NCBI RefSeq assembly: GCF_014197795.1
Contig: NZ_JACIGI010000013.1
Coordinates: 1-64,000, forward strand
Reading direction: 5' to 3'
DNA: 64,000 nt
DNA from: Roseospira goensis
GTDB lineage: Bacteria; Pseudomonadota; Alphaproteobacteria; Rhodospirillales; Rhodospirillaceae
Part shown: positions 1 to 64,000 of the stretch, in pieces
How the letters are laid out: each line of letters begins with the position of its first letter
Position numbering within the stretch: the stretch's first letter is position 1
Made by a program: the position numbers and the translations under genes
The notes under the pieces: model-generated
What the model was told of the DNA's origin: nothing
Database searches by the model: none
What the model saw: only the letters and a program-made list of their open reading frames with translations

Positions 1-89
1 TCAAGGTCATCAAGCGGATGGCCTACGGCTTCCGCGATGACGCCTACTTCTTCCTCAAGATCCGCGCCGCCTTCCCCGGAATTCCGTGA
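1..89 (+). pseudogene. 3' end of a transposase-like gene (cut by window edge)
   Basis: The frame starting at base 3 reads KVIKRMAYGFRDDAYFFLKI and then a short tail ending at a TGA at 87-89. This resembles the C-terminus of DDE transposases of the ISL3 type, which end in an IK-x-IKR-x-AYGFR segment followed by a short basic helix. Only about 28 residues are visible, so it cannot be decided whether the gene is intact upstream of the window. No terminal inverted repeat or target duplication could be identified, although a palindromic element follows three bases after the stop. Family assignment is from memory of the motif and is moderate at best. Confidence 0.55.
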
Positions 90-91
90 TG

Positions 92-171
92 AACCAATCA
101 TATAGGTCGCGCGGATTCACGCGATCAATCCGAACCACGCCGTGTTTCCGATTGATCGCGATCCGCGCTAA
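92..171. repeat. Palindromic intergenic element, family 1, copy A
   Basis: The inner stem is GCGATCAATCCGAA (121-134) against TTCCGATTGATCGC (146-159), with one mismatch. It is enclosed by GCGGATTCACGC on the left and GCGATCCGC on the right. The right end supplies the stop codon (168-170, minus strand) of the neighbouring small membrane protein gene. Related copies lie at 13571-13630, 13641-13709, 49164-49287, 52055-52191 and 61785-61850. Confidence 0.8.
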
Positions 172-494
172 CCCCGCATGCGCTCGACCTGTTCCAGCAT
201 GGCCTGTTGGTCGATGAAGAAGCCCAGGAACAGGCTGATGGCCATCAGGATCGCGGCCTCGTCCCAGCGGGTCAGATGCGGCACCCGCACCGGCTCGCCC
301 AGGAATCCGGCCACCAGCGCCGAGACCAGCGCCCCGATCCAGAGCAGAGAGCTGAGCGATGCCACCATCAGATCCGGCGGCAAGGTGGAGGCGATCAGAA
401 GCGCGATGGAGCCGAACAGACCCAGGCGCAGGAGGCTGGTCTTGTTCATATCGGTGCGGTCGCTGTCGGGGTGTCCACTCGCGTTTCCAGCCAT
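168..494 (-). CDS. Small membrane protein, unknown function (108 aa)
   Basis: I do not recognise this protein. The chosen start (MAGNASGHPD...) follows a strong ribosome-binding site, GGAGGGAAGGGG, just upstream; a start ten codons earlier lacks one. Three hydrophobic stretches are visible: about residues 20-38 (LGLFGSIALLIASTLPP), 43-67 (SLLWIGALVSALVAGFLG) and 80-97 (AAILMAISLFLGFFI). The protein is therefore probably an inner-membrane protein with a short polar N-terminus and a charged tail (LEQVERMRG). The stop codon lies inside the end of palindromic element A. The gene runs in the same direction as mlaC, but the 235-base gap makes co-transcription uncertain. Confidence 0.6.
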   Translation of the reverse strand: MAGNASGHPDSDRTDMNKTSLLRLGLFGSIALLIASTLPPDLMVASLSSLLWIGALVSALVAGFLGEPVRVPHLTRWDEAAILMAISLFLGFFIDQQAMLEQVERMRG

Positions 495-729
495 GGCCCC
501 TTCCCTCCGGTGCGCGCCCGGCACGGACAGGCACGACGCCCCGGGTGTGGTGTCCGGGTGTGGCGTCCGGGTGTGGTGTCCGGCGGGCGCGGCCGGGCAT
601 GCCGCCCGCCGTCCTCCCTCAAGATGGGCCGGTCGACAGGGCGAATCAACCGAAGCCGTGCCGGGTCTCCGGTGGCCCGTTCGGGACGCCGGAGGGGACG
701 CCGGAGGGGGCGGTCGCGCGCGATCCGCG
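495..729. repeat. Non-coding gap with two short tandem repeats
   Basis: Around 543-585 a 12-base unit close to GTCCGGGTGTGG occurs three times in a row. At about 684-710 a 12-base unit (GACGCCGGAGGG) occurs twice. No open frame with a convincing start is seen. The mlaC stop at 730-732 is preceded by GATCCGCG, the same bases that end palindromic element A, so a remnant of that element may lie here. Confidence 0.6.
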
Positions 730-1380
730 CTACAGCTCGGTCTTCTCGCGCAGTTCGGCGACGCGCTGCTCCAGGGTCTCGTTGAGGCCGGTCAGGCTGC
801 CCTTTTCCTTCAGCACCGAGGCGTACTCCGAGCGCCAGGTCTGCGACATCCAGATGCCCTCGACCGAGATGTCGACGATGCGCAGGCCGCCCTCGCGTTT
901 GCGCACCCGCCACGTGACCAGGAACGGCTTGCCGTCCTGGTTGCCGATCCGGGTCTCGATGAAATAGCCCTTGTCGTCGTCCGGGACCACATTGGTGACC
1001 TGGAGCGCCTGGCCGCCGTACTCATCGAACCGGCTGCCCCAGTTGAAGACGTTGAAGTCCTTGAACAGGTCGAGGAACCGTTCGCGCTCCGCGTCCGAGG
1101 CGGAGCGCCAGGCGCGGCCGACCACGAAGCGGCCCACGGTCTCCAGGTCGAAGGCGTCTTCCAGCAGGGTCTCGAACTTCGAGATGCGGTCGTCGGTCGA
1201 GATGTCCGGCTGCAGAATCTCGTCGATCGCCCGGTCGGCGACCGCCTTGATGAAGGCGTCGGGTTCGGTGGGCAGGTCGGCGGCGCGGGCGCCGAGGGGC
1301 AGGGCCACGGCCAGCGCCACCACCAGCAGCAGGGGGCGCAGCCGGCCCAGGAGGCGAGACGGAAGTAGGGTCGGTGTCAT
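730..1380 (-). CDS. mlaC: MlaC/Ttg2D-type phospholipid-binding periplasmic protein
   Basis: Probable periplasmic carrier of the Mla system, which moves phospholipid between outer and inner membranes to keep the outer leaflet asymmetric. The 216-residue product has a signal peptide (LLLVVALAVALPLGARA, about residues 17-34) and then the usual MlaC layout. DAFIKAVADRAIDEIL is the N-terminal helix, DLETVGRFVVGRAWRSAS is the conserved ALGRYWR-like segment, and VTWRVRKREGGLRIVDIS plus GIWMSQTWRSEYASVL form the characteristic C-terminal core. Length matches the family. The ATG at 1380 was preferred over an upstream in-frame start because it sits directly before the signal peptide. No mlaD, mlaE or mlaF is present, so its partners must be elsewhere or beyond the window. 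Confidence 0.85.
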   Translation of the reverse strand: MTPTLLPSRLLGRLRPLLLVVALAVALPLGARAADLPTEPDAFIKAVADRAIDEILQPDISTDDRISKFETLLEDAFDLETVGRFVVGRAWRSASDAERERFLDLFKDFNVFNWGSRFDEYGGQALQVTNVVPDDDKGYFIETRIGNQDGKPFLVTWRVRKREGGLRIVDISVEGIWMSQTWRSEYASVLKEKGSLTGLNETLEQRVAELREKTEL

Positions 1381-2002
1381 GGCGATCTCATCCGTTGAGG
1401 GCCGTCTTCGGGGCCGTGGGCGGCGGGCGCCCGTCATGTGCTTCAGGTCGTGTGCATCAGGTCGTGTGCATCAGGGGGTGGGTCCAGGGTCTTGGGCATC
1501 GGCGGTCCGAGGCAAGGGTCTGGGTCCTGGGGCGAGTCCCCAGGGTCCGCCCACCGGACGCGACCGGCCCCAGCATGGCGCGATGATGCGGCTCCCCCGC
1601 GTGCAGACGGTGGCGATTCTGTGTCTTCGCTGCCGACCCACGGCCAGTCCAGGGCCGACCTGGGCCTTGGATTGGCCGTAGCACCTGGTCGTCGCCGCCA
1701 GATCGCCGCCGGAGCGCCGCCGCGCCGGCCGCGCCGGCCGCGCCGGCCGCGCCGGCCGCACCCGGACGCCATGGCTAGCACAGTGGGCGGGGCAAATCCA
1801 CGGGTGGTGCGGGGTCCCACAGGGCCATCGTGTGGCAACGCGCCGGGGCGAGGCGGCAGAGACCGACGCCCGGTCCCCCGAAGACGTCATGCGGGGCCAG
1901 GGCGGGGCGCCGCGACGCTCGGCTTGTCATGATATAAAGATATGTTTATATGTGGATGCAGACGGGCGCTTCCCGCCTGTCGGGCATGAACGGAACCGAC
2001 GC
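1381..2002. other. Intergenic region with tandem repeats and the met-locus operator
   Basis: This 622-base gap separates mlaC from the divergent methionine locus. A 14-base unit, CAGGTCGTGTGCAT, is repeated exactly twice at 1444-1471. A 9-base unit, GCGCCGGCC, is repeated four times at 1722-1757. The only AT-rich stretch, around 1928-1955, contains the palindrome described separately. Open frames across the gap lack ribosome-binding sites and protein-like composition. Confidence 0.6.
1932..1951. promoter_or_regulatory. Palindromic operator, probable ArsR-family binding site
   Basis: ATATAAA and TTTATAT form a perfect 7-base inverted repeat around a 6-base centre, in an otherwise extremely GC-rich gap and about 50 bases before the ArsR-methyltransferase start. 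ArsR-family repressors of methionine genes (for example SahR) bind short AT-rich palindromes at this kind of position. Autoregulation of the arsR-metF-metH locus is the inference; binding is not shown by the sequence. Confidence 0.65.
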
Positions 2003-3118
2003 ATGACCGAGGCTTCCATGGATCAGGTGCTGGCCGGACTGCGCGCCGCGGGCGAGGAAACCCGCCTGCGGCTGCTGGCGCTGTGCGCGCGCGGCGAGCT
2101 GACCGTCACCGACATGGTCGCGATCCTGGGCCTGAGCCAGCCGCGCGTCTCACGCCATCTGAAGGTCATGTGCGAGTCCGGCCTGCTGGAGCGGGTGCGC
2201 GAGGGCGCCTGGGTGTTCTACCGCCTGGCCCACCGCGGCGCCGGCGCCGCGGTGGCGCGGGCCATCGACGCGCTGCTGCCGGGCGACGACCCGGTGGTGG
2301 CGCGCGACCGCGAGCGCCACAACGAGATCCTGCGCGCCCGCGCCGAAGCGGCTCAAGCCTATTTCCGGGCCAACGCCGCCCAATGGGACGACCTGCGCCG
2401 GCTGCACATCGACGAGGCGCGGGTGGAGCAGGCGCTGCTCGCGCTGTTGCCGCCCGACTCGGTCGGCGACCTGCTGGACGTGGGCACCGGCACCGGGCGC
2501 ATGCTGAGCCTGTACGCGCCGCACATCCGCGACGGCCTGGGCATCGACCAGTCGCGGGAGATGCTGGCGGTGGCCCGCGCCAATCTGGACGGCGCCGGCG
2601 CGGCGCACTGCCAGGCCCGCCTGGGCGACCTGTACCACATGCCGTGCGACGACCGCTCGCGCGACGCCGTCACCATGCACCAGGTGCTTCATTACGTGGA
2701 GCGCCCGGCGGGCGCGGTGCGGGAGTGCGCCCGCGTGCTACGCCCCGGCGGCCGGCTGGCGATCGTCGATTTCGCCCCGCACGAGCTGGAGGAGCTGCGC
2801 GAACGCCATCAGCACCGCCGTCTCGGCTTCGCCCACGGCGAGGTCGCCGCCTGGTGCGAGGGTGCCGGCCTGGAGGTCGTCGACATCGTCGACCTGCCCG
2901 GCGGCGCGCTGACCGTCACCCTGTGGCTGGCGCGCCGGCCCGACGCCGACCCCGACGCCGTGCCCGAGACGGACGGCGCCGCCGCCGACCACCGGACCGC
3001 GCCGCCGCCGGCGCCATCGCCGCCGCCGCCGGCACCGGCGGTCGCCCTGCCCGGCGCCTCCCCCGACGCCCCCCTCGACGCCCTTTGGCCCCACCGGAAC
3101 AAGGACCACGTCGCGTGA
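2003..3118 (+). CDS. ArsR-type regulator fused to a SAM-dependent methyltransferase
   Basis: The N-terminal ~90 residues are an ArsR winged helix (EETRLRLLALCARGELTV, then LSQPRVSRHLKVMCESGLL as the recognition region, and GAWVFYRL as the wing). No metal-binding CxxC pair is visible in the recognition helix. Residues ~110-310 are a class I methyltransferase: LLDVGTGTGRML is the SAM-binding motif I, GIDQSREML motif II, DAVTMHQVLHYVE motif IV and ECARVLRPGGRLAIVDF motif V. The last ~60 residues are a low-complexity Pro/Ala tail. The fusion next to metF and metH is a recurring alphaproteobacterial arrangement and fits a repressor of methionine/SAM-cycle genes that senses SAM or S-adenosylhomocysteine through its methyltransferase fold (inference). 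The stop overlaps the metF start by three bases (GTGA). Confidence 0.85.
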   Translation: MTEASMDQVLAGLRAAGEETRLRLLALCARGELTVTDMVAILGLSQPRVSRHLKVMCESGLLERVREGAWVFYRLAHRGAGAAVARAIDALLPGDDPVVARDRERHNEILRARAEAAQAYFRANAAQWDDLRRLHIDEARVEQALLALLPPDSVGDLLDVGTGTGRMLSLYAPHIRDGLGIDQSREMLAVARANLDGAGAAHCQARLGDLYHMPCDDRSRDAVTMHQVLHYVERPAGAVRECARVLRPGGRLAIVDFAPHELEELRERHQHRRLGFAHGEVAAWCEGAGLEVVDIVDLPGGALTVTLWLARRPDADPDAVPETDGAAADHRTAPPPAPSPPPPAPAVALPGASPDAPLDALWPHRNKDHVA

Positions 3119-4047
3119 AGATCGACCCCCGAACCGTCGCCGAGGGCAAGACCGCCCTGCCGCTGTGCGGCCGGCTGCCCGACAACGTCAAGGTTTCGTT
3201 CGAGTTCTTCCCGCCCAAGACGGAGAAGATGGCGGAAAGCCTGTGGGCCGCCGTCAAACGGCTGGAGCCGCTGGGCCCGCAGTTCGTCTCCGTCACCTAC
3301 GGGGCCGGCGGCTCGACGCGTGACCGCACCCACGAAACCGTGGCCCGCATCGCCCGCGAGACCAGCCTGACGGCGGCCGCGCATCTGACCTGCGTCAACG
3401 CCACCCGCGAGGAGGTGGACGCCGTGGCCCGGCGCTACTGGGACGCCGGCATCCGCCACGTCGTCGCCCTGCGCGGCGATGCCCCGGACAGCGACGGCGT
3501 CTATCGCCCCACCCCGGGCGGCTACGCCTTCGCCGCCGATCTGGTCGAAGGCCTGAAGCGGGTGGCGGACTTCGAGATCAGTGTCGCCGCCTATCCGGAG
3601 GTGCACCCCGAGGCCGCCAGCCCGGACGCCGACCTGGACGCCCTGAAGCGCAAGATCGACGCCGGGGCGACCCGGGCCATCACCCAGTTCTTTTTCGACG
3701 TCGACGTCTTCAACCGCTTCCGCGACCGCGCCGCCGCCGCCGGCATCACGGTGCCGATCGTGCCCGGCATCCTGCCGGTGGCCAACTTCGCCACCGTCAC
3801 CCGGTTCGCCGGGATGTGCGGGGCGCACGTGCCGCGCTGGATGCACGAGACCTTCGAGGGCCTGGACGACGACCCGGAGACGCGCAAGCTGGTGGCCGGC
3901 ATGGTGGCCGCCGAGCAGTGCCGGGCGCTGGCCGCCGCCGGCGCGGACACCTTCCACTTCTACACCCTGAACCGGGCCGACCTGACGGTGGCCATCTGCC
4001 ACACGCTGGGTGTGCGCCCGCCGGTGGAAGAACCGGCACCGGCGTAG
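3115..4047 (+). CDS. metF: Methylenetetrahydrofolate reductase MetF
   Basis: Reduces 5,10-methylene-THF to 5-methyl-THF, the methyl donor for methionine synthase, using FAD in the cytoplasm. The 310-residue product has the family signature VSFEFFPPK with the catalytic Glu at about residue 30. It also has QFVSVTYGAGGSTRDRT, the folate/FAD-binding HLTCVNATREE, HVVALRGDAP, ISVAAYPEVHPEA, TQFFFDVDVF, VPGILPVANF and the C-terminal FHFYTLNRADL. Translation starts at a GTG at 3115 that overlaps the upstream stop (GTGA), with AAGGA eight bases before it, so metF is translationally coupled to the regulator gene. metH follows after 190 bases, giving the two consecutive enzymes of methyl-group synthesis. 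Confidence 0.95.
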   Translation: MKIDPRTVAEGKTALPLCGRLPDNVKVSFEFFPPKTEKMAESLWAAVKRLEPLGPQFVSVTYGAGGSTRDRTHETVARIARETSLTAAAHLTCVNATREEVDAVARRYWDAGIRHVVALRGDAPDSDGVYRPTPGGYAFAADLVEGLKRVADFEISVAAYPEVHPEAASPDADLDALKRKIDAGATRAITQFFFDVDVFNRFRDRAAAAGITVPIVPGILPVANFATVTRFAGMCGAHVPRWMHETFEGLDDDPETRKLVAGMVAAEQCRALAAAGADTFHFYTLNRADLTVAICHTLGVRPPVEEPAPA

Positions 4048-4078
4048 GAGGCTGTCCGTGCGCGGCGCCCGGCGCCGA

Positions 4079-4120
4079 GCCATCCAGGGCGGACGGCACC
4101 GCCTCCCGCCTCTGGATGGC
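4079..4120 (+). other. Intercistronic hairpin between metF and metH
   Basis: GCCATCCAG (4079-4087) and CTGGATGGC (4112-4120) are a perfect 9-base inverted repeat with a 24-base loop, in the 190-base gap between metF and metH. There is no T-tract, so it looks more like a processing or attenuation hairpin than a strong intrinsic terminator. I do not recognise a cobalamin riboswitch in this gap. Confidence 0.45.
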
Positions 4121-4237
4121 ATTTCGCGCGCCTGACACGGTGGTCTCGCCACGCCGGCGCGTTCCGGGGACGCCCCCGTCCGTCTACGCCGCCCCCGCCC
4201 GTTCGTCCTTCCCTCCTCTGACCCGCAGGCATCCCCC

Positions 4238-7759
<3,522 letters not shown>

Positions 7760-7844
7760 CGCCGGCGCCGGTCGGGGGCGGGCCGGCGCGGGTCGGGGGC
7801 GGGCCGGCGCGGGCCGGCGACACCCACCCCGGCCGCCGGCAGGG

Positions 7845-10800
7845 GCGTCGATGAGGCCGGGGCAGGACGGCCCCGGGAAGGGCCTGCGCGGTGTGTCGCC
7901 CGAGGATCTGACCGACTGGCTTCAATGAGGCCGGGGCATTACTGCCCCGGGAAGGATGCGACAGGAGATCCGGAAGTCGCCGCGAGGAATGGCTTCAATG
8001 AGGCCGGGGCATTACTGCCCCGGGAAGGCGCCGTAAAGTCACCCGACAAAATCCGCATCACTCGCGGGCTTCAATGAGGCCGGGGCATTACTGCCCCGGG
8101 AAGGATAAGCGGTTCGCGACATGCCGCGACGTCTTTGATGGCTTCAATGAGGCCGGGGCATTACTGCCCCGGGAAGATGAGCGAGGCGGAGAGTACGATC
8201 CGAACGAAGGTACGGCTTCAATGAGGCCGGGGCATTACTGCCCCGGGAAGCCGCCGCCATGACCGAATACCTGGGCGAGGCGGTCACGCTTCAATGAGGC
8301 CGGGGCATTACTGCCCCGGGAAGGTCGCGGTCACCGATCCGGCCGGCAACCGCAAGCTGGAGCTTCAATGAGGCCGGGGCATTACTGCCCCGGGAAGCCG
8401 ACATCGCCACATTGCAGGCCCGCCTCGTCGAGGCGCTTCAATGAGGCCGGGGCATTACTGCCCCGGGAAGCAACCGCACCGTGGTGCAGGAAATCGTCGC
8501 CAAGGGTGCCGCTTCAATGAGGCCGGGGCATTACTGCCCCGGGAAGCGAGGGGTGTCGGCCACGCTGATCTCGGCGGGGGCCCAGCTTCAATGAGGCCGG
8601 GGCATTACTGCCCCGGGAAGCGAGGAGGCCGCATGGAAGCGCGCCAAGCGCGAAGCGCTTCAATGAGGCCGGGGCATTACTGCCCCGGGAAGCCGGCGCC
8701 GGAGACCCCGCCGGGCTACATGCAGGACAGGCTTCAATGAGGCCGGGGCATTACTGCCCCGGGAAGCACGCCCGGTCGGATCGTCTGTGCCGACATCCAA
8801 CGGCTTCAATGAGGCCGGGGCATTACTGCCCCGGGAAGCTGATCGACTACGCTCGCAAGAAGGTCCAGCCAGACGCTTCAATGAGGCCGGGGCATTACTG
8901 CCCCGGGAAGGGTGGCGGCATGATCCTCCTGGCCCTGGACATCGCCAGCTTCAATGAGGCCGGGGCATTACTGCCCCGGGAAGCGGGCCAACAGCGGGGG
9001 TGCCCTGACCCCTGGGACGAGCTTCAATGAGGCCGGGGCATTACTGCCCCGGGAAGGGTCTTGAGCACGCACAGCGGCACGGACAATCCGTAGCTTCAAT
9101 GAGGCCGGGGCATTACTGCCCCGGGAAGACCTTCAGCGTCGAGCCGACGGTGGAGCAGACGCTGGAGCTTCAATGAGGCCGGGGCATTACTGCCCCGGGA
9201 AGCGCGGATTGGGTTGTGGTGGTGTCAGGTCCGGCCGGCGCGCTTCAATGAGGCCGGGGCATTACTGCCCCGGGAAGCACCCTGATCGCCGTCGCCAACC
9301 TGCCGGAGACGTAGCTTCAATGAGGCCGGGGCATTACTGCCCCGGGAAGGATGTGCAGGTAATCGTACAGAAGATCAGAAGTAATGGCTTCAATGAGGCC
9401 GGGGCATTACTGCCCCGGGAAGCCACCTGCATGTCGCCCTTGATGTCCTCGCGGTCGCTGCTTCAATGAGGCCGGGGCATTACTGCCCCGGGAAATCGTG
9501 CGAACGAAAGGCTTGTCGACCCACTGGAGGGCTTCAATGAGGCCGGGGCATTACTGCCCCGGGAAGCCGGGTCGGCCGGCAGGATGATGGTGCCGCCGAG
9601 CGTGCTTCAATGAGGCCGGGGCATTACTGCCCCGGGAAGAGTTGTACCCCGGGGAGAAGATCGCGTTCCACGACGCGCTTCAATGAGGCCGGGGCATTAC
9701 TGCCCCGGGAAGGCCCGGGAGGCGGGCGCCGGGGGTGGGGTGGGATCGCGCTTCAATGAGGCCGGGGCATTACTGCCCCGGGAAGACCTGTTCGCGTGGC
9801 TTTCCCAGCATCGGTGGGTCTAGCTTCAATGAGGCCGGGGCATTACTGCCCCGGGAAGCAGCTCCAGGGACACGGCCGCCGGCACGGCCAGCCCGCTTCA
9901 ATGAGGCCGGGGCATTACTGCCCCGGGAAGGCGCTCCCCTCTCCTCGGGGTGGGGGCGCGCGCGAGAAGCTTCAATGAGGCCGGGGCATTACTGCCCCGG
10001 GAAGGGAGCGGGACGTCATCTCCGTCATGTCGAAGGGCAAGCGCTTCAATGAGGCCGGGGCATTACTGCCCCGGGAAGCGACGCGGTTCATGCTCGACCC
10101 CTCGACCGTGAGGGCGCTTCAATGAGGCCGGGGCATTACTGCCCCGGGAAGCCTGATCGGCCGCCGCGTTCAGCGCCTGGGCCATGCGCTTCAATGAGGC
10201 CGGGGCATTACTGCCCCGGGAAGCCGCCGGGGCCGGGGCGGGTGCGGGCGCCACGTCGTCGGCGCTTCAATGAGGCCGGGGCATTACTGCCCCGGGAAGG
10301 GCCGGGAGGCGGTCCCGATGGCTGAGGTGTCGTCGTCGCTTCAATGAGGCCGGGGCATTACTGCCCCGGGAAGCTGAACGACGAAGAAGCGCATCAGATT
10401 TTGCTGTTTCTGCTTCAATGAGGCCGGGGCATTACTGCCCCGGGAAGGAGGACGTGTTCCTGCGCTGCCTGGACGTGCTGACCCGCGCTTCAATGAGGCC
10501 GGGGCATTACTGCCCCGGGAAGCCGGCAGCCACGCGAATGTGGTAACGCTTGAATCCAGGCTTCAATGAGGCCGGGGCATTACTGCCCCGGGAAGAAGTA
10601 CGGCCGGCCGCGCCAGTCATGGGTCTCGGCCGGGCTTCAATGAGGCCGGGGCATTACTGCCCCGGGAAGCTGGCGCCAACAATGGAGCGCGCAGCGATGA
10701 ACCTGCTTCAATGAGGCCGGGGCATTACTGCCCCGGGAAGGTGCCCGAGTGCTGGAGCGAGCCGCCCGCGAAGGCGAAGCTTCAATGAGGCCGGGGCATT

Positions 10801-12800
10801 ACTGCCCCGGGAAGTCCCGCCGCCGGTGAAGGTGAACATGTACAGCCCGAAGCTTCAATGAGGCCGGGGCATTACTGCCCCGGGAAGCGCCGCGCCGTCC
10901 GCACAGGCGCTTGCCAGCGCCTGAGGCTTCAATGAGGCCGGGGCATTACTGCCCCGGGAAGCCGTCCAGGCGCAGGCGGCGATGATCCCCAGGGTCTGCG
11001 GCTTCAATGAGGCCGGGGCATTACTGCCCCGGGAAGGGCCTATCAGGACAAGATCCAGGCCGGGCACCTGGAACAGCTTCAATGAGGCCGGGGCATTACT
11101 GCCCCGGGAAGGCCGCCCCCGGCGCCCGGCGGGCGCCGGACTTGAAAGCTTCAATGAGGCCGGGGCATTACTGCCCCGGGAAGGCGCCGCCCGGATCATC
11201 CCCCTCGCCGGCTCTTGTCGTGGCTTCAATGAGGCCGGGGCATTACTGCCCCGGGAAGGCCGTTCAACGCCGCCCTGGCCGCGCTGTGCCAGACCGCGCT
11301 TCAATGAGGCCGGGGCATTACTGCCCCGGGAAGCGGGTGTTCCAGGACCCCGCCCCAGAGTGTCAGGGCGCGGCTTCAATGAGGCCGGGGCATTACTGCC
11401 CCGGGAAGCCCGGCGGCCCTGCGTGACACAGGCGCGGCGGCGGCGGGCTTCAATGAGGCCGGGGCATTACTGCCCCGGGAAGGCACGCGCGCTATGGTCT
11501 GGTCGATCATCATGGCGGAGGCTTCAATGAGGCCGGGGCATTACTGCCCCGGGAAGGCTCCTGCCCTGGTGTCAGGTGAATATCGACGATGTTGCTTCAA
11601 TGAGGCCGGGGCATTACTGCCCCGGGAAGGGGCGGAGAAGGAGGCGCCGCCCGATCCGGAGACGATGCTTCAATGAGGCCGGGGCATTACTGCCCCGGGA
11701 AGGCCCGCCCACGACCCCGACACCGGCGAGGTACTGGAGTCGCTTCAATGAGGCCGGGGCATTACTGCCCCGGGAAGAAACCCAGAAGCCAGAGGCCAGA
11801 GACCAGAAGGGTATTGCTTCAATGAGGCCGGGGCATTACTGCCCCGGGAAGTTCCGGGGCGACCGCTACCTGCGCGGCAAGTGGGCCTTGCTTCAATGAG
11901 GCCGGGGCATTACTGCCCCGGGAAGCCGCCGGACTGGGGCTGGCGGCGGCGCAGCCGGACGCTTCAATGAGGCCGGGGCATTACTGCCCCGGGAAGGTGT
12001 GGCTGGACGGCCGGGCGCGCCAGAGCCGAGAGGCTTCAATGAGGCCGGGGCATTACTGCCCCGGGAAGGCCGGCCGGCGGGGGTCTTTATGTGCGCGCAC
12101 GATACGCTTCAATGAGGCCGGGGCATTACTGCCCCGGGAAGTGCAGATCCAGGGCCTGCCCGAGGACGAGGCATGGCTCGCTTCAATGAGGCCGGGGCAT
12201 TACTGCCCCGGGAAGAGGCCGACGCGCCCATGACAAGCGCCCAAATTGCGCAAGCTTCAATGAGGCCGGGGCATTACTGCCCCGGGAAGACTCCGGGCAT
12301 GGCCATGCTTGGACGGAATCCGCGCAGCTTCAATGAGGCCGGGGCATTACTGCCCCGGGAAGTGCCCGTCATCATGGACGCGGCCCCGCCCAACATAGGC
12401 TTCAATGAGGCCGGGGCATTACTGCCCCGGGAAGCGCGCGCACGCGCTCCACCTCGTCGATGGACATCACCTGCTTCAATGAGGCCGGGGCATTACTGCC
12501 CCGGGAAGGAGTTCAGGTAACGCATTTTATGCCAATCACTTAGCTGGCTTCAATGAGGCCGGGGCATTACTGCCCCGGGAAGGTCTCAGGCCGCCTTCGC
12601 TAGCGAATTGGGTGTTCATGCTTCAATGAGGCCGGGGCATTACTGCCCCGGGAAGCATGGGAGTGAGATTAACGCAGTTTCTGCCAACTCATGCTTCAAT
12701 GAGGCCGGGGCATTACTGCCCCGGGAAGCGCATTCATAGACGGCCTCGTAATTCTGACCCGCAAGCTTCAATGAGGCCGGGGCATTACTGCCCCGGGAAG
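7845..12800 (-). CRISPR. Type I-G CRISPR array, 68 repeats and 67 spacers
   Basis: On the plus strand a 36-base repeat begins GCTTCAATGAGGCCGG and ends GCCCCGGGAAG. I counted 67 canonical copies from 7919 to 12800 at 71-76 base spacing (spacers 35-40), plus one degenerate copy at 7845-7880 with five substitutions. All canonical copies look identical except the one at 9460-9495, whose last base is A instead of G. The array is read on the minus strand. There the repeat ends in ATTGAAGC, the usual crRNA 5' handle, and forms an 8-bp stem CCGGGGCA/TGCCCCGG closed by a GUAA (GNRA) tetraloop. The decayed copy lies at the end far from cas2, as expected of the trailer, and the leader is next to cas2. 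Apparent short proteins across the array that repeat MRPGHYCPGK are translated repeats, not genes. Confidence 0.97.
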
Positions 12801-13037
12801 CGGCCGCGTCCAACCGCTTGACCCGCCTCGCAGTTTACCGCCTTTTTCGAGCGCTGCCCAGGGTCCTTCGTCGTGTTCCCCGTTCAGACCCTTCAGCGGG
12901 ACGCGGAGACGCCTGCTGCGACCATGCTAACCCTTTGATTCACAGTGTCAAACAGCTTTTTTCGAGCGCTCCCGGAGTCGGGGGCACCGCCGGAGCGCTC
13001 GCGCGTGCCCGGCGACCATCCCCGACGGGACCACAGG
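12801..13037 (-). promoter_or_regulatory. CRISPR leader
   Basis: This 237-base region lies between the youngest repeat and the end of cas2. It contains two copies of a motif, CTTTTTCGAGCGCT at 12842-12855 and CTTTTTTCGAGCGCT at 12956-12970, about 114 bases apart. They are the most T-rich segments of the region and could be integration or host-factor sites. A promoter reading into the array is described separately. No protein-coding frame is credible here. Confidence 0.8.
12924..12951 (-). promoter_or_regulatory. Probable pre-crRNA promoter
   Basis: On the minus strand a perfect -35 hexamer, TTGACA (12951-12946), is followed after 16 bases by TAGCAT (12929-12924), which matches the sigma-70 -10 consensus TATAAT at four of six positions. 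Initiation would fall near 12917, about 115 bases before the first repeat. It sits inside the leader and points into the array. No transcript data are available to me. Confidence 0.65.
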
Positions 13038-13340
13038 TTACACGATGATGGGCTTGCGCTCCACCACCGCCACGGTCTTGCCCAGGCTTTCCAGGCGGGG
13101 CTTCACCGTGTCCGCCGGCCCCAGGTCGAGGATCAGCACGTGGTCGGCGCCGGCCTCGATCACCTCGCTCAATGCGCCGCGCATCTGCACCAGGCGCTTG
13201 CGCGACAGGCGACACTGGAACACCGAAAGCTGCAGCCACGCGCCGTAGCCGTTCATCACCTTCCACACCCGGCGCCAGCGCTTCGGGTCGGCGATGTCGT
13301 AAGCCACGATGTACAGGTGCTCGTCGGTCGGTGCGGGCAT
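13038..13340 (-). CDS. cas2: CRISPR adaptation protein Cas2
   Basis: Structural partner of Cas1 in spacer integration. The 100-residue product begins MPAPTDEHLYIVAYDIADPK, where the Asp of YDI is the conserved Cas2 residue at the end of the first strand. It continues with RRVWKVMNGYGAWLQLSVFQ and CRLSRKRLVQMRGAL, typical of the ferredoxin-like fold. The ATG at 13340 is preceded by AAAGAGGAAAA. The frame stays open for another 56 codons upstream, but that extension encodes a tandem repeat (AIRKSRAAA) and has no Cas2 similarity, so I exclude it. Cas2 is the last gene of the cas operon and abuts the leader. A 365-base gap holding repeats and palindromes separates it from cas4/1, which is unusual because the other cas genes overlap or nearly touch. 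Confidence 0.95.
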   Translation of the reverse strand: MPAPTDEHLYIVAYDIADPKRWRRVWKVMNGYGAWLQLSVFQCRLSRKRLVQMRGALSEVIEAGADHVLILDLGPADTVKPRLESLGKTVAVVERKPIIV

Positions 13341-13362
13341 CGCGGGGTTTTCCTCTTTCTTG

Positions 13363-13452
13363 CTGATCGCCGGAGCCGCTGCGCGGCTCTTTCTGATCGC
13401 CCGAGCCGCTGCGCGGCTCTTTCTGATCGCCGGGTCCGCTGCGCGGTCCGGT
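13363..13452. repeat. 30-base tandem repeat upstream of cas2
   Basis: Three 30-base units occupy 13363-13392, 13393-13422 and 13423-13452, the last one diverged. Each of the first two carries a perfect 7-bp inverted repeat, GAGCCGC-TGC-GCGGCTC, so the transcript between cas4/1 and cas2 would form consecutive hairpins. The units remain in frame with cas2 and would add AIRKSRAAA-type repeats if read through. Confidence 0.8.
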
Positions 13453-13570
13453 TCCGCCGCCATCCGTTCGCAGGCCAGCCGGCGCTCTGGCGCTACAGCC
13501 GATTGCAATAGACCGGACCCGCACCGCGAGTCCGGTTCGTCGCGGACATCGGCTGAGACTCGTACATTTG

Positions 13571-13709
13571 GCGCCGAGTCACGCGATCAACCCGAACCAC
13601 CTCGGGGTTCCGATCGAGCGCGATCCGCTCTGAAACCAATAGATCGCGTCGAGTCACGCTCGAAATCGGCCCCACCCCGGTGGTTCCGATTTCGAGCGAT
13701 CGGCGCTAA
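13571..13709. repeat. Palindromic elements, family 1, copies B and C, between cas4/1 and cas2
   Basis: Copy B (13571-13630) has CGAGTCACGCGATCAA on the left and GCGATCCGC on the right, with an imperfect inner stem. Copy C (13641-13709) has a perfect 13-bp stem: CGCTCGAAATCGG (13657-13669) against CCGATTTCGAGCG (13686-13698). The right end of C (GGCGCTAA) contains the cas4/1 stop codon. Copy C is preceded by AAACCAATAGATCGCG, similar to the AACCAATCATATAGG before copy A. Confidence 0.8.
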
Positions 13710-15439
13710 CGCGGCGTCACCCAGGGGAAGACGTCGACCTCCCCCTGCAGGTGACGGCATAACAGCCGTGCCTGGACCTCGATCAGGCGGCGGTAGCTGA
13801 TCTGGTAGCCGAACACGGGGTGGGCCAGCTCCTGCTCCAGGCGGCGCTCGAACGCGGCGATCAGCGCCTTGCGGGCCGCCGGCGTCATGGCGCAGCCGCC
13901 GGCCGCGTGGACGAAATCGCCCGTGGAGACCTCGCCGTTGTTGATCACCATCAGCACGGCGGAGTCGGCGATCAGGGGGCGGTCGGGCTCCATCATGTCC
14001 AGCGCCAGGGCGGGCCGGCCGTGGCGGACGGTATGGTAGAAGCCCCGATACGGGTCCAGCCCCACCGCCGACAGGGCCACGTGCCAGGTGCGCACCAGCA
14101 GGGCGTAGGCGAACGACAGCAGGGCGTTGACCGGATCGGCGGGCGGGCGGCGGTTGCGGTGGGCGAAATCGAAGCCGCCCGGCCCGTCCTCCCGCAGCAT
14201 CAGCGCGAAGGCGCCGAAGTAGGCGGCCGCCGCGGCCCCTTCCAGGCCCAGCAGGGCGGCCGTGTCCGGCGCCCGCTCGGCCTCGCCCGCCAGGCGCCGC
14301 AGGGTGCGCAGGGGCTCGACGACGGCCTCGGCCGGGTGGTGGTCGCGGCGGTTGCGGCGCAGCAGGGTGCGGGCGTTGCGGATCTTCGCCGCCACCAGGC
14401 CGCGCGCGAAGCGCAGCGACCAACCGGCGTCGAACGCGGCCCGGTACTGGGCCTCGCGCGCGGTGATGGTGCGGTGGCCCAGGCCGACCGTGTGGCCCAG
14501 GAACCAGCCGCCGTGGCTGTGCCAGGAGACGGGGATCTCGCGGCGCATCATCTCGTGCAGGGCCGGCGCGGTGACCGAGACGTTGCCGAACAGCACGAGC
14601 TGGGAGACCTCGGTCAGGCGGGCCTTGACCGGCGGGGCGTCGTCGACGCTGACCACCAGTTGCTCGCCCGACTTGCCGACCTTGCCGTGGCCGGCCTGCA
14701 CCACCAGCGGCAGCGCCTCGGGGCGGGCCGCGGCCAGCGGGCGCGGCGCCGGCATGGCGCCGTGAGTGTGGCCGATCTCGTCCGGCAGACAGATCCCCAC
14801 CAGGGCACAGCGCGGGCATTTCGGGCTGTCGACCAGGGGCGGCGGCGGGCGCGCCTGGGCGGCGGCCAGGCGCAGGCCGTGCACGGCGCTCAGGGCCGTT
14901 TGGCGCAGGGCGCTGTCGAAGGGCACCCGCACCCGCTCGCGGCTGGCGCGGTAGTACAGGACGCCCTCGTCGCAGCGGTAGCCGTGCTCCTCCAGCAACA
15001 GGCCCTGGAGGCAGACCTGGACACGCTCCGGGTCATAGGCCCCGGCGGCCACATGGGGCCGCTTGCCGCGCTTGGTGTCGACCGGGCTGACCCGGTCGCC
15101 GTCGCCTTCCACCAGATCGATGACGGCGGTGAGGCCCAGGCGGGGCGAGGTCAGGGCGACCGAGCGGGCGTGGATGTTCTCGGTGTCGTCCTCCGAGGGC
15201 GGGGTTTCGGGCAGATGCCCGCCGCCGGCGTCCACCCGCTTGTGGACCTGACGGCCCTCCACGGTGTCGGCCGTGTCGGTCCAGGCGCTGTCCACCCACA
15301 TCAGCCAGGCCAGACGGGGGCAGTAGACGTACTCGTTGACCATGCGCACCGGCACCAGCGCCGCGCCCTCCGGGACCGGTGGCGGGGGTAACGGAAGCTC
15401 GGGCTCGGTGTCCGGGTCGGGCGGGCGGCGGTCGGTCAT
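13706..15439 (-). CDS. cas4-cas1: Cas4-Cas1 fusion protein
   Basis: Natural fusion typical of type I-G, combining the Cas4 nuclease that trims and PAM-selects prespacers with the Cas1 integrase. Cas4 occupies about residues 1-215: the first cluster cysteine is in EYVYCPRLAWL, followed by GRQVHKRV, the nuclease residues in VIDLVEGDG and PVDTKRGKR, the QVCLQGLLLEEHGY helix, and the last cysteines in CPRCALVGIC. Cas1 occupies about 235-577: VSQLVLFGNVSVT, the catalytic Glu in LLGLEGAAAAAYFG (~398), His in GFYHTVRHGRP (~466) and acidic residues in LALDMMEPDRPLIAD. It begins 12 bases after csb3 with GGAGCG before the ATG. Confidence 0.96.
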   Translation of the reverse strand: MTDRRPPDPDTEPELPLPPPPVPEGAALVPVRMVNEYVYCPRLAWLMWVDSAWTDTADTVEGRQVHKRVDAGGGHLPETPPSEDDTENIHARSVALTSPRLGLTAVIDLVEGDGDRVSPVDTKRGKRPHVAAGAYDPERVQVCLQGLLLEEHGYRCDEGVLYYRASRERVRVPFDSALRQTALSAVHGLRLAAAQARPPPPLVDSPKCPRCALVGICLPDEIGHTHGAMPAPRPLAAARPEALPLVVQAGHGKVGKSGEQLVVSVDDAPPVKARLTEVSQLVLFGNVSVTAPALHEMMRREIPVSWHSHGGWFLGHTVGLGHRTITAREAQYRAAFDAGWSLRFARGLVAAKIRNARTLLRRNRRDHHPAEAVVEPLRTLRRLAGEAERAPDTAALLGLEGAAAAAYFGAFALMLREDGPGGFDFAHRNRRPPADPVNALLSFAYALLVRTWHVALSAVGLDPYRGFYHTVRHGRPALALDMMEPDRPLIADSAVLMVINNGEVSTGDFVHAAGGCAMTPAARKALIAAFERRLEQELAHPVFGYQISYRRLIEVQARLLCRHLQGEVDVFPWVTPR

Positions 15440-15451
15440 GGGGGCGCTCCG

Positions 15452-16438
15452 TCATAGGGCTTCGGCGCGGGTGAAATTGAAGTACTTGCCCACCGCGATC
15501 CGGCGGCACCGCCGCAGCCCTGTTACGCCCAGCCGGCGCAGGGTGTCGGCGTCGGGGTCGGTGGCGGCCAGCGCCGGGTGGCCCAGCAGCGCCTGGAGGG
15601 TCGCCAGCGAGGCCGGCCGCTCCCAGATCGGCCAGGTGACGGCGCGGCCGCCGCGCCCCGGGGCCATCTCGGTGCCGATGTTGAGGAACTGGACCCGGCC
15701 GCGCCGGGTCACCGCCGCGCCCGGCAAGGCCGCCAGCCCGAGCGCGGCGAGGCGGTTGGCCCCGTGTTCGGTACGGCCGGCGTCCTTGGAGGGATCGCGA
15801 TAGCGCAGGGCATAGCGGCGGTCCTCGGCCGGATCCCAGCGAAAGGCGTCGGTGTCGTCGGCGCGGGTCCAGGGGGCGAACAGGGCCGCGGCGATCCGCG
15901 CCGGCGCGTTCAGGTCGGGGACGTCCTTTCGGCCCCGCAGGCTTTTGGGCAGCACACCCTTTGGCACTGCCGACAGCCGGGCAAGGAAATGCTGATGCCC
16001 CTGTCCGAACATGGCGACGAAGGGCGCCGCGCTGACCTTGCCGTCATCCTTGACGGCGCCGTCGCTGAACAGCGCGGCCAGCAGCGCCGTTCGGCCAGCC
16101 GTCTGAGTGTTGAGGGCGTCCGTCTGCCAGGCCCGCGCCGTGGCCCGGTCAAACGTCACGTCGGCGTGGTCGCCAAAGCTGTGATCGGCCGCCAGCACCG
16201 CGCCGCCCCGCGCTGCCGCCGCGGCCACGGCGGCGGGCGTCTGCGGCTGCGCCAGGGTCAGCACCGGGCGCAGCGGCGCGCCGGCCCAGTGGACGCGTGG
16301 GCGCCACTCGGGGGCGGCGGTCTCCAGGGCCCGCAGCAGGCCCAGCAGGGCGAGGAAGGCCAGCAGGTTGTCCGGCTCCAGGCCCTCTAGGCGGTGGGCC
16401 GTGGCGGCCCCGGGGATGTCGGGTTGAGGATCGGTCAC
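15452..16438 (-). CDS. csb3: Type I-G effector subunit Csb3 (small Cas8-like, GSU0052 type)
   Basis: Probable large-subunit equivalent of the type I-G Cascade, which would contribute PAM recognition and effector assembly. The 328-residue product opens with HRLEGLEPDNLLAFLALLGLLRALE, the hallmark N-terminal helix of Cas8-like proteins in this subtype. It also has DHSFGDHADVTFDRAT, a mid-section with AALFAPWTRADDTDAFRWDP and RYRDPSKDAG, and a C-terminus ending GKYFNFTRAEAL. Translation starts at a GTG at 16438 that overlaps the cas3 stop (GTGA). Position between cas3 and cas4/1 fits the GSU0051-0054 type of operon. Csx17, the alternative large subunit of this subtype, is longer and was excluded on length. 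Confidence 0.8.
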   Translation of the reverse strand: MTDPQPDIPGAATAHRLEGLEPDNLLAFLALLGLLRALETAAPEWRPRVHWAGAPLRPVLTLAQPQTPAAVAAAAARGGAVLAADHSFGDHADVTFDRATARAWQTDALNTQTAGRTALLAALFSDGAVKDDGKVSAAPFVAMFGQGHQHFLARLSAVPKGVLPKSLRGRKDVPDLNAPARIAAALFAPWTRADDTDAFRWDPAEDRRYALRYRDPSKDAGRTEHGANRLAALGLAALPGAAVTRRGRVQFLNIGTEMAPGRGGRAVTWPIWERPASLATLQALLGHPALAATDPDADTLRRLGVTGLRRCRRIAVGKYFNFTRAEAL

Positions 16439-19281
16439 GGTGGCGTCTCCTCGGCCTCGGAGGCCCGGTGGTCGGCGAGCCGGACGATGGCCTCCATCCG
16501 GGCCAGCTCCCACGGGCCATAGCGTTGCTTCAGGGCCTCGAAGAGCTGCGGCCAGTCGCGGCCGTCGTAGGCGAAGTCGAGGCAGTGGGGGCCGCGCCGG
16601 TGGGCGTCCTCGCGCGGGTCGGCGTGCGGGAACAGAGGCCGGCCGTGGCCATGGTGGGTGCCGATCAGCCACAGCACCAGGGCCGGATCCCGGGCGCCCG
16701 CGAGGCGCGGGTCGTCCAGCGCCCGGACGACGGACTGGGCCTCGTGGCGCCAGCCCGGGGGCAGGCCGGCGGCGGCGTGTGCCCGCCGGGCGACGGCGGG
16801 AGCCATCGGGCGCGACGACTTGGCGAGTGGTCGTCCGTCGTCCAGAAGAGCGGCGAGCCGATCGCCGCCGCGCAACCAGCACTGGAAGCGATCGTCGCGC
16901 TTGCCCTCGTCGTGCAGCCGGGCGGCCAGGGCGACGTCGGCGGCCCGGTCCGGCGCCAGGCCGGCGGCCGCCGCGAAGGCGCGGGCCATCGCGGCCACGT
17001 CGGCGCCGTGCCGGTCGAGGGGAATACCGTCCCCGGTCAGCGAGCCGCTGGCGTCGTCCTCGGTGACGGCGGCGGCCGCGGTCCGGGGGCGACGGCGGGC
17101 GCGCAGCACGGCGCCGTCGTAGCCCTCGATGCGGAGAACCAGGTCGGCGTCGGGACCCAGGTCGATGTCGTGCGCGGCCAGCCCAGCCAGGCGGTCGGCC
17201 GGGTCCAGATCGTCGCTCTCCCGGACCAGGGGAGCGAGGCCCGCCCACCGCTCCGGCTCCTCAGCGAACAGCGCCGGATGCAACCGCCGGACCGCGCGGC
17301 GGTGGGGCGGCTGCGCATCCCCCACATCTTCAACCGGCGCATCGCTGTCCGGGGCCCAGCCGAAGGCATCGCCGCCGCCATAGGCCGCCGGCACCACCAG
17401 GATGTCGCCGGGGCGGATCTGGTTGGGGTGGATCAGACCTGTGCGGTCGGACTCCGCGCCGGCCCAGCGGAAGGCCGGGCGGCCGCCGCCGCGATCCCGA
17501 TCCTCGTCCGGCGTCCGGATGCCCTCGACGTCGGCAGCCTCGGCCGCGTCCGCCTGCCGCCGCAGCCAGCGCCGCGCCGCCCACAGGGGCACGGCCAGGG
17601 TCTCGCCGGCATGGGGCGGGACCAGGGACAGGATCGCGCGGGCCTCTGACAGAGAGTCGGGCGTGAGGTCGGCGCGCCAGACGATCTGGACGTCGGCGGG
17701 GCCGCTGTCCGGCCCGTGCAGGAACAGCGGGATCGCCGGGTCCACCGCCGGGACCGGCGCGGTCCAGGTCAGCAGGGTGACGTCCGCCGGGCGCAGGATC
17801 GGGGCGTCGGGGGCGATGCTGCACAGCGGCGCGGTGTCCACGCCGTCCAGCAGGGACGCCATCGCGCTCAGCCCGACGTCAACGACCGGCTCGTCCTTCC
17901 TGCGCGCCGGCTTGGCGGCGACGGCGGCGAGCCAGTCCCACGTCGCCCGCAGCCGGTCGCCGTAGACCGGATCGTCGGCCCTCTTTCCCACCTCCGCCTT
18001 GGCCGCCACGATGACCGCCGGCGCAGGGATCGGCCGGCCGGTGCGGTTCAGGCGCCCGAAGCGCTGGCGCAGCGCGTCCAGCGGGGCGATCTGGGTGACC
18101 AGGGCGTCGAGGTCGAAGTCGGCGCCGGCCTCGATGGTCTGGGTGGCGACGACGATCAGCGGCGGCGCGTCGGGGTCGTCCGTCGCTCCCGACAGCAGAC
18201 GGTCCCGGTGCCGCGACAACAGCGCTTCGCGGTCCCGCTCCCGGACCCGGCCGGTGAGCAGGATCACCGTGGCGCGGGGTGGCTCCCCGTCCGTCTCGCC
18301 GCTGTCTCCATGGGCGGCGCGCACCCGTTCAAACACGGCGCGGGCCAGGGCCACCCGGTTGACCACCACGGCCAGGGTGCGCGGTCGATGCCGGTCGAGG
18401 ACCTTGGTGGCCGCTGTCGCCAGCGCCGCCGCGTGGTCCGGGCCGTGCGCCGGGGTGGTCAGCAGACGCAGCGCCGCCGGCTTGGGGGCGTCCAGACGGC
18501 GGGCCAGGGTCTCGGTGGTGCGGTCGTCGTCGGTCAGGCCGAAGGGTGGGGCGCTGTCCGCCGACCCGCGCGGCGTTGCCGTCAGGGTGACCACCTGCCA
18601 GGGCGCCGGGTCGCGGTCACACCAGGGCGGGGACCGGTAGCGCGCCACCCAATCGAGCGTTTGCGCGAACGGCGCCGCCAGATGGGCCTCGTCCAGCAGC
18701 AGCAGGCAGTCCGATCCGAGCAGGCCGGCGTGTACCGGCTTCATGCTGTCGGAGACGCCATAGCCCCGGAACAGCAGCCGCGAGCCCACCTGATCGACGG
18801 TGGAGCACAGGATGGTCGGCTGCGCCGGGGTGCGCGCCCAGTCGCCCTCGCGGGGCAGGCCGCCGCGCAACGCCTGCACCACCAGGGCCGGCCCGTTCTC
18901 GCCCGCCAGCCGGCGCAGGGCCGCCGCCATGCGGGTCAGGGCGTCACAGCCGCTCTCGTCCGCCCGGGCCAGCGCGGCGCGGATCGTCTCGGCGCGCTCG
19001 AACGCGGCATCGACGATCAGGCGCCGGTCGACGACGAAGGCGATGCGCACCGGGGCGCGCCGCTCGGCGCCCCGGCCGGCCTCGGCCGCCAGGTGAAACA
19101 GGGCGATGTCCAGGGCCGCGGTCTTGCCGCTGCCGGTGGGCAGGGCCAGCGCCGCCGGCCAGCGGCCGGTCTCGACCACCTGTCGCGCGAGGCGGGCCTG
19201 CCAGGGAAATGGCGGAAGCCCGTGAAGGGCCTGGAAGACGTCGGGGAAGTCGTCCGCCGTCAGGATCGGGACGTCGGTCAT
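16435..19281 (-). CDS. cas3: Cas3 helicase-nuclease with C-terminal HD domain
   Basis: Unwinds and degrades target DNA recruited by Cascade. The 948-residue product starts with the helicase: Walker A ALPTGSGKTAA (~47), VVDRR, the DEAH box in LLLLDEAHLAAPF, motif III TLTATPRG, VATQTIEAGADFD and motif VI QRFGRLNRTGR. The HD nuclease follows at the C-terminus instead of preceding the helicase: ARLHDEGKRDDRFQCWLRG (~790), then a later His pair in WLIGTHHGHGRPLFP. This inverted order is characteristic of type I-G Cas3. The start at 19281 overlaps the csb2 stop by four bases; open sequence further upstream in this frame is an internal overlap with csb2 and has no Cas3 features. Confidence 0.95.
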   Translation of the reverse strand: MTDVPILTADDFPDVFQALHGLPPFPWQARLARQVVETGRWPAALALPTGSGKTAALDIALFHLAAEAGRGAERRAPVRIAFVVDRRLIVDAAFERAETIRAALARADESGCDALTRMAAALRRLAGENGPALVVQALRGGLPREGDWARTPAQPTILCSTVDQVGSRLLFRGYGVSDSMKPVHAGLLGSDCLLLLDEAHLAAPFAQTLDWVARYRSPPWCDRDPAPWQVVTLTATPRGSADSAPPFGLTDDDRTTETLARRLDAPKPAALRLLTTPAHGPDHAAALATAATKVLDRHRPRTLAVVVNRVALARAVFERVRAAHGDSGETDGEPPRATVILLTGRVRERDREALLSRHRDRLLSGATDDPDAPPLIVVATQTIEAGADFDLDALVTQIAPLDALRQRFGRLNRTGRPIPAPAVIVAAKAEVGKRADDPVYGDRLRATWDWLAAVAAKPARRKDEPVVDVGLSAMASLLDGVDTAPLCSIAPDAPILRPADVTLLTWTAPVPAVDPAIPLFLHGPDSGPADVQIVWRADLTPDSLSEARAILSLVPPHAGETLAVPLWAARRWLRRQADAAEAADVEGIRTPDEDRDRGGGRPAFRWAGAESDRTGLIHPNQIRPGDILVVPAAYGGGDAFGWAPDSDAPVEDVGDAQPPHRRAVRRLHPALFAEEPERWAGLAPLVRESDDLDPADRLAGLAAHDIDLGPDADLVLRIEGYDGAVLRARRRPRTAAAAVTEDDASGSLTGDGIPLDRHGADVAAMARAFAAAAGLAPDRAADVALAARLHDEGKRDDRFQCWLRGGDRLAALLDDGRPLAKSSRPMAPAVARRAHAAAGLPPGWRHEAQSVVRALDDPRLAGARDPALVLWLIGTHHGHGRPLFPHADPREDAHRRGPHCLDFAYDGRDWPQLFEALKQRYGPWELARMEAIVRLADHRASEAEETPP

Positions 19282-20762
19282 GCCGTCTCCTCCCCGCGCG
19301 GCGGACGGTCCGACGGTCGGTCCAGGGGCCGGCACAGCCCGAGCCCCACGAAGCGCCCGGCGCCGAGGATCACCGGGCCGGCCACGGGCTCCGGGAAGCG
19401 CAGAACGGCGTGGGTCAGGCGCCGGGTCGCCACCGAGTCCGGGCGCCGCCAGCCGGTCCAGGGCGGGGCGTGGCCGCTGGCCCGGGCGGAGGGCGCCCCC
19501 TGGAGCGCGGCGTGTTTCGCGGGCGCCACCGCCGCCGGGCGCGGCAGCCCGATCCGCGCGCAGGCGTCGCCGATGATGTCCGCCACATCGCCGTCCTTCT
19601 TCGGGTGGCGGTCGAGCGCAATCGGTGTGACGGTGCCCCACGTGGTGGCCGGACCGGCGTAGGTCTCCGGTCGCAGGGACCGCCGGGTCTCCGCCGGATC
19701 GCGGGCGAGTCGCCATTCCAGGCCCCCGGGCAGCCGCAGGACCAGGCCGAAGCCGTCCTGATCGCGGTCCCGGACCTCCCGCAGGGCATGCAGGAGGCCC
19801 GTCTCCTGCTCCATCAGGTCCACATCGGCGCGCGCCACGGTATGCGCCGCGGGGTCGCGGGCGCGGGCCACCGCCTGGGTCACGTCGCGCGGCGGCACCA
19901 GCGCGAGACCCATCAGCCGGCCCTGCGACCAGCGTCCCCCGGCGTCCAGCAGCGGCACGGCCGCCAGATGCGGCGTCGACAGCGGCGCGCCGTCCGGGGC
20001 ATGGCCCGAGACCCACGCCGGCACCGGGCGCTCGCCGTAGCCGGCCAGCACGGTCCGCAACAGGGCCTTGCAGGCGATGGCGCCCGCCACCGCGTCCGGG
20101 CGCGGTTCGCCGGCGTGGCCGAACACGATCCAGTCCGGGCCGAACACGCTGGCCGGGGCGGTCGCCCCGTCGATCGCGGGGATGGGCGGGACGGCGACCC
20201 CGGGGGCGGGACGGTCACCGACCCGGTGGCGGTGCTCCAGCTCGGCCAGCCGGCCGGGGTAGACCGTGCGTCGCGGCCGCCGCACCGGGCCGTCCGGCTC
20301 GTCCGCCTGCAGGGCGCGGCAACGCACCAGCGAGGCCGAATGGCCGAGAGAGCTGGTCGCCCGCGCCAGCCCGTCCAGCGCCGCCAGCACGGCCGTCTCG
20401 GGCTCCGTCGCCCAGACGAAGCGGACCACCGGGCTGTCGGGCACGCTGGCCGGGAAGCGGCGGTCCTGGCGGCGTCGGCGCGTGGGCAGGACGGTCAGGG
20501 CGGTGCCGCTGTCGTCGTTGGGCGGCACGAAGACCGGCACCCCGTCCCGCGCCGTCGCCTCGGTGCAGGCGATGGCCGGCGGGTCCTGGCGCTCCAGCCA
20601 CTCCAGTGCCGCCCGTTCGGCGGCGGTCTCGCCCCGCGCCGCCCAGGACGCGGTGAGCGCGGAGAACAGGCGGTCCGGCTGCGGCGGCCAGTCGGCGCCG
20701 TCGCCGCGGTCGTCGGCGGCGCGCGCGACCCCGGTCAGGTACTCGACCTCGATGTGCAGCAT
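19278..20762 (-). CDS. csb2: Csb2, Cas5-Cas6 fusion of type I-G (GSU0054 type)
   Basis: Serves both as the Cas5-like cap of Cascade and as the Cas6-like pre-crRNA endonuclease; no separate cas6 is present. The 494-residue product begins with MLHIEVEYLTG and then WPPQPDRLFSALTASW, the conserved Csb2 opening. A Cas5-like half follows (FVWATEPETAVLAALDGL, SSLGHSASLV, TVYPGRLAELE). The C-terminal half has the RAMP features expected of the Cas6 part: TRRLTHAVLRFPEPVAGPV and the glycine-rich loop LGAGRFVGLGLCRPL. A candidate catalytic His cannot be assigned with confidence from sequence alone. It starts three bases after csb1 ends and overlaps cas3 by four bases (ATGA). Confidence 0.92.
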   Translation of the reverse strand: MLHIEVEYLTGVARAADDRGDGADWPPQPDRLFSALTASWAARGETAAERAALEWLERQDPPAIACTEATARDGVPVFVPPNDDSGTALTVLPTRRRRQDRRFPASVPDSPVVRFVWATEPETAVLAALDGLARATSSLGHSASLVRCRALQADEPDGPVRRPRRTVYPGRLAELEHRHRVGDRPAPGVAVPPIPAIDGATAPASVFGPDWIVFGHAGEPRPDAVAGAIACKALLRTVLAGYGERPVPAWVSGHAPDGAPLSTPHLAAVPLLDAGGRWSQGRLMGLALVPPRDVTQAVARARDPAAHTVARADVDLMEQETGLLHALREVRDRDQDGFGLVLRLPGGLEWRLARDPAETRRSLRPETYAGPATTWGTVTPIALDRHPKKDGDVADIIGDACARIGLPRPAAVAPAKHAALQGAPSARASGHAPPWTGWRRPDSVATRRLTHAVLRFPEPVAGPVILGAGRFVGLGLCRPLDRPSDRPPRGEETA

Positions 20763-20765
20763 GGC

Positions 20766-22004
20766 TCACCCCGCCTCATCGGGGGGGGCGTCGTCGGCCA
20801 GGGCGCGCGCCATGCTTTCGCGCACGATGTGCACCAGCTTGTCCTGCGGAGTAAGGACGACGGGGGTTTCGGCCAGGGTGAAGCCCGCCCGGCGCGCTGC
20901 CGCCAGCGCCTCGGCGTAGAGCGCCAGCGCCTCGTCCCGTGTCAGCGTGAGGTCCTCGGTGGTGCCGTCGGCCCGCACCCGTTGCAGCGGCGCCGGATTG
21001 TCGGGGTCGCCCACCAGGTCGCAGCGCGAGCGCAGGGCATAGCCCTGGGCGTCCTGCTCCAGCAGCGCCACCAGCCCGAGGGCGGCGATCAGGGCACGGG
21101 CGGCGGTATCGCGCTCGGGCGACCCGCCGAAGCGCAGCCGCCGCAGGCCGGCCAGGGTGAGGACGACGGTCTGTTCGGCGTGGTCGCAGGTGACGCCCAG
21201 GGCGGCAACGGAGGGCGCGATGTTGCCGTGGTTGATTTCGGAGGGCCGGACGGCTTTCGCGCCCTTGCCGGCAGCGTCGGCGGTGACGGCCCAGCCGTTC
21301 GGCCCCTTGAACACCGGCACCGCGCGCAGCACGCCGAGGGGGTCGATGCGGCTGCCGGTGCGGCGCGCGCTTGTCTGGATGTCGGGGGCCTCGTCGCGGC
21401 GGTGGCGCGGCGCGTTTTCCACCGGCACGCCGATGCCGATGATCTCGGAGACCAGGGCGCGGGCGAACTTGGCGCCGAGGCCGCCGCCCTCGCCGGTGGA
21501 GTTCCACACCCCGAACAGCAGCGACGACGGCGACGCCTCCAGGATGGCGCTGGCGTCGCGGGCGGTGGCGGTTTTCAGGGCGGTGCCGAGGGCGCTCTTC
21601 TGGAACGGGGTTCCGTCCAGCAGGCTGTCGCGCAGAATGGCATCGAACACCCGGTGCGGGGCGTCGAGCGAGGTGATCTCCCCCAGCGTCTCCAGGCCGG
21701 CGCCGGCGAAGTCCACGCTCAGCCGGGGCAGCGCCAGGCGGCCGGCGCGGGCCGCCTCCAGCAGGGCCTCCTCGAGACGGTTGGCCTGCGACTGCACGCT
21801 GTCCAGCAGCACGCACCAGATGTCCTCGCCGGCGATGCGGCGGCGTTCGAACACATGGCGGGGCGGGTCACCCTGGTTTTCGCCCGGGTAGGTGGGCGGG
21901 AACAACATGTCACCGGCCCCGCCCGATGGTTGCAGACGCCGGCGCCGGCGGAACGCGGCATCCTCGGTCACGGCCTCGACGAGCGTTGCGTATCTCAGCG
22001 GCAT
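20766..22004 (-). CDS. csb1: Csb1, Cas7 backbone protein of type I-G (GSU0053 type)
   Basis: Forms the helical backbone of Cascade along the crRNA. The 412-residue product carries conserved Csb1 segments: FPPTYPGENQGDPPRHVFE near the N-terminus, CVLLDSVQSQANRLEEALL, LPRLSVDF, ITSLDAPHRVFDAILRDS, LLFGVWNSTGEGGGLGAKF, RTGSRIDPLGV, and PSEINHGNIAPSV. It is the first gene of the cas operon with GGGAGG seven bases before the ATG. Its last codons contain a run of eight G on the plus strand (20781-20788; a C run on the coding strand), where slippage would change only the final few residues. Confidence 0.94.
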   Translation of the reverse strand: MPLRYATLVEAVTEDAAFRRRRRLQPSGGAGDMLFPPTYPGENQGDPPRHVFERRRIAGEDIWCVLLDSVQSQANRLEEALLEAARAGRLALPRLSVDFAGAGLETLGEITSLDAPHRVFDAILRDSLLDGTPFQKSALGTALKTATARDASAILEASPSSLLFGVWNSTGEGGGLGAKFARALVSEIIGIGVPVENAPRHRRDEAPDIQTSARRTGSRIDPLGVLRAVPVFKGPNGWAVTADAAGKGAKAVRPSEINHGNIAPSVAALGVTCDHAEQTVVLTLAGLRRLRFGGSPERDTAARALIAALGLVALLEQDAQGYALRSRCDLVGDPDNPAPLQRVRADGTTEDLTLTRDEALALYAEALAAARRAGFTLAETPVVLTPQDKLVHIVRESMARALADDAPPDEAG

Positions 22005-22229
22005 GGCACAGCCTCCCGTGGCGGTTTCCCGGCTCGAGCGTACACGGTGGCGGTCCTTACCAAAAGTGCAATCTGTACGAGCGCTGCCCCTTGGGTCGTA
22101 TTGGGCCGAGTCGCCGCAGGGCCGATGCGGGAAGCGACGCCGCGGTGTGTGGGGGGGGGGACGGTTCGGCCGGCACAGGGGGCACGTGCGCGGCCCTCGC
22201 GGCGCGGTTCGGTTTCGGCGCGAGCCGCT
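22005..22229 (-). promoter_or_regulatory. Region upstream of the cas operon, with a ten-G tract
   Basis: This 225-base gap lies between the siaA-like gene and csb1 and must hold the cas operon promoter unless the operon is transcribed through from the sia genes, which run in the same direction. I found no convincing sigma-70 pair. An uninterrupted run of ten G lies at 22151-22160, about 147 bases before the csb1 start. Such tracts are prone to slippage and, when near a promoter, can vary expression. Confidence 0.5.
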
Positions 22230-23936
22230 CTACAGTGGCACGAACCCGATCATGGTCATGTCGTCGCGCCGGGGTTCCGCGCCGCGCCAGGACTCGAGGT
22301 CGCGGCGCAGGGCGGCGAGTTGCTCGGCCATGGGCCGGCCCTGGTTGCCCAGCATGATGCGGCCCAGCCGGCGCCGGCCCAGCAGGCGGCGCGGCTCGCC
22401 CCCCATGTGGTCCGGCACGCCATCGGTGATCATGTAGAAGGCCATGCCCGGGCGCACCGTCACGACGTGATCGGTGAACGACTCGGCCGCCGGCAGTGTG
22501 CGATAACCCAGCCAGGCGCGATCCCCGCGCACCTCGTGCAGGGCGCCGTCCTCGACGTACAGCAGCGGCAGCCCGGCACCGGAGAACGTGAGGGTCGCCG
22601 GCCCCGGCTCCCACAGGCAGACCGCCGCCTCCAGGCCGTCGTCGCTGTCGGAGTCGGGGCGGTCCTGGCGCAGCCGCGCCCGCACCTGGCGGTCCAGGGC
22701 GCGCAGGATGTCCGACGGCCGGCGCAGGCCCTGATCGTGCAGGATGCGGTCCAGCTCCGAGGCCACCACGAGGGTCATGAAAGCGCCCGGCACCCCGTGC
22801 CCGGTGCAGTCCACCACCACCAGCAACGCGCTGCCGTCGGCGCAGCGCTCCAGCCAGAAATAGTCGCCGCCGACCACGTCCAGCGGCTCCCAGCACACGT
22901 GCAGGTCCCGGACCCGGCCGTCCAGCGCCCGCTTGTCCGGCAGCAGCGACGTCTGGATGCGCCGGGCGTACTGGATACTCTCCAGCACCAGACGGTTGGC
23001 GCGCTCCAGGTCGCGGTGGGCCTCGTCCAGGCGGGCGAAGGCGGAGTCGGTCTCCTCCTTCTCGGCGGCCAGTTCGTCCATGGCATCGGCCAGCGCCCGG
23101 GTCCGCTGCGCCACCCGCTCCTCCAGTTCGGCGGTCAGCGCCCGCAACTCGGCCTCGGCCCGGTCGCGGCCGTCCAGGCTGTCCTGGAACGCCCCGAGAA
23201 GCCCGTTCAGCGCCACGGCCACGTGGCCCAGTTCGTCGCGGCGGTGGCCGCGCGGCACCGGCACCGGCCGGGCGCCGGGGCGGGCCGGATCGACCCGGCC
23301 GATCCCGACGCTCAGCCGCCGCATCGGCTGGATCACCAGCACCGCCAGCGCCGCCGCCAGCAGGGCGGCGATGACCAGCGCGCGTAGCGCCCCGCCGGCG
23401 AGACTGGCGAGCGCATGGTCGCGGTAGCGCGCCCCCAGCGCCGCGTCCGACAGGACCACGGTCAGCCGGCCCACCACCTCGGGATCACCACCGCCCGTGT
23501 ACTCCAGCGCCACCTGACGGCGGGTGACGTCCGCGAACAGGGACGCGAACCAGGCATCAGGCCCCGGCGCCGGAGGATCGGGCCGCTCCAGGCGTCCCAG
23601 AACACCGCCGAAATTGTCGCGCACCTCGGCGTGAATCACGGTGTCGATTGCCGACAGGCCCTCGATCACCCGCCGCGCCACGCCCGGGTTGAGCTGGAAC
23701 GCCGCCTCGGCGGCGGAATCGCGCACCAGCGCGACGGTGCGGTCGAGGGTCGTGACGGCGGCGGCGCGCTCGGCGCGCAGGGTCATGGACAGCTCCAGCG
23801 CGCCGCCCAGCAGGCTCACCAGGAGGGCCACGGCCAGGGCGATCAGGCCCAGCCGCAGGGTCAGCCCGCGCCGCAGTGGCACGGCGGGCGCCGTGGCGGC
23901 GGGGTCGCCCAGACGACCGGCGGATCCGTCGGCCAT
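22230..23936 (-). CDS. siaA: SiaA-like membrane PP2C/SpoIIE-type phosphatase
   Basis: Probable membrane Ser/Thr phosphatase that dephosphorylates the SiaC-like protein encoded upstream. The 568-residue product has a first membrane segment (LGLIALAVALLVSLLGGALE), a periplasmic sensor of roughly 120 residues, a second membrane segment (ALVIAALLAAALAVLVI), a HAMP linker and a coiled coil (LRALTAELEERVAQRTRAL). It ends with a SpoIIE-type PP2C domain whose metal-binding motifs are VVGGDYFWLE, VVDCTGHGVPGAFMTL and ITDGVPDHMGG, ending RRDDMTMIGF. The ATG at 23936 has AGGAG about ten bases upstream; that site overlaps the stop of the preceding gene. Its role is inferred from the SiaABCD arrangement of Pseudomonas aeruginosa. 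Confidence 0.85.
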   Translation of the reverse strand: MADGSAGRLGDPAATAPAVPLRRGLTLRLGLIALAVALLVSLLGGALELSMTLRAERAAAVTTLDRTVALVRDSAAEAAFQLNPGVARRVIEGLSAIDTVIHAEVRDNFGGVLGRLERPDPPAPGPDAWFASLFADVTRRQVALEYTGGGDPEVVGRLTVVLSDAALGARYRDHALASLAGGALRALVIAALLAAALAVLVIQPMRRLSVGIGRVDPARPGARPVPVPRGHRRDELGHVAVALNGLLGAFQDSLDGRDRAEAELRALTAELEERVAQRTRALADAMDELAAEKEETDSAFARLDEAHRDLERANRLVLESIQYARRIQTSLLPDKRALDGRVRDLHVCWEPLDVVGGDYFWLERCADGSALLVVVDCTGHGVPGAFMTLVVASELDRILHDQGLRRPSDILRALDRQVRARLRQDRPDSDSDDGLEAAVCLWEPGPATLTFSGAGLPLLYVEDGALHEVRGDRAWLGYRTLPAAESFTDHVVTVRPGMAFYMITDGVPDHMGGEPRRLLGRRRLGRIMLGNQGRPMAEQLAALRRDLESWRGAEPRRDDMTMIGFVPL

Positions 23937-23943
23937 CGGCGCC

Positions 23944-24786
23944 CTACTCCTGCGACCCAACGCCGCGCTCGGCGCCGTGGCGCGCCTTCAAGGCGGCCAG
24001 GCGGTCGGCGTTGACCGCCATCCAGGCATCGAGGGCGGCGATGATCTCGGGGTGGTCGATGGTCGAGGCGCGGTAGGACCCGCGGTCGTGCGGCAGCGCC
24101 GGGGCGAATGCCAGGACGCCGGGGCGGTCCAGGACCTCCGTCAGCACCCGGTTGACGCCAGCGATGTTGGCATAGGCGCCATCGACGCGTCCGGCCAGCG
24201 CCTGTAGCACCAGGCTCTCGAAGCTGCTGTTCTCGGTCACCGTCACCGCCCCCGATTCGATGCGGTCGAGCCACGGCCACGGCGTGAAGCCGGTGACGGT
24301 CCCGAGCCGCCGTATGTCGTCCGGGGTCACGGCGTCGGCCCGTTCGGCCCAGACCAGCGTAGCGTCCAGGTAGGCCAGCACCGGCGCGCTGTAGTGGATC
24401 GTGCGCCCCTCGCGGAAGTCGGGCCGCCAGCGCGGGTTGTCGGGGAACTTCAGGTCCACCGCGCCGGCCGCCAGGCTGGCGTACAGGCGCGCCACCGGCA
24501 ACGCGCGATACTCCACGGTGTACCCGGCATCGGCGGCGAAGGCATCGAACAGATCGCGGGCGTAGCCGGCGTAGGCGCCGTCCTGCACGCCGTAGGCCGG
24601 CAGGTAGAGAATGTTCTCCACGCCGATGACCAGGACCTCGGTGTCCGCGCTCGCCTGCGCGGCGGCGGCCCCGGCCGGAGCGGCGGCGGTCAGCGCCAGC
24701 GCGACGGCCAGGATGCGCCCGGCGCGCCCGGTCACGGTCCGGAGCGCGGACGTGATGCTGAGGCGGATACGGGGCACGGCTCCCAT
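23944..24786 (-). CDS. Periplasmic solute-binding protein (SBP_bac_3-like) within the sia cluster
   Basis: A secreted family-3 type binding protein of about 280 residues. It has a signal peptide (ILAVALALTAAAPAGAAAA), then VLVIGVENILYLPAYGVQDG, GYARDLFDAFAADAGYTVEY, LPVARLYASLAAGAVDLKFPDNP, and the second lobe from VTPDDIRRLGTVTGFTPWPW to DGAYANIAGVNRVL and IIAALDAWM. No ABC permease is adjacent, so it is unlikely to be a transport component. It lies between the diguanylate cyclase and the phosphatase gene and ends seven bases before the siaA start, which suggests it feeds a ligand signal to the SiaA periplasmic domain (inference). In-frame ATGs at 24888 and 24894 would overlap the cyclase gene; I prefer 24786 because it places the signal peptide near the N-terminus. 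Confidence 0.75.
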   Translation of the reverse strand: MGAVPRIRLSITSALRTVTGRAGRILAVALALTAAAPAGAAAAQASADTEVLVIGVENILYLPAYGVQDGAYAGYARDLFDAFAADAGYTVEYRALPVARLYASLAAGAVDLKFPDNPRWRPDFREGRTIHYSAPVLAYLDATLVWAERADAVTPDDIRRLGTVTGFTPWPWLDRIESGAVTVTENSSFESLVLQALAGRVDGAYANIAGVNRVLTEVLDRPGVLAFAPALPHDRGSYRASTIDHPEIIAALDAWMAVNADRLAALKARHGAERGVGSQE

Positions 24787-24868
24787 CGGTGCGGTCGGAC
24801 CGGGGCGGCGGCTGATCCCTGGCGACCCTGGGGCCAGGACCGGGGCCGGGACGGGCGCACGGGCTGGA

Positions 24869-25747
24869 TCACGGGGAGTCGGGCGCATCGTCATTGGTTT
24901 CCGGTTCATCGGCACCCGGGGCGGCAACGTCATCCTGGTCGGCGGCGACCCTGTCGCGGCCGGCGCGCTTGGCGGCATACAGCGCCCGGTCGGCCCGGTT
25001 CAGCATGCCTTCGATGCCCTCGTCCGCCCGTTGCGCGGCCGCCCCGATGCTGACCGTGCAGCCGACCGCGCCACCGTCCGCCAGTTGAACCCGGCGCGCG
25101 GCCATGGCGGCGCGCAGGCGCTCCGCCACCTCCAGACCCTGCGTCAGCGTGGTGTCCGGCAGCAGAACCGCGAACTCCTCGCCACCCAGGCGGCCGGCGA
25201 TATCCAGTTCGCGCAATGCGCCGCTCAGGACCGCGCCCAACTCGCGCAGCACCAGGTCTCCGACAGCATGGCCGTGCCGGTCGTTGACCCGCTTGAAGCG
25301 GTCCAGGTCCAGCATCAGCGCGACCATCGGCATGCCGGTGCGGCGCTGGCGCGCCAACTCGCGATCGGCCAACGCCATGAAGTGGCGGCGCCCGAACAGG
25401 CCGGTCAGTTCGTCGATGGTGGCGAGGCGCTCCAGCTCGCGGGCCAGCCGCTCGCGTTCCTCGATCTCGGCTTCCAGCGCCGCGTTGAGCGCCCGCAGTT
25501 CGTGCGCCTGGTCGGTCAGGTGGCGGTTGGCGGCCTGCAACTCCTCCTGCATGCGGTCGCTGAGGCGCACCAGCCGCTGCTGTTCGCGATACCCGCGGCC
25601 GTAGGCCTCGGCCAGGCCGCGCACGCCCTGGCCGATCTCATCCAGCTTGCGGACCATCTCCTCGGCGTCGCGCATCACCCGCTCCTCGACATCGAAGAGG
25701 GTGTAGGGGCCGGAGCCGGAGGAAACCTTGGGAGCGGGCTTGGTCAC
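24869..25747 (-). CDS. siaD: SiaD-like diguanylate cyclase
   Basis: Makes c-di-GMP from GTP. The N-terminal ~120 residues are largely coiled coil (LDEIGQGVRGLAEAYGRGY, LQAANRHLTDQAHELRALNA, ELERLATIDELTGL). The GGDEF domain has LDLDRFKRVNDRHGHAVGD, an active site GGEEF and, five residues before it, RELD, an intact RxxD inhibitory site. This matches SiaD, which is soluble and activated by unphosphorylated SiaC binding its coiled coil. The start is uncertain: the GTG at 25747 gives 292 residues but has no clear ribosome-binding site, while an ATG at 25675 has GAGGAG upstream and gives 268 residues, close to Pseudomonas SiaD. Confidence 0.85.
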   Translation of the reverse strand: MTKPAPKVSSGSGPYTLFDVEERVMRDAEEMVRKLDEIGQGVRGLAEAYGRGYREQQRLVRLSDRMQEELQAANRHLTDQAHELRALNAALEAEIEERERLARELERLATIDELTGLFGRRHFMALADRELARQRRTGMPMVALMLDLDRFKRVNDRHGHAVGDLVLRELGAVLSGALRELDIAGRLGGEEFAVLLPDTTLTQGLEVAERLRAAMAARRVQLADGGAVGCTVSIGAAAQRADEGIEGMLNRADRALYAAKRAGRDRVAADQDDVAAPGADEPETNDDAPDSP

Positions 25748-25800
25748 GGTGCTGGGGTCACGGCGGTTTGGGGAACGAACCGGTGCGGCCGCCCCCCGCC

Positions 25801-26193
25801 TCACGGGGCGGGATCGGCCGGGCACATGCGAAAGGTGGCGGCGTTGAAATCGAGCGCGAAGTCTTCGCCGAATTCCTCCATTGTATCGTCATCGGTCACG
25901 TAATGCCAATTAACGATCACCGGGCGGCCCTGCGCGGCCGCCTCCTCCAGCACCTTAAAGAGGTTCATCAGAGCCTTTGCGCTGCTACTGTTGAAGTAGC
26001 TCATGGCGACGTCGACTGTCGCGGGCTGCGCCGGATGCTCCGTCAGCCATGCGCGCACCGCCGTCAGGAGGGGCCCGAAGAACGCCGCCGAGTCCTCGGG
26101 GTAGGATTCGCCCTCCATCCGCAGCCGCCCGGTCTCGAAGTCGAAGTCCACCAGCGGCGAGCGGTCGGTCGGGTCGATCCTGATGTTTTCCAT
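25801..26193 (-). CDS. siaC: SiaC-like (DUF1987) phosphorylatable regulator
   Basis: A 130-residue protein starting MENIRIDPTDRSPLVDFDF, with GRLRMEGESYPEDSAAFF, TVDVAMSYFNSSSAKALMNL and VIVNWHYVTDDDTMEEFGED. These are the conserved blocks of DUF1987 (SiaC), a STAS-like partner switch. In Pseudomonas, SiaB phosphorylates SiaC on a threonine in the YFN-x-SS region and SiaA removes the phosphate; unphosphorylated SiaC activates SiaD. Here the corresponding stretch is FNSSSAK, so the acceptor would be a serine (inference). The gene follows siaB after 55 bases and precedes the cyclase gene. Confidence 0.88.
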   Translation of the reverse strand: MENIRIDPTDRSPLVDFDFETGRLRMEGESYPEDSAAFFGPLLTAVRAWLTEHPAQPATVDVAMSYFNSSSAKALMNLFKVLEEAAAQGRPVIVNWHYVTDDDTMEEFGEDFALDFNAATFRMCPADPAP

Positions 26194-26248
26194 GGATGCG
26201 CTCACGTCGCTCGTCTGCCTCGTGTGCCGTGTGTCCAGAATGCGGGGG

Positions 26249-26809
26249 TCAGATGTAGGCCTTGATGACGAAGAACGCCCGATGTCGGTCCGCATCTGTC
26301 CAGACAATATCGAAGGCGATCGGGGCACTCGAGCGGCGGGCGATCTCGATGAGGCCGATGGAGGCGCCCTGGCTCTCGTCGTCCGGTGGCTCGCGCAGCT
26401 TTTCGCGATAGTGGGCCTTGAGCTGCTCCGGGGTCAGGCCGGCCAGGTGCTCCAGGCGCTCGCGCAGGCCCGGGACCCGCGCCGCCTCGATGATGTTGCC
26501 GCAGACGACGAAGAAGGCGTCATCCTCGAAGCCGACCGAGACGATCCCCGAACTCATCTCGACCGGCGGCTGCGCCGCCGAGACCCGCTCCGACGAATAG
26601 CGGATGATGTTCTGCACCTGCTCGACGAACACCGAAAAGACGCGCTTGGCGACGTTGGCGTCGGTCTCCGCCAGCGCCATACGGGTCTTCAGGGCCTTGC
26701 CGAGGGTCGTGAGCATATCCTCCGACAGGTAGCCGGCGAAGGAGAAGATGATGCCCCGTTCGGTGAGCCAGCGGCGATAGGCGTTGTAGTCGGTGGCCCA
26801 GGTGGTCAT
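26249..26809 (-). CDS. siaB: SiaB-like kinase (DUF6272 family)
   Basis: A 186-residue cytoplasmic protein with an N-terminal helix (MTTWATDYNAYRRWLTERGI), IIFSFAGYLSEDMLTTLGKA and VFSVFVEQVQNIIRYSSERV, the last resembling the N-box helix of GHKL kinases. It continues with GIVSVGFEDDAFFVVCGN and GASIGLIEIARRSSAPIAFD, where the GASIGLIE segment fits the ATP-lid G-box, and ends FFVIKAYI. Length and motifs match SiaB, which phosphorylates SiaC. It is the first gene of the sia-like run siaB-siaC-siaD-SBP-siaA on the minus strand. Immediately upstream (about 26826-26875) a 26-base GC-rich unit is repeated twice. Confidence 0.85.
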   Translation of the reverse strand: MTTWATDYNAYRRWLTERGIIFSFAGYLSEDMLTTLGKALKTRMALAETDANVAKRVFSVFVEQVQNIIRYSSERVSAAQPPVEMSSGIVSVGFEDDAFFVVCGNIIEAARVPGLRERLEHLAGLTPEQLKAHYREKLREPPDDESQGASIGLIEIARRSSAPIAFDIVWTDADRHRAFFVIKAYI

Positions 26810-27020
26810 GGTGCGGTCCGTTCGCTGGGCGCGCCGGGGCGCGCGGGTCGCTGGGCGCGCCGGAGCGCGCGGGCGAGTCCGATCGGGACCATGCGTCATG
26901 TCGCGCACGGACGCAATATACGCGTACTGCGGCCGCCGGCCGCCGGCGCCCGGTCCATGATCCACACAGCAGGCCGGGTCCGTACCCGGCGGGTGTCCCA
27001 CGCTCGAAGGAGTCGCCCGC

Positions 27021-27773
27021 ATGGCCCCCGCCCCTGTCCTCATTCTCGGCGCCAGCGGTGGTGTCGGCGCCGCCCTGGCCCGCCGCCTGGCGGCGCTCGG
27101 AACGCCCCTGGTGCTGCACGGCCGCGATGCCGACCGGCTGGCCGGCGTCGCCGAGGACCTGTCCGACGCCGTGCTGGCCACCCGGAGCGCCGACGCCCTG
27201 GACCCCGAAGACCTGACCGCCGCCGTTGCCGCCCTGGCCGAGGCGGCCGGCGGTCGCCTGTCCGGCCTGGCCTACTGCATCGGCTCCATCCCGCTGATGC
27301 CTCTGAAGCGTGTGACCGCCGGCGCGATGGCCGAGACCTACGCGCTCAACGTCACCGGCGCGCTGATCGCCGTGCAGGCGGCGGCCCCGGCCCTGGGCGC
27401 GGCGGCGGGCGGGGGCGCCGTGGTGCTGTTCTCCTCCGTCGCCGCCGGGCGGGGTTTCCCCAATCACGCCGTCATCGGCGCGGCCAAGGCCGGCGTCGAG
27501 GGCCTGACCCGCAGCCTGGCCGCCGAGTTGGCACCCAAGGTCCGGGTCAACGCCATCGCCCCCAGCCTGACCCGCACCGCCATGGCGGCGCCGCTGACCG
27601 CCAGCGAGGCCATGGTCAAGGGCCTCGCCAAGGCCCATCCCCTGCCGCGCCTGGGCGCGGCCGAGGACCAGGCCGCAATGGCCGCGGTTCTGCTGGACCC
27701 CGCCCACGGCTGGGTGACCGGCCAGGTGATCGGCGTCGACGGGGGCCGCGGGGCGCTGGTCGGGAAGGGGTGA
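27021..27773 (+). CDS. SDR-family protein lacking the catalytic tyrosine
   Basis: A 250-residue Rossmann protein of the short-chain dehydrogenase/reductase family. The cofactor loop is ILGASGGVGAAL, the NNAG-like segment is replaced by LAYCIGSIPLM, the catalytic Ser region is VVLFSSVAAGRGFPNH, and the C-terminus has the usual GQVIGVDGGRG. The YxxxK motif reads IGAAK, so the catalytic tyrosine is isoleucine while the lysine is kept. It may be a degenerate or non-classical SDR with a binding or isomerase-like role; substrate unknown. GAAGGAG lies nine bases before the ATG. It is divergent from the sia cluster and may form a unit with the radical SAM gene that follows after 77 bases. Confidence 0.85.
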   Translation: MAPAPVLILGASGGVGAALARRLAALGTPLVLHGRDADRLAGVAEDLSDAVLATRSADALDPEDLTAAVAALAEAAGGRLSGLAYCIGSIPLMPLKRVTAGAMAETYALNVTGALIAVQAAAPALGAAAGGGAVVLFSSVAAGRGFPNHAVIGAAKAGVEGLTRSLAAELAPKVRVNAIAPSLTRTAMAAPLTASEAMVKGLAKAHPLPRLGAAEDQAAMAAVLLDPAHGWVTGQVIGVDGGRGALVGKG

Positions 27774-27850
27774 GGCCCGGCTTGATCGGATCCGTCGGCG
27801 GCGGCAAGGTGGGTGGGGTCTGTTTGCGCCCTGGTCCGGAGAGTCCGTCC

Positions 27851-28771
27851 ATGCCGGCCGCCTATCTCGCCCTTCACCGCAGCGGGGACCTCGCCCGCCG
27901 CGCCGACGCTGCCCTCGCCCGCCTCGCCGACTGCACCCTGTGCCCGCAGGCCTGCCACGTCGACCGCCTCACCGCCGCCCCCGGCGCGATCGCCGCCGGG
28001 GCCGTCTGCCGCACCGGCCGACACGCCCGCGTCGCCGCGGTGCGACCCGGCTTCGACGACGAGCCGGCCCTGGTCGGCACCGGCGGCACCGGCGACATCC
28101 TGTTCTCCTGGTGCAACCTGCGCTGCGTCTATTGCCTGAACGCCGACAGCTCGATGGAGGGTGCGGGCGAGGACCTCGACGCGCAGGCCCTGGCCGAGGC
28201 CATGCTGGAATTGCAGGGCCGCGGCTGCCACAACATCCACCTCATCGGCCCGAGCCACGTCGCCGCCCAGATCCTGGAGGCGCTGCCGATCGCCGCCGCG
28301 CGCGGCCTGACCCTGCCCCTGGTCTACAACACCGGGGGCTACGACTCGGTGGAGACGCTGCGGCTGCTGGACGGGGTGGTCGACATCTACACCCCCGACG
28401 CCAAGTATGCCGACGACATGGCGGGGCGGCGCTGTTCCAAGGTGCGGGACTACGCCAGCATCAACGCCGCCGCCCTGGCCGAGATGGCCCGCCAGGTGGG
28501 ACCGCTGACCATCGACGCCGACGGACTGGCGCGGCGCGGCATGCTGGTCCGGCATCTCGTGCTGCCGCGCGACCTGGGCACCGTGACCCGGGCCCTGGAC
28601 GGCGTCGCGGCGGCCGCCGGTCCGGGCATGACGGTGCGGCTGCTGGACACCTACGAACCCGCGCATCAGGCCCACCGCCTGCCGGAGTTGCAGGCGCCGG
28701 TCCCGGCCGAGGCCATCGCCCGGGCCCGCGCCCATGCCGAGACGCTCGGCCTGTGCCTGCTCGACGGCTGA
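27851..28771 (+). CDS. Radical SAM protein, PflA-like family
   Basis: A 306-residue protein with an N-terminal zinc-ribbon-like cysteine pair (CTLCPQACHVDR, about residues 33-44) and the radical SAM cluster motif in FSWCNLRCVYCLN (C-x3-C-x2-C, about 92-104). It also has HLIGPSHVAAQILEAL, PLVYNTGGYDSVETLRLL, VDIYTPDAKYADD and MLVRHLVLPRDLG. This is the layout of the uncharacterised PflA-like family found in many bacteria and archaea, not of a true pyruvate-formate lyase activase, and no glycyl radical enzyme gene is adjacent. Substrate unknown. GGAGAG precedes the ATG. Confidence 0.88.
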   Translation: MPAAYLALHRSGDLARRADAALARLADCTLCPQACHVDRLTAAPGAIAAGAVCRTGRHARVAAVRPGFDDEPALVGTGGTGDILFSWCNLRCVYCLNADSSMEGAGEDLDAQALAEAMLELQGRGCHNIHLIGPSHVAAQILEALPIAAARGLTLPLVYNTGGYDSVETLRLLDGVVDIYTPDAKYADDMAGRRCSKVRDYASINAAALAEMARQVGPLTIDADGLARRGMLVRHLVLPRDLGTVTRALDGVAAAAGPGMTVRLLDTYEPAHQAHRLPELQAPVPAEAIARARAHAETLGLCLLDG

Positions 28772-28902
28772 CCGCGCCCGATGGTCCGGCCTGGTGCCGT
28801 GCGGGCGCTTTCGTCGCGACGCCGTTCCGGCTACAGTGATCCGCGTTATATCAACCGGGCGCCTCCCGCGGGGGGCGCACGCGGTCGCCGGGGAGCAGCG
28901 CG

Positions 28903-29313
28903 ATGGTCTCGCCCCATCCGCATGACATGATGGACCGTGGCGGCACCGCCCGGCGGTCCGAACGGCCCAAGCGGCCCGAGCGGCGCGCGGTGCCGCGCCT
29001 GGATCTGCCCCTGTCCGGTCGGTGGGCGGCGGATGGACGCTGGGTGCACGTGCTGGTCGAGTCCATCTCCCACCGGGGTGCCGGCCTGTCGCTGCGGGTG
29101 GCGCTGGGAGACGGGACCCGCGGGACGCTGAGCCTCGACGAGTTCGGCCCGCCGATTCCGTGCGAGGTGCGCTGGACGGGCGACGGGCGCGCGGGTGTCG
29201 CCTTCGACCTGGGCGCGGGTGACGCCGACCGCCTGCGCCGCCATCTCGCGCGCCATGCCGGCAAGGGCGGGCTGCCCACCGCCCTGCTGCCGGACGCCGC
29301 CGGGCTCCCCTGA
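28903..29313 (+). CDS. PilZ-domain-like protein
   Basis: A 136-residue protein whose central part resembles PilZ. It has RRAVPRLDLPLSGRW, fitting the c-di-GMP-binding RxxxR loop, followed by VLVESISHRGAGLSL, corresponding to the second motif (D/N)xSxxG but with Ser at the first position, and then VRWTGDGRAGVAFDLG. The N-terminus is rich in Arg/Pro and the C-terminus is helical. It sits 17 bases upstream of a large hybrid histidine kinase gene and is probably co-transcribed with it. It is also near a diguanylate cyclase gene, which fits a c-di-GMP effector, but the altered motif makes ligand binding uncertain. Confidence 0.7.
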   Translation: MVSPHPHDMMDRGGTARRSERPKRPERRAVPRLDLPLSGRWAADGRWVHVLVESISHRGAGLSLRVALGDGTRGTLSLDEFGPPIPCEVRWTGDGRAGVAFDLGAGDADRLRRHLARHAGKGGLPTALLPDAAGLP

Positions 29314-29330
29314 CCACGGGAGGGCGCGCC

Positions 29331-32300
29331 GTGGGGCGTCAGACCGGAGACGCAAACGCCGCCCTGGTCGGCCTGCGCCGGCTGTCCGAACTGACGGCCG
29401 CGCTCCAGGCCCCCGACATCACGGTCGCCGCCATCGGTCGCCTGGTGACGGCCGCGCTGGTGGCGTTGCCGGGCGTGGGCGAGGCCCGCCTGGTGCGTCA
29501 TCCCGGCGGCCTGGAGGTCAGCCGGGCCGGTGTCGCCCCGGCCGCCGCAGCCGATGGCGCCGCGGTGCAGGGGGCGCGCGCGCGGGCCGCGGTGGCGCTC
29601 GACGATCAGCCCTGGGGCGAACTGGAGGTCACGGCCGCGCATGCCGGCGCGGCCCTTCCGGACGGCGTGGCCGACGCGGTGCGGCTGGCCGCGGGCCAGG
29701 TGGCGCTGGCGGTGCGCGCCGCCGAGGCGCGGGCCGGCGGGGGGGCGGACGCGGCGCTGAGCCTGCTGTGCGAGGCCCTGGGCGCGCGCCTCGATGCCGG
29801 CATGACCCTGCCCGAGGCCCTGCACGGCGAGGCCGCCGCGGTCATGGCCCTGGCGCGGGCCGACGGCCTGGTGGTCACGACCTTCGGTGACCGGCTCTGC
29901 CTGGGCTGCACGGCCCCGGAGGAACAGGCGCTCCTGGACGCGCTCCACGCCCCGACCGAGCGCGGGCCGCGCCGGCTGGAGACGCCGGCCGCGCTGCCCG
30001 GCCTGCCTGCCGGCACCGTCGCCGCGGTGGCCGTGCTGCCGGTGGGGGAGGACGACAGCGACGGCGTGGCGCTGGTGCGGCGCCGGCCGGCGCCGACCGC
30101 GCCGGCCCGCGGGTTCGCGCCGGCCGAGCGGCGCGTCCTGGTCCGCCTGCACCGCTTCCTGCGCGAGCGCATGGCCCTGGTCTCGATCCGCCGGCGCGGG
30201 CTGCTGGGCCGCCTGCTGACCAGCATTTCCCGCTCCGTGCTGGCGAACCCGCCCGGCTGCACCGGCGCCATGATCGAGGCTCTCGGCACCGTGGGCGAGG
30301 CCCTGGGCGCCGACATGGCGCTGCTCGGTGTCTGCGACGACGGCGCCGCCGGCCCCGCGACCGTCCCCGGGGCGTGCCCGGACGCCTGGACGCCGGCCGC
30401 GGTGTGGACCCGCCCGGGCCAGAGCCGGCGCGCCGAGACCGTGCTGGCCCCGGACTGCGCCGGCCTGCCGTGGGTCGGCCCCGCGCTGGCGCGCGACACC
30501 GTGGTGCGGCTGTCGCGACCGGAGGCGGCGCCGCCGGATCTGCGCGCGCTGGCCGACCATCTGGCCGCGCGGGGCGTGCGCTCGGTGCTGGCGCTGCCGC
30601 TCTTGCACCGGGGCGCCTTGGCCGGCGCCGTGGCCTTCGTGACCCTGTGCCAGACCCGGCCGTGGAGCGACTGGGACGTGCGCTTCGCCGGCCTGGCCGC
30701 CGAGATTCTGGGGCAGGCCATGCTGCGCGAGCGCCTGGAGCATGCCCGCGCGGCCAGCGAGGACCGTTTCCGCGCCCTGTTCCACCAGAGCCGCGAGCCG
30801 CTGTTCCTGCTCGACCAGAACGCCCGCCTGCTGGACGCCAACCCGGCCGCCGAAGCGGTGGTCGGGTCCAGTCGGCGCACCATGATGGAACGCGAGATCG
30901 AGGACACCGTCAGCATGAACGGACGCCCGTTGCGGCGCGCCGAGTTGCGGGAGCGGCTGGCGGCGCTCGAACCGGGCCGGCTGGGCGCGATGGAGGTGGT
31001 GCAGCACCGCGACGACGGCACCGCCGTTCCGCTCGAACTGACCGCGCGCCGGTTCGAGCACTCGGGGCGCCCGCTGTATCTGCTGTCGGCCCTGGACATT
31101 TCGGCGCGCAAGGCGGCGGAGGCGGCCCGGATTCGGCGCATGGCGCGCGACGAGCTGATGCTGGCGGTGGCCAAGCGGTTCGTGCGCGAGTCGCTGGAGA
31201 CGGCGACCGCCTCCGCCCTGGCCGATGTCGGCCTGTTCCTGTCGCTGGACCTGGTGCTGGTGCAGGAGCCGCAGACGCCGGACGCCCCCCCCGTGACCCG
31301 CTTCGCCTGGCAGCGCGACCCGGCGCGCGACGACCTGCACGCCGCCGTCGCGGCCCTGCCCAAGGCCCGCCTGGGGCTGGAGGTGGGGCGGCCGTGGCAG
31401 TGGCGGGGGGCGCCGGCCAGAGACGGCAAGGGCGAGAGCGACGGCGAGGGCGACGGCGACGCCGACCCCGCGCTCGGGGACTTGGCGCTGCTGGCGGCGC
31501 CGGTGCGGGTCGAGCACCGGGTCGTGGCCCAGGTGATCCTGGCCGTCCGCACCCAGCCGGCGCACGACTGGCGCGACGAGGACCGCCGCCTACTGGCGTT
31601 CCTGTGCGAGATGTACGCCATCGCGGTGTCGCGGCTGCATGAGCGCAACGCCCGCGCCGACAGCGAACACCGCCTGGAGGCGTTCGCCAGCAACCTGCCC
31701 GGGGCGGTCTGGCGGCGGGTGCTGCTGCCCGACGGGCGGCTGCGCTACACCTATATCAGCGGCGGCCTGCAACGCCTGCTGTCGGTCGACCCGGCGGAGG
31801 CGCTGCACGACCCGGCCCCGCTGCTGGCCGTCATCCATCCCGAGGACCGGGCGGGCATGATGGCCAGTGTGCAGCACTCGGCCCGGACCCTGCGCGACTG
31901 GGTGCGCGAGTTCCGCATCGTCGACCGCGAGGGCCGCCTGTTGTGGGTGCACGCCTCCGGCAAGGTGGAGCGGCTGCCCGACGGCTCGGTCGCCTGGGAC
32001 GGCATCACCCTCGACATCAGCGCCCGCAAGCGCTCGGAGCAGGCCCTGCGGGAGAGCGAGACCCGGTTCCGCACCGCCTTCAACGAGGCCGCCGAGGGCA
32101 TGGCCCTGATCGGGCCGGAAGGGCGCTGGCTGCGCGTCAACCAGTCGCTGGCGGCCCTGCTGGGCGCCGCCCCGGACGCCGTCATCGGCACCCCCGTGAC
32201 GGCCTGGGTGGGGCGCGCCGACCGGGCGGCCCTGCGCCGCCTGCGCCGCGCCCTGGTGCGCGACCCGGCCGCGGTGACCGAGATCGAGGTGCGGCTGCGC

Positions 32301-34271
32301 CGGCCCGACGGCGCGGCGTTCTGGGTCCGGGGCAAGGCGGCGCCGGTGCTGGACGCCGACGGCCGCCTGCTGCATCTGGTGGCGCACGTCCAGGACGTCT
32401 CGGCGCAGCGTGCCACCCAGGCGCTGCTGGTGCGGGCGCGCGACCAGGCCGAGGCCACGGCGCGGGCCAAGAGCGAGTTCCTGGCCCTGATGAGCCACGA
32501 GATCCGCACCCCCCTGGCCGGCATGATCGGCCTCGCCCAGCTCCTCCAGCGCGAAGGGCTGACCGCCCCCCAGGCCCGCCGGGCCGGCCGCATCGAGGCG
32601 GCGGGCCGGCTGCTGCTGGGCATGATCGACGACATCCTGACGCTGTCCAAGGCCGAGGCGGGCGGCGTTGCCGTGACCCACGAGCCGTTCGCGCCGGCCA
32701 GCCTGCTGGCCGAGGTGCTGGGGCTGCTCTCGGTCACCGCCGAGGACAAGGGTCTGCGCCTGAGCATGGCCCTGGACCCGGCGGTGCCGGCGCGCCTGCA
32801 CGGACCGGCGGCGGCGATCCGTCAGGTCCTGTTCAACCTGGTCGGCAACGCGGTCAAGTTCACCGAGGCTGGGCAAATCGTGGTGCGGGCCCAGGCCGGC
32901 GGTCCGGATCCCGACGATGCCCCAACCGTCGTCACCGGCGGGGAGGCGGCCCGCCGCGCCGTCCAGCCCCCCGCTCCCACCGACGGCGCGGACCCGGCGT
33001 GGCTGACGGTCGCGGTCGATGACACCGGGATCGGGGTCGCGCCCGGGCAGCGCACGGCCATTTTCGAGCCGTTCTCGCAAGGGCCTGGCGGCGACCGGCC
33101 CGCCGTGCGCCGGGCGACGGGCCGCGGCGTCGGGCTGGGGCTGGCGATCTGCCGGCGCATGGTTGCGGCGATGGGCGGCGACATCGGGGTGACCAGCACA
33201 CCGGAAGAAGGCAGCCGCTTCTGGTTCACCGTGCCGGTGCGCGCCGCGGTCCCCCTCGACGACGCGACCGCATCCCCGGACGGAACCCCGGACGGAACCC
33301 AGGACGCGGAGATCGAGCGCGACGCGGCCACGCGTCCCGCCGACGCCGAGCCGGAAGCCGGGGCGCCCGCGACGGCCCGACCGACGGAGGCCCGACCGAC
33401 GATGGTCCGACCGACGGAGGCACCGGCGGGCAGGCCCCGGGTTCTGGTGGTGGACGACGACGACGTCAACCGGGAGGTGCTGGAGTCCACCCTGGACGCG
33501 CTTGGCTGCGCGGCCGTCGGCTTCGCCGACGGCGCCACCCTGCTGCGCGCGGCCGGCGACGGCGGGCTGGCGGTGCCCGATCTGATCCTCATGGACCTCA
33601 ACATGCCGGCGCCCGACGGGGCGGAGACGACGCGGCAACTGGGCACGCTGGGCCGGGCGTGGGCGCGGGTCCCCGTGCTGGGCGTGACGGCGGGGGCGGG
33701 ATCGTGCGACGGCGGCGCGAGCGCCGCCCCGCCCGGCATGCGCGCCTGTCTGCGCAAGCCGGTGGACCCGGCCGTGCTGCACCGCCTTCTTGCCCGATGG
33801 ATAGCGGCCGATCTCGGCGCGGATCCGCCGGCGGCGGCCTGCGCCGGCGGCGATCGCGACGCCGACGTCGACGCCGAGGCCGAGACCGTGCTGGACCCGT
33901 CCGTGTGGGCGCGCCGCCTGGCGACGCTGGGGCACCGCCGGGTGGCGCGTCGCCTCGCGGACCTGCGCGTCATCGGCGACGCGCTGCGCGCCTGGGCCGC
34001 GCACGGCTCCCCGGAGGCCACGGACCTGACCCCGGCGGAGGCGGCGGCGCACGCCCACCGCATCCGCGGCGCGGCCGGCATCCTCGGCGCCCCCGCCCTG
34101 GCGGCGGCCGCCGCGGCGCTGGAAACCGCCCTGGAGACCCCCGAGACCCCCGGGACCACGCCGGCCGCGCCGCAGGCGGGCGCGGCGCACGCGCGGGCCG
34201 GATTCGTGCGGGCCTGGGATGCGGCCATCGCCGCCTTCGACGACGCCCTGGCCCGCGGTGCGGCCGGGTGA
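29331..34271 (+). CDS. Multi-sensor hybrid histidine kinase with receiver and HPt domains
   Basis: A 1646-residue soluble kinase without clear membrane segments. Visible domains in order: N-terminal GAF-like regions (about 1-440); a PAS domain (EDRFRALFHQSREPLFLLDQ, ~475); a further GAF-like region; two PAS domains (LPGAVWRRVLL and TRFRTAFNEAAEGMALIGPE); HisKA with the phospho-His in FLALMSHEIRTPLAGM (~1054); HATPase with LFNLVGNAVKFTEA, DDTGIGV and GRGVGLGLAI; a receiver (VLVVDDDDVNREVL ~1370, acceptor Asp in LILMDLNMP); and a C-terminal HPt with AHAHRIRGAAGILGA (~1575). All phosphorelay residues are present. It begins with GTG after GGGAGG. Between the kinase and receiver is a repetitive Pro/Thr/Ala linker. 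Probably acts with the preceding PilZ-like protein; signal unknown. Confidence 0.88.
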   Translation: MGRQTGDANAALVGLRRLSELTAALQAPDITVAAIGRLVTAALVALPGVGEARLVRHPGGLEVSRAGVAPAAAADGAAVQGARARAAVALDDQPWGELEVTAAHAGAALPDGVADAVRLAAGQVALAVRAAEARAGGGADAALSLLCEALGARLDAGMTLPEALHGEAAAVMALARADGLVVTTFGDRLCLGCTAPEEQALLDALHAPTERGPRRLETPAALPGLPAGTVAAVAVLPVGEDDSDGVALVRRRPAPTAPARGFAPAERRVLVRLHRFLRERMALVSIRRRGLLGRLLTSISRSVLANPPGCTGAMIEALGTVGEALGADMALLGVCDDGAAGPATVPGACPDAWTPAAVWTRPGQSRRAETVLAPDCAGLPWVGPALARDTVVRLSRPEAAPPDLRALADHLAARGVRSVLALPLLHRGALAGAVAFVTLCQTRPWSDWDVRFAGLAAEILGQAMLRERLEHARAASEDRFRALFHQSREPLFLLDQNARLLDANPAAEAVVGSSRRTMMEREIEDTVSMNGRPLRRAELRERLAALEPGRLGAMEVVQHRDDGTAVPLELTARRFEHSGRPLYLLSALDISARKAAEAARIRRMARDELMLAVAKRFVRESLETATASALADVGLFLSLDLVLVQEPQTPDAPPVTRFAWQRDPARDDLHAAVAALPKARLGLEVGRPWQWRGAPARDGKGESDGEGDGDADPALGDLALLAAPVRVEHRVVAQVILAVRTQPAHDWRDEDRRLLAFLCEMYAIAVSRLHERNARADSEHRLEAFASNLPGAVWRRVLLPDGRLRYTYISGGLQRLLSVDPAEALHDPAPLLAVIHPEDRAGMMASVQHSARTLRDWVREFRIVDREGRLLWVHASGKVERLPDGSVAWDGITLDISARKRSEQALRESETRFRTAFNEAAEGMALIGPEGRWLRVNQSLAALLGAAPDAVIGTPVTAWVGRADRAALRRLRRALVRDPAAVTEIEVRLRRPDGAAFWVRGKAAPVLDADGRLLHLVAHVQDVSAQRATQALLVRARDQAEATARAKSEFLALMSHEIRTPLAGMIGLAQLLQREGLTAPQARRAGRIEAAGRLLLGMIDDILTLSKAEAGGVAVTHEPFAPASLLAEVLGLLSVTAEDKGLRLSMALDPAVPARLHGPAAAIRQVLFNLVGNAVKFTEAGQIVVRAQAGGPDPDDAPTVVTGGEAARRAVQPPAPTDGADPAWLTVAVDDTGIGVAPGQRTAIFEPFSQGPGGDRPAVRRATGRGVGLGLAICRRMVAAMGGDIGVTSTPEEGSRFWFTVPVRAAVPLDDATASPDGTPDGTQDAEIERDAATRPADAEPEAGAPATARPTEARPTMVRPTEAPAGRPRVLVVDDDDVNREVLESTLDALGCAAVGFADGATLLRAAGDGGLAVPDLILMDLNMPAPDGAETTRQLGTLGRAWARVPVLGVTAGAGSCDGGASAAPPGMRACLRKPVDPAVLHRLLARWIAADLGADPPAAACAGGDRDADVDAEAETVLDPSVWARRLATLGHRRVARRLADLRVIGDALRAWAAHGSPEATDLTPAEAAAHAHRIRGAAGILGAPALAAAAAALETALETPETPGTTPAAPQAGAAHARAGFVRAWDAAIAAFDDALARGAAG

Positions 34272-34286
34272 GGGCCGACCGCCGCG

Positions 34287-35141
34287 CTATCCGGCGCCGG
34301 CGGGCACGGTTTCGCCGAAGCTCTGCACCAGGCTGCCGACCACCAGATACCAGCCGTCGACCAGCACGAAGAACACCAGCTTGAACGGCAGCGCCAGCAT
34401 CATCGGCGGCAGCATCATCATGCCCATCGACATCAGCACCGACGCAATGACCATGTCGATGATGATGAACGGCACGTAGATCAGGAATCCGATCTCGAAG
34501 GCGCGCCGCAACTCGCTGATGACGAAGGCCGGGACGATGGCCGCCAGCGAGGCGTCCTCGGCCGTGGTCTCGGGCGGCGCGCCGGACAGGTCGAGCATCA
34601 GCTCCAGGTCCTTGCCGCGGGTGTGCCGCAACATGAACGCCCGGAACGGCACCACCGCGCGGTCGAACGCCTCCATCTCGTCGATCTGCTCGTTGACCAG
34701 CGGTGCGATGCCGGCGTCCCAGGACTCCTGGAAGGTCGGCGCCATGATGAACACGGTCATGAACAGCGCCAGCCCCATCAGCACCATGTTGGGCGGCGTG
34801 GTCTGGGTGCCCATGGCGTGGCGCAGGATGGAGAACACCACCACGATGCGGGTGAACGACGTGGCCATCAGCAGGATGCCCGGCGCCACCGACAGCACCG
34901 TGATGAGGGCGACGAGCTGGACCACGCGCGCAGTCATGGTGCCATCGCCGTTGCCCAGGTCGAGCGTGAATTCCTGCGCCACCGCCGCGCCGGGCAGAAG
35001 CAGCGCCAGCGCGGCGGCCAGCGCCGTCAGACACAGCAGGGGCCGCAGGGGCGACAGGGCCGCGTCGGTGCAGCGGCGCGACGATGGGATCGGCGCCGGC
35101 GCGCGACGCCGCGCACGGAACCACGCACGGGTCTGGATCAT
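34287..35141 (-). CDS. fliP: Flagellar export gate protein FliP
   Basis: Integral part of the flagellar type III export gate with FliQ and FliR. The 284-residue product has a cleavable-type signal (LCLTALAAALALLLPGAAVA) and then the FliP core: VVQLVALITVLSVAPGILLM, TSFTRIVVVFSILRHAMG, TPPNMVLMGLALFMTVFIM, FRAFMLRHTR, VPAFVISELRRAFEIGFLIY and MSMGMMMLPPMMLALPFKLV. The start overlaps the fliO stop by four bases (ATGA). It converges on the large histidine kinase gene with only 15 bases between the stops. fliQ and fliR are in the divergent operon, not beside fliP. Confidence 0.96.
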   Translation of the reverse strand: MIQTRAWFRARRRAPAPIPSSRRCTDAALSPLRPLLCLTALAAALALLLPGAAVAQEFTLDLGNGDGTMTARVVQLVALITVLSVAPGILLMATSFTRIVVVFSILRHAMGTQTTPPNMVLMGLALFMTVFIMAPTFQESWDAGIAPLVNEQIDEMEAFDRAVVPFRAFMLRHTRGKDLELMLDLSGAPPETTAEDASLAAIVPAFVISELRRAFEIGFLIYVPFIIIDMVIASVLMSMGMMMLPPMMLALPFKLVFFVLVDGWYLVVGSLVQSFGETVPAGAG

Positions 35142-35569
35142 GGGTCTCCCTCTTGACCGCGCCGCAGGATCGTCCGGAACGAGGGGCTCGCCGGCGCGGG
35201 GACCGGGTCGTCCGGATCTGCCGCGTCCACCTCGGCGGGACCCGCGGGTCGGGCACTGTCGCGGTCGATCACCAGGTCATGGGTGCCGCCGATCAGCAGC
35301 AGGTGTTCGCGGTCGTCGCAGCGCACCAGCACCAGGCGCCGGCGCGTGTCGACCATGGCGGACTCGATCACACCCAGACGCCGACGCGGCCGTCCGGGCC
35401 GGCCGCGGCCGGATCCGCCACCGCCGACGCCCATCGGTCCGAAGCGCCGGGCCAGCGCCGCGGTCAGCAGAATCAGGCCGATCACGGCCAGCAGCGCCAG
35501 TCCGAAGCGGGTATAGCTGTCCAGATCCATCGCGGCGTCCATCGCGGCGTCCATCGCGGCGTCCATCAT
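35138..35569 (-). CDS. fliO: FliO-like flagellar assembly protein
   Basis: FliO helps FliP oligomerise in the export gate. The product has one membrane segment (LALLAVIGLILLTAALARRF), a glycine-rich linker and the FliO cytoplasmic part LGVIESAMVDTRRRLVLVR with HLLLIGGTHDLVIDRD. It ends directly on fliP with a four-base overlap. Its start cannot be fixed: a 12-base tandem repeat at 35528-35563 encodes MDAA repeats, giving five in-frame ATGs from 35569 to 35530. None has an ideal ribosome-binding site. Using 35569 gives 143 residues. Confidence 0.8.
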   Translation of the reverse strand: MMDAAMDAAMDAAMDLDSYTRFGLALLAVIGLILLTAALARRFGPMGVGGGGSGRGRPGRPRRRLGVIESAMVDTRRRLVLVRCDDREHLLLIGGTHDLVIDRDSARPAGPAEVDAADPDDPVPAPASPSFRTILRRGQEGDP

Positions 35570-35588
35570 GGGCGGGGCGGCCCCGACC

Positions 35589-36098
35589 TCAGCCGTCCTC
35601 GTCCATCTCCACCGGTCCGCTGCCGCGCCGGTCGCCCTGGCGCCGGTCGCCGTCCTGGCGCCGGTCCACACGCCGCCGGTCCGCGCGCCGCCGGTCCCGT
35701 CCGTCGGCCGCCGGTTCCGGCTCGGGCAGCGGCGCCACCGCCAGCGCCCGCGCATAGGCGGCGTTGGCCCGGGTGCTGGAAGGTAACTCGCTCAGCGTCT
35801 CATCCAGTCCACCCCGGGTGGCGGTGATCGCCTCGAAGGCCTCCTGGGTGGCGGCCTCCAGGCGGTCCAGCCCGGTCACCAGGCGGCCCAGGCCCTCCGC
35901 GAAGCGGCGCGCATCGGACGGCGGCAGCGCGGCCACCGCGGCGCAGAGCTGGCCGACGCGCCGGTCCAGGCTGGTCAGATTCACCACCTGGTGGTCGCGC
36001 GACAGGCGCTCGGCGGTGTCGATCATGCTCAGCACCTGGGCCAGCGCCTTGTCGATCTCGGCCGGGGTCATGCCGGGGTTCGGCGCCGCATCCGTCAT
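35589..36098 (-). CDS. Hypothetical protein in the flagellar cluster, charged C-terminus
   Basis: A 169-residue protein that I do not recognise. Residues 10-110 are predicted helical (AEIDKALAQVLSMIDTAERL, FAEGLGRLVTGLDRLEAATQ) and soluble. The C-terminal 35 residues are a repetitive Asp/Arg tract (DRRRADRRR, DRRQDGDRR). It overlaps the upstream FlhB-like gene by four bases (ATGA) and lies 19 bases before the first possible fliO start, so it is part of the same operon and presumably flagellar. A role as a scaffold or chaperone would be a guess. Confidence 0.7.
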   Translation of the reverse strand: MTDAAPNPGMTPAEIDKALAQVLSMIDTAERLSRDHQVVNLTSLDRRVGQLCAAVAALPPSDARRFAEGLGRLVTGLDRLEAATQEAFEAITATRGGLDETLSELPSSTRANAAYARALAVAPLPEPEPAADGRDRRRADRRRVDRRQDGDRRQGDRRGSGPVEMDEDG

Positions 36099-36487
36099 GG
36101 CCGTTCTCCCGCGTCGGCGGCGTCGTCCGTCTGGTCGCCCGGCGTTCCCATGACCACCGCCGCCGTGTCGTGGGGCGCCACCAACGCCGCCAGCCGTCCG
36201 TTGGCGCGATAGACGTAGCTCAGGATCTCGGCCACCGCGGCCATCGCCTCCACCGGGATCTCGCTGTCGACGTCGACCGCCGCCAGCAGGGCCGCCAGGT
36301 CGGCGTCCTCGCGCACCTTGATGCCGTGGGCGAAGGCCAGCGCGAGGATCTGCTCGGCCAACGCCCCGCGCCCGCTGGCCAGCACCGTCGGCGCCCGCCC
36401 CCCGGCGGGGTCGTAGCCCAGGGCGACGGCGATGGCGTCGGCGCGCGGGCTGGCGCTGTCGGGATCGGGCCGGGGCCTGTCGGACAT
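36095..36487 (-). CDS. FlhB C-terminal-domain-like protein (FlhX type)
   Basis: A 130-residue protein related only to the cytoplasmic switch domain of FlhB: DAIAVALGYDPAGGRAPTVL, GRGALAEQILALAFAHGIKV, EDADLAALLAAVDVDSEIPV and AEILSYVYRANGR. The NPTH autocleavage motif of FlhB is absent, with ASGRG in the corresponding stretch. Such small FlhB-like proteins occur near flagellar genes and can substitute for a cleaved FlhB C-domain in substrate switching. The full-length flhB is also in this window (39217-40281), so this is a second copy of the domain. GGGAGCGG precedes the ATG. Confidence 0.85.
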   Translation of the reverse strand: MSDRPRPDPDSASPRADAIAVALGYDPAGGRAPTVLASGRGALAEQILALAFAHGIKVREDADLAALLAAVDVDSEIPVEAMAAVAEILSYVYRANGRLAALVAPHDTAAVVMGTPGDQTDDAADAGERP

Positions 36488-36749
36488 GGGAACCGCTCCC
36501 GTACGGCGGGGACGTCTCCCGTTATCTCCCGGGGGCCATGAACAATCGGTAAATGGCCGGCCCGCGCGGCAACGGAGCGTGGCCGCGCGGGCGGCACGCC
36601 TCGCCGGGCCACGGTTTTACCGAATGTTAAAGGCACCCGCCGATAGTGGGAGGCGCGGAGAGCGGCCGCCGGCTCGGCTCCGCTCCGCCGCGCGTCCCGG
36701 CCCACCGGGGCGCACCACGCGGCCCCACCAACGGGAGCGGACCAGAGCG
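36488..36749. promoter_or_regulatory. Divergent intergenic region between the two flagellar operons
   Basis: This 262-base gap must carry promoters for the flhX-like/fliO/fliP operon (minus) and for flgB onward (plus). A GCCGATA at 36639-36645, reading toward flgB, resembles the -10 element of flagellar sigma-28 promoters, but no matching -35 TAAA lies at the usual distance. The assignment is therefore weak. Confidence 0.35.
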
Positions 36750-37160
36750 ATGGACCTGACCAAGATGCCGCTGTTCCGGATGGCGCAGGCCCGCATGGAC
36801 TGGGCCGCCCAGCGCCAGCGTGTGCTGGCCCAGAACGTCGGCCAGATCGACACCCCGGGCTATCGGCCGCGCGACGTGGCCCAGCCCGACTTCAAGCGCC
36901 TCGCCACCGAGGCGGCACAACAGCCGGTGCAGGTCGCCATGACCAATCCGGCCCACCAGCCGGGCACGCTGCCCGAGGCCGACCCCTTCGACGTGCGGCG
37001 CGACAGCCGGACCTTCGAGACCAAGCTGGACGGCAACACCGTGGTGCTGGAAGAGCAGATGCAGAAGATGGGCCAGACCCGCAGCCGGTTCATGATGGCG
37101 GCGTCGTTGTTCGAGCGCAACATCGCCATGCTCAAGACCGCGATCGGGCGGCAGCGCTAG
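36750..37160 (+). CDS. flgB: Flagellar proximal rod protein FlgB
   Basis: Forms the base of the flagellar rod with FlgC and FliE. The 136-residue product has the N-terminal rod signature RVLAQNVGQIDTPGYRPRDV (about residues 26-45), a variation of the usual NxANxxTPGY, and the C-terminal helix SRFMMAASLFERNIAMLKTA. Length is typical. It is the first gene of a plus-strand operon flgB-flgC-fliE-fliQ-fliR-flhB-cckA, with 24 bases before flgC. Confidence 0.95.
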   Translation: MDLTKMPLFRMAQARMDWAAQRQRVLAQNVGQIDTPGYRPRDVAQPDFKRLATEAAQQPVQVAMTNPAHQPGTLPEADPFDVRRDSRTFETKLDGNTVVLEEQMQKMGQTRSRFMMAASLFERNIAMLKTAIGRQR

Positions 37161-37184
37161 CGGTCCGCAGGGGAGGCACCGGCG

Positions 37185-37595
37185 ATGGACGAACTGAGCA
37201 AGGCCCAGCGGATCGCAGTGGCCGGCATGAAGGCCCAGGCCGAACGCCTGCGGGTCATCGCCCAGAACATGGCCAACGCCGACAGCCTGGCGCAGGCCCC
37301 GGGCGAGCAGCCCTACCGGCGCAAGCTGATCAGCTTCGAGAGCGCGCTGGACCGCGAACTGGGTGCCGACAGCGTCAAGGTCAAGCAGGTGTTCGAGGAC
37401 ATGACGCCGTTCCCGAAGCGTCATGATCCCAGCCACCCGGCCGCCGACGCCGAGGGCTACGTGCAGACCCCCAACGTCAACCCGCTGATCGAGATGATGG
37501 ACATGCGCGAGGCCCAGCGCTCCTACGAAGCCAACATGAGCGCCATTTCAGTGGCGCGCGAGATGTCGAAACGCACGCTGGAGTTGCTGCGATAG
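37185..37595 (+). CDS. flgC: Flagellar proximal rod protein FlgC
   Basis: Rod component downstream of FlgB. The 136-residue product has RVIAQNMANADSLAQAPGE near the N-terminus, the conserved YRRKLISFESAL, the GYVQTPNVNPLIEMMDMREA signature common to rod and hook proteins, and the C-terminal helix YEANMSAISVAREMSKRTLE. GGGGAGG precedes the ATG. Confidence 0.96.
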   Translation: MDELSKAQRIAVAGMKAQAERLRVIAQNMANADSLAQAPGEQPYRRKLISFESALDRELGADSVKVKQVFEDMTPFPKRHDPSHPAADAEGYVQTPNVNPLIEMMDMREAQRSYEANMSAISVAREMSKRTLELLR

Positions 37596-37664
37596 GCCGA
37601 GCCACCGGTCCACCGGACCGGCACCGCCAGACCCGCACCGCCAGAGCAGACAGGACACCGAGGG

Positions 37665-37991
37665 ATGCCGGACGTCAGTTTCAACAGCGCCGTCGCCGCC
37701 TACAAGGCGGCTGCCCGCACCGCAGGGGACGTGGTCCCGCACGCCCAGGGCCAGGCCACGCAGACCGGCGAGACCTCCAGCTTCGCCTCCATGGTCAAGG
37801 ATGTCGTTCAGACCTCCATGCAGACCCTGGAGCAGGGCGAGCGCATGAGCCTGAAGGGCATCGCCGGCACCGCCGACACCCGCGACGTCGTCATGGCCGT
37901 CAACAACGCCGAACTGACGTTGCAGACCGTGGTGGCGGTGCGCGACAAGGTGGTCAGCGCCTACGACACCATCATGCGCATGCCGCTCTGA
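37665..37991 (+). CDS. fliE: Flagellar hook-basal body protein FliE
   Basis: Adaptor between the MS ring or export gate and the rod. The 108-residue product has the family segment SSFASMVKDVVQTSMQTL, GERMSLKGIAGTADTRDVVM, and VNNAELTLQTVVAVRDKVVS leading to YDTIMRMPL, as usual for FliE. It follows flgC by 69 bases in the same operon. Confidence 0.95.
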   Translation: MPDVSFNSAVAAYKAAARTAGDVVPHAQGQATQTGETSSFASMVKDVVQTSMQTLEQGERMSLKGIAGTADTRDVVMAVNNAELTLQTVVAVRDKVVSAYDTIMRMPL

Positions 37992-38105
37992 GCGCCCGGC
38001 GCCGGCCTGCCGGCCCCGCGTCCGGCCGCCCTCCGGCGCCCCGCCCGCATGCCGGCGCGCCGCGCGAGCCGCCGCGCCCGTTCCGCAACCCAAGGACCGG
38101 CTTTC

Positions 38106-38372
38106 ATGGAGGAGACCCAGATCCTCGACGTCGCCCGCGACGGCATCTACACCATGATCCTGGTGGCGGCGCCGATCATGCTGGCGGGGCTGGTGGTGGG
38201 CCTGATCATCTCGCTGTTCCAGACGCTGACCCAGATCCAGGAAATGACGCTGGTGTTCGTGCCGAAGATCCTGGTGGTCTTCATCGCGATGCTGTTCTTC
38301 CTGCCCTACATGATCCAGCAGCTCACCGAGATCACCGAGCGGCTCATGGATCTGGTCGTCAGCCTGCCGTGA
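38106..38372 (+). CDS. fliQ: Flagellar export gate protein FliQ
   Basis: An 88-residue protein with two membrane helices, MILVAAPIMLAGLVVGLIIS and VFVPKILVVFIAMLFFLPYM, joined by the conserved LFQTLTQIQEMTL loop. FliQ surrounds FliP and FliR in the export gate. It is followed 46 bases later by fliR. Confidence 0.95.
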   Translation: MEETQILDVARDGIYTMILVAAPIMLAGLVVGLIISLFQTLTQIQEMTLVFVPKILVVFIAMLFFLPYMIQQLTEITERLMDLVVSLP

Positions 38373-38418
38373 CGGCGCCCCGGCGCCGCCGCCATCGCCT
38401 GCCGCCCGGGGGCCGCTC

Positions 38419-39180
38419 GTGCTGGACACCCTGATCGCCACGTCCGTCTTCAACGTGCTGCTGGTGTTCACCCGCCTGGGCTTCGCGGTCATGCTGCTGC
38501 CGGGGTTCGGCGCCGCCTACGTGACGCCGCGGGTGCGGCTGGTGGTGGCCTTCATGCTGGCGCTGGTGGTGGCGCCGCTGGTGGAACCGGTGCTGCCGCC
38601 GGAGCCGGAGAGCGCGACCGTGCTGGTGCTGCTGCTGGTCTCCGAGGTGCTGATCGGCACCTTCATCGCCCTGGTGGTCAACCTGCTGTTCGCCGCCCTG
38701 CACCTGGCCGGCACCTCGATCGGATTCGCCAGCGGCCTGATGAACGCCCAGGCGTTCGACCCCAACACCACCCAGACCAGCGCCCTGATACTGCAACTGC
38801 TGACCATGATGGCGCTGGTTCTGATCTTCATCCTGAACCTGCACCACCTGATGATCCGGGCCCTGGTGGAGAGCTACAGCCTGTTCCCGCCCGGGGTGCT
38901 GCCGCCACTGGGCGACTTCGTGGCCTACGGGGCGCAGGTGCTGACGCGCTCGTTCCATATCGGCTGGCAGTTGTCGGCGCCCATGGTGATCTTCACCATC
39001 GTATTCTATGTCGGCATGGGCCTGATGGCGCGCCTGATGCCGCAGCTCAACGTGTTCTTCGTCAGCCTGCCGCTGAAGATCCTGACCGGTCTGGGGATCC
39101 TGTTCGTCATTCTGCCGGCGGTGATGCTGGTGTTCCTGCGCTACTTCGAGGACGGTCTGGTGCGGCTCTCGGGCCTGTGA
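38419..39180 (+). CDS. fliR: Flagellar export gate protein FliR
   Basis: A 253-residue integral membrane protein starting at a GTG. It has the FliR pattern of six hydrophobic segments, including LLVFTRLGFAVMLLPGFGAA, LVVAFMLALVVAPLVEPVLP, SEVLIGTFIALVVNLLFAAL and LILQLLTMMALVLIFILNLH, together with ASGLMNAQAFDPNTTQTSAL and the C-terminal LMARLMPQLNVFFVSLPLKI. It completes the FliPQR gate, although fliP is in the divergent operon. flhB follows after 36 bases. Confidence 0.95.
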   Translation: MLDTLIATSVFNVLLVFTRLGFAVMLLPGFGAAYVTPRVRLVVAFMLALVVAPLVEPVLPPEPESATVLVLLLVSEVLIGTFIALVVNLLFAALHLAGTSIGFASGLMNAQAFDPNTTQTSALILQLLTMMALVLIFILNLHHLMIRALVESYSLFPPGVLPPLGDFVAYGAQVLTRSFHIGWQLSAPMVIFTIVFYVGMGLMARLMPQLNVFFVSLPLKILTGLGILFVILPAVMLVFLRYFEDGLVRLSGL

Positions 39181-39216
39181 CCGGCCGGCCGCGCCCCCGC
39201 TCCCGGAGCCGAGGCC

Positions 39217-40281
39217 ATGTCCGACGACAAGGACTCCAAGACAGAGGAACCGACCTCCAAGCGACTGGACGAAGCGCGCAAGGAGGGCCAGGTCCCGAAC
39301 TCCCGCGAGGTCTCGCACGTCGCGGCCCTGCTCGGCGCGCTGATCTTCGTGGTCGCCCTGCTGCCGTGGGCCGCCGGCCGCATCACCGAGCACATGGCGA
39401 TCTTTCTCAGCCGCCTGCATGTGTTCCCGGTCCGGCCCGATAGCCTGGGCATCGGCATCACCGAGCTGCTGTGGACCCTGGCGCCCTACATGGTTCTCAC
39501 CCTGTCGCTGTTCGTGGTTTTGGCGCTGCTGGCCCAGATCGGGCAGGTGGGCCTGCTGTTCACCGCCAAGCCGATGCAACCGAAGCTGGACAAGATCTCG
39601 CCCATCAAGGGGTTCACGCGGGTCTTCTCGGTCAAGCAGCTTCTGGAGGTGGCCAAGGGGCTGCCCAAGATCGGCCTGGTCGGGCTGATCGCCTACTTCG
39701 TGCTGCTGCCGATCCTGAGGCGGGCCGAGTCCGTCATCGACCAGCCCGTTCTCGCCAGCCTGCAAGATCTGCACGAGGCGCTCATCACGCTGCTCGTGGG
39801 CACGCTGCTGTTCATGGTGGCGATCGCGGTCTTCGACTGGATCTACACCCAGTTCAAGCACCGCAAGGACCTGCGCATGACCAAGCAGGAGATCAAGGAC
39901 GAGCACAAGTCCACCGAGGGCGATCCGCAGGTCAAGGCGCGCATCCGCAGCCTGCGGGCGGAGCGCTCGCGCCAGCGCATGATGCAGGCGGTGCCCGACG
40001 CCGACGTGGTCGTCACCAACCCGACCCATTTTGCCGTCGCCCTGAAGTACGATATGCAGAGCATGGCGGCCCCGCGCCTGGTGGCCAAGGGCCAGGACCA
40101 TCTGGCGCTGCGCATCCGTGACCTCGCCGAGGAACACGACGTCCCGCTCGTGGAGAACCCGCCCCTTGCCCGTGCCCTCTATGCCGCCGTCGACCTGGAC
40201 CAGGAGATCCCGCCCGAGCATTATCAGGCCGTGGCCGAGGTGATCGGGTATGTCATGCGCCTCAAGAAAAAGTTTCAGTAG
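39217..40281 (+). CDS. flhB: Flagellar export switch protein FlhB
   Basis: Controls the change in export specificity from rod/hook to filament substrates. The 354-residue product begins with KTEEPTSKRLDEARKEGQVP, has four membrane segments (for example SHVAALLGALIFVVALLPWA and YMVLTLSLFVVLALLAQIGQ) and the conserved LDKISPIKGFTRVFSVKQLL. The cytoplasmic domain carries the autocleavage site NPTH in DVVVTNPTHFAVALKYD and continues with LVAKGQDHLALRIRDLAEEH. Its last 32 bases overlap the start of cckA in another frame. Confidence 0.97.
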   Translation: MSDDKDSKTEEPTSKRLDEARKEGQVPNSREVSHVAALLGALIFVVALLPWAAGRITEHMAIFLSRLHVFPVRPDSLGIGITELLWTLAPYMVLTLSLFVVLALLAQIGQVGLLFTAKPMQPKLDKISPIKGFTRVFSVKQLLEVAKGLPKIGLVGLIAYFVLLPILRRAESVIDQPVLASLQDLHEALITLLVGTLLFMVAIAVFDWIYTQFKHRKDLRMTKQEIKDEHKSTEGDPQVKARIRSLRAERSRQRMMQAVPDADVVVTNPTHFAVALKYDMQSMAAPRLVAKGQDHLALRIRDLAEEHDVPLVENPPLARALYAAVDLDQEIPPEHYQAVAEVIGYVMRLKKKFQ

Positions 40282-43054
40282 CGAGCCGGCGGTCTGGGGC
40301 CTGCTGGCCGGCGCGTTCGCCCTCGCGGCCGCCGTCGCCGCGGGGCTCCCGGCCGTACGCGCCACCTGGCCGGAGGCCGACGCCTGGGGCGCGGCCTGGA
40401 TCGCGCCGGCCTTGGCCGGCGGCGGCGGCGTCCTGCTGCTGGGCTCGCTGGTCGCCCTGCTGCGGCGGTCCGCCCGCCAGCACCGGGCCGGCGCCATCGG
40501 TGCCGTCCTGGCCGACATGCTCGCCGACGAGCCGGAGGCGCGCCTGCTGCTTGACGTCGACGGCACGGTGCTGCTGGCCAACGCCGCGGCCCGACGGCTG
40601 TGGCCCGCGCTCGATCCGCCGGCCGACATGCGCGCCCGGCTGTTCTATCCGCGCGGGCTGCCCGGTCTTGAGGACGGCGCCGACCGGCTCGACCGGCTGG
40701 TCGCGGCCGCCGAGGGCGGCTACGGCGAGCATCTGACGCTGGCGCTGAAACCCCAGGCGGCCGACGTGGACGGTCCCAGCGCCGCCGGCGTGCTCAACGA
40801 GCCGGAATGGTGGGAGATCAGCCTCACCCTGGTGCCCGCCGGCGGTCGCGGCCGCGCCCTGGGACGCCCCCTGGACGGCCGCGGGCTGGCGAGCGACCGC
40901 GACGACACCGCAGCCGGGCGCCGCTGGCCCCGGCTGTGGCTGGGCCGGGACATCACCGCCCGGCGCGCCATCGACGAGGTCCTGACCCGCGAGCGTGAGG
41001 TGCTGTCCGACTTCCTGTACTTCCTACCCGTGGGCCTGTACTCGGCCGATACCGAGGGCCGCCTGCGCTTCGTCAACCAGCGCATGGCGCGGTGGCTGGG
41101 CCGCACCCCGGAGTCGCTGCGCGCCGCCCCCCTGACCGACCTGGTCGACGGCGGCGTGCCGCCGCTGGAGGACGGCGACTGGCGCGGCGAAGTGCGCTTC
41201 GTCAGCGCCGGCGGGCGCCGCTTCCCGGCCCTGGTCAGTCAGGCCGTCTACGACGACGCCGGCGAGCTGCTGACCCGCACCGTGGTGATGCGCGAGGCCA
41301 CCGACACCCTGCCCACCGGTCCCGACGCCGCCTGGCGCTGGGACCGCATGTTCCGGTGGCTGTTCGACGGCGCCCCGGTCGGCATCGCGCTGACCGACCC
41401 CGAAGGCCGGCTGACCGACTGCAACCGCGCGCTGGAGGTGCTGCTGCGCCAGCGCCGCGACGACCTGCTCGACCGGCCGCTGGTCGACCTGGTGACCGAA
41501 CCGGACCGGGCCTCCGTAACCGCGGCGCTGGACCGGGTGCTGTCCGGTCGCGTCAACGAAGGGGTGCATCTGGACATCACCCTGGCCCCCGCCGCCCCGC
41601 CGCCCGGCCCTCGCGCCCGTCATCGGACCGGGGATGGTGCCGGGGATGGTGCTGGGGATGGTGCCGGGGATCGTCCCGGGGATGGTGCTGGGGGGCCGGT
41701 CACGGCGGCCCTGTTCCTCGGACCCATGGGGGGCAAGGACGGCCGGGCGATGGACGACGGCGCCGTCCCCCCGGTCGAGGGCGTGATCGCCCATGTCATC
41801 GACACCTCGGAACAGCGCAGCCTGGAGCGCCAGTTCGCCCAGGCCCAGAAGATGCAGGCCATGGGCCAGCTCGCTGGCGGCGTGGCGCACGACTTCAACA
41901 ACCTCCTCACCGCCATGATCGGCTATTCCGACCTGCTGTTGCAGCGCCACGGCACCGGCGACCCGTCGTTCGCCGACATCATGCAGATCCGCCAGAACGC
42001 CAACCGCGCCGCCAACCTGGTGCGGCAGCTTCTGGCGTTCTCGCGCCGGCAGCCGTTGCAGCCGCGGCCGCTGGACGTGGGCGCGGCGCTGTCGGAACTG
42101 TCGCATCTGCTGCGCCGGCTGCTGGGCGAGACCATCCGGCTCGACCTGGTGCACGGCCGGGACGTGGACTGGGTGCGGGCCGACCCGGGCCAGTTCGATC
42201 AGGTGATTATCAACCTGGCGGTCAACGCCCGCGACGCCATGCCCGACGGCGGCACCCTGACCATCGCCACCCGGCGGACATTGCTGGAGACCCCGGTCGA
42301 GCGCGGGGTGGACACTCTGCCCACCGGCGAATACGTGGTCATCGAGGTGCGCGATACCGGCAAGGGCATCGACCGCGAGACCCTGACCCGCATCTTCGAA
42401 CCGTTCTTCACCACCAAGGGCGGCTCGGCGGTGGGGGCCGGCACCGGTCTGGGGCTGTCGACCGTCTACGGCATCCTGCGCCAGACCGGCGGGTTCATCG
42501 ACGTGGACTCGACCCCCGGCCAGGGCACGGTGTTCACCATCCACCTGCCGCGCGGCGCCCCCACGGCGGCGACCCGCGACGACGGCCCGGCGGCGGCACC
42601 GGCGGCGGACACGGTGTCGGAGGCGGAGGCGGACGCGGCCCCGGTGCCGCCGGCCCCGGTGCGCAGCGAGATCGAGGACCTGTCGGGCGCCGGCACCATC
42701 CTGCTGGTCGAGGACGAGGACCCCGTGCGAACCTTCGCCGCCCGCGCCCTGCGCAACAAGGGCTACACGGTGCTGGAGGCGCGCTCCGGCGAGCGGGCGC
42801 TGGAGATGCTGGACGAGGCGCCGGCCCTGGCGCTGCTGATCACCGACATGGTCATGCCCGGCATCGACGGCGCCGCCCTGGCCCGCTGCGCGCGCGAGAA
42901 ACGCGCCGACCTGCGGGTCATCATCATCTCGGGCTACTCCGAGGACGCGGCCCGCGGCGACATCCTGGAACAGCCGTACATCCATTTCCTGCCCAAGCCG
43001 TTCAGCCTCAAGCTGCTGGCCGAGACCGTGAAGGGCGTGCTGGCCGAGGAGTGA
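40250..43054 (+). CDS. cckA: CckA-type hybrid histidine kinase
   Basis: Bifunctional kinase/phosphatase at the top of the CckA-ChpT-CtrA phosphorelay, which in many alphaproteobacteria controls flagellar genes and the cell cycle. The 934-residue product has two N-terminal membrane segments (VWGLLAGAFALAAAVAAGLP and LAGGGGVLLLGSLVALLRRS), PAS domains (around LPVGLYSADTEGRLRFVN and FDGAPVGIALTDPEGRL), and the CckA HisKA signature AMGQLAGGVAHDFNNLLTAM (~546). It continues with a HATPase (NLAVNARDAMPDGGTL, GTGLGLSTVYGILRQTGG), a receiver (ILLVEDEDPV ~817, acceptor Asp in LLITDMVMPG) and the end motif FLPKPFSLKLLAETVK. A 12-base tandem repeat at 41630-41689 encodes GDGA repeats in the PAS-HisKA linker. 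It overlaps flhB by 32 bases. Confidence 0.93.
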   Translation: MSCASRKSFSSEPAVWGLLAGAFALAAAVAAGLPAVRATWPEADAWGAAWIAPALAGGGGVLLLGSLVALLRRSARQHRAGAIGAVLADMLADEPEARLLLDVDGTVLLANAAARRLWPALDPPADMRARLFYPRGLPGLEDGADRLDRLVAAAEGGYGEHLTLALKPQAADVDGPSAAGVLNEPEWWEISLTLVPAGGRGRALGRPLDGRGLASDRDDTAAGRRWPRLWLGRDITARRAIDEVLTREREVLSDFLYFLPVGLYSADTEGRLRFVNQRMARWLGRTPESLRAAPLTDLVDGGVPPLEDGDWRGEVRFVSAGGRRFPALVSQAVYDDAGELLTRTVVMREATDTLPTGPDAAWRWDRMFRWLFDGAPVGIALTDPEGRLTDCNRALEVLLRQRRDDLLDRPLVDLVTEPDRASVTAALDRVLSGRVNEGVHLDITLAPAAPPPGPRARHRTGDGAGDGAGDGAGDRPGDGAGGPVTAALFLGPMGGKDGRAMDDGAVPPVEGVIAHVIDTSEQRSLERQFAQAQKMQAMGQLAGGVAHDFNNLLTAMIGYSDLLLQRHGTGDPSFADIMQIRQNANRAANLVRQLLAFSRRQPLQPRPLDVGAALSELSHLLRRLLGETIRLDLVHGRDVDWVRADPGQFDQVIINLAVNARDAMPDGGTLTIATRRTLLETPVERGVDTLPTGEYVVIEVRDTGKGIDRETLTRIFEPFFTTKGGSAVGAGTGLGLSTVYGILRQTGGFIDVDSTPGQGTVFTIHLPRGAPTAATRDDGPAAAPAADTVSEAEADAAPVPPAPVRSEIEDLSGAGTILLVEDEDPVRTFAARALRNKGYTVLEARSGERALEMLDEAPALALLITDMVMPGIDGAALARCAREKRADLRVIIISGYSEDAARGDILEQPYIHFLPKPFSLKLLAETVKGVLAEE

Positions 43055-43159
43055 GGCCGGCGTCCAGCATCCGGCTTGCCCCGGGCCCGGGCTCGTGCCA
43101 TCTGTAGCGCCCGTTCAGGTACCGTGAGAGACAAGACAGGCAGAGGGAGACCCGGGACC

Positions 43160-44560
43160 ATGGCCCGCACGCTGTTCGACAAGATCTGGCAGGCCCATCT
43201 GGTGGAGCGTCAGGACGACGGCACCTGCCTGATCTACATCGACCGCCACCTGGTCCACGAGGTCACCAGCCCGCAGGCGTTCGAGGGCCTGCGCCTGGCC
43301 GGGCGCCGCGTCCGCGCCCCCCAGGCGACGCTGGCCGTGGCCGACCACAACGTGCCGACCACCGACCGCTCGAAGGGCATCGACGACCCGGAAAGCGCGC
43401 TCCAGGTGCAGACCCTGGAGGACAACTGCCGCGACTTCGATGTGCAGTACCTGTCGATGGCCGACATCCGCCAGGGCATCGTCCACATCGTCGGCCCGGA
43501 GCAGGGCTTCACGCTGCCCGGGGCGACCATCGTCTGCGGCGATTCGCACACCTCGACCCACGGCGCCTTCGGCGCGCTGGCCTTCGGCATCGGCACCAGC
43601 GAGGTCGAACACGTGCTGGCCACCCAGACGCTGCGCCAGAGCCCGGCGAAGAACATGCGGGTGACCGTCAAGGGCCACGTCGGCGCCGGGGTCACCGCCA
43701 AGGACATCGCGCTGGCGATCATCGGCCGCATCGGCACCGCCGGCGGCACCGGCCACGTCATCGAGTACAGCGGCGAGGCCATCCGGGCGCTGTCCATGGA
43801 AGGCCGCATGACGGTGTGCAACATGAGCATCGAGGCGGGCGCCCGCGCCGGCCTGATCGCGCCGGACGACACCACGTTCGAGTACCTGAAGGGCCGGCCC
43901 ATGGCCCCCAAGGGCGCGGCCTGGGAGGCGGCGGTCACCTGGTGGAAGACCCTGCACTCCGACCCCGACGCCGTGTTCGACACCGAAGTGGAGATCGACG
44001 CCGCCACCATCGCCCCCCAGGTCACCTGGGGCACCAGCCCGGAGAACGTGGCCCCGATCACCGCCACCGTGCCCGACCCGGCGGCCGAGACCGATCCCAA
44101 CCGGCGCGCCGCCCTGGAACGGTCGCTGGCCTACATGGGCCTGACCGCGGGCATGAAACTGACTGACGTGACCGTGGACCGGGTGTTCATCGGCTCGTGC
44201 ACCAACGGCCGCATCGAGGACCTGCGCGCCGCCGCCGCCCTCGCCAAGGGCCGTAAGGTCGCGGCGGGTGTCGGCGCCATGGTGGTGCCCGGCTCCGGGC
44301 TGGTGAAGGAACAGGCTGAACAGGAGGGCCTGGACACGGTGTTCATCGAGGCCGGCTTCGAATGGCGTGAGCCCGGCTGTTCCATGTGCCTGGCCATGAA
44401 CGCCGACCGCCTGGCCCCGGGCGAGCGCTGCGCGTCGACCTCGAACCGCAACTTCGAGGGTCGCCAGGGCCGCGGCGGCCGCACCCACCTGATGAGCCCG
44501 GAAATGGCGGTGGCCGCCGCCGTGACCGGTCGCCTGACGGACGCGCGCGCGCTGGGCTGA
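43160..44560 (+). CDS. leuC: 3-isopropylmalate dehydratase large subunit LeuC
   Basis: Isomerises 2- to 3-isopropylmalate in leucine synthesis with LeuD. The 466-residue product begins [15 protein letters not shown], contains [20 protein letters not shown] and [16 protein letters not shown], and the [4Fe-4S] ligands in [15 protein letters not shown] and [15 protein letters not shown]. It also has [20 protein letters not shown] near the C-terminus. Length matches the bacterial LeuC. GGAGAC lies upstream of the ATG. leuD and leuB are not adjacent; a 3-hydroxybutyrate dehydrogenase gene follows instead. Confidence 0.96.
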
Positions 44561-44680
44561 GATCCCATCTCCCCTCTTGCGGAACGGATCGCGGACGGGT
44601 CAACTCGGGGGCGCGCGGCCCGCACCGGCGCGGGCCGCCCGAGACCCACCGCCGACCGTTCAGCGACAGGAGGGATTCCC

Positions 44681-45463
44681 ATGCTCAAAGGCAAGACCGC
44701 CCTGGTCACCGGCTCCACCAGCGGCATCGGGCTGGGCATCGCCCAGGCCCTGGCCGCCGAGGGGGCGGACATCGTGCTCAACGGCTTCGGCGAGCCGGAC
44801 GAGATCGAGGCCATCCGCGCCGGGCTGGAACGCGACCACGGCGTGAAGGCGGTGTTCGTGCACGCCGACCTCGCCAACCCGGACGAGGCGTTCGCGCTGG
44901 TGCGCAAGGCGGAGACCGAGCTGGCCCCGGTCGACATCCTGGTCAACAACGCCGGCATCCAGCACACCGACCGCATCGAGGACTTTCCGCCCCAGACGTG
45001 GGACGCGATCATCGCCATCAACCTGTCGGCCGCGTTCCACACCACCCGCGCGGTGCTGCCCGGCATGCAGGCGCGCGACTGGGGCCGCATCATCAACATC
45101 GCCTCGGCCCACGGGCTGGTCGCCAGCCCCTTCAAGGCCGCCTACATCGCCGCCAAGCACGGTCTGGTCGGCCTGACCAAGGTCACCGCGCTGGAAAACG
45201 CCAAGCAGCACATCACCGCCAACGCCATCTGCCCGGGCTGGGTGCGCACCCCGCTGGTGGAACGCCAGATCGAGGCCCGGGCGGAAAAGGAGGGGATGTC
45301 GGTCGAGGAGGCCGCGCGGCGCCTGCTGGGCGAGCGCCAGCCCACCGAACGCTTCGTCACCCCCGAACAGCTCGGCGCCCTGGCGGTGTTCCTGTGCAGC
45401 GAGGCCGCCGATGTCACCACCGGCGCGGCCTTCCCCATGGACGGCGCCTTCACCACCCATTGA
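44681..45463 (+). CDS. bdhA: D-3-hydroxybutyrate dehydrogenase
   Basis: Interconverts 3-hydroxybutyrate and acetoacetate with NAD, in polyhydroxybutyrate turnover. The 260-residue SDR has the cofactor loop VTGSTSGIGLGIAQALAAEG, ILVNNAGIQHTDRIEDFP, the catalytic Ser in INIASAHGLVASPFK and the YxxxK motif in AAYIAAKHGLVGLTKV. HGLVASPFKAAY and the C-terminal AICPGWVRTPLVERQIE are specific to this SDR subgroup. GACAGGAGG precedes the ATG. It is 120 bases downstream of leuC and converges on the TRAP genes. Confidence 0.92.
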   Translation: MLKGKTALVTGSTSGIGLGIAQALAAEGADIVLNGFGEPDEIEAIRAGLERDHGVKAVFVHADLANPDEAFALVRKAETELAPVDILVNNAGIQHTDRIEDFPPQTWDAIIAINLSAAFHTTRAVLPGMQARDWGRIINIASAHGLVASPFKAAYIAAKHGLVGLTKVTALENAKQHITANAICPGWVRTPLVERQIEARAEKEGMSVEEAARRLLGERQPTERFVTPEQLGALAVFLCSEAADVTTGAAFPMDGAFTTH

Positions 45464-45549
45464 CCCACAGGCGGGCGGGGGGCGGGCGGGGGGCCTGCGG
45501 CGGGGCTGGGCGCGGCGCCGCGTCCGCCCCCGCCCCCGCCACACCGCCG

Positions 45550-46959
45550 TCACACCAGCCGGGGCAGCCACAGGGCCAGCCACGGCAGCACGAGGATCAG
45601 CGCCACCCGCCCCAGTTCGATGCCGAAGAACGGCAGCACGCCGCGGAAGATGGTGCCCATCGGCACCCCCGGGCTGACGGCGCGGATGATGAACACGTTG
45701 AGCCCCACCGGCGGCGTGATGAGGCCCAGCTCCACCACGATCAGGGCCAGAACCCCGAACCAGATCTTCAGGTCCTCGCTGGTCATGCCGTAGGCGGCCT
45801 GGGCGGCCGGCACGTAGTCGCCGCCGTTCAGCGCCACCAGCACCGGGAACAGGAACGGCACCACCACCAGGATCATGGACAGCGAGTCCATGAAGCAGCC
45901 CAGCAGGATCAGCGCCAGCAGGCACAGCAGCAGGATGGTCCAGGGATCGGCCGCCCCGACTGTCGACCCGGCGGCGGCCCAGTCGGCCAGCGCCGCCGGC
46001 AGGCCGCTGCGGGCGAAGAAGCCCTTCAGCACCTCGGCCCCGAACAGGATGAAGTAGATCATGCCGGCGGTGACCGCGGTGTCGCGCATGGCGTGCCCGA
46101 TCTCGCGCCGGCCCAGCCCGTCGCCGGTCAGCGCCTTGAGCGCGACCCCGTAGGTCAGCACCGCGAACACCCCCACCGCCGCCGCCGGCGTGGGTGTGAA
46201 CAGCCCCAGACCCAACCCCAGGATGATGGCTCCGAAGATGACCAGCACCGGCACCAGCCGGCGCAGCGCGGCCCGGCGGGCGGCGGCATCGGGCACGGAC
46301 CTGAAGGCCGGGGCCGGCGGCGCCAGACCCGGATCCCACCACAGCCGCACCGCGATCACGGCGACGAACAGCGCCACCGCGAGCACGCCCGGCAGGACTG
46401 CGGCCTGGAACATCTCCACCACCGACGCCTCGACCACGATGGCGTAGATGACCAGGGCCACCGACGGCGGGATCAGGATGCCCAGGGTGCCGCCCGCCGC
46501 CAGGCTGCCCGTCGCCAGCCCGTCGTCGTAGCGCAGCCGCTTCAGCTCCGGCAGCGCGACCCGGCCCATGGTGCTGGCGGTCGCCAGCGAGGAGCCGCAG
46601 ACGGCGCCGAAGCCGGCGCAGGCCAGCACCGCCGCCATGGCGACGCCGCCGCGCAACCGCCCCACCAGCGCGTTGAGGCCCTGGAACAGATCCCGGCTCA
46701 GGCCCGCATGCGCCGCCAGATAGCCCATCAGCACGAACAGCGGCACCACCGAGAGGGTGTAGCTGGACACCACCGACCAGGTGAGGGTCTTGAACTGGGC
46801 CAGGTAGGGCTCGAACCGCAGGAACGGGGCCACGATCGACAGCGCGTAGTTGCCGCCGATGCCCACCGCCACCATCGCCAGCGCCACCGGCAGGCGCAGC
46901 GCGATCAGCCCGAACAGCACCAGCAGACCAAGGAGTCCGATCAGCTCGCGCTCACCCAT
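45550..46959 (-). CDS. dctM: TRAP transporter large permease (DctM type)
   Basis: Sodium-driven transport subunit of a TRAP transporter. The 469-residue product is almost entirely hydrophobic with about twelve segments, for example LIGLLGLLVLFGLIALRLPV at the N-terminus. Conserved DctM stretches are SLAAGGTLGILIPPSVALVI, FAGFGAVCGSSLATASTMG (here ACAGFGAVCGSSLATASTM), LGCFMDSLSMILVVVPFLFP and GLITPPVGLNVFIIRAVSPG. The start overlaps the dctQ-like gene by eight bases. Substrate cannot be told from the permease. Confidence 0.93.
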   Translation of the reverse strand: MGERELIGLLGLLVLFGLIALRLPVALAMVAVGIGGNYALSIVAPFLRFEPYLAQFKTLTWSVVSSYTLSVVPLFVLMGYLAAHAGLSRDLFQGLNALVGRLRGGVAMAAVLACAGFGAVCGSSLATASTMGRVALPELKRLRYDDGLATGSLAAGGTLGILIPPSVALVIYAIVVEASVVEMFQAAVLPGVLAVALFVAVIAVRLWWDPGLAPPAPAFRSVPDAAARRAALRRLVPVLVIFGAIILGLGLGLFTPTPAAAVGVFAVLTYGVALKALTGDGLGRREIGHAMRDTAVTAGMIYFILFGAEVLKGFFARSGLPAALADWAAAGSTVGAADPWTILLLCLLALILLGCFMDSLSMILVVVPFLFPVLVALNGGDYVPAAQAAYGMTSEDLKIWFGVLALIVVELGLITPPVGLNVFIIRAVSPGVPMGTIFRGVLPFFGIELGRVALILVLPWLALWLPRLV

Positions 46960-47551
46960 CGCGCGCGGTCCCCGAGCCGGGGCCGGGGCCGTTGGCGGCG
47001 TGCGGATAGTGGCTGCCGGCGGCGCCCGGGCCGGCCGGCGCCAGCGCCATGACCCCGGCGCAGGCGGCCCACAGCCCCAGCGCGATCAGCCCCGGGATCC
47101 AGAACGGCCATTCCGGCCAGTCCCGCACCCCGGTGACCACGCCGTCGGCGCGCGCCTGCACCAGGCCGTCCAGCATGCCGCGCGCGAGGAACAGGGCCAG
47201 CGCGGCCGTCAGGGCCAGGGCCAGCCGGTCGACGGCGGCGTTGAAGGCCGCCGGCGCGCGCTGGGTGAACAGGTCGACCGCGACATGGCCGTAGCGGAGC
47301 TGGCACCAGGGCAGGAACGCCAGCGCCGCCCCGCCGATCAGCAGCGCCACCACCTCCTCGTAGCCCGCCAGCCCGGGCACGGCGCCGCCCCACGGCCGCA
47401 CCAGCGCATCGAGCGCGAAGCCGGCCACGTTCACCACCGTCAGCGCGGTGATGACCAGCAGCACGCCCCCCCCGTACAACGCCAGGGCCGCCGCCAGCGG
47501 CGTCAGCACCCGGTCGCGCGCGCGGTGTGCCAGCCGGGTGGCGCCTGTCAC
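46952..47551 (-). CDS. dctQ: TRAP transporter small permease (DctQ type)
   Basis: A 199-residue protein with four hydrophobic segments, including LALYGGGVLLVITALTVVNV, EVVALLIGGAALAFLPWCQL, LALALTAALALFLARGMLDG and PFWIPGLIALGLWAACAGVM. The motif FLPWCQLRYGHVAVDLFTQR is typical of DctQ (xxGHVxVDxF). It overlaps the solute-binding protein gene by four bases and the large permease gene by eight, so the three are translated as a unit. Confidence 0.9.
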   Translation of the reverse strand: MTGATRLAHRARDRVLTPLAAALALYGGGVLLVITALTVVNVAGFALDALVRPWGGAVPGLAGYEEVVALLIGGAALAFLPWCQLRYGHVAVDLFTQRAPAAFNAAVDRLALALTAALALFLARGMLDGLVQARADGVVTGVRDWPEWPFWIPGLIALGLWAACAGVMALAPAGPGAAGSHYPHAANGPGPGSGTARDG

Positions 47552-48642
47552 TCCGGCGCCTCGTCAGCGTGCCGCGCCACCGCCGCCTTGGCCGCGGCCA
47601 GGACCGCGGCCCCATCCAGGCCGCGCTCGGCGGCCTCCGCGAGCCAGCGGTCCTCGGCCACCTGGAAGGCCTCCAGGAATGGCGCCGACGCCGCCGGCGA
47701 CAGCCGGATGATCTCGTTGCCCCTCTGTCGCGCCATGTCCATCACCTGGGGTTCCACCGTGTCCCAGATCCGGCCGGCCTCGCGCGCGAAGTCGGGGCCG
47801 GTATGGGCATCCAGGATCGCCCGCAAATCGTCGGGCAGGCTCTCGTAGCGGTCCTTGTTCATGGCCAGCAGGAAGGTGGTGGTGCCGAAGCGCTGGCCGC
47901 CCGCCAACTCTGTGTGACAGCAGGCGATGTCGATCACCCGCAGCGGCCGCGCCACCTCGAACGGGATGAAGGCGCCGTCCAGTACGCCGCGGGACAGCGC
48001 CTGCGGCAACTCGGGCACCGGCATGCTGACCGGCTCGGCCCCCATCGCCTCGATCATCCAGGTCCCCGAGCGCGACGGGACCCGCAGCTTGAGACCCCGG
48101 ACGTCGTCGATGGTGCGCACCGGCACGGCGGTGGTGTGCAGCGCCTGACCGGAATGCACGTGCACCAGGAGCGGATGCACGTCGGCGAAGTCGGCCGCCA
48201 GCGCGCCGCTGTCCATCAGGTCCCGGATCGCCAGGTTGGTCACCGTCGCGCTGCCGCCGTGCACGCTGGGCAGGTTGAACACCGAGGCACGCGGGAACAC
48301 GCCCGGGGTATAGCCGAGCACGGTCCAGATGATGTCGGCCACGCCGTCGCGCGCCTGCTGGTACAGCTCCGGCGGTGCGCCGCCCATGGCCATGGACGGA
48401 AAGAACTCGAACGCGAGGCGCCCCTCGGAGGCCTCTTCGAGGCGCGCCGCCCAGGGCTCCAGGAACTCGGCCTGGGTCACCGCCTTGGCGCTGAGGAAGT
48501 GATGCACCGTCAGCGTTACCTCCTGGGCCGCCGCCGATCCGGCGCGGCCGAGAGGGGCGAGGGCGACGAGGCTCAGGGCCGCCACGGCGATGGCGGCCGT
48601 CCGGATCACGGCCGCGGCGGCGGCCTGCCTGGATGGGGTCAT
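47548..48642 (-). CDS. dctP: TRAP transporter solute-binding protein (DctP type)
   Basis: Periplasmic receptor of the TRAP transporter. The 364-residue product has a signal peptide (IAVAALSLVALAPLGRAGSA, cleaved around AAAQE), then VTLTVHHFLSAKAVTQAEF, GRLAFEFFPSMAMGG, ARDGVADIIWTVLGYTPGVF and the ligand-binding Arg in GLKLRVPSRSGTWM. Further blocks are LPQALSRGVLDGAFIPFEV and TTTFLLAMNKDRYESLPDD. The two-helix ligand region resembles family members that bind carboxylates, but the substrate is not predictable. The ATG at 48642 has GGAGG five bases upstream; in-frame sequence further upstream is not protein-like. Confidence 0.93.
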   Translation of the reverse strand: MTPSRQAAAAAVIRTAAIAVAALSLVALAPLGRAGSAAAQEVTLTVHHFLSAKAVTQAEFLEPWAARLEEASEGRLAFEFFPSMAMGGAPPELYQQARDGVADIIWTVLGYTPGVFPRASVFNLPSVHGGSATVTNLAIRDLMDSGALAADFADVHPLLVHVHSGQALHTTAVPVRTIDDVRGLKLRVPSRSGTWMIEAMGAEPVSMPVPELPQALSRGVLDGAFIPFEVARPLRVIDIACCHTELAGGQRFGTTTFLLAMNKDRYESLPDDLRAILDAHTGPDFAREAGRIWDTVEPQVMDMARQRGNEIIRLSPAASAPFLEAFQVAEDRWLAEAAERGLDGAAVLAAAKAAVARHADEAPE

Positions 48643-49337
48643 AGGTCCTCCGGTCGAGGCGAGGGGCGGAACGCGGTCCCTCCGAATCCGGGCGTGTTTC
48701 GGTTGGACCCCGTGATCGGGCCCGAGATCGAACAGGTCGGACGCGCCGGGGACTCGAGGGGGCACGGTCGCGCGCGGGGGCAACGCTCGCCGGCATCGTA
48801 CAGCAATGCCCCCGGCCTTCAACCGCCGGCGCATCCGGCGCAGGACCGTGGGCAAGGGGTCCAACCCGCGCCGCATGGCGCAGCGCGCGCCCCCAAAGGC
48901 ATAGTCCATTCATGATACATGGGCATGCAGGCAGACCCGAAAATCGTGCAGCGGGAAGGTCGACCGGCGAGATCGCCTCATGGTCGAAAGTCGACGTCAC
49001 AGGCCTTAACGGTTTGTCCACGCTTTCAGGATGTACTCCAAGGATAACGGACGAAGCCCGAAGGAATCCTCAAGCAGTATGCGGATATGGGAGAAAGGTG
49101 GAGCGATGTGGGGAAGACACATGGCGGGACTCGCGACCGCACGGGGGGGCTCGGGGAGATCGCGATCAATCCGAAAGACTTCGTGCTTCGGATTGATCCC
49201 GTGGCTCGGCCCTGAATCAAAGAGTTAGGGCGGAGTCTCGCAGGGCATTGGCGCCCGGACTCGGGTCCCATGACGTGCGATCCGCCCCAGGATGCGGGGC
49301 TTGAACGGCCTGCATCGCCTTCAGAAGAGAGGCAGTC
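48643..49337. other. Intergenic region before the first chemoreceptor gene, with family 1 palindromes (copies D1 and D2)
   Basis: D1 is a perfect 12-bp stem: GATCAATCCGAA (49164-49175) against TTCGGATTGATC (49187-49198). D2 runs from TTAGGGCGGAGTCTCGC (49225) to GCGATCCGCCCC and has a perfect outer 7-bp pair, GGGCGGA (49228-49234) with TCCGCCC (49281-49287), around a weak inner stem. The rest of this 695-base gap shows no credible gene; it must contain the promoter for the minus-strand TRAP operon and that for the chemoreceptor. Confidence 0.7.
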
Positions 49338-51344
49338 ATGCTTAAGTCGCTCAGGATAGGACCCAAGCTTTATGGTGGGTTTGGGCTCGTCCTTTTTCTC
49401 CTTGTTGTGCTCGGCGCGATCACGATCTATGAACTCAGCGCCATTTCGAACGTCTTCACCGACTATCGGACGCTGGCCCGCTCGACCAATGAGATCGGAC
49501 GCGTCCAGGCCAACCTCCTTGTCGGCCGCATGGGCGTGAAGGACTTCATCATTGACGGGGACGACGCCGCCGTCGATCAGGTCACCCAGCGGCTGGAGGC
49601 GACCCGGCGCTTCATCGACTCCACCGATGCGCTGACCTCCGACGCCGAGGCCCAGGCCCTGCTGGACGAGATCCGCGCCCAGGTCGACACCTACGCGACC
49701 ACGTTCGCCGCCGCGGTCGAGACACAGCGGCAGCGGGACGCCCAGGTTCGGGCGTTGCAGGCCGCCGGACCGGTGGTCGAGGAATCGCTGACCGAGATCA
49801 TGCGCACGGCCGACAGCGACGGCGACACGCGCGCGGCCTACAACGCCGGCCTGACCCTGCGCCACCTGCTGTTGGGGCGCCTCGCGGCCTACCGCTATCT
49901 GGTGCGCAGCCAGCCGGCGGACTACGAGGAAGTGATCCAGCGACTCGATCGGTTCGACTCCCGCCTGGAGCGGCTGGTGGCCGACCTTGATGATCCGCAG
50001 CAACTGGCTCTGGCGGAGACCGCGCGGGACCAGGCGCAAGCGTACCGCGAGGGCTTCGACGCCATGCACCAGCATATCGTTCGCTATAACGATCTGGTGC
50101 ACGACCAGCTGGACCACATCGGCCCGACGGTGGCGCAACACATCGAGGACTACAAGCTGGAGATCAAGGGCGAACAGGACATCCTGGGGCCGCGGGCCTC
50201 GGCCCTGATCCGCACGACCGTCATCATCACCGTGGTCATCGCCGTGGGCGCGCTCCTGCTGGGCGGGATCGCGGCCTGGATCATCGCCTCCGGCATCACG
50301 CGCCCGGTCCAGGCCATGACCGGCGTGATGACCCGCCTGATCGAGAAGGACTATGCCGCGGAGATCCCGGCCCTCGACCGCAAGGACGAGATCGGGGAGA
50401 TGGCCAAGGCCGTGCAGGTGTTCAAGGAGAGCATGCAGACGGCCGACGCCCTGACCGCCGAGCAGTTGGAGGAGGGCCACCGCAGCGAGCTGCGGGCGAA
50501 GCGGCTGGAGACCCTCAACGATCAGTTCGACCAGGGTGTCAGCGGCGTGCTGGAGCAACTCTCGTCGGCGTCCACCGAGTTGCAGTCGACCGCCGAAAGC
50601 ATGGCCTCCATCGCCGAGGAGACCAACACCCAGGCGACCACGGTCGCCGCCGCCTCCGAACAGGCCTCCAACAACGTGCAGACCGTCGCTTCGGCGGCGG
50701 AGGAGCTGTCGTCCTCGATCCGCGAGATCGGTCGCCAGGTGCAGCACGCCAGCACCGTCGCCGGTCAGGCGGCGGACGAGGCCGAGCGCACCAACGCCGT
50801 CGTCTCCGGGCTGGCGGACGCGGCCCACAAGATCGGCGAGGTGGTCGACCTCATCACCGACATCGCGGATCAGACCAACCTGCTGGCGCTCAATGCCACC
50901 ATCGAGGCGGCGCGCGCCGGCGACGCCGGCAAGGGCTTCGCGGTGGTCGCCAACGAGGTCAAGAGCCTCGCCACCCAGACCGCCAAGGCCACCGAGGATA
51001 TCGGCCGCCAGATCGGCTCCGTGCAGACCGAGACCAAAACGGCGGTGACGGCCATCGAGTCCATCTCCGAGATCATCCGGCGGGTCAACGAGTCGGCGTC
51101 GGCCATCGCCTCCGCGGTGGAAGAGCAGAACGCCGCCACCGAGGAGATCGCCCGCAACGTCCAGCAGGCCAGCCAGGGCACCACCGAGGTCTCGCAGACC
51201 ATCGCCGGCGTGACCGATACCGCCCACGAGACCGGCGCCGCCGCCGACAACGTGCTCCAGGCCACCAACCTGCTGAACGAGCAGTCCTCCAAGCTGAAGA
51301 ACCTGGTCGAGCACTTCCTGCACGAGGTGCGCAGCACGGCCTGA
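49338..51344 (+). CDS. Methyl-accepting chemotaxis protein 1, HBM-type sensor
   Basis: Transmembrane chemoreceptor that controls CheA. The 668-residue product has two membrane segments ([20 protein letters not shown], about 11-32, and [20 protein letters not shown], ~295) around a ~260-residue all-helical periplasmic domain. That domain starts [20 protein letters not shown] and fits the helical bimodular (HBM) ligand-binding family. HAMP follows ([20 protein letters not shown]), then the methyl-accepting domain with the tip [20 protein letters not shown] and [20 protein letters not shown]. No C-terminal CheR-binding pentapeptide is present. AGAGAGG precedes the ATG and an intrinsic terminator follows. 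Its sensor is the most diverged of the three HBM-type receptors here. Confidence 0.93.
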
Positions 51345-51384
51345 CCGCGCGCCCGCGGTTCGGGGCGATCACCCGGCCAGAGGT

Positions 51385-51415
51385 AGCCGGTCCCTTCTGG
51401 GGGCCGGCTTTTTTT
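51385..51415 (+). terminator. Intrinsic terminator after chemoreceptor gene 1
   Basis: AGCCGGTCCC (51385-51394) pairs with the GGGGGCCGGCT ending at 51409 in a 10-bp stem with one G-U pair and a short loop, and is followed by a run of seven T. This is the clearest Rho-independent terminator in the window, about 40 bases after the stop codon. Confidence 0.88.
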
Positions 51416-52434
51416 GGTTGTGCGTCAAGCCTGGCGCGGAGCGCCGTGCCGGGCGCGGCCCGGGCCGCCGTGGTGGCGGGTCCCGTCCTGCCTGATGACA
51501 CCGGCGAGCCTTGATCCTGATGAGTCAGGATCAAGACCGGCCAGTACGAGACGCATTTTGCGACCGGGCGCCGGGCGTCCCGCGTCACTCTGACCGAGAC
51601 CCGGGTGCGGGGGCGTGATGCGGGCCCCACGCCCCCGGTCGCCGCCCGACCTGTCGGATCCCGCCGGACAGACGGCCCAATGTCTTGCCTGGGCCGGCCA
51701 GTCTGCCCCGGCACGGCCCCGGCACGGCCCCGGCACGGCCCCGACACGGCATCGGGCCTTGATCCTGACGGGTCAGGCGCAAGGCCGGTTGGCCTGAGTC
51801 CGGGACGATCGTCCGGAACGATCGCCGACCCCGGCATGCCTATTGCTTTCCGGAGGCTCATCGAGACCGGGCTGCACAGTCTCTGGCGGCGGCCCACGGT
51901 CCGCGCGTGAGCAGAGGGCGTCAGATCGACCCGCGATCGGATATTGTCGCGAACGACGCTATCTATCCGGTTATATTTGGGAATATTGGCTTCCCCAAAA
52001 TGTACTGCCGCGCCACTCGTTAATTATTTTCTCATATATTTGTTTGGATCGTTCTAGGGCAGGTCGTGATCAATCTGACTCCCAGCGTGGTTCTGATTGA
52101 TCACGTGACTCTGCCCTAAACCAGATGGTTAGGGCGGAGTCACGCACGGCCTTGGATTCCAACAGTGGGTCCAATGCCGTGCGATCCGCCCTGGGGCCAC
52201 GCCGGCGGGCATTCGCGGGCGGGGCGGGGGTGCGATGCGCGCGCAGCGCCGTGCCCGCCACAGGGGGCCGCCGGCGATCCGGCGCGGCGGCCGCCTCATC
52301 CTGGCCGGCCTTGCTCCTGACCCGTCGGGATCAAGGCCCCACGCGGCTTCGCCGCGCCGGCGCGGTCGCGCCGGCCGGCCGACGGAGAGGTCCGCCCTTC
52401 CGTCGGCCGGTACATCTTGTCCGAAGGGGGACCC
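51416..52434. repeat. Repeat-rich intergenic region between chemoreceptor genes 1 and 2
   Basis: About 1 kb without a credible gene. It contains three family 2 palindromes (51510-51535, 51755-51786, 52307-52338) and two family 1 palindromes placed back to back (52055-52119 and 52129-52191). An 11-base tandem repeat close to CCCCGGCACGG occurs about four times near 51706-51750. An AT-rich block lies at about 51940-52050. Copy E1 of family 1 has the perfect stem GTGATCAATC/GATTGATCAC (52066-52075 and 52095-52104). Copy E2 has GCACGGC/GCCGTGC plus TTGGA/TCCAA inside GGGCGGA/TCCGCCC. Confidence 0.8.
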
Positions 52435-54594
52435 ATGTTGAGATCGCTGCGTATCGCGGTCGTCTTGCCGCTGCTCATCTGCCTTGTGGCGCTGATCGCC
52501 GTGCTCGTCACGGGCGGATTGGCCTACTGGCGCGCCGCCACCACCCTGACCGCCGAGGCCGAGGCCAAGCTCGTGGCCCTGCGCGAAAGCCGTGCCACGG
52601 CCCTGGAAAGCTACCTGGCAAGCATCGTTGGCGACCTGGCGGTGAGCGCCGGCAGTCACGCCACCCTGGAGGCCCTGCAGCGGTTCGACCGCGCCTACAC
52701 CGGCGTGCGCAGCGTGGCCCCGGGCGGGGACGCGACCGCGGCGCTCCAGCGGGCCTACATCGCCAACAACCCGCACCCCCAGGACGCGAAGCACAAACTC
52801 GACGCGGCGCCCGGGAACACGCCCTACGACCGCACCCACGCCACCTATCATCCCTGGTTCCGCGACCTGCAGGAGGAGCGGGGATACTACGACATCTTCC
52901 TTATCAACGCCGCCGGTATCGTGGTCTACACGGTCTTCAAGGAGCCGGACTTCGCCACCGATCTGCGCACCGGACGCTGGGCCGACAGCAGCCTGGCAGA
53001 CGTCTACAACCGCGTCGCCGCCGACCCGCAGGCCCGCCCCATCGCCTTCGCCGACTTCGCCCCCTACGCACCGTCCGACGGCGACCCGGCCAGCTTCATC
53101 GCCCACGCGGTTTTCGACGACACCGGGGCTTTCGCGGGTGTGCTGGCGTTCCAGATGCCAGTGGCCGAGGTCAACGCCATCATGCAGGTGAGCGCCGGCA
53201 TGGGCGAGACGGGGGAAACCTACCTGGTCGGGCCGGACCTGCTGATGCGCAGCGACTCGCGCTTCAGCGCCGAGAGCACGATCCTGTCGCGCGAGGTCGA
53301 CACGCCCGCGGCCCGGGCCGCGCTGGCCGGCGAGGCCGGGGTGACGGTCGGCCGCGACTATCGCGGGCAGCCCGTGGTCCAGGCCTACGGCCCGATCGCG
53401 TTCGAGGGCCTCAACTTCGCTATCCTGGCCGAGGTCGACCGCGCGGAGGTGATGGCCCCGGTCTACCAGATGCGCTGGTTCATGGTCGTCGCGGGCCTCG
53501 TCATTCTCGTCCTGGTCGCCGTCATGGGGCTCCTGTTCGCGCGATCCGTAACCCGCCCGATCGGCGCCATCACCGACACCATGGGCCACATGGCCGATGG
53601 CGACCTGACCGTCCAAATCCCGGCCACCGACCGCAAGGACGAGGTGGGCGAGATGGCGAAGGCCCTGAACGTCTTCAAGGAGGGCCTGGTGCGCGCGGAG
53701 CAGCTTGCCGCCGAGCAGGCCGAGGCAACGCGCCAGCGCGAGGCGCGCGCCCAGCGCATCGCGGACCTGAACACAGACTTCGATCATGCCGTCGGCGAGG
53801 TGCTGGGGGCGGTGGCGTCGGCGACGACAGAACTGCAGTCGACCGCCGAAAGCATGTCCTCGATCGCCGAGGAGACGAGCACCCAGGCCACCACGGTGGC
53901 GGCGGCCTCCGAACAGGCGTCGACCAACGTGCAGACCGTGGCCTCGGCGGCGGAAGAGTTGTCGTCCTCGATCCGCGAGATCGGCCGTCAGGTGCAGCAG
54001 TCCAGCGACATCGCCCGGCAGGCGGCGGACGAGGCCCAGCGCACCAACGCCGTCGTCTCCGGGCTGGCGGACGCCGCCCAGAAGATCGGCGACGTGGTCG
54101 ACCTGATCACCGACATCGCGGATCAGACCAACCTGCTGGCCCTCAACGCCACCATCGAGGCCGCGCGCGCCGGCGACGCCGGCAAGGGCTTCGCGGTCGT
54201 CGCCAACGAGGTCAAGAGCCTGGCGACCCAGACCGCCAAGGCTACCGAGGATATCGGCCGCCAGATCGGTTCGGTGCAGAGCGAGACCCGGACCGCCGTG
54301 ACGGCCATCGAGGCCATCTCCGGCATCATCCAGCGCATCAACGAGGCGACGTCGGCGATCGCGGCGGCGATGGAGGAACAGAACGCCGCCACCGAGGAGA
54401 TCGCCCGCAACGTCCAGCAGGCCAGCCAGGGCACCACGGAGGTGTCGCAGACCATCGTCGGGGTGACCGAGGCGGCGCGCGAATCGGGCGCGGCGGCCGA
54501 CAACGTGCTGGCCGCCACCAACGCCCTCAACCAGCAGTCCGCCGACCTCAAGATGCTGGTCGAACGCTTCCTGGCCGACGTGCGCGCGGCCTGA
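52435..54594 (+). CDS. Methyl-accepting chemotaxis protein 2, Cache-type sensor
   Basis: A 719-residue chemoreceptor. Membrane segments are at about 7-30 ([20 protein letters not shown]) and ~345 ([20 protein letters not shown]). The periplasmic domain of ~310 residues has Cache/PAS-like features: [56 protein letters not shown] and [20 protein letters not shown]. This fits a dCache-like sensor for a small molecule. HAMP ([20 protein letters not shown]) and a methyl-accepting domain with [20 protein letters not shown] follow. A GAAGGGGGA ribosome-binding site precedes the ATG. Its sensor is unrelated to those of receptors 1, 3 and 4, while the signalling domain is almost the same. Confidence 0.92.
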
Positions 54595-54627
54595 CCCGCG
54601 GCTGCCGAGGCGAGTCCGCGCAGCGGG

Positions 54628-54659
54628 CGGCGGCGCGTCCCGTCCGGGAGGCGCCGCCG
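54628..54659 (+). terminator. Hairpin after chemoreceptor gene 2 (possible terminator)
   Basis: CGGCGGCGC (54628-54636) and GCGCCGCCG (54651-54659) form a perfect 9-bp stem starting 34 bases after the stop codon, with a further CCC/GGG pair inside. There is no T-tract, so termination would have to be Rho-assisted or the hairpin may only stabilise the 3' end. Confidence 0.45.
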
Positions 54660-54990
54660 CGACCCCTCCCCCCAATCCAACTTGGAGTTCCCTTGTGTAA
54701 GGCGAATTCGCGAAACTGATGAGTATCCCGTAATGGTTATGCAGGCACGGTCGTCACCTCATAGGAATAGATTCGTTTAAATCGCCAAGCTGTTCATTTA
54801 ACCGTTGATTTACACCACGCCCGGCACACTCCGCACTACTGCCCCTGTATTGGCCGAGGACTCGGCAGCGCGGCGGCGGAACAGCAGGAGGGAGCACGCG
54901 CCCCGGGGTGCGTGCCGGTGCCAAGAAACGCAGCGCCGAGCGGACCCGACCCGACGCGGTCGGTCCCGGCGCACACCGAAAGGCAAGCCC
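54660..54990 (+). promoter_or_regulatory. Upstream region of chemoreceptor gene 3
   Basis: An AT-rich block (about 54700-54830) precedes a 5' leader. Its last ~110 bases (GGCGGCGGAACAGCAGGAGG to the start codon) are nearly identical to those before chemoreceptor gene 4. ATTTAACC and TTTACAC motifs occur in both upstream regions at 54798-54836 and 57358-57380. A small palindrome, GCCGAG-GA-CTCGGC, lies at about 54853-54866. No gene is seen. Confidence 0.5.
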
Positions 54991-56997
54991 ATGCTCAAGT
55001 CCATCCGGATCGGATCCAAACTCTACGGGGGGTTCGGGATCGTTCTCGCCCTTCTCGTCATCCTGGGCCTGGTGGCCGTGATCCAACTCACCTCCATTGG
55101 TGCGACGTTCTCCGAGTATCGCGGCCTGGCCCGTGCCACCAACGAAGTCGGGCGCGTGCAGGCCCACATGCTGATGGCCCGCATGGGCGTGAAGGACTTC
55201 ATCATCCGCGGCGACGCCGCCGCGGTGGATCAGGTCGAGGAGCGCGGCGCGGCCGCCCTTGAGGCCATCGACACCGCCGAGGCCGTGATCGCGGACCCGG
55301 AGGCGACCGCCCTGCTGGAGACCATGCGCGAGCGCATCGAAACCTACCGCGAGGCCTTCAGCCGGGTGATGGCCCGCCAAGCGGCCCGCGACAGCGCCGT
55401 GGCGGTGTTGACGGAAAGCGGCAGCGCGGCCGAGACCCGGCTGACCGACATCATCCACAGCGCCGAGCGCGACGACGACACCGCGGCGGCGTTCCAGGGC
55501 GGCCTGACCCTGCGCGACCTGCTGCTGGGCCGGCTGTACACCGCCCGCTTCCTCCAGTTCGGGGAGGACTCCGATTATGCGCGCGCCGCCGCCGCGATGA
55601 CCGATCTCGACGCGCGCATGGACACCCTGCTGGGCGAGCTTCAGGACCCGCAGCGGCGCCAGCTCGCCAACGAGGCCCGGGACTTCGAGCGGCGCTACGC
55701 CGCCGGGCTCGCCGACCTGCGCACAGCCCTGCTTGCCCGCAACGAGATCATCACCGGCACCCTCGACGTCATCGGGCCGCAGGTCGCCCGCCAGATCGAG
55801 GACTTCAAGCTGGAGATGAAGGCGCAACAGGACACACTGGGGCCGCGGGCCGAAGCGGCCATCCGCCAGACCATCACCGTCACCCTGGTGATCGGCGCGA
55901 TTGCCGTCGTGCTCGGGACGCTGGCGGCCTGGATCATCGCCTCCGGCATCACCCGGCCGATGAACGGCATGACCGACGCCATGGGACACCTGGCCGAGGG
56001 CAACCTGGATACCGCCATCCCGGCGCGCGAGCGCGGCGACGAGCTGGGGCGGATGGCCGCCGCGGTGCAGGTGTTCAAGGAGAACGCCCAGCGCGTCAAG
56101 GAGATGGAGGCCGAGCAGAAGGCCCACGAGGAACGCGCCCTGGAGGAGAAGCAGCAGGCCATGAACGCCCTGGCCGACGCCTTCGAGCGCGAGGTCGGCG
56201 GCGTGGTCGAGGCCGTGGCGGCGGCGGCCCAGCAGTTGCAGTCGACGGCTGAGAACATGGCCTCGATCGCCGAGGAGACCAACAGCCAGGCCACCACGGT
56301 CGCCGCCGCCTCCGAGCAGGCCTCGACCAACGTGCAGACCGTCGCCTCGGCGGCGGAGGAACTGGCCTCGTCCATCCGCGAGGTCGGCCGCCAGGTGCAG
56401 CAGTCCAGCGACATCGCCGGGCGGGCGGCCACCGAGGCCGAGCGCACCAACGGCGTCGTCTCGGGCCTGGCGGACGCCGCGCAGCGCATCGGCGACGTCG
56501 TCAACCTGATCTCCGACATCGCCGACCAGACCAACCTGCTGGCGCTCAACGCCACCATCGAAGCCGCGCGCGCCGGCGACGCCGGCAAGGGCTTCGCGGT
56601 CGTGGCCAACGAGGTCAAGAGCCTGGCCACCCAGACCGCCAAGGCCACCCAGGACATCGGCCAGCAGATCGGCACCGTGCAGGAGGAAACCCGCACCGCC
56701 GTGACGGCCATCGAGTCCATCTCCGGCATCATCCACCAGATCAACGAGGTCACATCGGCCATCGCGGCGGCGATGGAAGAGCAGAACGCCGCCACCGAGG
56801 AGATCGCCCGCAACGTCCAGCAGGCCAGCCAGGGCACCACCGAGGTGTCGCAGACCATCGTCGGCGTCACCGAGGCGGCCGGCGAGTCGGGCTCGGCGGC
56901 CGACCATGTGCTTCAGGCCACCCGCGACCTCACCGAGCAGTCGACGATGCTGACCACCATGGTCGACCGCTTCCTGGCCGACGTCCGCGCCGGCTGA
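54991..56997 (+). CDS. Methyl-accepting chemotaxis protein 3, HBM-type sensor
   Basis: A 668-residue chemoreceptor beginning [20 protein letters not shown]. Its helical sensor is very close to that of receptor 4: both contain [20 protein letters not shown], and [10 protein letters not shown] follows. The long helical region continues with [20 protein letters not shown] and [17 protein letters not shown]. The second membrane segment is [20 protein letters not shown] (~295). HAMP ([20 protein letters not shown]) and the methyl-accepting domain ([40 protein letters not shown]) follow, ending [11 protein letters not shown]. It is one half of a tandem duplication with the next gene; the shared 5' leader shows that the duplicated unit included upstream sequence. 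CCGAAAGGC precedes the ATG. Confidence 0.93.
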
Positions 56998-57555
56998 CCG
57001 AACCGGCGGCATCAAACCCGTGGGTCATCCGGACCGGCCTTGATCCTGACTCGTCAGGATCAAGGCCCGACGCGGCGTCGCCGCGCCGGCCCCTCAACTG
57101 GTCAAGCTGGCATCGCAGAGCCATGCCAGGGTGGCGCTGGCCGGCCTCCAAAAAGGTCACCCTTTCCGGCGGCCGCTCTAATCGGTCGCAGAGCCTGCCA
57201 CCGAGGCCGGACCGCGCCGTCCGGCCGCTCTGCCCTGAACCAACCTGCGGCGCAACAGTCAGGAAGAATTTTGGACATTAATGAACAGCCCGCAATGGTG
57301 ATACAACTATAGAGATTAGAATATTTAAAAAACTTCAGACTAATATGTTGAATTGATTATTTAACCTTCGGTTTACACTGGACTCGGCAAACTTGGGATT
57401 GCTTCTGTATTTGCCGAGCAATCTATGCTGCGGCGGCGGAACAGCAGGAGGGAGCGCGCGCCCCGGGGTGCGTGCCGGTGCCAAGAAACGCAGCGTCGAC
57501 CGGACCCGTCCCGACCCGACGCGGCCGGTCCCGGCGTAGACCGAAAGGCAAACCC
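56998..57555. other. Intergenic region with a perfect family 2 palindrome and a stem-loop leader
   Basis: GGCCTTGATCCTGA (57036-57049) and TCAGGATCAAGGCC (57054-57067) are a perfect 14-bp inverted repeat with a 4-base loop. A second GC stem, GCGGCG-TC-GCCGC, follows immediately (about 57072-57084). An AT-rich block lies at 57260-57365. In the leader, CTCGGCAAA (57383-57391) and TTTGCCGAG (57410-57418) form a perfect 9-bp stem with an 18-base loop. No gene is seen. Confidence 0.75.
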
Positions 57556-59562
57556 ATGCTCAAGTCCATCCGGATCGGATCCAAACTCTACGGGGGGTTC
57601 GGACTCGTCCTCACTCTTCTGATCATCCTCGGCCTGGTGGCCGTGATCCAACTCACCTCCATTGGCGCGACGTTCTCGGAGTATCGCGGTCTGGCCCGAG
57701 CCACCAACGAGGTCGGGCGCATGCAGGCCCACATGTTGATGGCCCGCATGGGCGTCACGGCCTTCATCATCAGCGGCGACACCGCCGCGGTGGATCAGGT
57801 CAAGGAGCGTGCCGCGGCCGCCCTTGAGGCCATCGACACGGCCGAGGCCGTGATCGCGGACCCGGAGGCGGCCGCCCTGCTGGAGACCATGCGCGAGCGC
57901 ATCGAAACCTACCGCGAGGCCTTCAGCCGGGTGACGGCCCGCCAGACGGCGCGCGACGGCGTGGTGGCGGTGCTGACGGAAAGCGGCCGCGCGGCCGAGA
58001 CCCGGCTGACCGACATCATCCACAGCGCCGAGCGCGACGACGACACCGCGGCGGCGTTCCAGGGCGGCCTGGCGCTGCGCGACCTGCTGCTGGGCCGGCT
58101 CTACAGCACCCGCTTCCTCCAGTTCGGAACCGAGGCCGACTATGAGCGTGCCACCGCCGCCATGGCCGACTTCGACGACCGGATGGGGGTCCTGCTGGAC
58201 GACCTCCAGAACCCGCAGCGGCGCCGGTTGGCTGACGAGGTGCGCGCCCTCGGCGCACGTTACAGCGCCGGGCTCGTCGACCTGCGCACCGCCCTGCTCG
58301 CGCGAGACGAGATCATCACCGGCACCCTCGACGTCATCGGCCCCCGGCTGGCCGCCGAGATCGAGGACTTCAAGCTGGAGGTGAAGACGGAGCAGGACAC
58401 GCTCGGACCGCGGGCCGAGGCGGCCATCCGCGAGACCATCACCGCGACCATGGTAATCGGCGTGATCGCCGTCGTGCTCGGGATACTGGCGGCCTGGATC
58501 ATCGCCTCCGGCATCACCCGGCCGATGAACCGCATGACCGAGGCCATGGGCGATCTGGCCGAGGGCAACCTGGAGACCGAGGTCCCCGCCCGCGAGCGCG
58601 GCGACGAACTGGGGCGGATGGCGACCGCGGTGCAGGTGTTCAAGGAGAACGCCCAGCGCGTCAAGGAGATGGAGGCCGAGCAGGCCGCCCAGGCGGCGCG
58701 CGCCGCCGAGGAGAAGCGGCACGCCATGAACACCCTGGCCGATGCCTTCGAGCGCGAGGTCGGCGGCGTGGTCGAGGCCGTGGCGGCGGCGGCCCAGCAG
58801 TTGCAGTCGACCGCCGAGAGCATGGCCGCCATCGCCGAGGAGACCAACAGCCAGGCCACCACGGTCGCCGCCGCCTCCGAACAGGCGTCGACCAACGTGC
58901 AGACCGTCGCCTCGGCGGCGGAGGAACTGGCCTCGTCCATCCGCGAGGTCGGCCGTCAGGTGCAGCAGGCCGGCGACGTGGTCACCGAGGCGTCGGCGGA
59001 GGCGGACCGGACCAATGGCGTCGTCTCGGGCCTTGCGGACGCCGCGCAGAAGATCGGCGACGTGGTCAACCTGATCTCCGACATCGCCGACCAGACCAAC
59101 CTGCTCGCGCTCAACGCCACCATCGAGGCGGCGCGCGCCGGCGATGCCGGCAAGGGCTTCGCGGTCGTGGCCAACGAGGTCAAGAGCCTGGCCACCCAGA
59201 CCGCCAAGGCCACCGAGGACATCGGCCGCCAGATCGGCTCCGTGCAGACGGAAACCGGCACCGCCGTGACGGCCATTGAATCGATCGCCAACACCATCGG
59301 ACGCCTGAACGAGGTGGCGGCCGCCATCTCGGCAGCGATGGAAGAACAGAACGCCGCCACCGAGGAAATCGCCCGCAACGTCCAACAGGCCAGCCAGGGC
59401 ACCACGGAGGTCTCGCAGACCATCGTCGGGGTGACCGAGGCGGCGCGCGAGTCGGGCTCGGCGGCCGACCATGTGCTGCAGGCCACCCGCGATCTCACCG
59501 AGCAGTCGAGCACGTTGACCAGCATGGTCGACCGCTTCCTGGCCGACGTCCGCGCCGGCTGA
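57556..59562 (+). CDS. Methyl-accepting chemotaxis protein 4, HBM-type sensor
   Basis: A 668-residue paralogue of receptor 3 with the same N-terminus ([20 protein letters not shown]) and identical length. Differences cluster in the periplasmic domain, for example [20 protein letters not shown] in place of the [18 protein letters not shown] stretch of receptor 3, and in the [19 protein letters not shown] region. Ligand specificity has probably diverged. The second membrane segment is [24 protein letters not shown] reads [20 protein letters not shown]. From the HAMP to the end, the DNA is almost identical to receptor 5, including the last ~170 bases, so the signalling module has been exchanged or copied between these genes. 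Confidence 0.93.
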
Positions 59563-60065
59563 GGCGGGACGCCCGTCGCGGCGGTCCGCCGCGGTCCGGA
59601 CCGGGGGCGCCCGGCCGGCCGTGGCGGCCGCCGAAGACGGCATCGTCGGTGCCAATCCGGACCGGCTTGGAGAAAACGCCAGAAGAACAACGCCTTCTGG
59701 TTGAAGTTTGTATATTTACATCCTCTATAGTGCGATGGCGGCGATATCAAATGGGAGTCCAGATCCACGAATTTTGGATTCATAGAATTAACGCTTTTTT
59801 CATTGCCATTATGGGCATAATTTTCTTGCCTCTGTACTTCCCGTTTACTCGGTTTGTACTCAAGGAACAGTGAGGGGGGCTCCGTCACCACACCGGGACG
59901 GCGCCCGACACGTCGTGCCCGTCGCCGGCCCCACCGCCCCCGCGCGTAGGCCCACAACGACGCGCACACAACGACATGAGAGGGCAGCCACGGGGATCTC
60001 GGCGTGCGCCCCCAGCCCGATCCCGTCGCGCCTCTCCACGAACGAGAGAAGCACTGGAGACGGAC
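59563..60065. other. Intergenic region before chemoreceptor gene 5, AT-rich block
   Basis: This 503-base gap has an AT-rich block at about 59690-59870 in very GC-rich surroundings. A frame from 59649 to 59873 (74 codons) or from an ATG at 59751 (40 codons, hydrophobic: NAFFIAIMGIIFLPLYF) is open there. It has no ribosome-binding site and looks like a chance frame in AT-rich promoter DNA, though a small membrane peptide cannot be excluded. No hairpin of either palindrome family was found here. Confidence 0.4.
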
Positions 60066-61787
60066 ATGCTGTCGAACATCCGTATCGGCCTTCGTCTGCT
60101 GATTCTGACCGGAGTCACCATCCTCGCGCTTGCCGGGATCGGCGCCGTCGGCGTTTCGTCGACATCCACCGTCCAGTCGATGCTGGACCAGGTCCGGGAC
60201 ACCGCGCAGACGCCGGTTACACAGTTCGCCACCATCAATGAACTGCTGAGCGAAAGCTTCCAGCAACCCTATGCCGCTTCGCTCCACAACCCCGACCTGG
60301 ACGCCGCCGCCCACCACGACCACCCGGTCGGCATGCATACCGACGCCACCCGCGCCGCCGTCGCCCGCATCGCCGACGTCCTCGCGACCTATCGGGCCAG
60401 CGCGGCCGGGGACATGTTCCCGGCCCAGTTGGCCGCCTTCGAGGCGGCCTGGGCCGACTACCTTGATGACGGCCTGCGTGACGCCCTGGCCCTGGCCGAC
60501 CAGGACCGGCACATGGCTTTCGAACAGCTCGGCGTCCACCTGACCACGGTCACCCTCCCCAGGTTCCGCGCCGCCAAGGCGGCCGCGGCCGCGATGCTGG
60601 CCGCGCACAACGAGATCGCCGATCGGTTGGTGGCCGAGGCCCAGGCCCGCTATGCGCTGGCCCTGTGGACCATCGCCATTGGCGGCCTCTTCGCTGCGCT
60701 GATCGTGTTCGCCGGCAGCCTGCTGATCGGCCGCAGCATCACCCGCCCGGTCGCCGGCATGTGCGGCGCCATGGGCGATCTGGCCGAGGGCAACCTGGAG
60801 ACCGAGGTCCCCGCCCGCGAGCGCGGCGACGAACTGGGGCGGATGGCGGCGGCGGTGCAGGTGTTCAAGGAGAACGCCCAGCGCGTCAAGGAGATGGAGG
60901 CCGAGCAGGCCGCCCAGGCGGCGCGCGCCGCCGAGGAGAAGCGGCAGGCCATGCACACCCTGGCCGATGCCTTCGAGCGCGAGGTCGGCGGCGTGGTCGA
61001 GGCCGTGGCGGCGGCGGCCCGGCAGTTGCAGTCGACCGCCGAGAGCATGGCGTCCATCGCCGAGGAGACCAACAGCCAGGCCACCACGGTCGCCGCCGCC
61101 TCCGAACAGGCGTCGACCAACGTGCAGACCGTCGCCTCGGCGGCGGAGGAACTGGCCACCTCAATCCGCGAGGTCGGCCGCCAGGTGCAGCAGTCCAGCG
61201 ATACCGCCGGCCGGGCCGCCACCGAGGCCGAGCGCACCAACGCCGTCGTCTCGGGCCTTGCGGACGCCGCGCAGAAGATCGGCGACGTGGTCAACCTGAT
61301 CTCCGACATCGCCGACCAGACCAACCTGCTCGCGCTCAACGCCACCATCGAGGCGGCGCGCGCCGGCGACGCCGGCAAGGGCTTCGCGGTCGTGGCCAAC
61401 GAGGTTAAGAGCCTGGCCACCCAGACCGCCAAGGCCACCCAGGACATCGGCCAGCAGATCGGCTCCGTGCAGAGCGAGACCCGCACCGCCGTGGCGGCCA
61501 TCGAGTCGATCTCCGGCATCATCCATCAGATCAACGAGGTCACGTCCGCCATCGCCGCGGCGATGGAAGAACAGAACGCCGCCACCGAGGAGATCGCCCG
61601 CAACGTCCAACAGGCCAGCCAGGGCACCACGGAGGTCTCGCAGACCATCGTCGGGGTGACCGAGGCGGCGCGCGAGTCGGGCTCGGCGGCCGACCATGTG
61701 CTGCAGGCCACCCGCGATCTCACCGAGCAGTCGAGCACGTTGACCAGCATGGTCGACCGCTTCCTGGCCGACGTCCGCGCCGGCTAG
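60066..61787 (+). CDS. Methyl-accepting chemotaxis protein 5, four-helix-bundle sensor
   Basis: A 573-residue chemoreceptor with a shorter periplasmic domain (about 170 residues) between the membrane segments [20 protein letters not shown] and [20 protein letters not shown]. The helical composition ([79 protein letters not shown]) fits a 4HB_MCP sensor. A His-rich stretch, [12 protein letters not shown] (about residues 79-90), is unusual and might bind metal. HAMP and methyl-accepting domains are nearly identical to those of receptor 4. The chosen ATG at 60066 precedes a membrane segment; an upstream in-frame extension is Arg-rich and unlikely. The stop codon TAG at 61785 is also the first bases of a family 1 palindrome. 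Confidence 0.92.
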
Positions 61788-61850
61788 GGCAGAGTCAGGG
61801 CGGAGTCACGCCCGAAGTCGGGTCACGCCGCGACTCCGACTTCGGGCGAT
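61785..61850. repeat. Palindromic intergenic element, family 1, copy F
   Basis: It starts at the stop codon of chemoreceptor gene 5 and carries GGCAGAGTCAGGGCGGAG and then a perfect 13-bp stem: CGCCCGAAGTCGG (61809-61821) against CCGACTTCGGGCG (61836-61848). The stem sequence differs from every other copy while the flanking GGCGGAGTCACGC is kept. Confidence 0.82.
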
Positions 61851-62346
61851 TGGCTGTGCGGCGGACCACATCGGCCCGAACAGGGGGACCGTGCCCAGCG
61901 CGATCCAGATTGGCGCGCAAATCGACACGGACCCACCGTGCCCCCACCGCGCCCCTCGAACCGACCGCCGCGACAGGGGGCGGCCATCGCCGCGGCCGCC
62001 CCCTGTTCTGCCCGCTGGTCTGGGCTGTCGCCCCCCACCCGATCCGGTCGACTCCGGGGTGGGCGAGGGGAGGCGATCTGGCATGAGCCATGCACACCGT
62101 TACGGTGCGGACGCCCTGCGGCCGCGGCTGCGGTCGCAAGACCGGTCCGCCATGACGTCTGTCACGGCGATAACGCCCAGCGCTTTATAAATCGAGAGTT
62201 CTGCCAGGAAACGGCGCTGCGCCGTATTAGCGTGATATTTAGGCTGCAACACCCAATACTATTTCTCTTCACCAATAATTTACAGAATACACCGACCATC
62301 GTGCTGGACTCGCTCGACGCCGGCGCCGACCAGAAGGGGAAAACAA
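61851..62346. other. Intergenic region before chemoreceptor gene 6
   Basis: About 500 bases without a credible gene. The first half is GC-rich with no recognised motif. An AT-rich block at about 62160-62300 probably carries the promoter of the next gene, as in the other chemoreceptor upstream regions. Confidence 0.4.
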
Positions 62347-64000
62347 TGATGCTTCGCATGGGATTGAAAGGGCGCCTCAGCGCCGTGACGGCGGGACTCG
62401 TACTGGCCGCGCTGGTGCTCGCCGCCGTGGCCTCGGTGTACTTCACGCGAACCGCCCTGACCGAGAACGCCCGCGCCCTGTCGCAGCAGGCCGCGGAGAC
62501 CGGCGCGGCCGAGGTCAAGCAGGGCCTGGAACAGGCGTTCACCACCGCGCGCGACTACGCCATCCTGCTGGAAACGGCGCGGGCGCAAGACCTGGCGGAT
62601 CGCTCGCTGCTACTGGACCTGCAAAGCAAGCTGCTGCAGGGCAACCGGCGCCTTCTGGGGGTCTGGTCCGGGTTCGAACCCGATGCCCTGGACGGTCAGG
62701 ACGCCGCCTTCGCCGGCACCGAAGGGCACGACTCCACCGGCCGCTTCGTGCCCTACACCTACCGCGATGGGGACCGCATCGCCATGGAGCCCTTGCTGGA
62801 CTACGACGTCCCGGGCGCTGGCGACTACTATCTGGATGCGTTCAACAGCGGCCGCGAGACCATCCTGGAGCCCTACCCCTACGAGGTTGGCGGCAAGGAG
62901 ACCCTCCTGACCAGCCTGGTCGTGCCGGTGCGCCATGACGGCGCGGTCATTGGGGTTGCCGGCGTCGATATCGGATTGGGCGCCATGCAGCGCTACCTGG
63001 CCGCCATCCGGCCGATGGAGGACGGCTGGATCTCCGTTCTGACCGGGGGCGGCATGGTGGTGGCGGACCGCCATACGGAGGCCCTGGGGCAACCCGGCGG
63101 CGAGGCCGGCTTCAGTCCGGAGGCCCTGGCCGCCGTCGCCGCCGGTGACCCGTACGTCGACGAGCGGGCCACGGCCGCCGACGGTACGCCCGTGCTGCGG
63201 GTGGTGGTGCCGTTCACCATCGGCCAGACCGAGTCCACCTGGGCCGTGGCGACCAGCATCCCGCTGGCCACCGCGTTGGCGACGGCCCAAGAGATCACCT
63301 GGACCCTGGTGATCCTGACCGTGGTGGTGGCCCTGGTCGCCCTGGTGTTGGCGTGGCTGTCGGCGCGTCAGGTCAGCAGCCCGATCGTGGGCATGACCGG
63401 CGCCATGGAGCGCCTGGCCGAGGGCGACCTGGAGACCGCGATCCCGGCCCGGGAGCGCAAGGACGAGATCGGCCGCATGGCCCATGCCGTGCAGGTGTTC
63501 AAGGAGAACGCCCAGCGCGTGAAGGAGATGGAGGCCGAGCAGGCCGCCCAGGCCGCGCGCACCGCCGAGGAAAAGAAGCAGGCCATGCACACCCTGGCGG
63601 ACACCTTCGAAAGCAGCGTCGGCGGCGTGGTCGAGGCCGTGGCGGCGGCGGCCACCGAGTTGCAGTCGACCGCCGAGAGCATGGCGTCCATCGCCGAGGA
63701 GACCAACAGTCAGGCCACGACGGTGGCGGCGGCCTCCGAACAGGCGTCGACCAACGTGCAGACCGTGGCCTCGGCGGCGGAGGAGCTGTCGTCGTCGATC
63801 AGCGAGATCGGCCGTCAGGTCCAGCAGGCCAGCGATGTTGCCCGCAAGGCGTCCGACGAGGCCGAGCGCACCAACGCCGTCGTCTCCGGGCTGGCGGACG
63901 CCGCCCAGAAGATCGGCGACGTGGTCAACCTGATCTCCGACATTGCCGACCAGACCAACCTGCTGGCGCTCAACGCCACCATCGAAGCCGCCCGCGCCGG
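62347..64000 (+). CDS. Methyl-accepting chemotaxis protein 6, dCache-type sensor (3' end beyond window)
   Basis: The gene starts at ATG 62347 (MMLRMGLKGRLSAVTAGL) after AAGGGGAAAACA and is open to the window end, about 551 residues. Membrane segments are at about 13-33 (VTAGLVLAALVLAAVASVYF) and ~325 (WTLVILTVVVALVALVLAWL). The periplasmic domain has the dCache pattern: LLGVWSGFEPDALDGQD, GRFVPYTYRDGDRIAMEPLL, DYYLDAFNSGRETILEPYPY, TSLVVPVRHDGAVIGVAGVD, which is typical of amino acid or amine sensors. HAMP (IPARERKDEIGRMAHAVQVF) and the methyl-accepting domain up to [13 protein letters not shown] are visible. The sensor is unlike the other five receptors. Confidence 0.92.

What the first reader, a model, noticed from the sequence alone, without database searches (positions are those of the whole stretch)
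92..61850. Dispersed palindromes with conserved ends and covarying inner stems
At least seven intergenic elements share an outer frame close to (TTA)GGGCGGAGTCACGC ... GCGATCCGCCC. They lie at 92-171, 13571-13630, 13641-13709, 49225-49287, 52055-52119, 52129-52191 and 61785-61850, with a related stem at 49164-49198. Inside this frame the stem differs: GATCAATC-type in copies A, D1 and E1, CGCTCGAAATCGG in C, CGCCCGAAGTCGG in F, GCACGGC plus TTGGA in E2. In each of these the partner arm changes to match (perfect 13-bp stems in C and F, 10-bp in E1, 12-bp in D1). Covariation of this kind points to selection on structure, either DNA cruciform or RNA. Several copies begin or end exactly on a stop codon (TAG/TAA): the small membrane protein, cas4/1 and chemoreceptor gene 5. 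The short GATCCGCGCTA at the mlaC stop may be a remnant. The general form recalls RIME/REP-like palindromes of alphaproteobacteria, but I do not know this consensus.
Basis: partly seen in the sequence, partly recalled or inferred. Interest (0 to 1): 0.75.

Follow-up and report, generated by a model that had tools for sequence, protein, structure and literature searches.

The report
Twin-hairpin jumping repeats on stop codons
Small repeated DNA elements made of two hairpins that carry cell-cycle methylation sites appear to have spread through this bacterium by inserting at TA, often exactly on a gene's stop codon, where the element itself supplies a working stop.

Summary
The hairpins belong to composites of about 138 bp: left hairpin, ~14-bp linker, inverted right hairpin. 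A covariance model gives 145 matches (both strands, capped search) in the 4.18-Mb host genome, a Roseospira relative, and 7-63 in five of six congeners. Inner stems covary strongly: 200 double-changed cells against 77 in shuffles.

The conserved frame is a GANTC (CcrM methylation) site whose N varies. GANTC is about 11 times denser in the composites than in the window, and the host has CcrM. Many type C/D linkers resemble the IHF consensus.

Most outer ends are followed by TA (65 of 93). One nested insertion and one orthologous empty site fit TA insertion. In 35 of 93 hairpins the outer TA is exactly a gene's stop codon; for four genes, relatives without the element stop at the same position. 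RAYT transposases do not explain it: 13 of 16 carrier genomes showed none.

Best reading: a TA-inserting, two-hairpin MITE of the CIR kind (CcrM-associated intergenic repeats). No transposase was found. Selection on structure is likely, but arm-to-arm template correction is a live rival.

The parts
92..170 (+). Type A element lacking its left hairpin: linker (CCAATCATATAGGTC from 94), hairpin 109-168, terminal TA 169-170; TAG stop of the 118-aa ORF 168-524(-) at 168-170
   Evidence: R1 E 8.8e-16; ORF; sequence
13494..13708 (+). Triple element: P hairpin 13494-13556, type A right hairpin 13571-13630, linker AAACCAATAGATC from 13633, type B right hairpin 13646-13706, terminal TA 13707-13708, part of the stop codon (13706-13708) of cas4/1 ORF 13706-15439(-)
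   Evidence: nhmmer, R1, Pfam Cas1 and Cas4, sequence
49151..49289 (+). Type C composite: left hairpin 49153-49212, IHF-consensus match AATCAAAGAGTTA 49215-49227 in the linker, right hairpin 49228-49287
   Evidence: blastn, R1 both hairpins, linker
52055..52193 (+). Type C composite: left hairpin 52057-52116, linker AACCAGATGGTTA 52119-52131 (2 mismatches to the IHF consensus), right hairpin 52132-52191
   Evidence: R1; linker; fold z -10.0
61785..61856 (+). Type C derivative: left end TAGGGCAGAGTCA joined to a right-hand hairpin with decayed outer frame; its TAG is the stop codon of chemoreceptor ORF 59976-61787(+)
   Evidence: R1 E 5.2e-6; Pfam MCPsignal; sequence
48664..48723 (-). Decayed hairpin of the family
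   Evidence: R1 E 5.9e-4
720..732 (+). Possible remnant of a right end, GCGATCCGCGCTA, covering the TAG stop of ORF 730-1437(-) (recalled as mlaC-like)
   Evidence: only; not tested further

Best explanation
These are non-autonomous mobile elements (MITEs) of the CIR kind (CcrM-associated intergenic repeats). Each is about 138 bp: a left hairpin, a ~14-bp linker and an inverted right hairpin, between TA dinucleotides.

Supported here: many dispersed copies in this and related genomes; TA at both ends of all 9 type B composites and at most outer ends overall; one nested insertion that fits TA duplication; one orthologous site empty in six relatives; frequent placement on the TA of a stop codon, where TA plus the element's first G restores TAG; strong arm-to-arm covariation; conserved GANTC with free N in a host that has CcrM.

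Inferred: a transposase acting in trans cuts at the outer arms (TA GNGCNGATCG) and inserts at TA. IHF bends the linker to bring the ends together. The hairpins matter as extruded DNA during transposition and/or as 3'-UTR RNA hairpins. CcrM methylation state (hemimethylated after replication) gates one of these steps. In this GC-rich genome insertion into a stop-codon TA is harmless because the end supplies TAG, so those insertions survive.
For: Copies: 145 matches among 150 scored candidates in the own genome; 18, 0, 28, 63, 7 and 8 in six congeners (both strands counted). TA: 34 of 48 held-out and 31 of 45 first-set outer ends are followed by TA; type B has TA at both ends in 9 of 9. Nested: a type B element sits inside the P hairpin of a type A element; with it removed GCAATAATCGG and a whole A composite remain. 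Empty site: copy C7:57932 is absent in six relatives, which carry TAG or TAA at that position. Stop codons: the outer TA is the stop of a coding-like ORF in 18 of 48 held-out and 17 of 45 first-set hairpins, against 6 and 3 at 120 other offsets together. For four genes, 5, 5, 4 and 6 relatives have a stop codon at the same position. Covariation. Separate hairpins rather than a four-way fold: column 5 pairs in 19 of 22 against 2 of 22. GANTC: 45 of 52 hairpins with N G24 T17 C3 A1; 82 sites in 32 composites, 18.3 per kb (window 1.7, flanks 2.4); nhmmer sets 16 of 16, 35 of 37, 39 of 46, 28 of 43. CcrM: RAMA domain in 7 of 7 genomes, PDB 6pbd E 1.5e-156. Linkers: 27 distinct best 13-mers, 7 exact and 9 with one mismatch to the IHF consensus; shuffles 0.06% and 1.3%.
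Against: No transposase identified; DDE_3 (IS630 type) has no match in the own genome, though a multicopy IS can be missing from an 81-contig assembly. Both copies of a TA duplication are seen only in the nested case; the right TA of the base-resolved empty site has decayed. Type C composites keep TA at only 5 of 10 left and 4 of 10 right ends, type A at 7 of 12 right ends. The linker match is weak in type B (2-3 mismatches) and in half of the type A rows (25 of 50 with three), and linkers are related by descent, so shuffles overstate independence. Four G035 copies lack the left hairpin and linker, so these are not indispensable. P hairpins keep GANTC in only 28 of 43. In C12:61773 the gene end is diverged and one relative stops a codon earlier. 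The review lists CIRs as lacking terminal inverted repeats, whereas outer arms here are similar. Sequence homology to CIR1-4 could not be tested.
Confidence: 0.72

Rival explanations
1. REP/BIME or REPIN elements mobilised by a RAYT tyrosine transposase; the composite is a head-to-head REP dimer.
For: Head-to-head paired palindromes at 3' ends, TAG at the ends; GTAG REPs also often supply the TAG stop to flanking ORFs (PMC3733652, passage seen). The own genome has one RAYT.
Against: That RAYT is flanked by an unrelated repeat, GGTTGGGGTGAGC..GCGAACCCCAAC (read by eye). RAYT was found in 3 of 16 other genomes (G033, G036, G083), not in G032, G034, G035, G037, which have 8-63 model matches; G033 has a RAYT and no model match. 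With G000, 3 of 16 carriers have one. The base before TAG varies, so the tag is not GTAG. The nested insertion fits TA duplication.
Confidence: 0.07
2. Functional 3'-UTR elements (bidirectional terminators or mRNA protectors) kept by selection at gene ends; mobility is past or incidental.
For: Exact abutment to stop codons in 35 of 93 outer ends; very stable fold of the one composite tested, z -10.0; covariation; a similar frame in other Alphaproteobacteria, with 4 of 13 loci on a TAG stop judged by codon-position bias.
Against: The site of C7:57932 is empty in six relatives; C3:62548 and C4:68597 also lack the element in two and one relatives with both flanks aligned. No T-tract terminator is called at the hairpins in the one stretch scanned, 48500-52500. 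Model matches run from 0 to at least 145 within one genus.
Confidence: 0.13
3. The covariation is not selection on structure: template switching during replication (quasipalindrome correction) copies one arm from the other and keeps stems matched whatever their sequence.
For: Whole inner stems differ between species while staying matched. The process is recalled from general knowledge, not tested.
Against: It should also erase the asymmetric internal loop (5 nt against 2 nt), which is conserved: columns 9-13 hold 1.6-1.9 bits, although the retrieval pattern favoured this. It predicts nothing about GANTC.
Confidence: 0.2
4. More specific form of the best reading: MITEs of an IS630/Tc1-mariner or IS5/IS427-type TA-inserting element present in the genus.
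For: TA boundaries; RUP (linked to IS630-Spn1) and Correia elements are precedents (PMC2229807, passages seen). TA target of IS427 types is recalled.
Against: No DDE_3 match in the own genome; congeners and IS5/IS427 families were not searched. A plain TIR-reading transposase does not need matched hairpin arms.
Confidence: 0.25

Closest known systems
CIR, CcrM-associated intergenic repeats (Caulobacter, Brucella; Chen and Shapiro 2003 as reviewed in PMC2229807; section 7 and passages with Table 1 seen)
   Same: Two long inverted-repeat arms joined by a linker, conserved GANTC, TA at the termini, intergenic, alphaproteobacterial
   Different: About 138 bp against ~110 bp; GANTC sits in the basal internal loop of the inner arms as well as in terminal loops of Q and P; IHF-like linker in types C/D; similar outer arms, where the review's table lists no TIR; insertion site and stop-codon use documented, where the table gives target duplication as unknown. 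Sequence relation to CIR1-4 untested
RIB/RIP (BIME with an IHF site) of E. coli (Boccard and Prentki 1993; title seen in a reference list; content recalled)
   Same: Two inverted palindromes around an IHF-type site at 3' ends of transcription units
   Different: No sequence relation seen; no RAYT link; GANTC; TA insertion
Correia/NEMIS and RUP MITEs (PMC2229807, passages; PMC10969869, passages)
   Same: TA at the termini, short, base-paired transcripts; RUP inserts at TA; the 155-bp Correia has an IHF site
   Different: According to the review those fold end to end; here each end has its own hairpin
GTAG and CGTC REPs (PMC3733652, abstract, section 6 and passages)
   Same: Head-to-head dimers near 3' ends; GTAG REPs often provide the TAG stop
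   Different: No GTAG or CGTC tag; 22 modelled pairs against stems of 5-13 and 8-9 bp; no RAYT association found

Membership tests
CIR | Two inverted-repeat arms joined by a linker | tested here: met
   column 5 pairs within hairpins 19 of 22, across hairpins 2 of 22 (11 arm sets)
CIR | Conserved GANTC site(s) | tested here: met
   the retrieval pattern favoured GANTC with free N, the nhmmer sets started from seeds with a fixed N
CIR | TA at the termini | tested here: met
   65 of 93 outer ends; type B both ends 9 of 9; type C 5 and 4 of 10
CIR | GANTC exposed in a terminal loop of one arm | tested here: met
   Consensus positions 24-28 of P and 23-27 of Q, where these hairpins have their loops by eye; in the other hairpins it is basal
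CIR | No terminal inverted repeats (table of the review) | tested here: inconclusive
   Outer arms are similar but imperfect; the review counts only contiguous pairs
CIR | Sequence homology to CIR1-4 | not testable with these tools
   Paper not held
RAYT-mobilised REP/REPIN | RAYT gene present and flanked by the repeat | tested here: not met
GTAG REP | Unpaired GTAG at one end | tested here: not met
   Base before TAG varies
CGTC REP | CGTC tag, 8-9 bp stem, CCA tail | tested here: not met
   Sequences compared by eye with the description
TA-target MITE | TA target duplication shown at empty sites | tested here: inconclusive
   One nested insertion fits fully; one orthologous site fits on the left, right TA decayed; other junctions too diverged
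IS630-derived MITE | IS630 (DDE_3) element in the genome | tested here: not met
   No DDE_3 match in G000; congeners not searched; draft assembly
RIB/RIP-like | IHF binds the linker | not testable with these tools
   Only sequence resemblance
RIME | Shared sequence with rhizobial RIME | not tested
   No RIME sequence at hand; literature searches only

The most novel reading that the evidence does not exclude
A cell-cycle-gated transposon class: CcrM methylation of the basal GANTC in each hairpin, plus IHF bending of the linker, licenses transposition in the hemimethylated window after replication; the asymmetric basal loop marks inner arms so that only outer arms are cut; and a G-starting end turns stop codons into a safe harbour for insertion. 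CIRs across Alphaproteobacteria would belong to it.
Probability: 0.2. Interest if true: 0.8.

Novelty: new variant of a known kind. Interest (0 to 1): 0.56.

Why it matters
How CIR-type repeats move, and why they carry CcrM sites, is given as open in the review read here. This family offers a concrete insertion site (TA), a nested insertion, an orthologous empty site, several species with different inner stems, and a simple reason why stop codons collect them. It makes tests possible in purple bacteria: methylome, IHF binding, 3' RNA ends, strain polymorphism. It also warns that annotated stop codons can be donated by repeats.

Tried and rejected
RAYT mobilisation: rejected as above. IS630 partner: none in G000. 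Rfam at gathering thresholds: 67 matches in the window, all to CRISPR repeat family RF01330, none at the elements. Viral contigs: 0; plasmids: 0. Family-wide exact pattern: 4 of 74 genomes, G000 among them; of the three congener hits L069 is a clear copy, L070 looks like chance and L071 has the frame with a poorly paired inner part, so exact frames are a poor probe beyond this species. A four-way fold of the composite is the DNA minimum-energy fold of the one composite folded, but its pairs do not covary, so I rejected it. Convergent genes: 16 convergent, 6 divergent, 28 tandem, 9 unknown of 59 elements, against 6, 7 and 23 of 36 neighbour pairs in the window; the gene caller is crude, so I claim nothing. 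C1:70871, with coding-like ORFs stopping at both ends, could not be checked in a relative. RIME was looked for in print only.

Limits of the counts. Hairpins of A1 and A2 came from a GANTC-containing pattern with up to 2 mismatches per frame, filtered at 55% or more inner pairing, with more loci fetched, 127 of 145 distinct matches passed. Only those with 35-nt inner parts entered A2 (52); 23 of these form A1. A2 is mostly right-hand hairpins but holds some left-hand ones read on the other strand (eight rows by their first bases, one or two of them unsure). The I5 and DL sets likewise mix left-hand hairpins with right-hand ones read on the other strand, as their consensus shows, so they overlap A2. 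One search scored 150 candidates of 4704 in G000 and its list is truncated; the 48 held-out places are those that I read as new in that list, the 45 others those already fetched. Coding was judged by codon-position GC bias, not by a gene finder. One search counts some composites on both strands; collapses them. Choosing the best 13-mer inflates column scores.
Full report
What is there. The reported hairpins exist and are halves of composites. In the own genome a blastn query with 52055-52191 gives 54 matches, 11 of which (itself included) span at least 105 of its 137 bases; the frame pattern gives 34 matches, none in the reversed control. Flanks show four composite types (my labels): A (P hairpin + GATCAATC hairpin), B (Q hairpin + TCGAAATCGG hairpin), C (two GGGC-type hairpins) and D (TAGAGCCGATTGTTCG.. 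+ GAGCAGATTCACGC..), each with its hairpins inverted to each other around a linker of about 14 bases. Mosaics occur, including one hairpin with arms from two types (L022).

Host. Congener G037 has a 20408-base contig C44, and contigs of G035 have lengths, that equal those of Roseospira visakhapatnamensis JA131 and of an uncultured Rhodospira MAG in the named collection. A named-genome scan for the type C frame gave 24 loci: 10 Rhodospira/Roseospira, the others from Paracraurococcus, Roseicella, Siccirubricoccus, Caldovatus, Plastoroseomonas, a Rubritepida MAG and unnamed MAGs, mostly with shorter inner parts.

Number. The covariance model R1 (52 hairpins) matches 145 of 150 scored candidates in G000 and gives 18, 0, 28, 63, 7, 8 matches in G032-G037.

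Structure. On 23 type C right hairpins 91.1% of 506 cells pair, 9 pairs change on both sides, with 54 such cells against 20.2 in shuffles; the further-pair-types measure is not above shuffles (79 of 500). On 52 hairpins of all types 88.3% of 1144 cells pair, 15 pairs change on both sides, 200 cells against 77, score 0.416 against 0.135. Rows are related by descent, and retrieval and filtering favoured hairpins; the slid controls (0.126 at most) and the stem replacements between species carry the weight. The energy-minimum DNA fold of one whole composite is a four-way junction, but over 11 distinct arm sets from 16 composites the variable column 5 pairs within hairpins in 19 of 22 and across in 2 of 22. 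So each hairpin is its own unit.

GANTC. In the 52 hairpins the columns of the basal loop region (6-13) hold 1.5-2.0 bits except the N of GANTC, with 0.65; 45 of 52 keep GANTC with N = G24 T17 C3 A1. In four nhmmer sets started from seeds with a fixed N, GANTC is kept in Q 16 of 16, DL 35 of 37, I5 39 of 46 and P 28 of 43, and N is the least conserved of the five in each. The DL and I5 sets overlap the 52. Thirty-two composites hold 82 GANTC sites (1-4 each), 18.3 per kb, against 1.7 per kb in the window and 2.4 in flanks. The host CcrM is the ORF L191:715-1914, best PDB match 6pbd CcrMI, E 1.5e-156; the RAMA domain rings in 7 of 7 genomes of the genus and, of 14 control genomes, only in Caulobacter.

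Linker. WATCAANNNNTTR is the E. coli IHF consensus as I recall it. Of 27 distinct best 13-mers from linkers found through their flanks alone, 7 match exactly, 9 with one, 8 with two and 3 with three mismatches; the N columns hold 0.13-0.67 bits, the specified ones 0.57-1.77. Shuffled type C/D linkers give 0.06% exact and 1.3% with one mismatch. Type B linkers are two to three mismatches off; of 50 type A rows 8 have one, 7 two, 25 three and 10 more mismatches.

Insertion. In C8:63248 a type B element lies inside the P hairpin of a type A element; with B removed, GCAATAATCGG and an intact A composite are left, which fits a TA duplication. Joined flanks of 32 copies were searched in six congeners. 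C7:57932 has a contiguous empty site in all six, with TAG or TAA at the element's position; the left junction is exact, the right TA has decayed. C3:62548 and C4:68597 also lack the element in two and one relatives, with both flanks aligned but diverged junctions; the C4:176816 alignment only just crosses the junction.

Stop codons. The outer-end TA coincides with the stop of a coding-like ORF in 18 of 48 held-out and 17 of 45 first-set hairpins, against 6 and 3 summed over 120 other offsets. In four genes 5, 5, 4 and 6 congeners carry a stop codon (TGA, TAG or TAA) exactly there, with no element frame in the next nine bases. A fifth, C12:61773, has a diverged end (one relative stops at the same position, one a codon earlier); for the other eight gene ends tried no relative aligned to the end. 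So the elements landed on existing stops rather than cutting these genes short. In one search left ends lie on a stop in four copies, all with TAG ends (C1:70871, C3:51499, C3:194923, C7:57932); none of the type A left ends, which mostly read TAC, does. In one, C4:55735, a coding-like ORF runs through TAC and stops 9 bases inside the element. In 13 loci of other Alphaproteobacteria, 4 (L110, L121, L124, L125) end on a TAG stop with codon-position bias.

Mobiliser. The single own RAYT is flanked by another repeat. PF01797 was found in 3 of 16 other genomes and not in G032, G034, G035 or G037, all carriers. DDE_3 is not found in G000. In G035 four loci (L107, L114, L117, L119) keep the left end TAGAGCAGATCG joined to the right hairpin without left hairpin and linker, which suggests that the outer arms suffice for mobility.

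Reading. I take the family as TA-inserting MITEs of the CIR kind. CIR features come from a review (PMC2229807, section 7 and passages); the original paper was not held, so sequence membership is open. What the methylation sites and the linker do is inferred. Searches of the paper library for CIR, Bru-RS, RIME, RAYT/REPIN, MITE and Roseospira repeats listed no paper that I recognised as describing this family; of what they listed I saw listings, abstracts' beginnings and the outlines, sections and passages.

Noticed in passing
G000 flanks of C3:51499 and C4:176816, and many places in G037 and G036: A second TA-flanked palindrome, TAGTGCACTTTCGATCCAGACAAAAGATGC..GCATTCTTTTGTCTGGATCGAAAGTGCACTA, in many copies in congeners; its TA adjoins a type B element in C3:51499.
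   Followed up: no
L010 (G000 C2:74578): The right end of an element is repeated head to tail as GCGATCCGCGCTCCGGCCCTACATTGAGC.
   Followed up: no
composites: The base x in GNGCxGA differs between the two hairpins of an element in all 11 distinct arm sets (some are one type read on both strands), and in types A and B by their consensus; this keeps the two hairpins from pairing with each other.
   Followed up: partly
L068:1354-1923(-) (G000 C6:15266-15604): RAYT gene (NF047646, E 5.2e-57) flanked by GGTTGGGGTGAGCG..GCGAACCCCAAC palindromes, a separate REP system.
   Followed up: partly
window 7919-12801: CRISPR array, 67 matches to RF01330 on the minus strand, near the cas4/1 fusion whose stop codon carries an element.
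   Followed up: no
L099 (G034 C208): A type C right-hand stem is interrupted by another repeat with ends GAGCCCGTCCGGAAAG / CTTTCCGGACAGACACTGAGAG.
   Followed up: no
window 57036-57067 and 51500-51545: Two palindromes sharing TTGATCCTGA, unrelated to the family by eye.
   Followed up: no
L103 3706-3767 (Proteobacteria MAG ZJ7.bin6): A lone frame match with a wholly different inner stem shortly before an ATG that I read as rplM (recalled, not tested).
   Followed up: no
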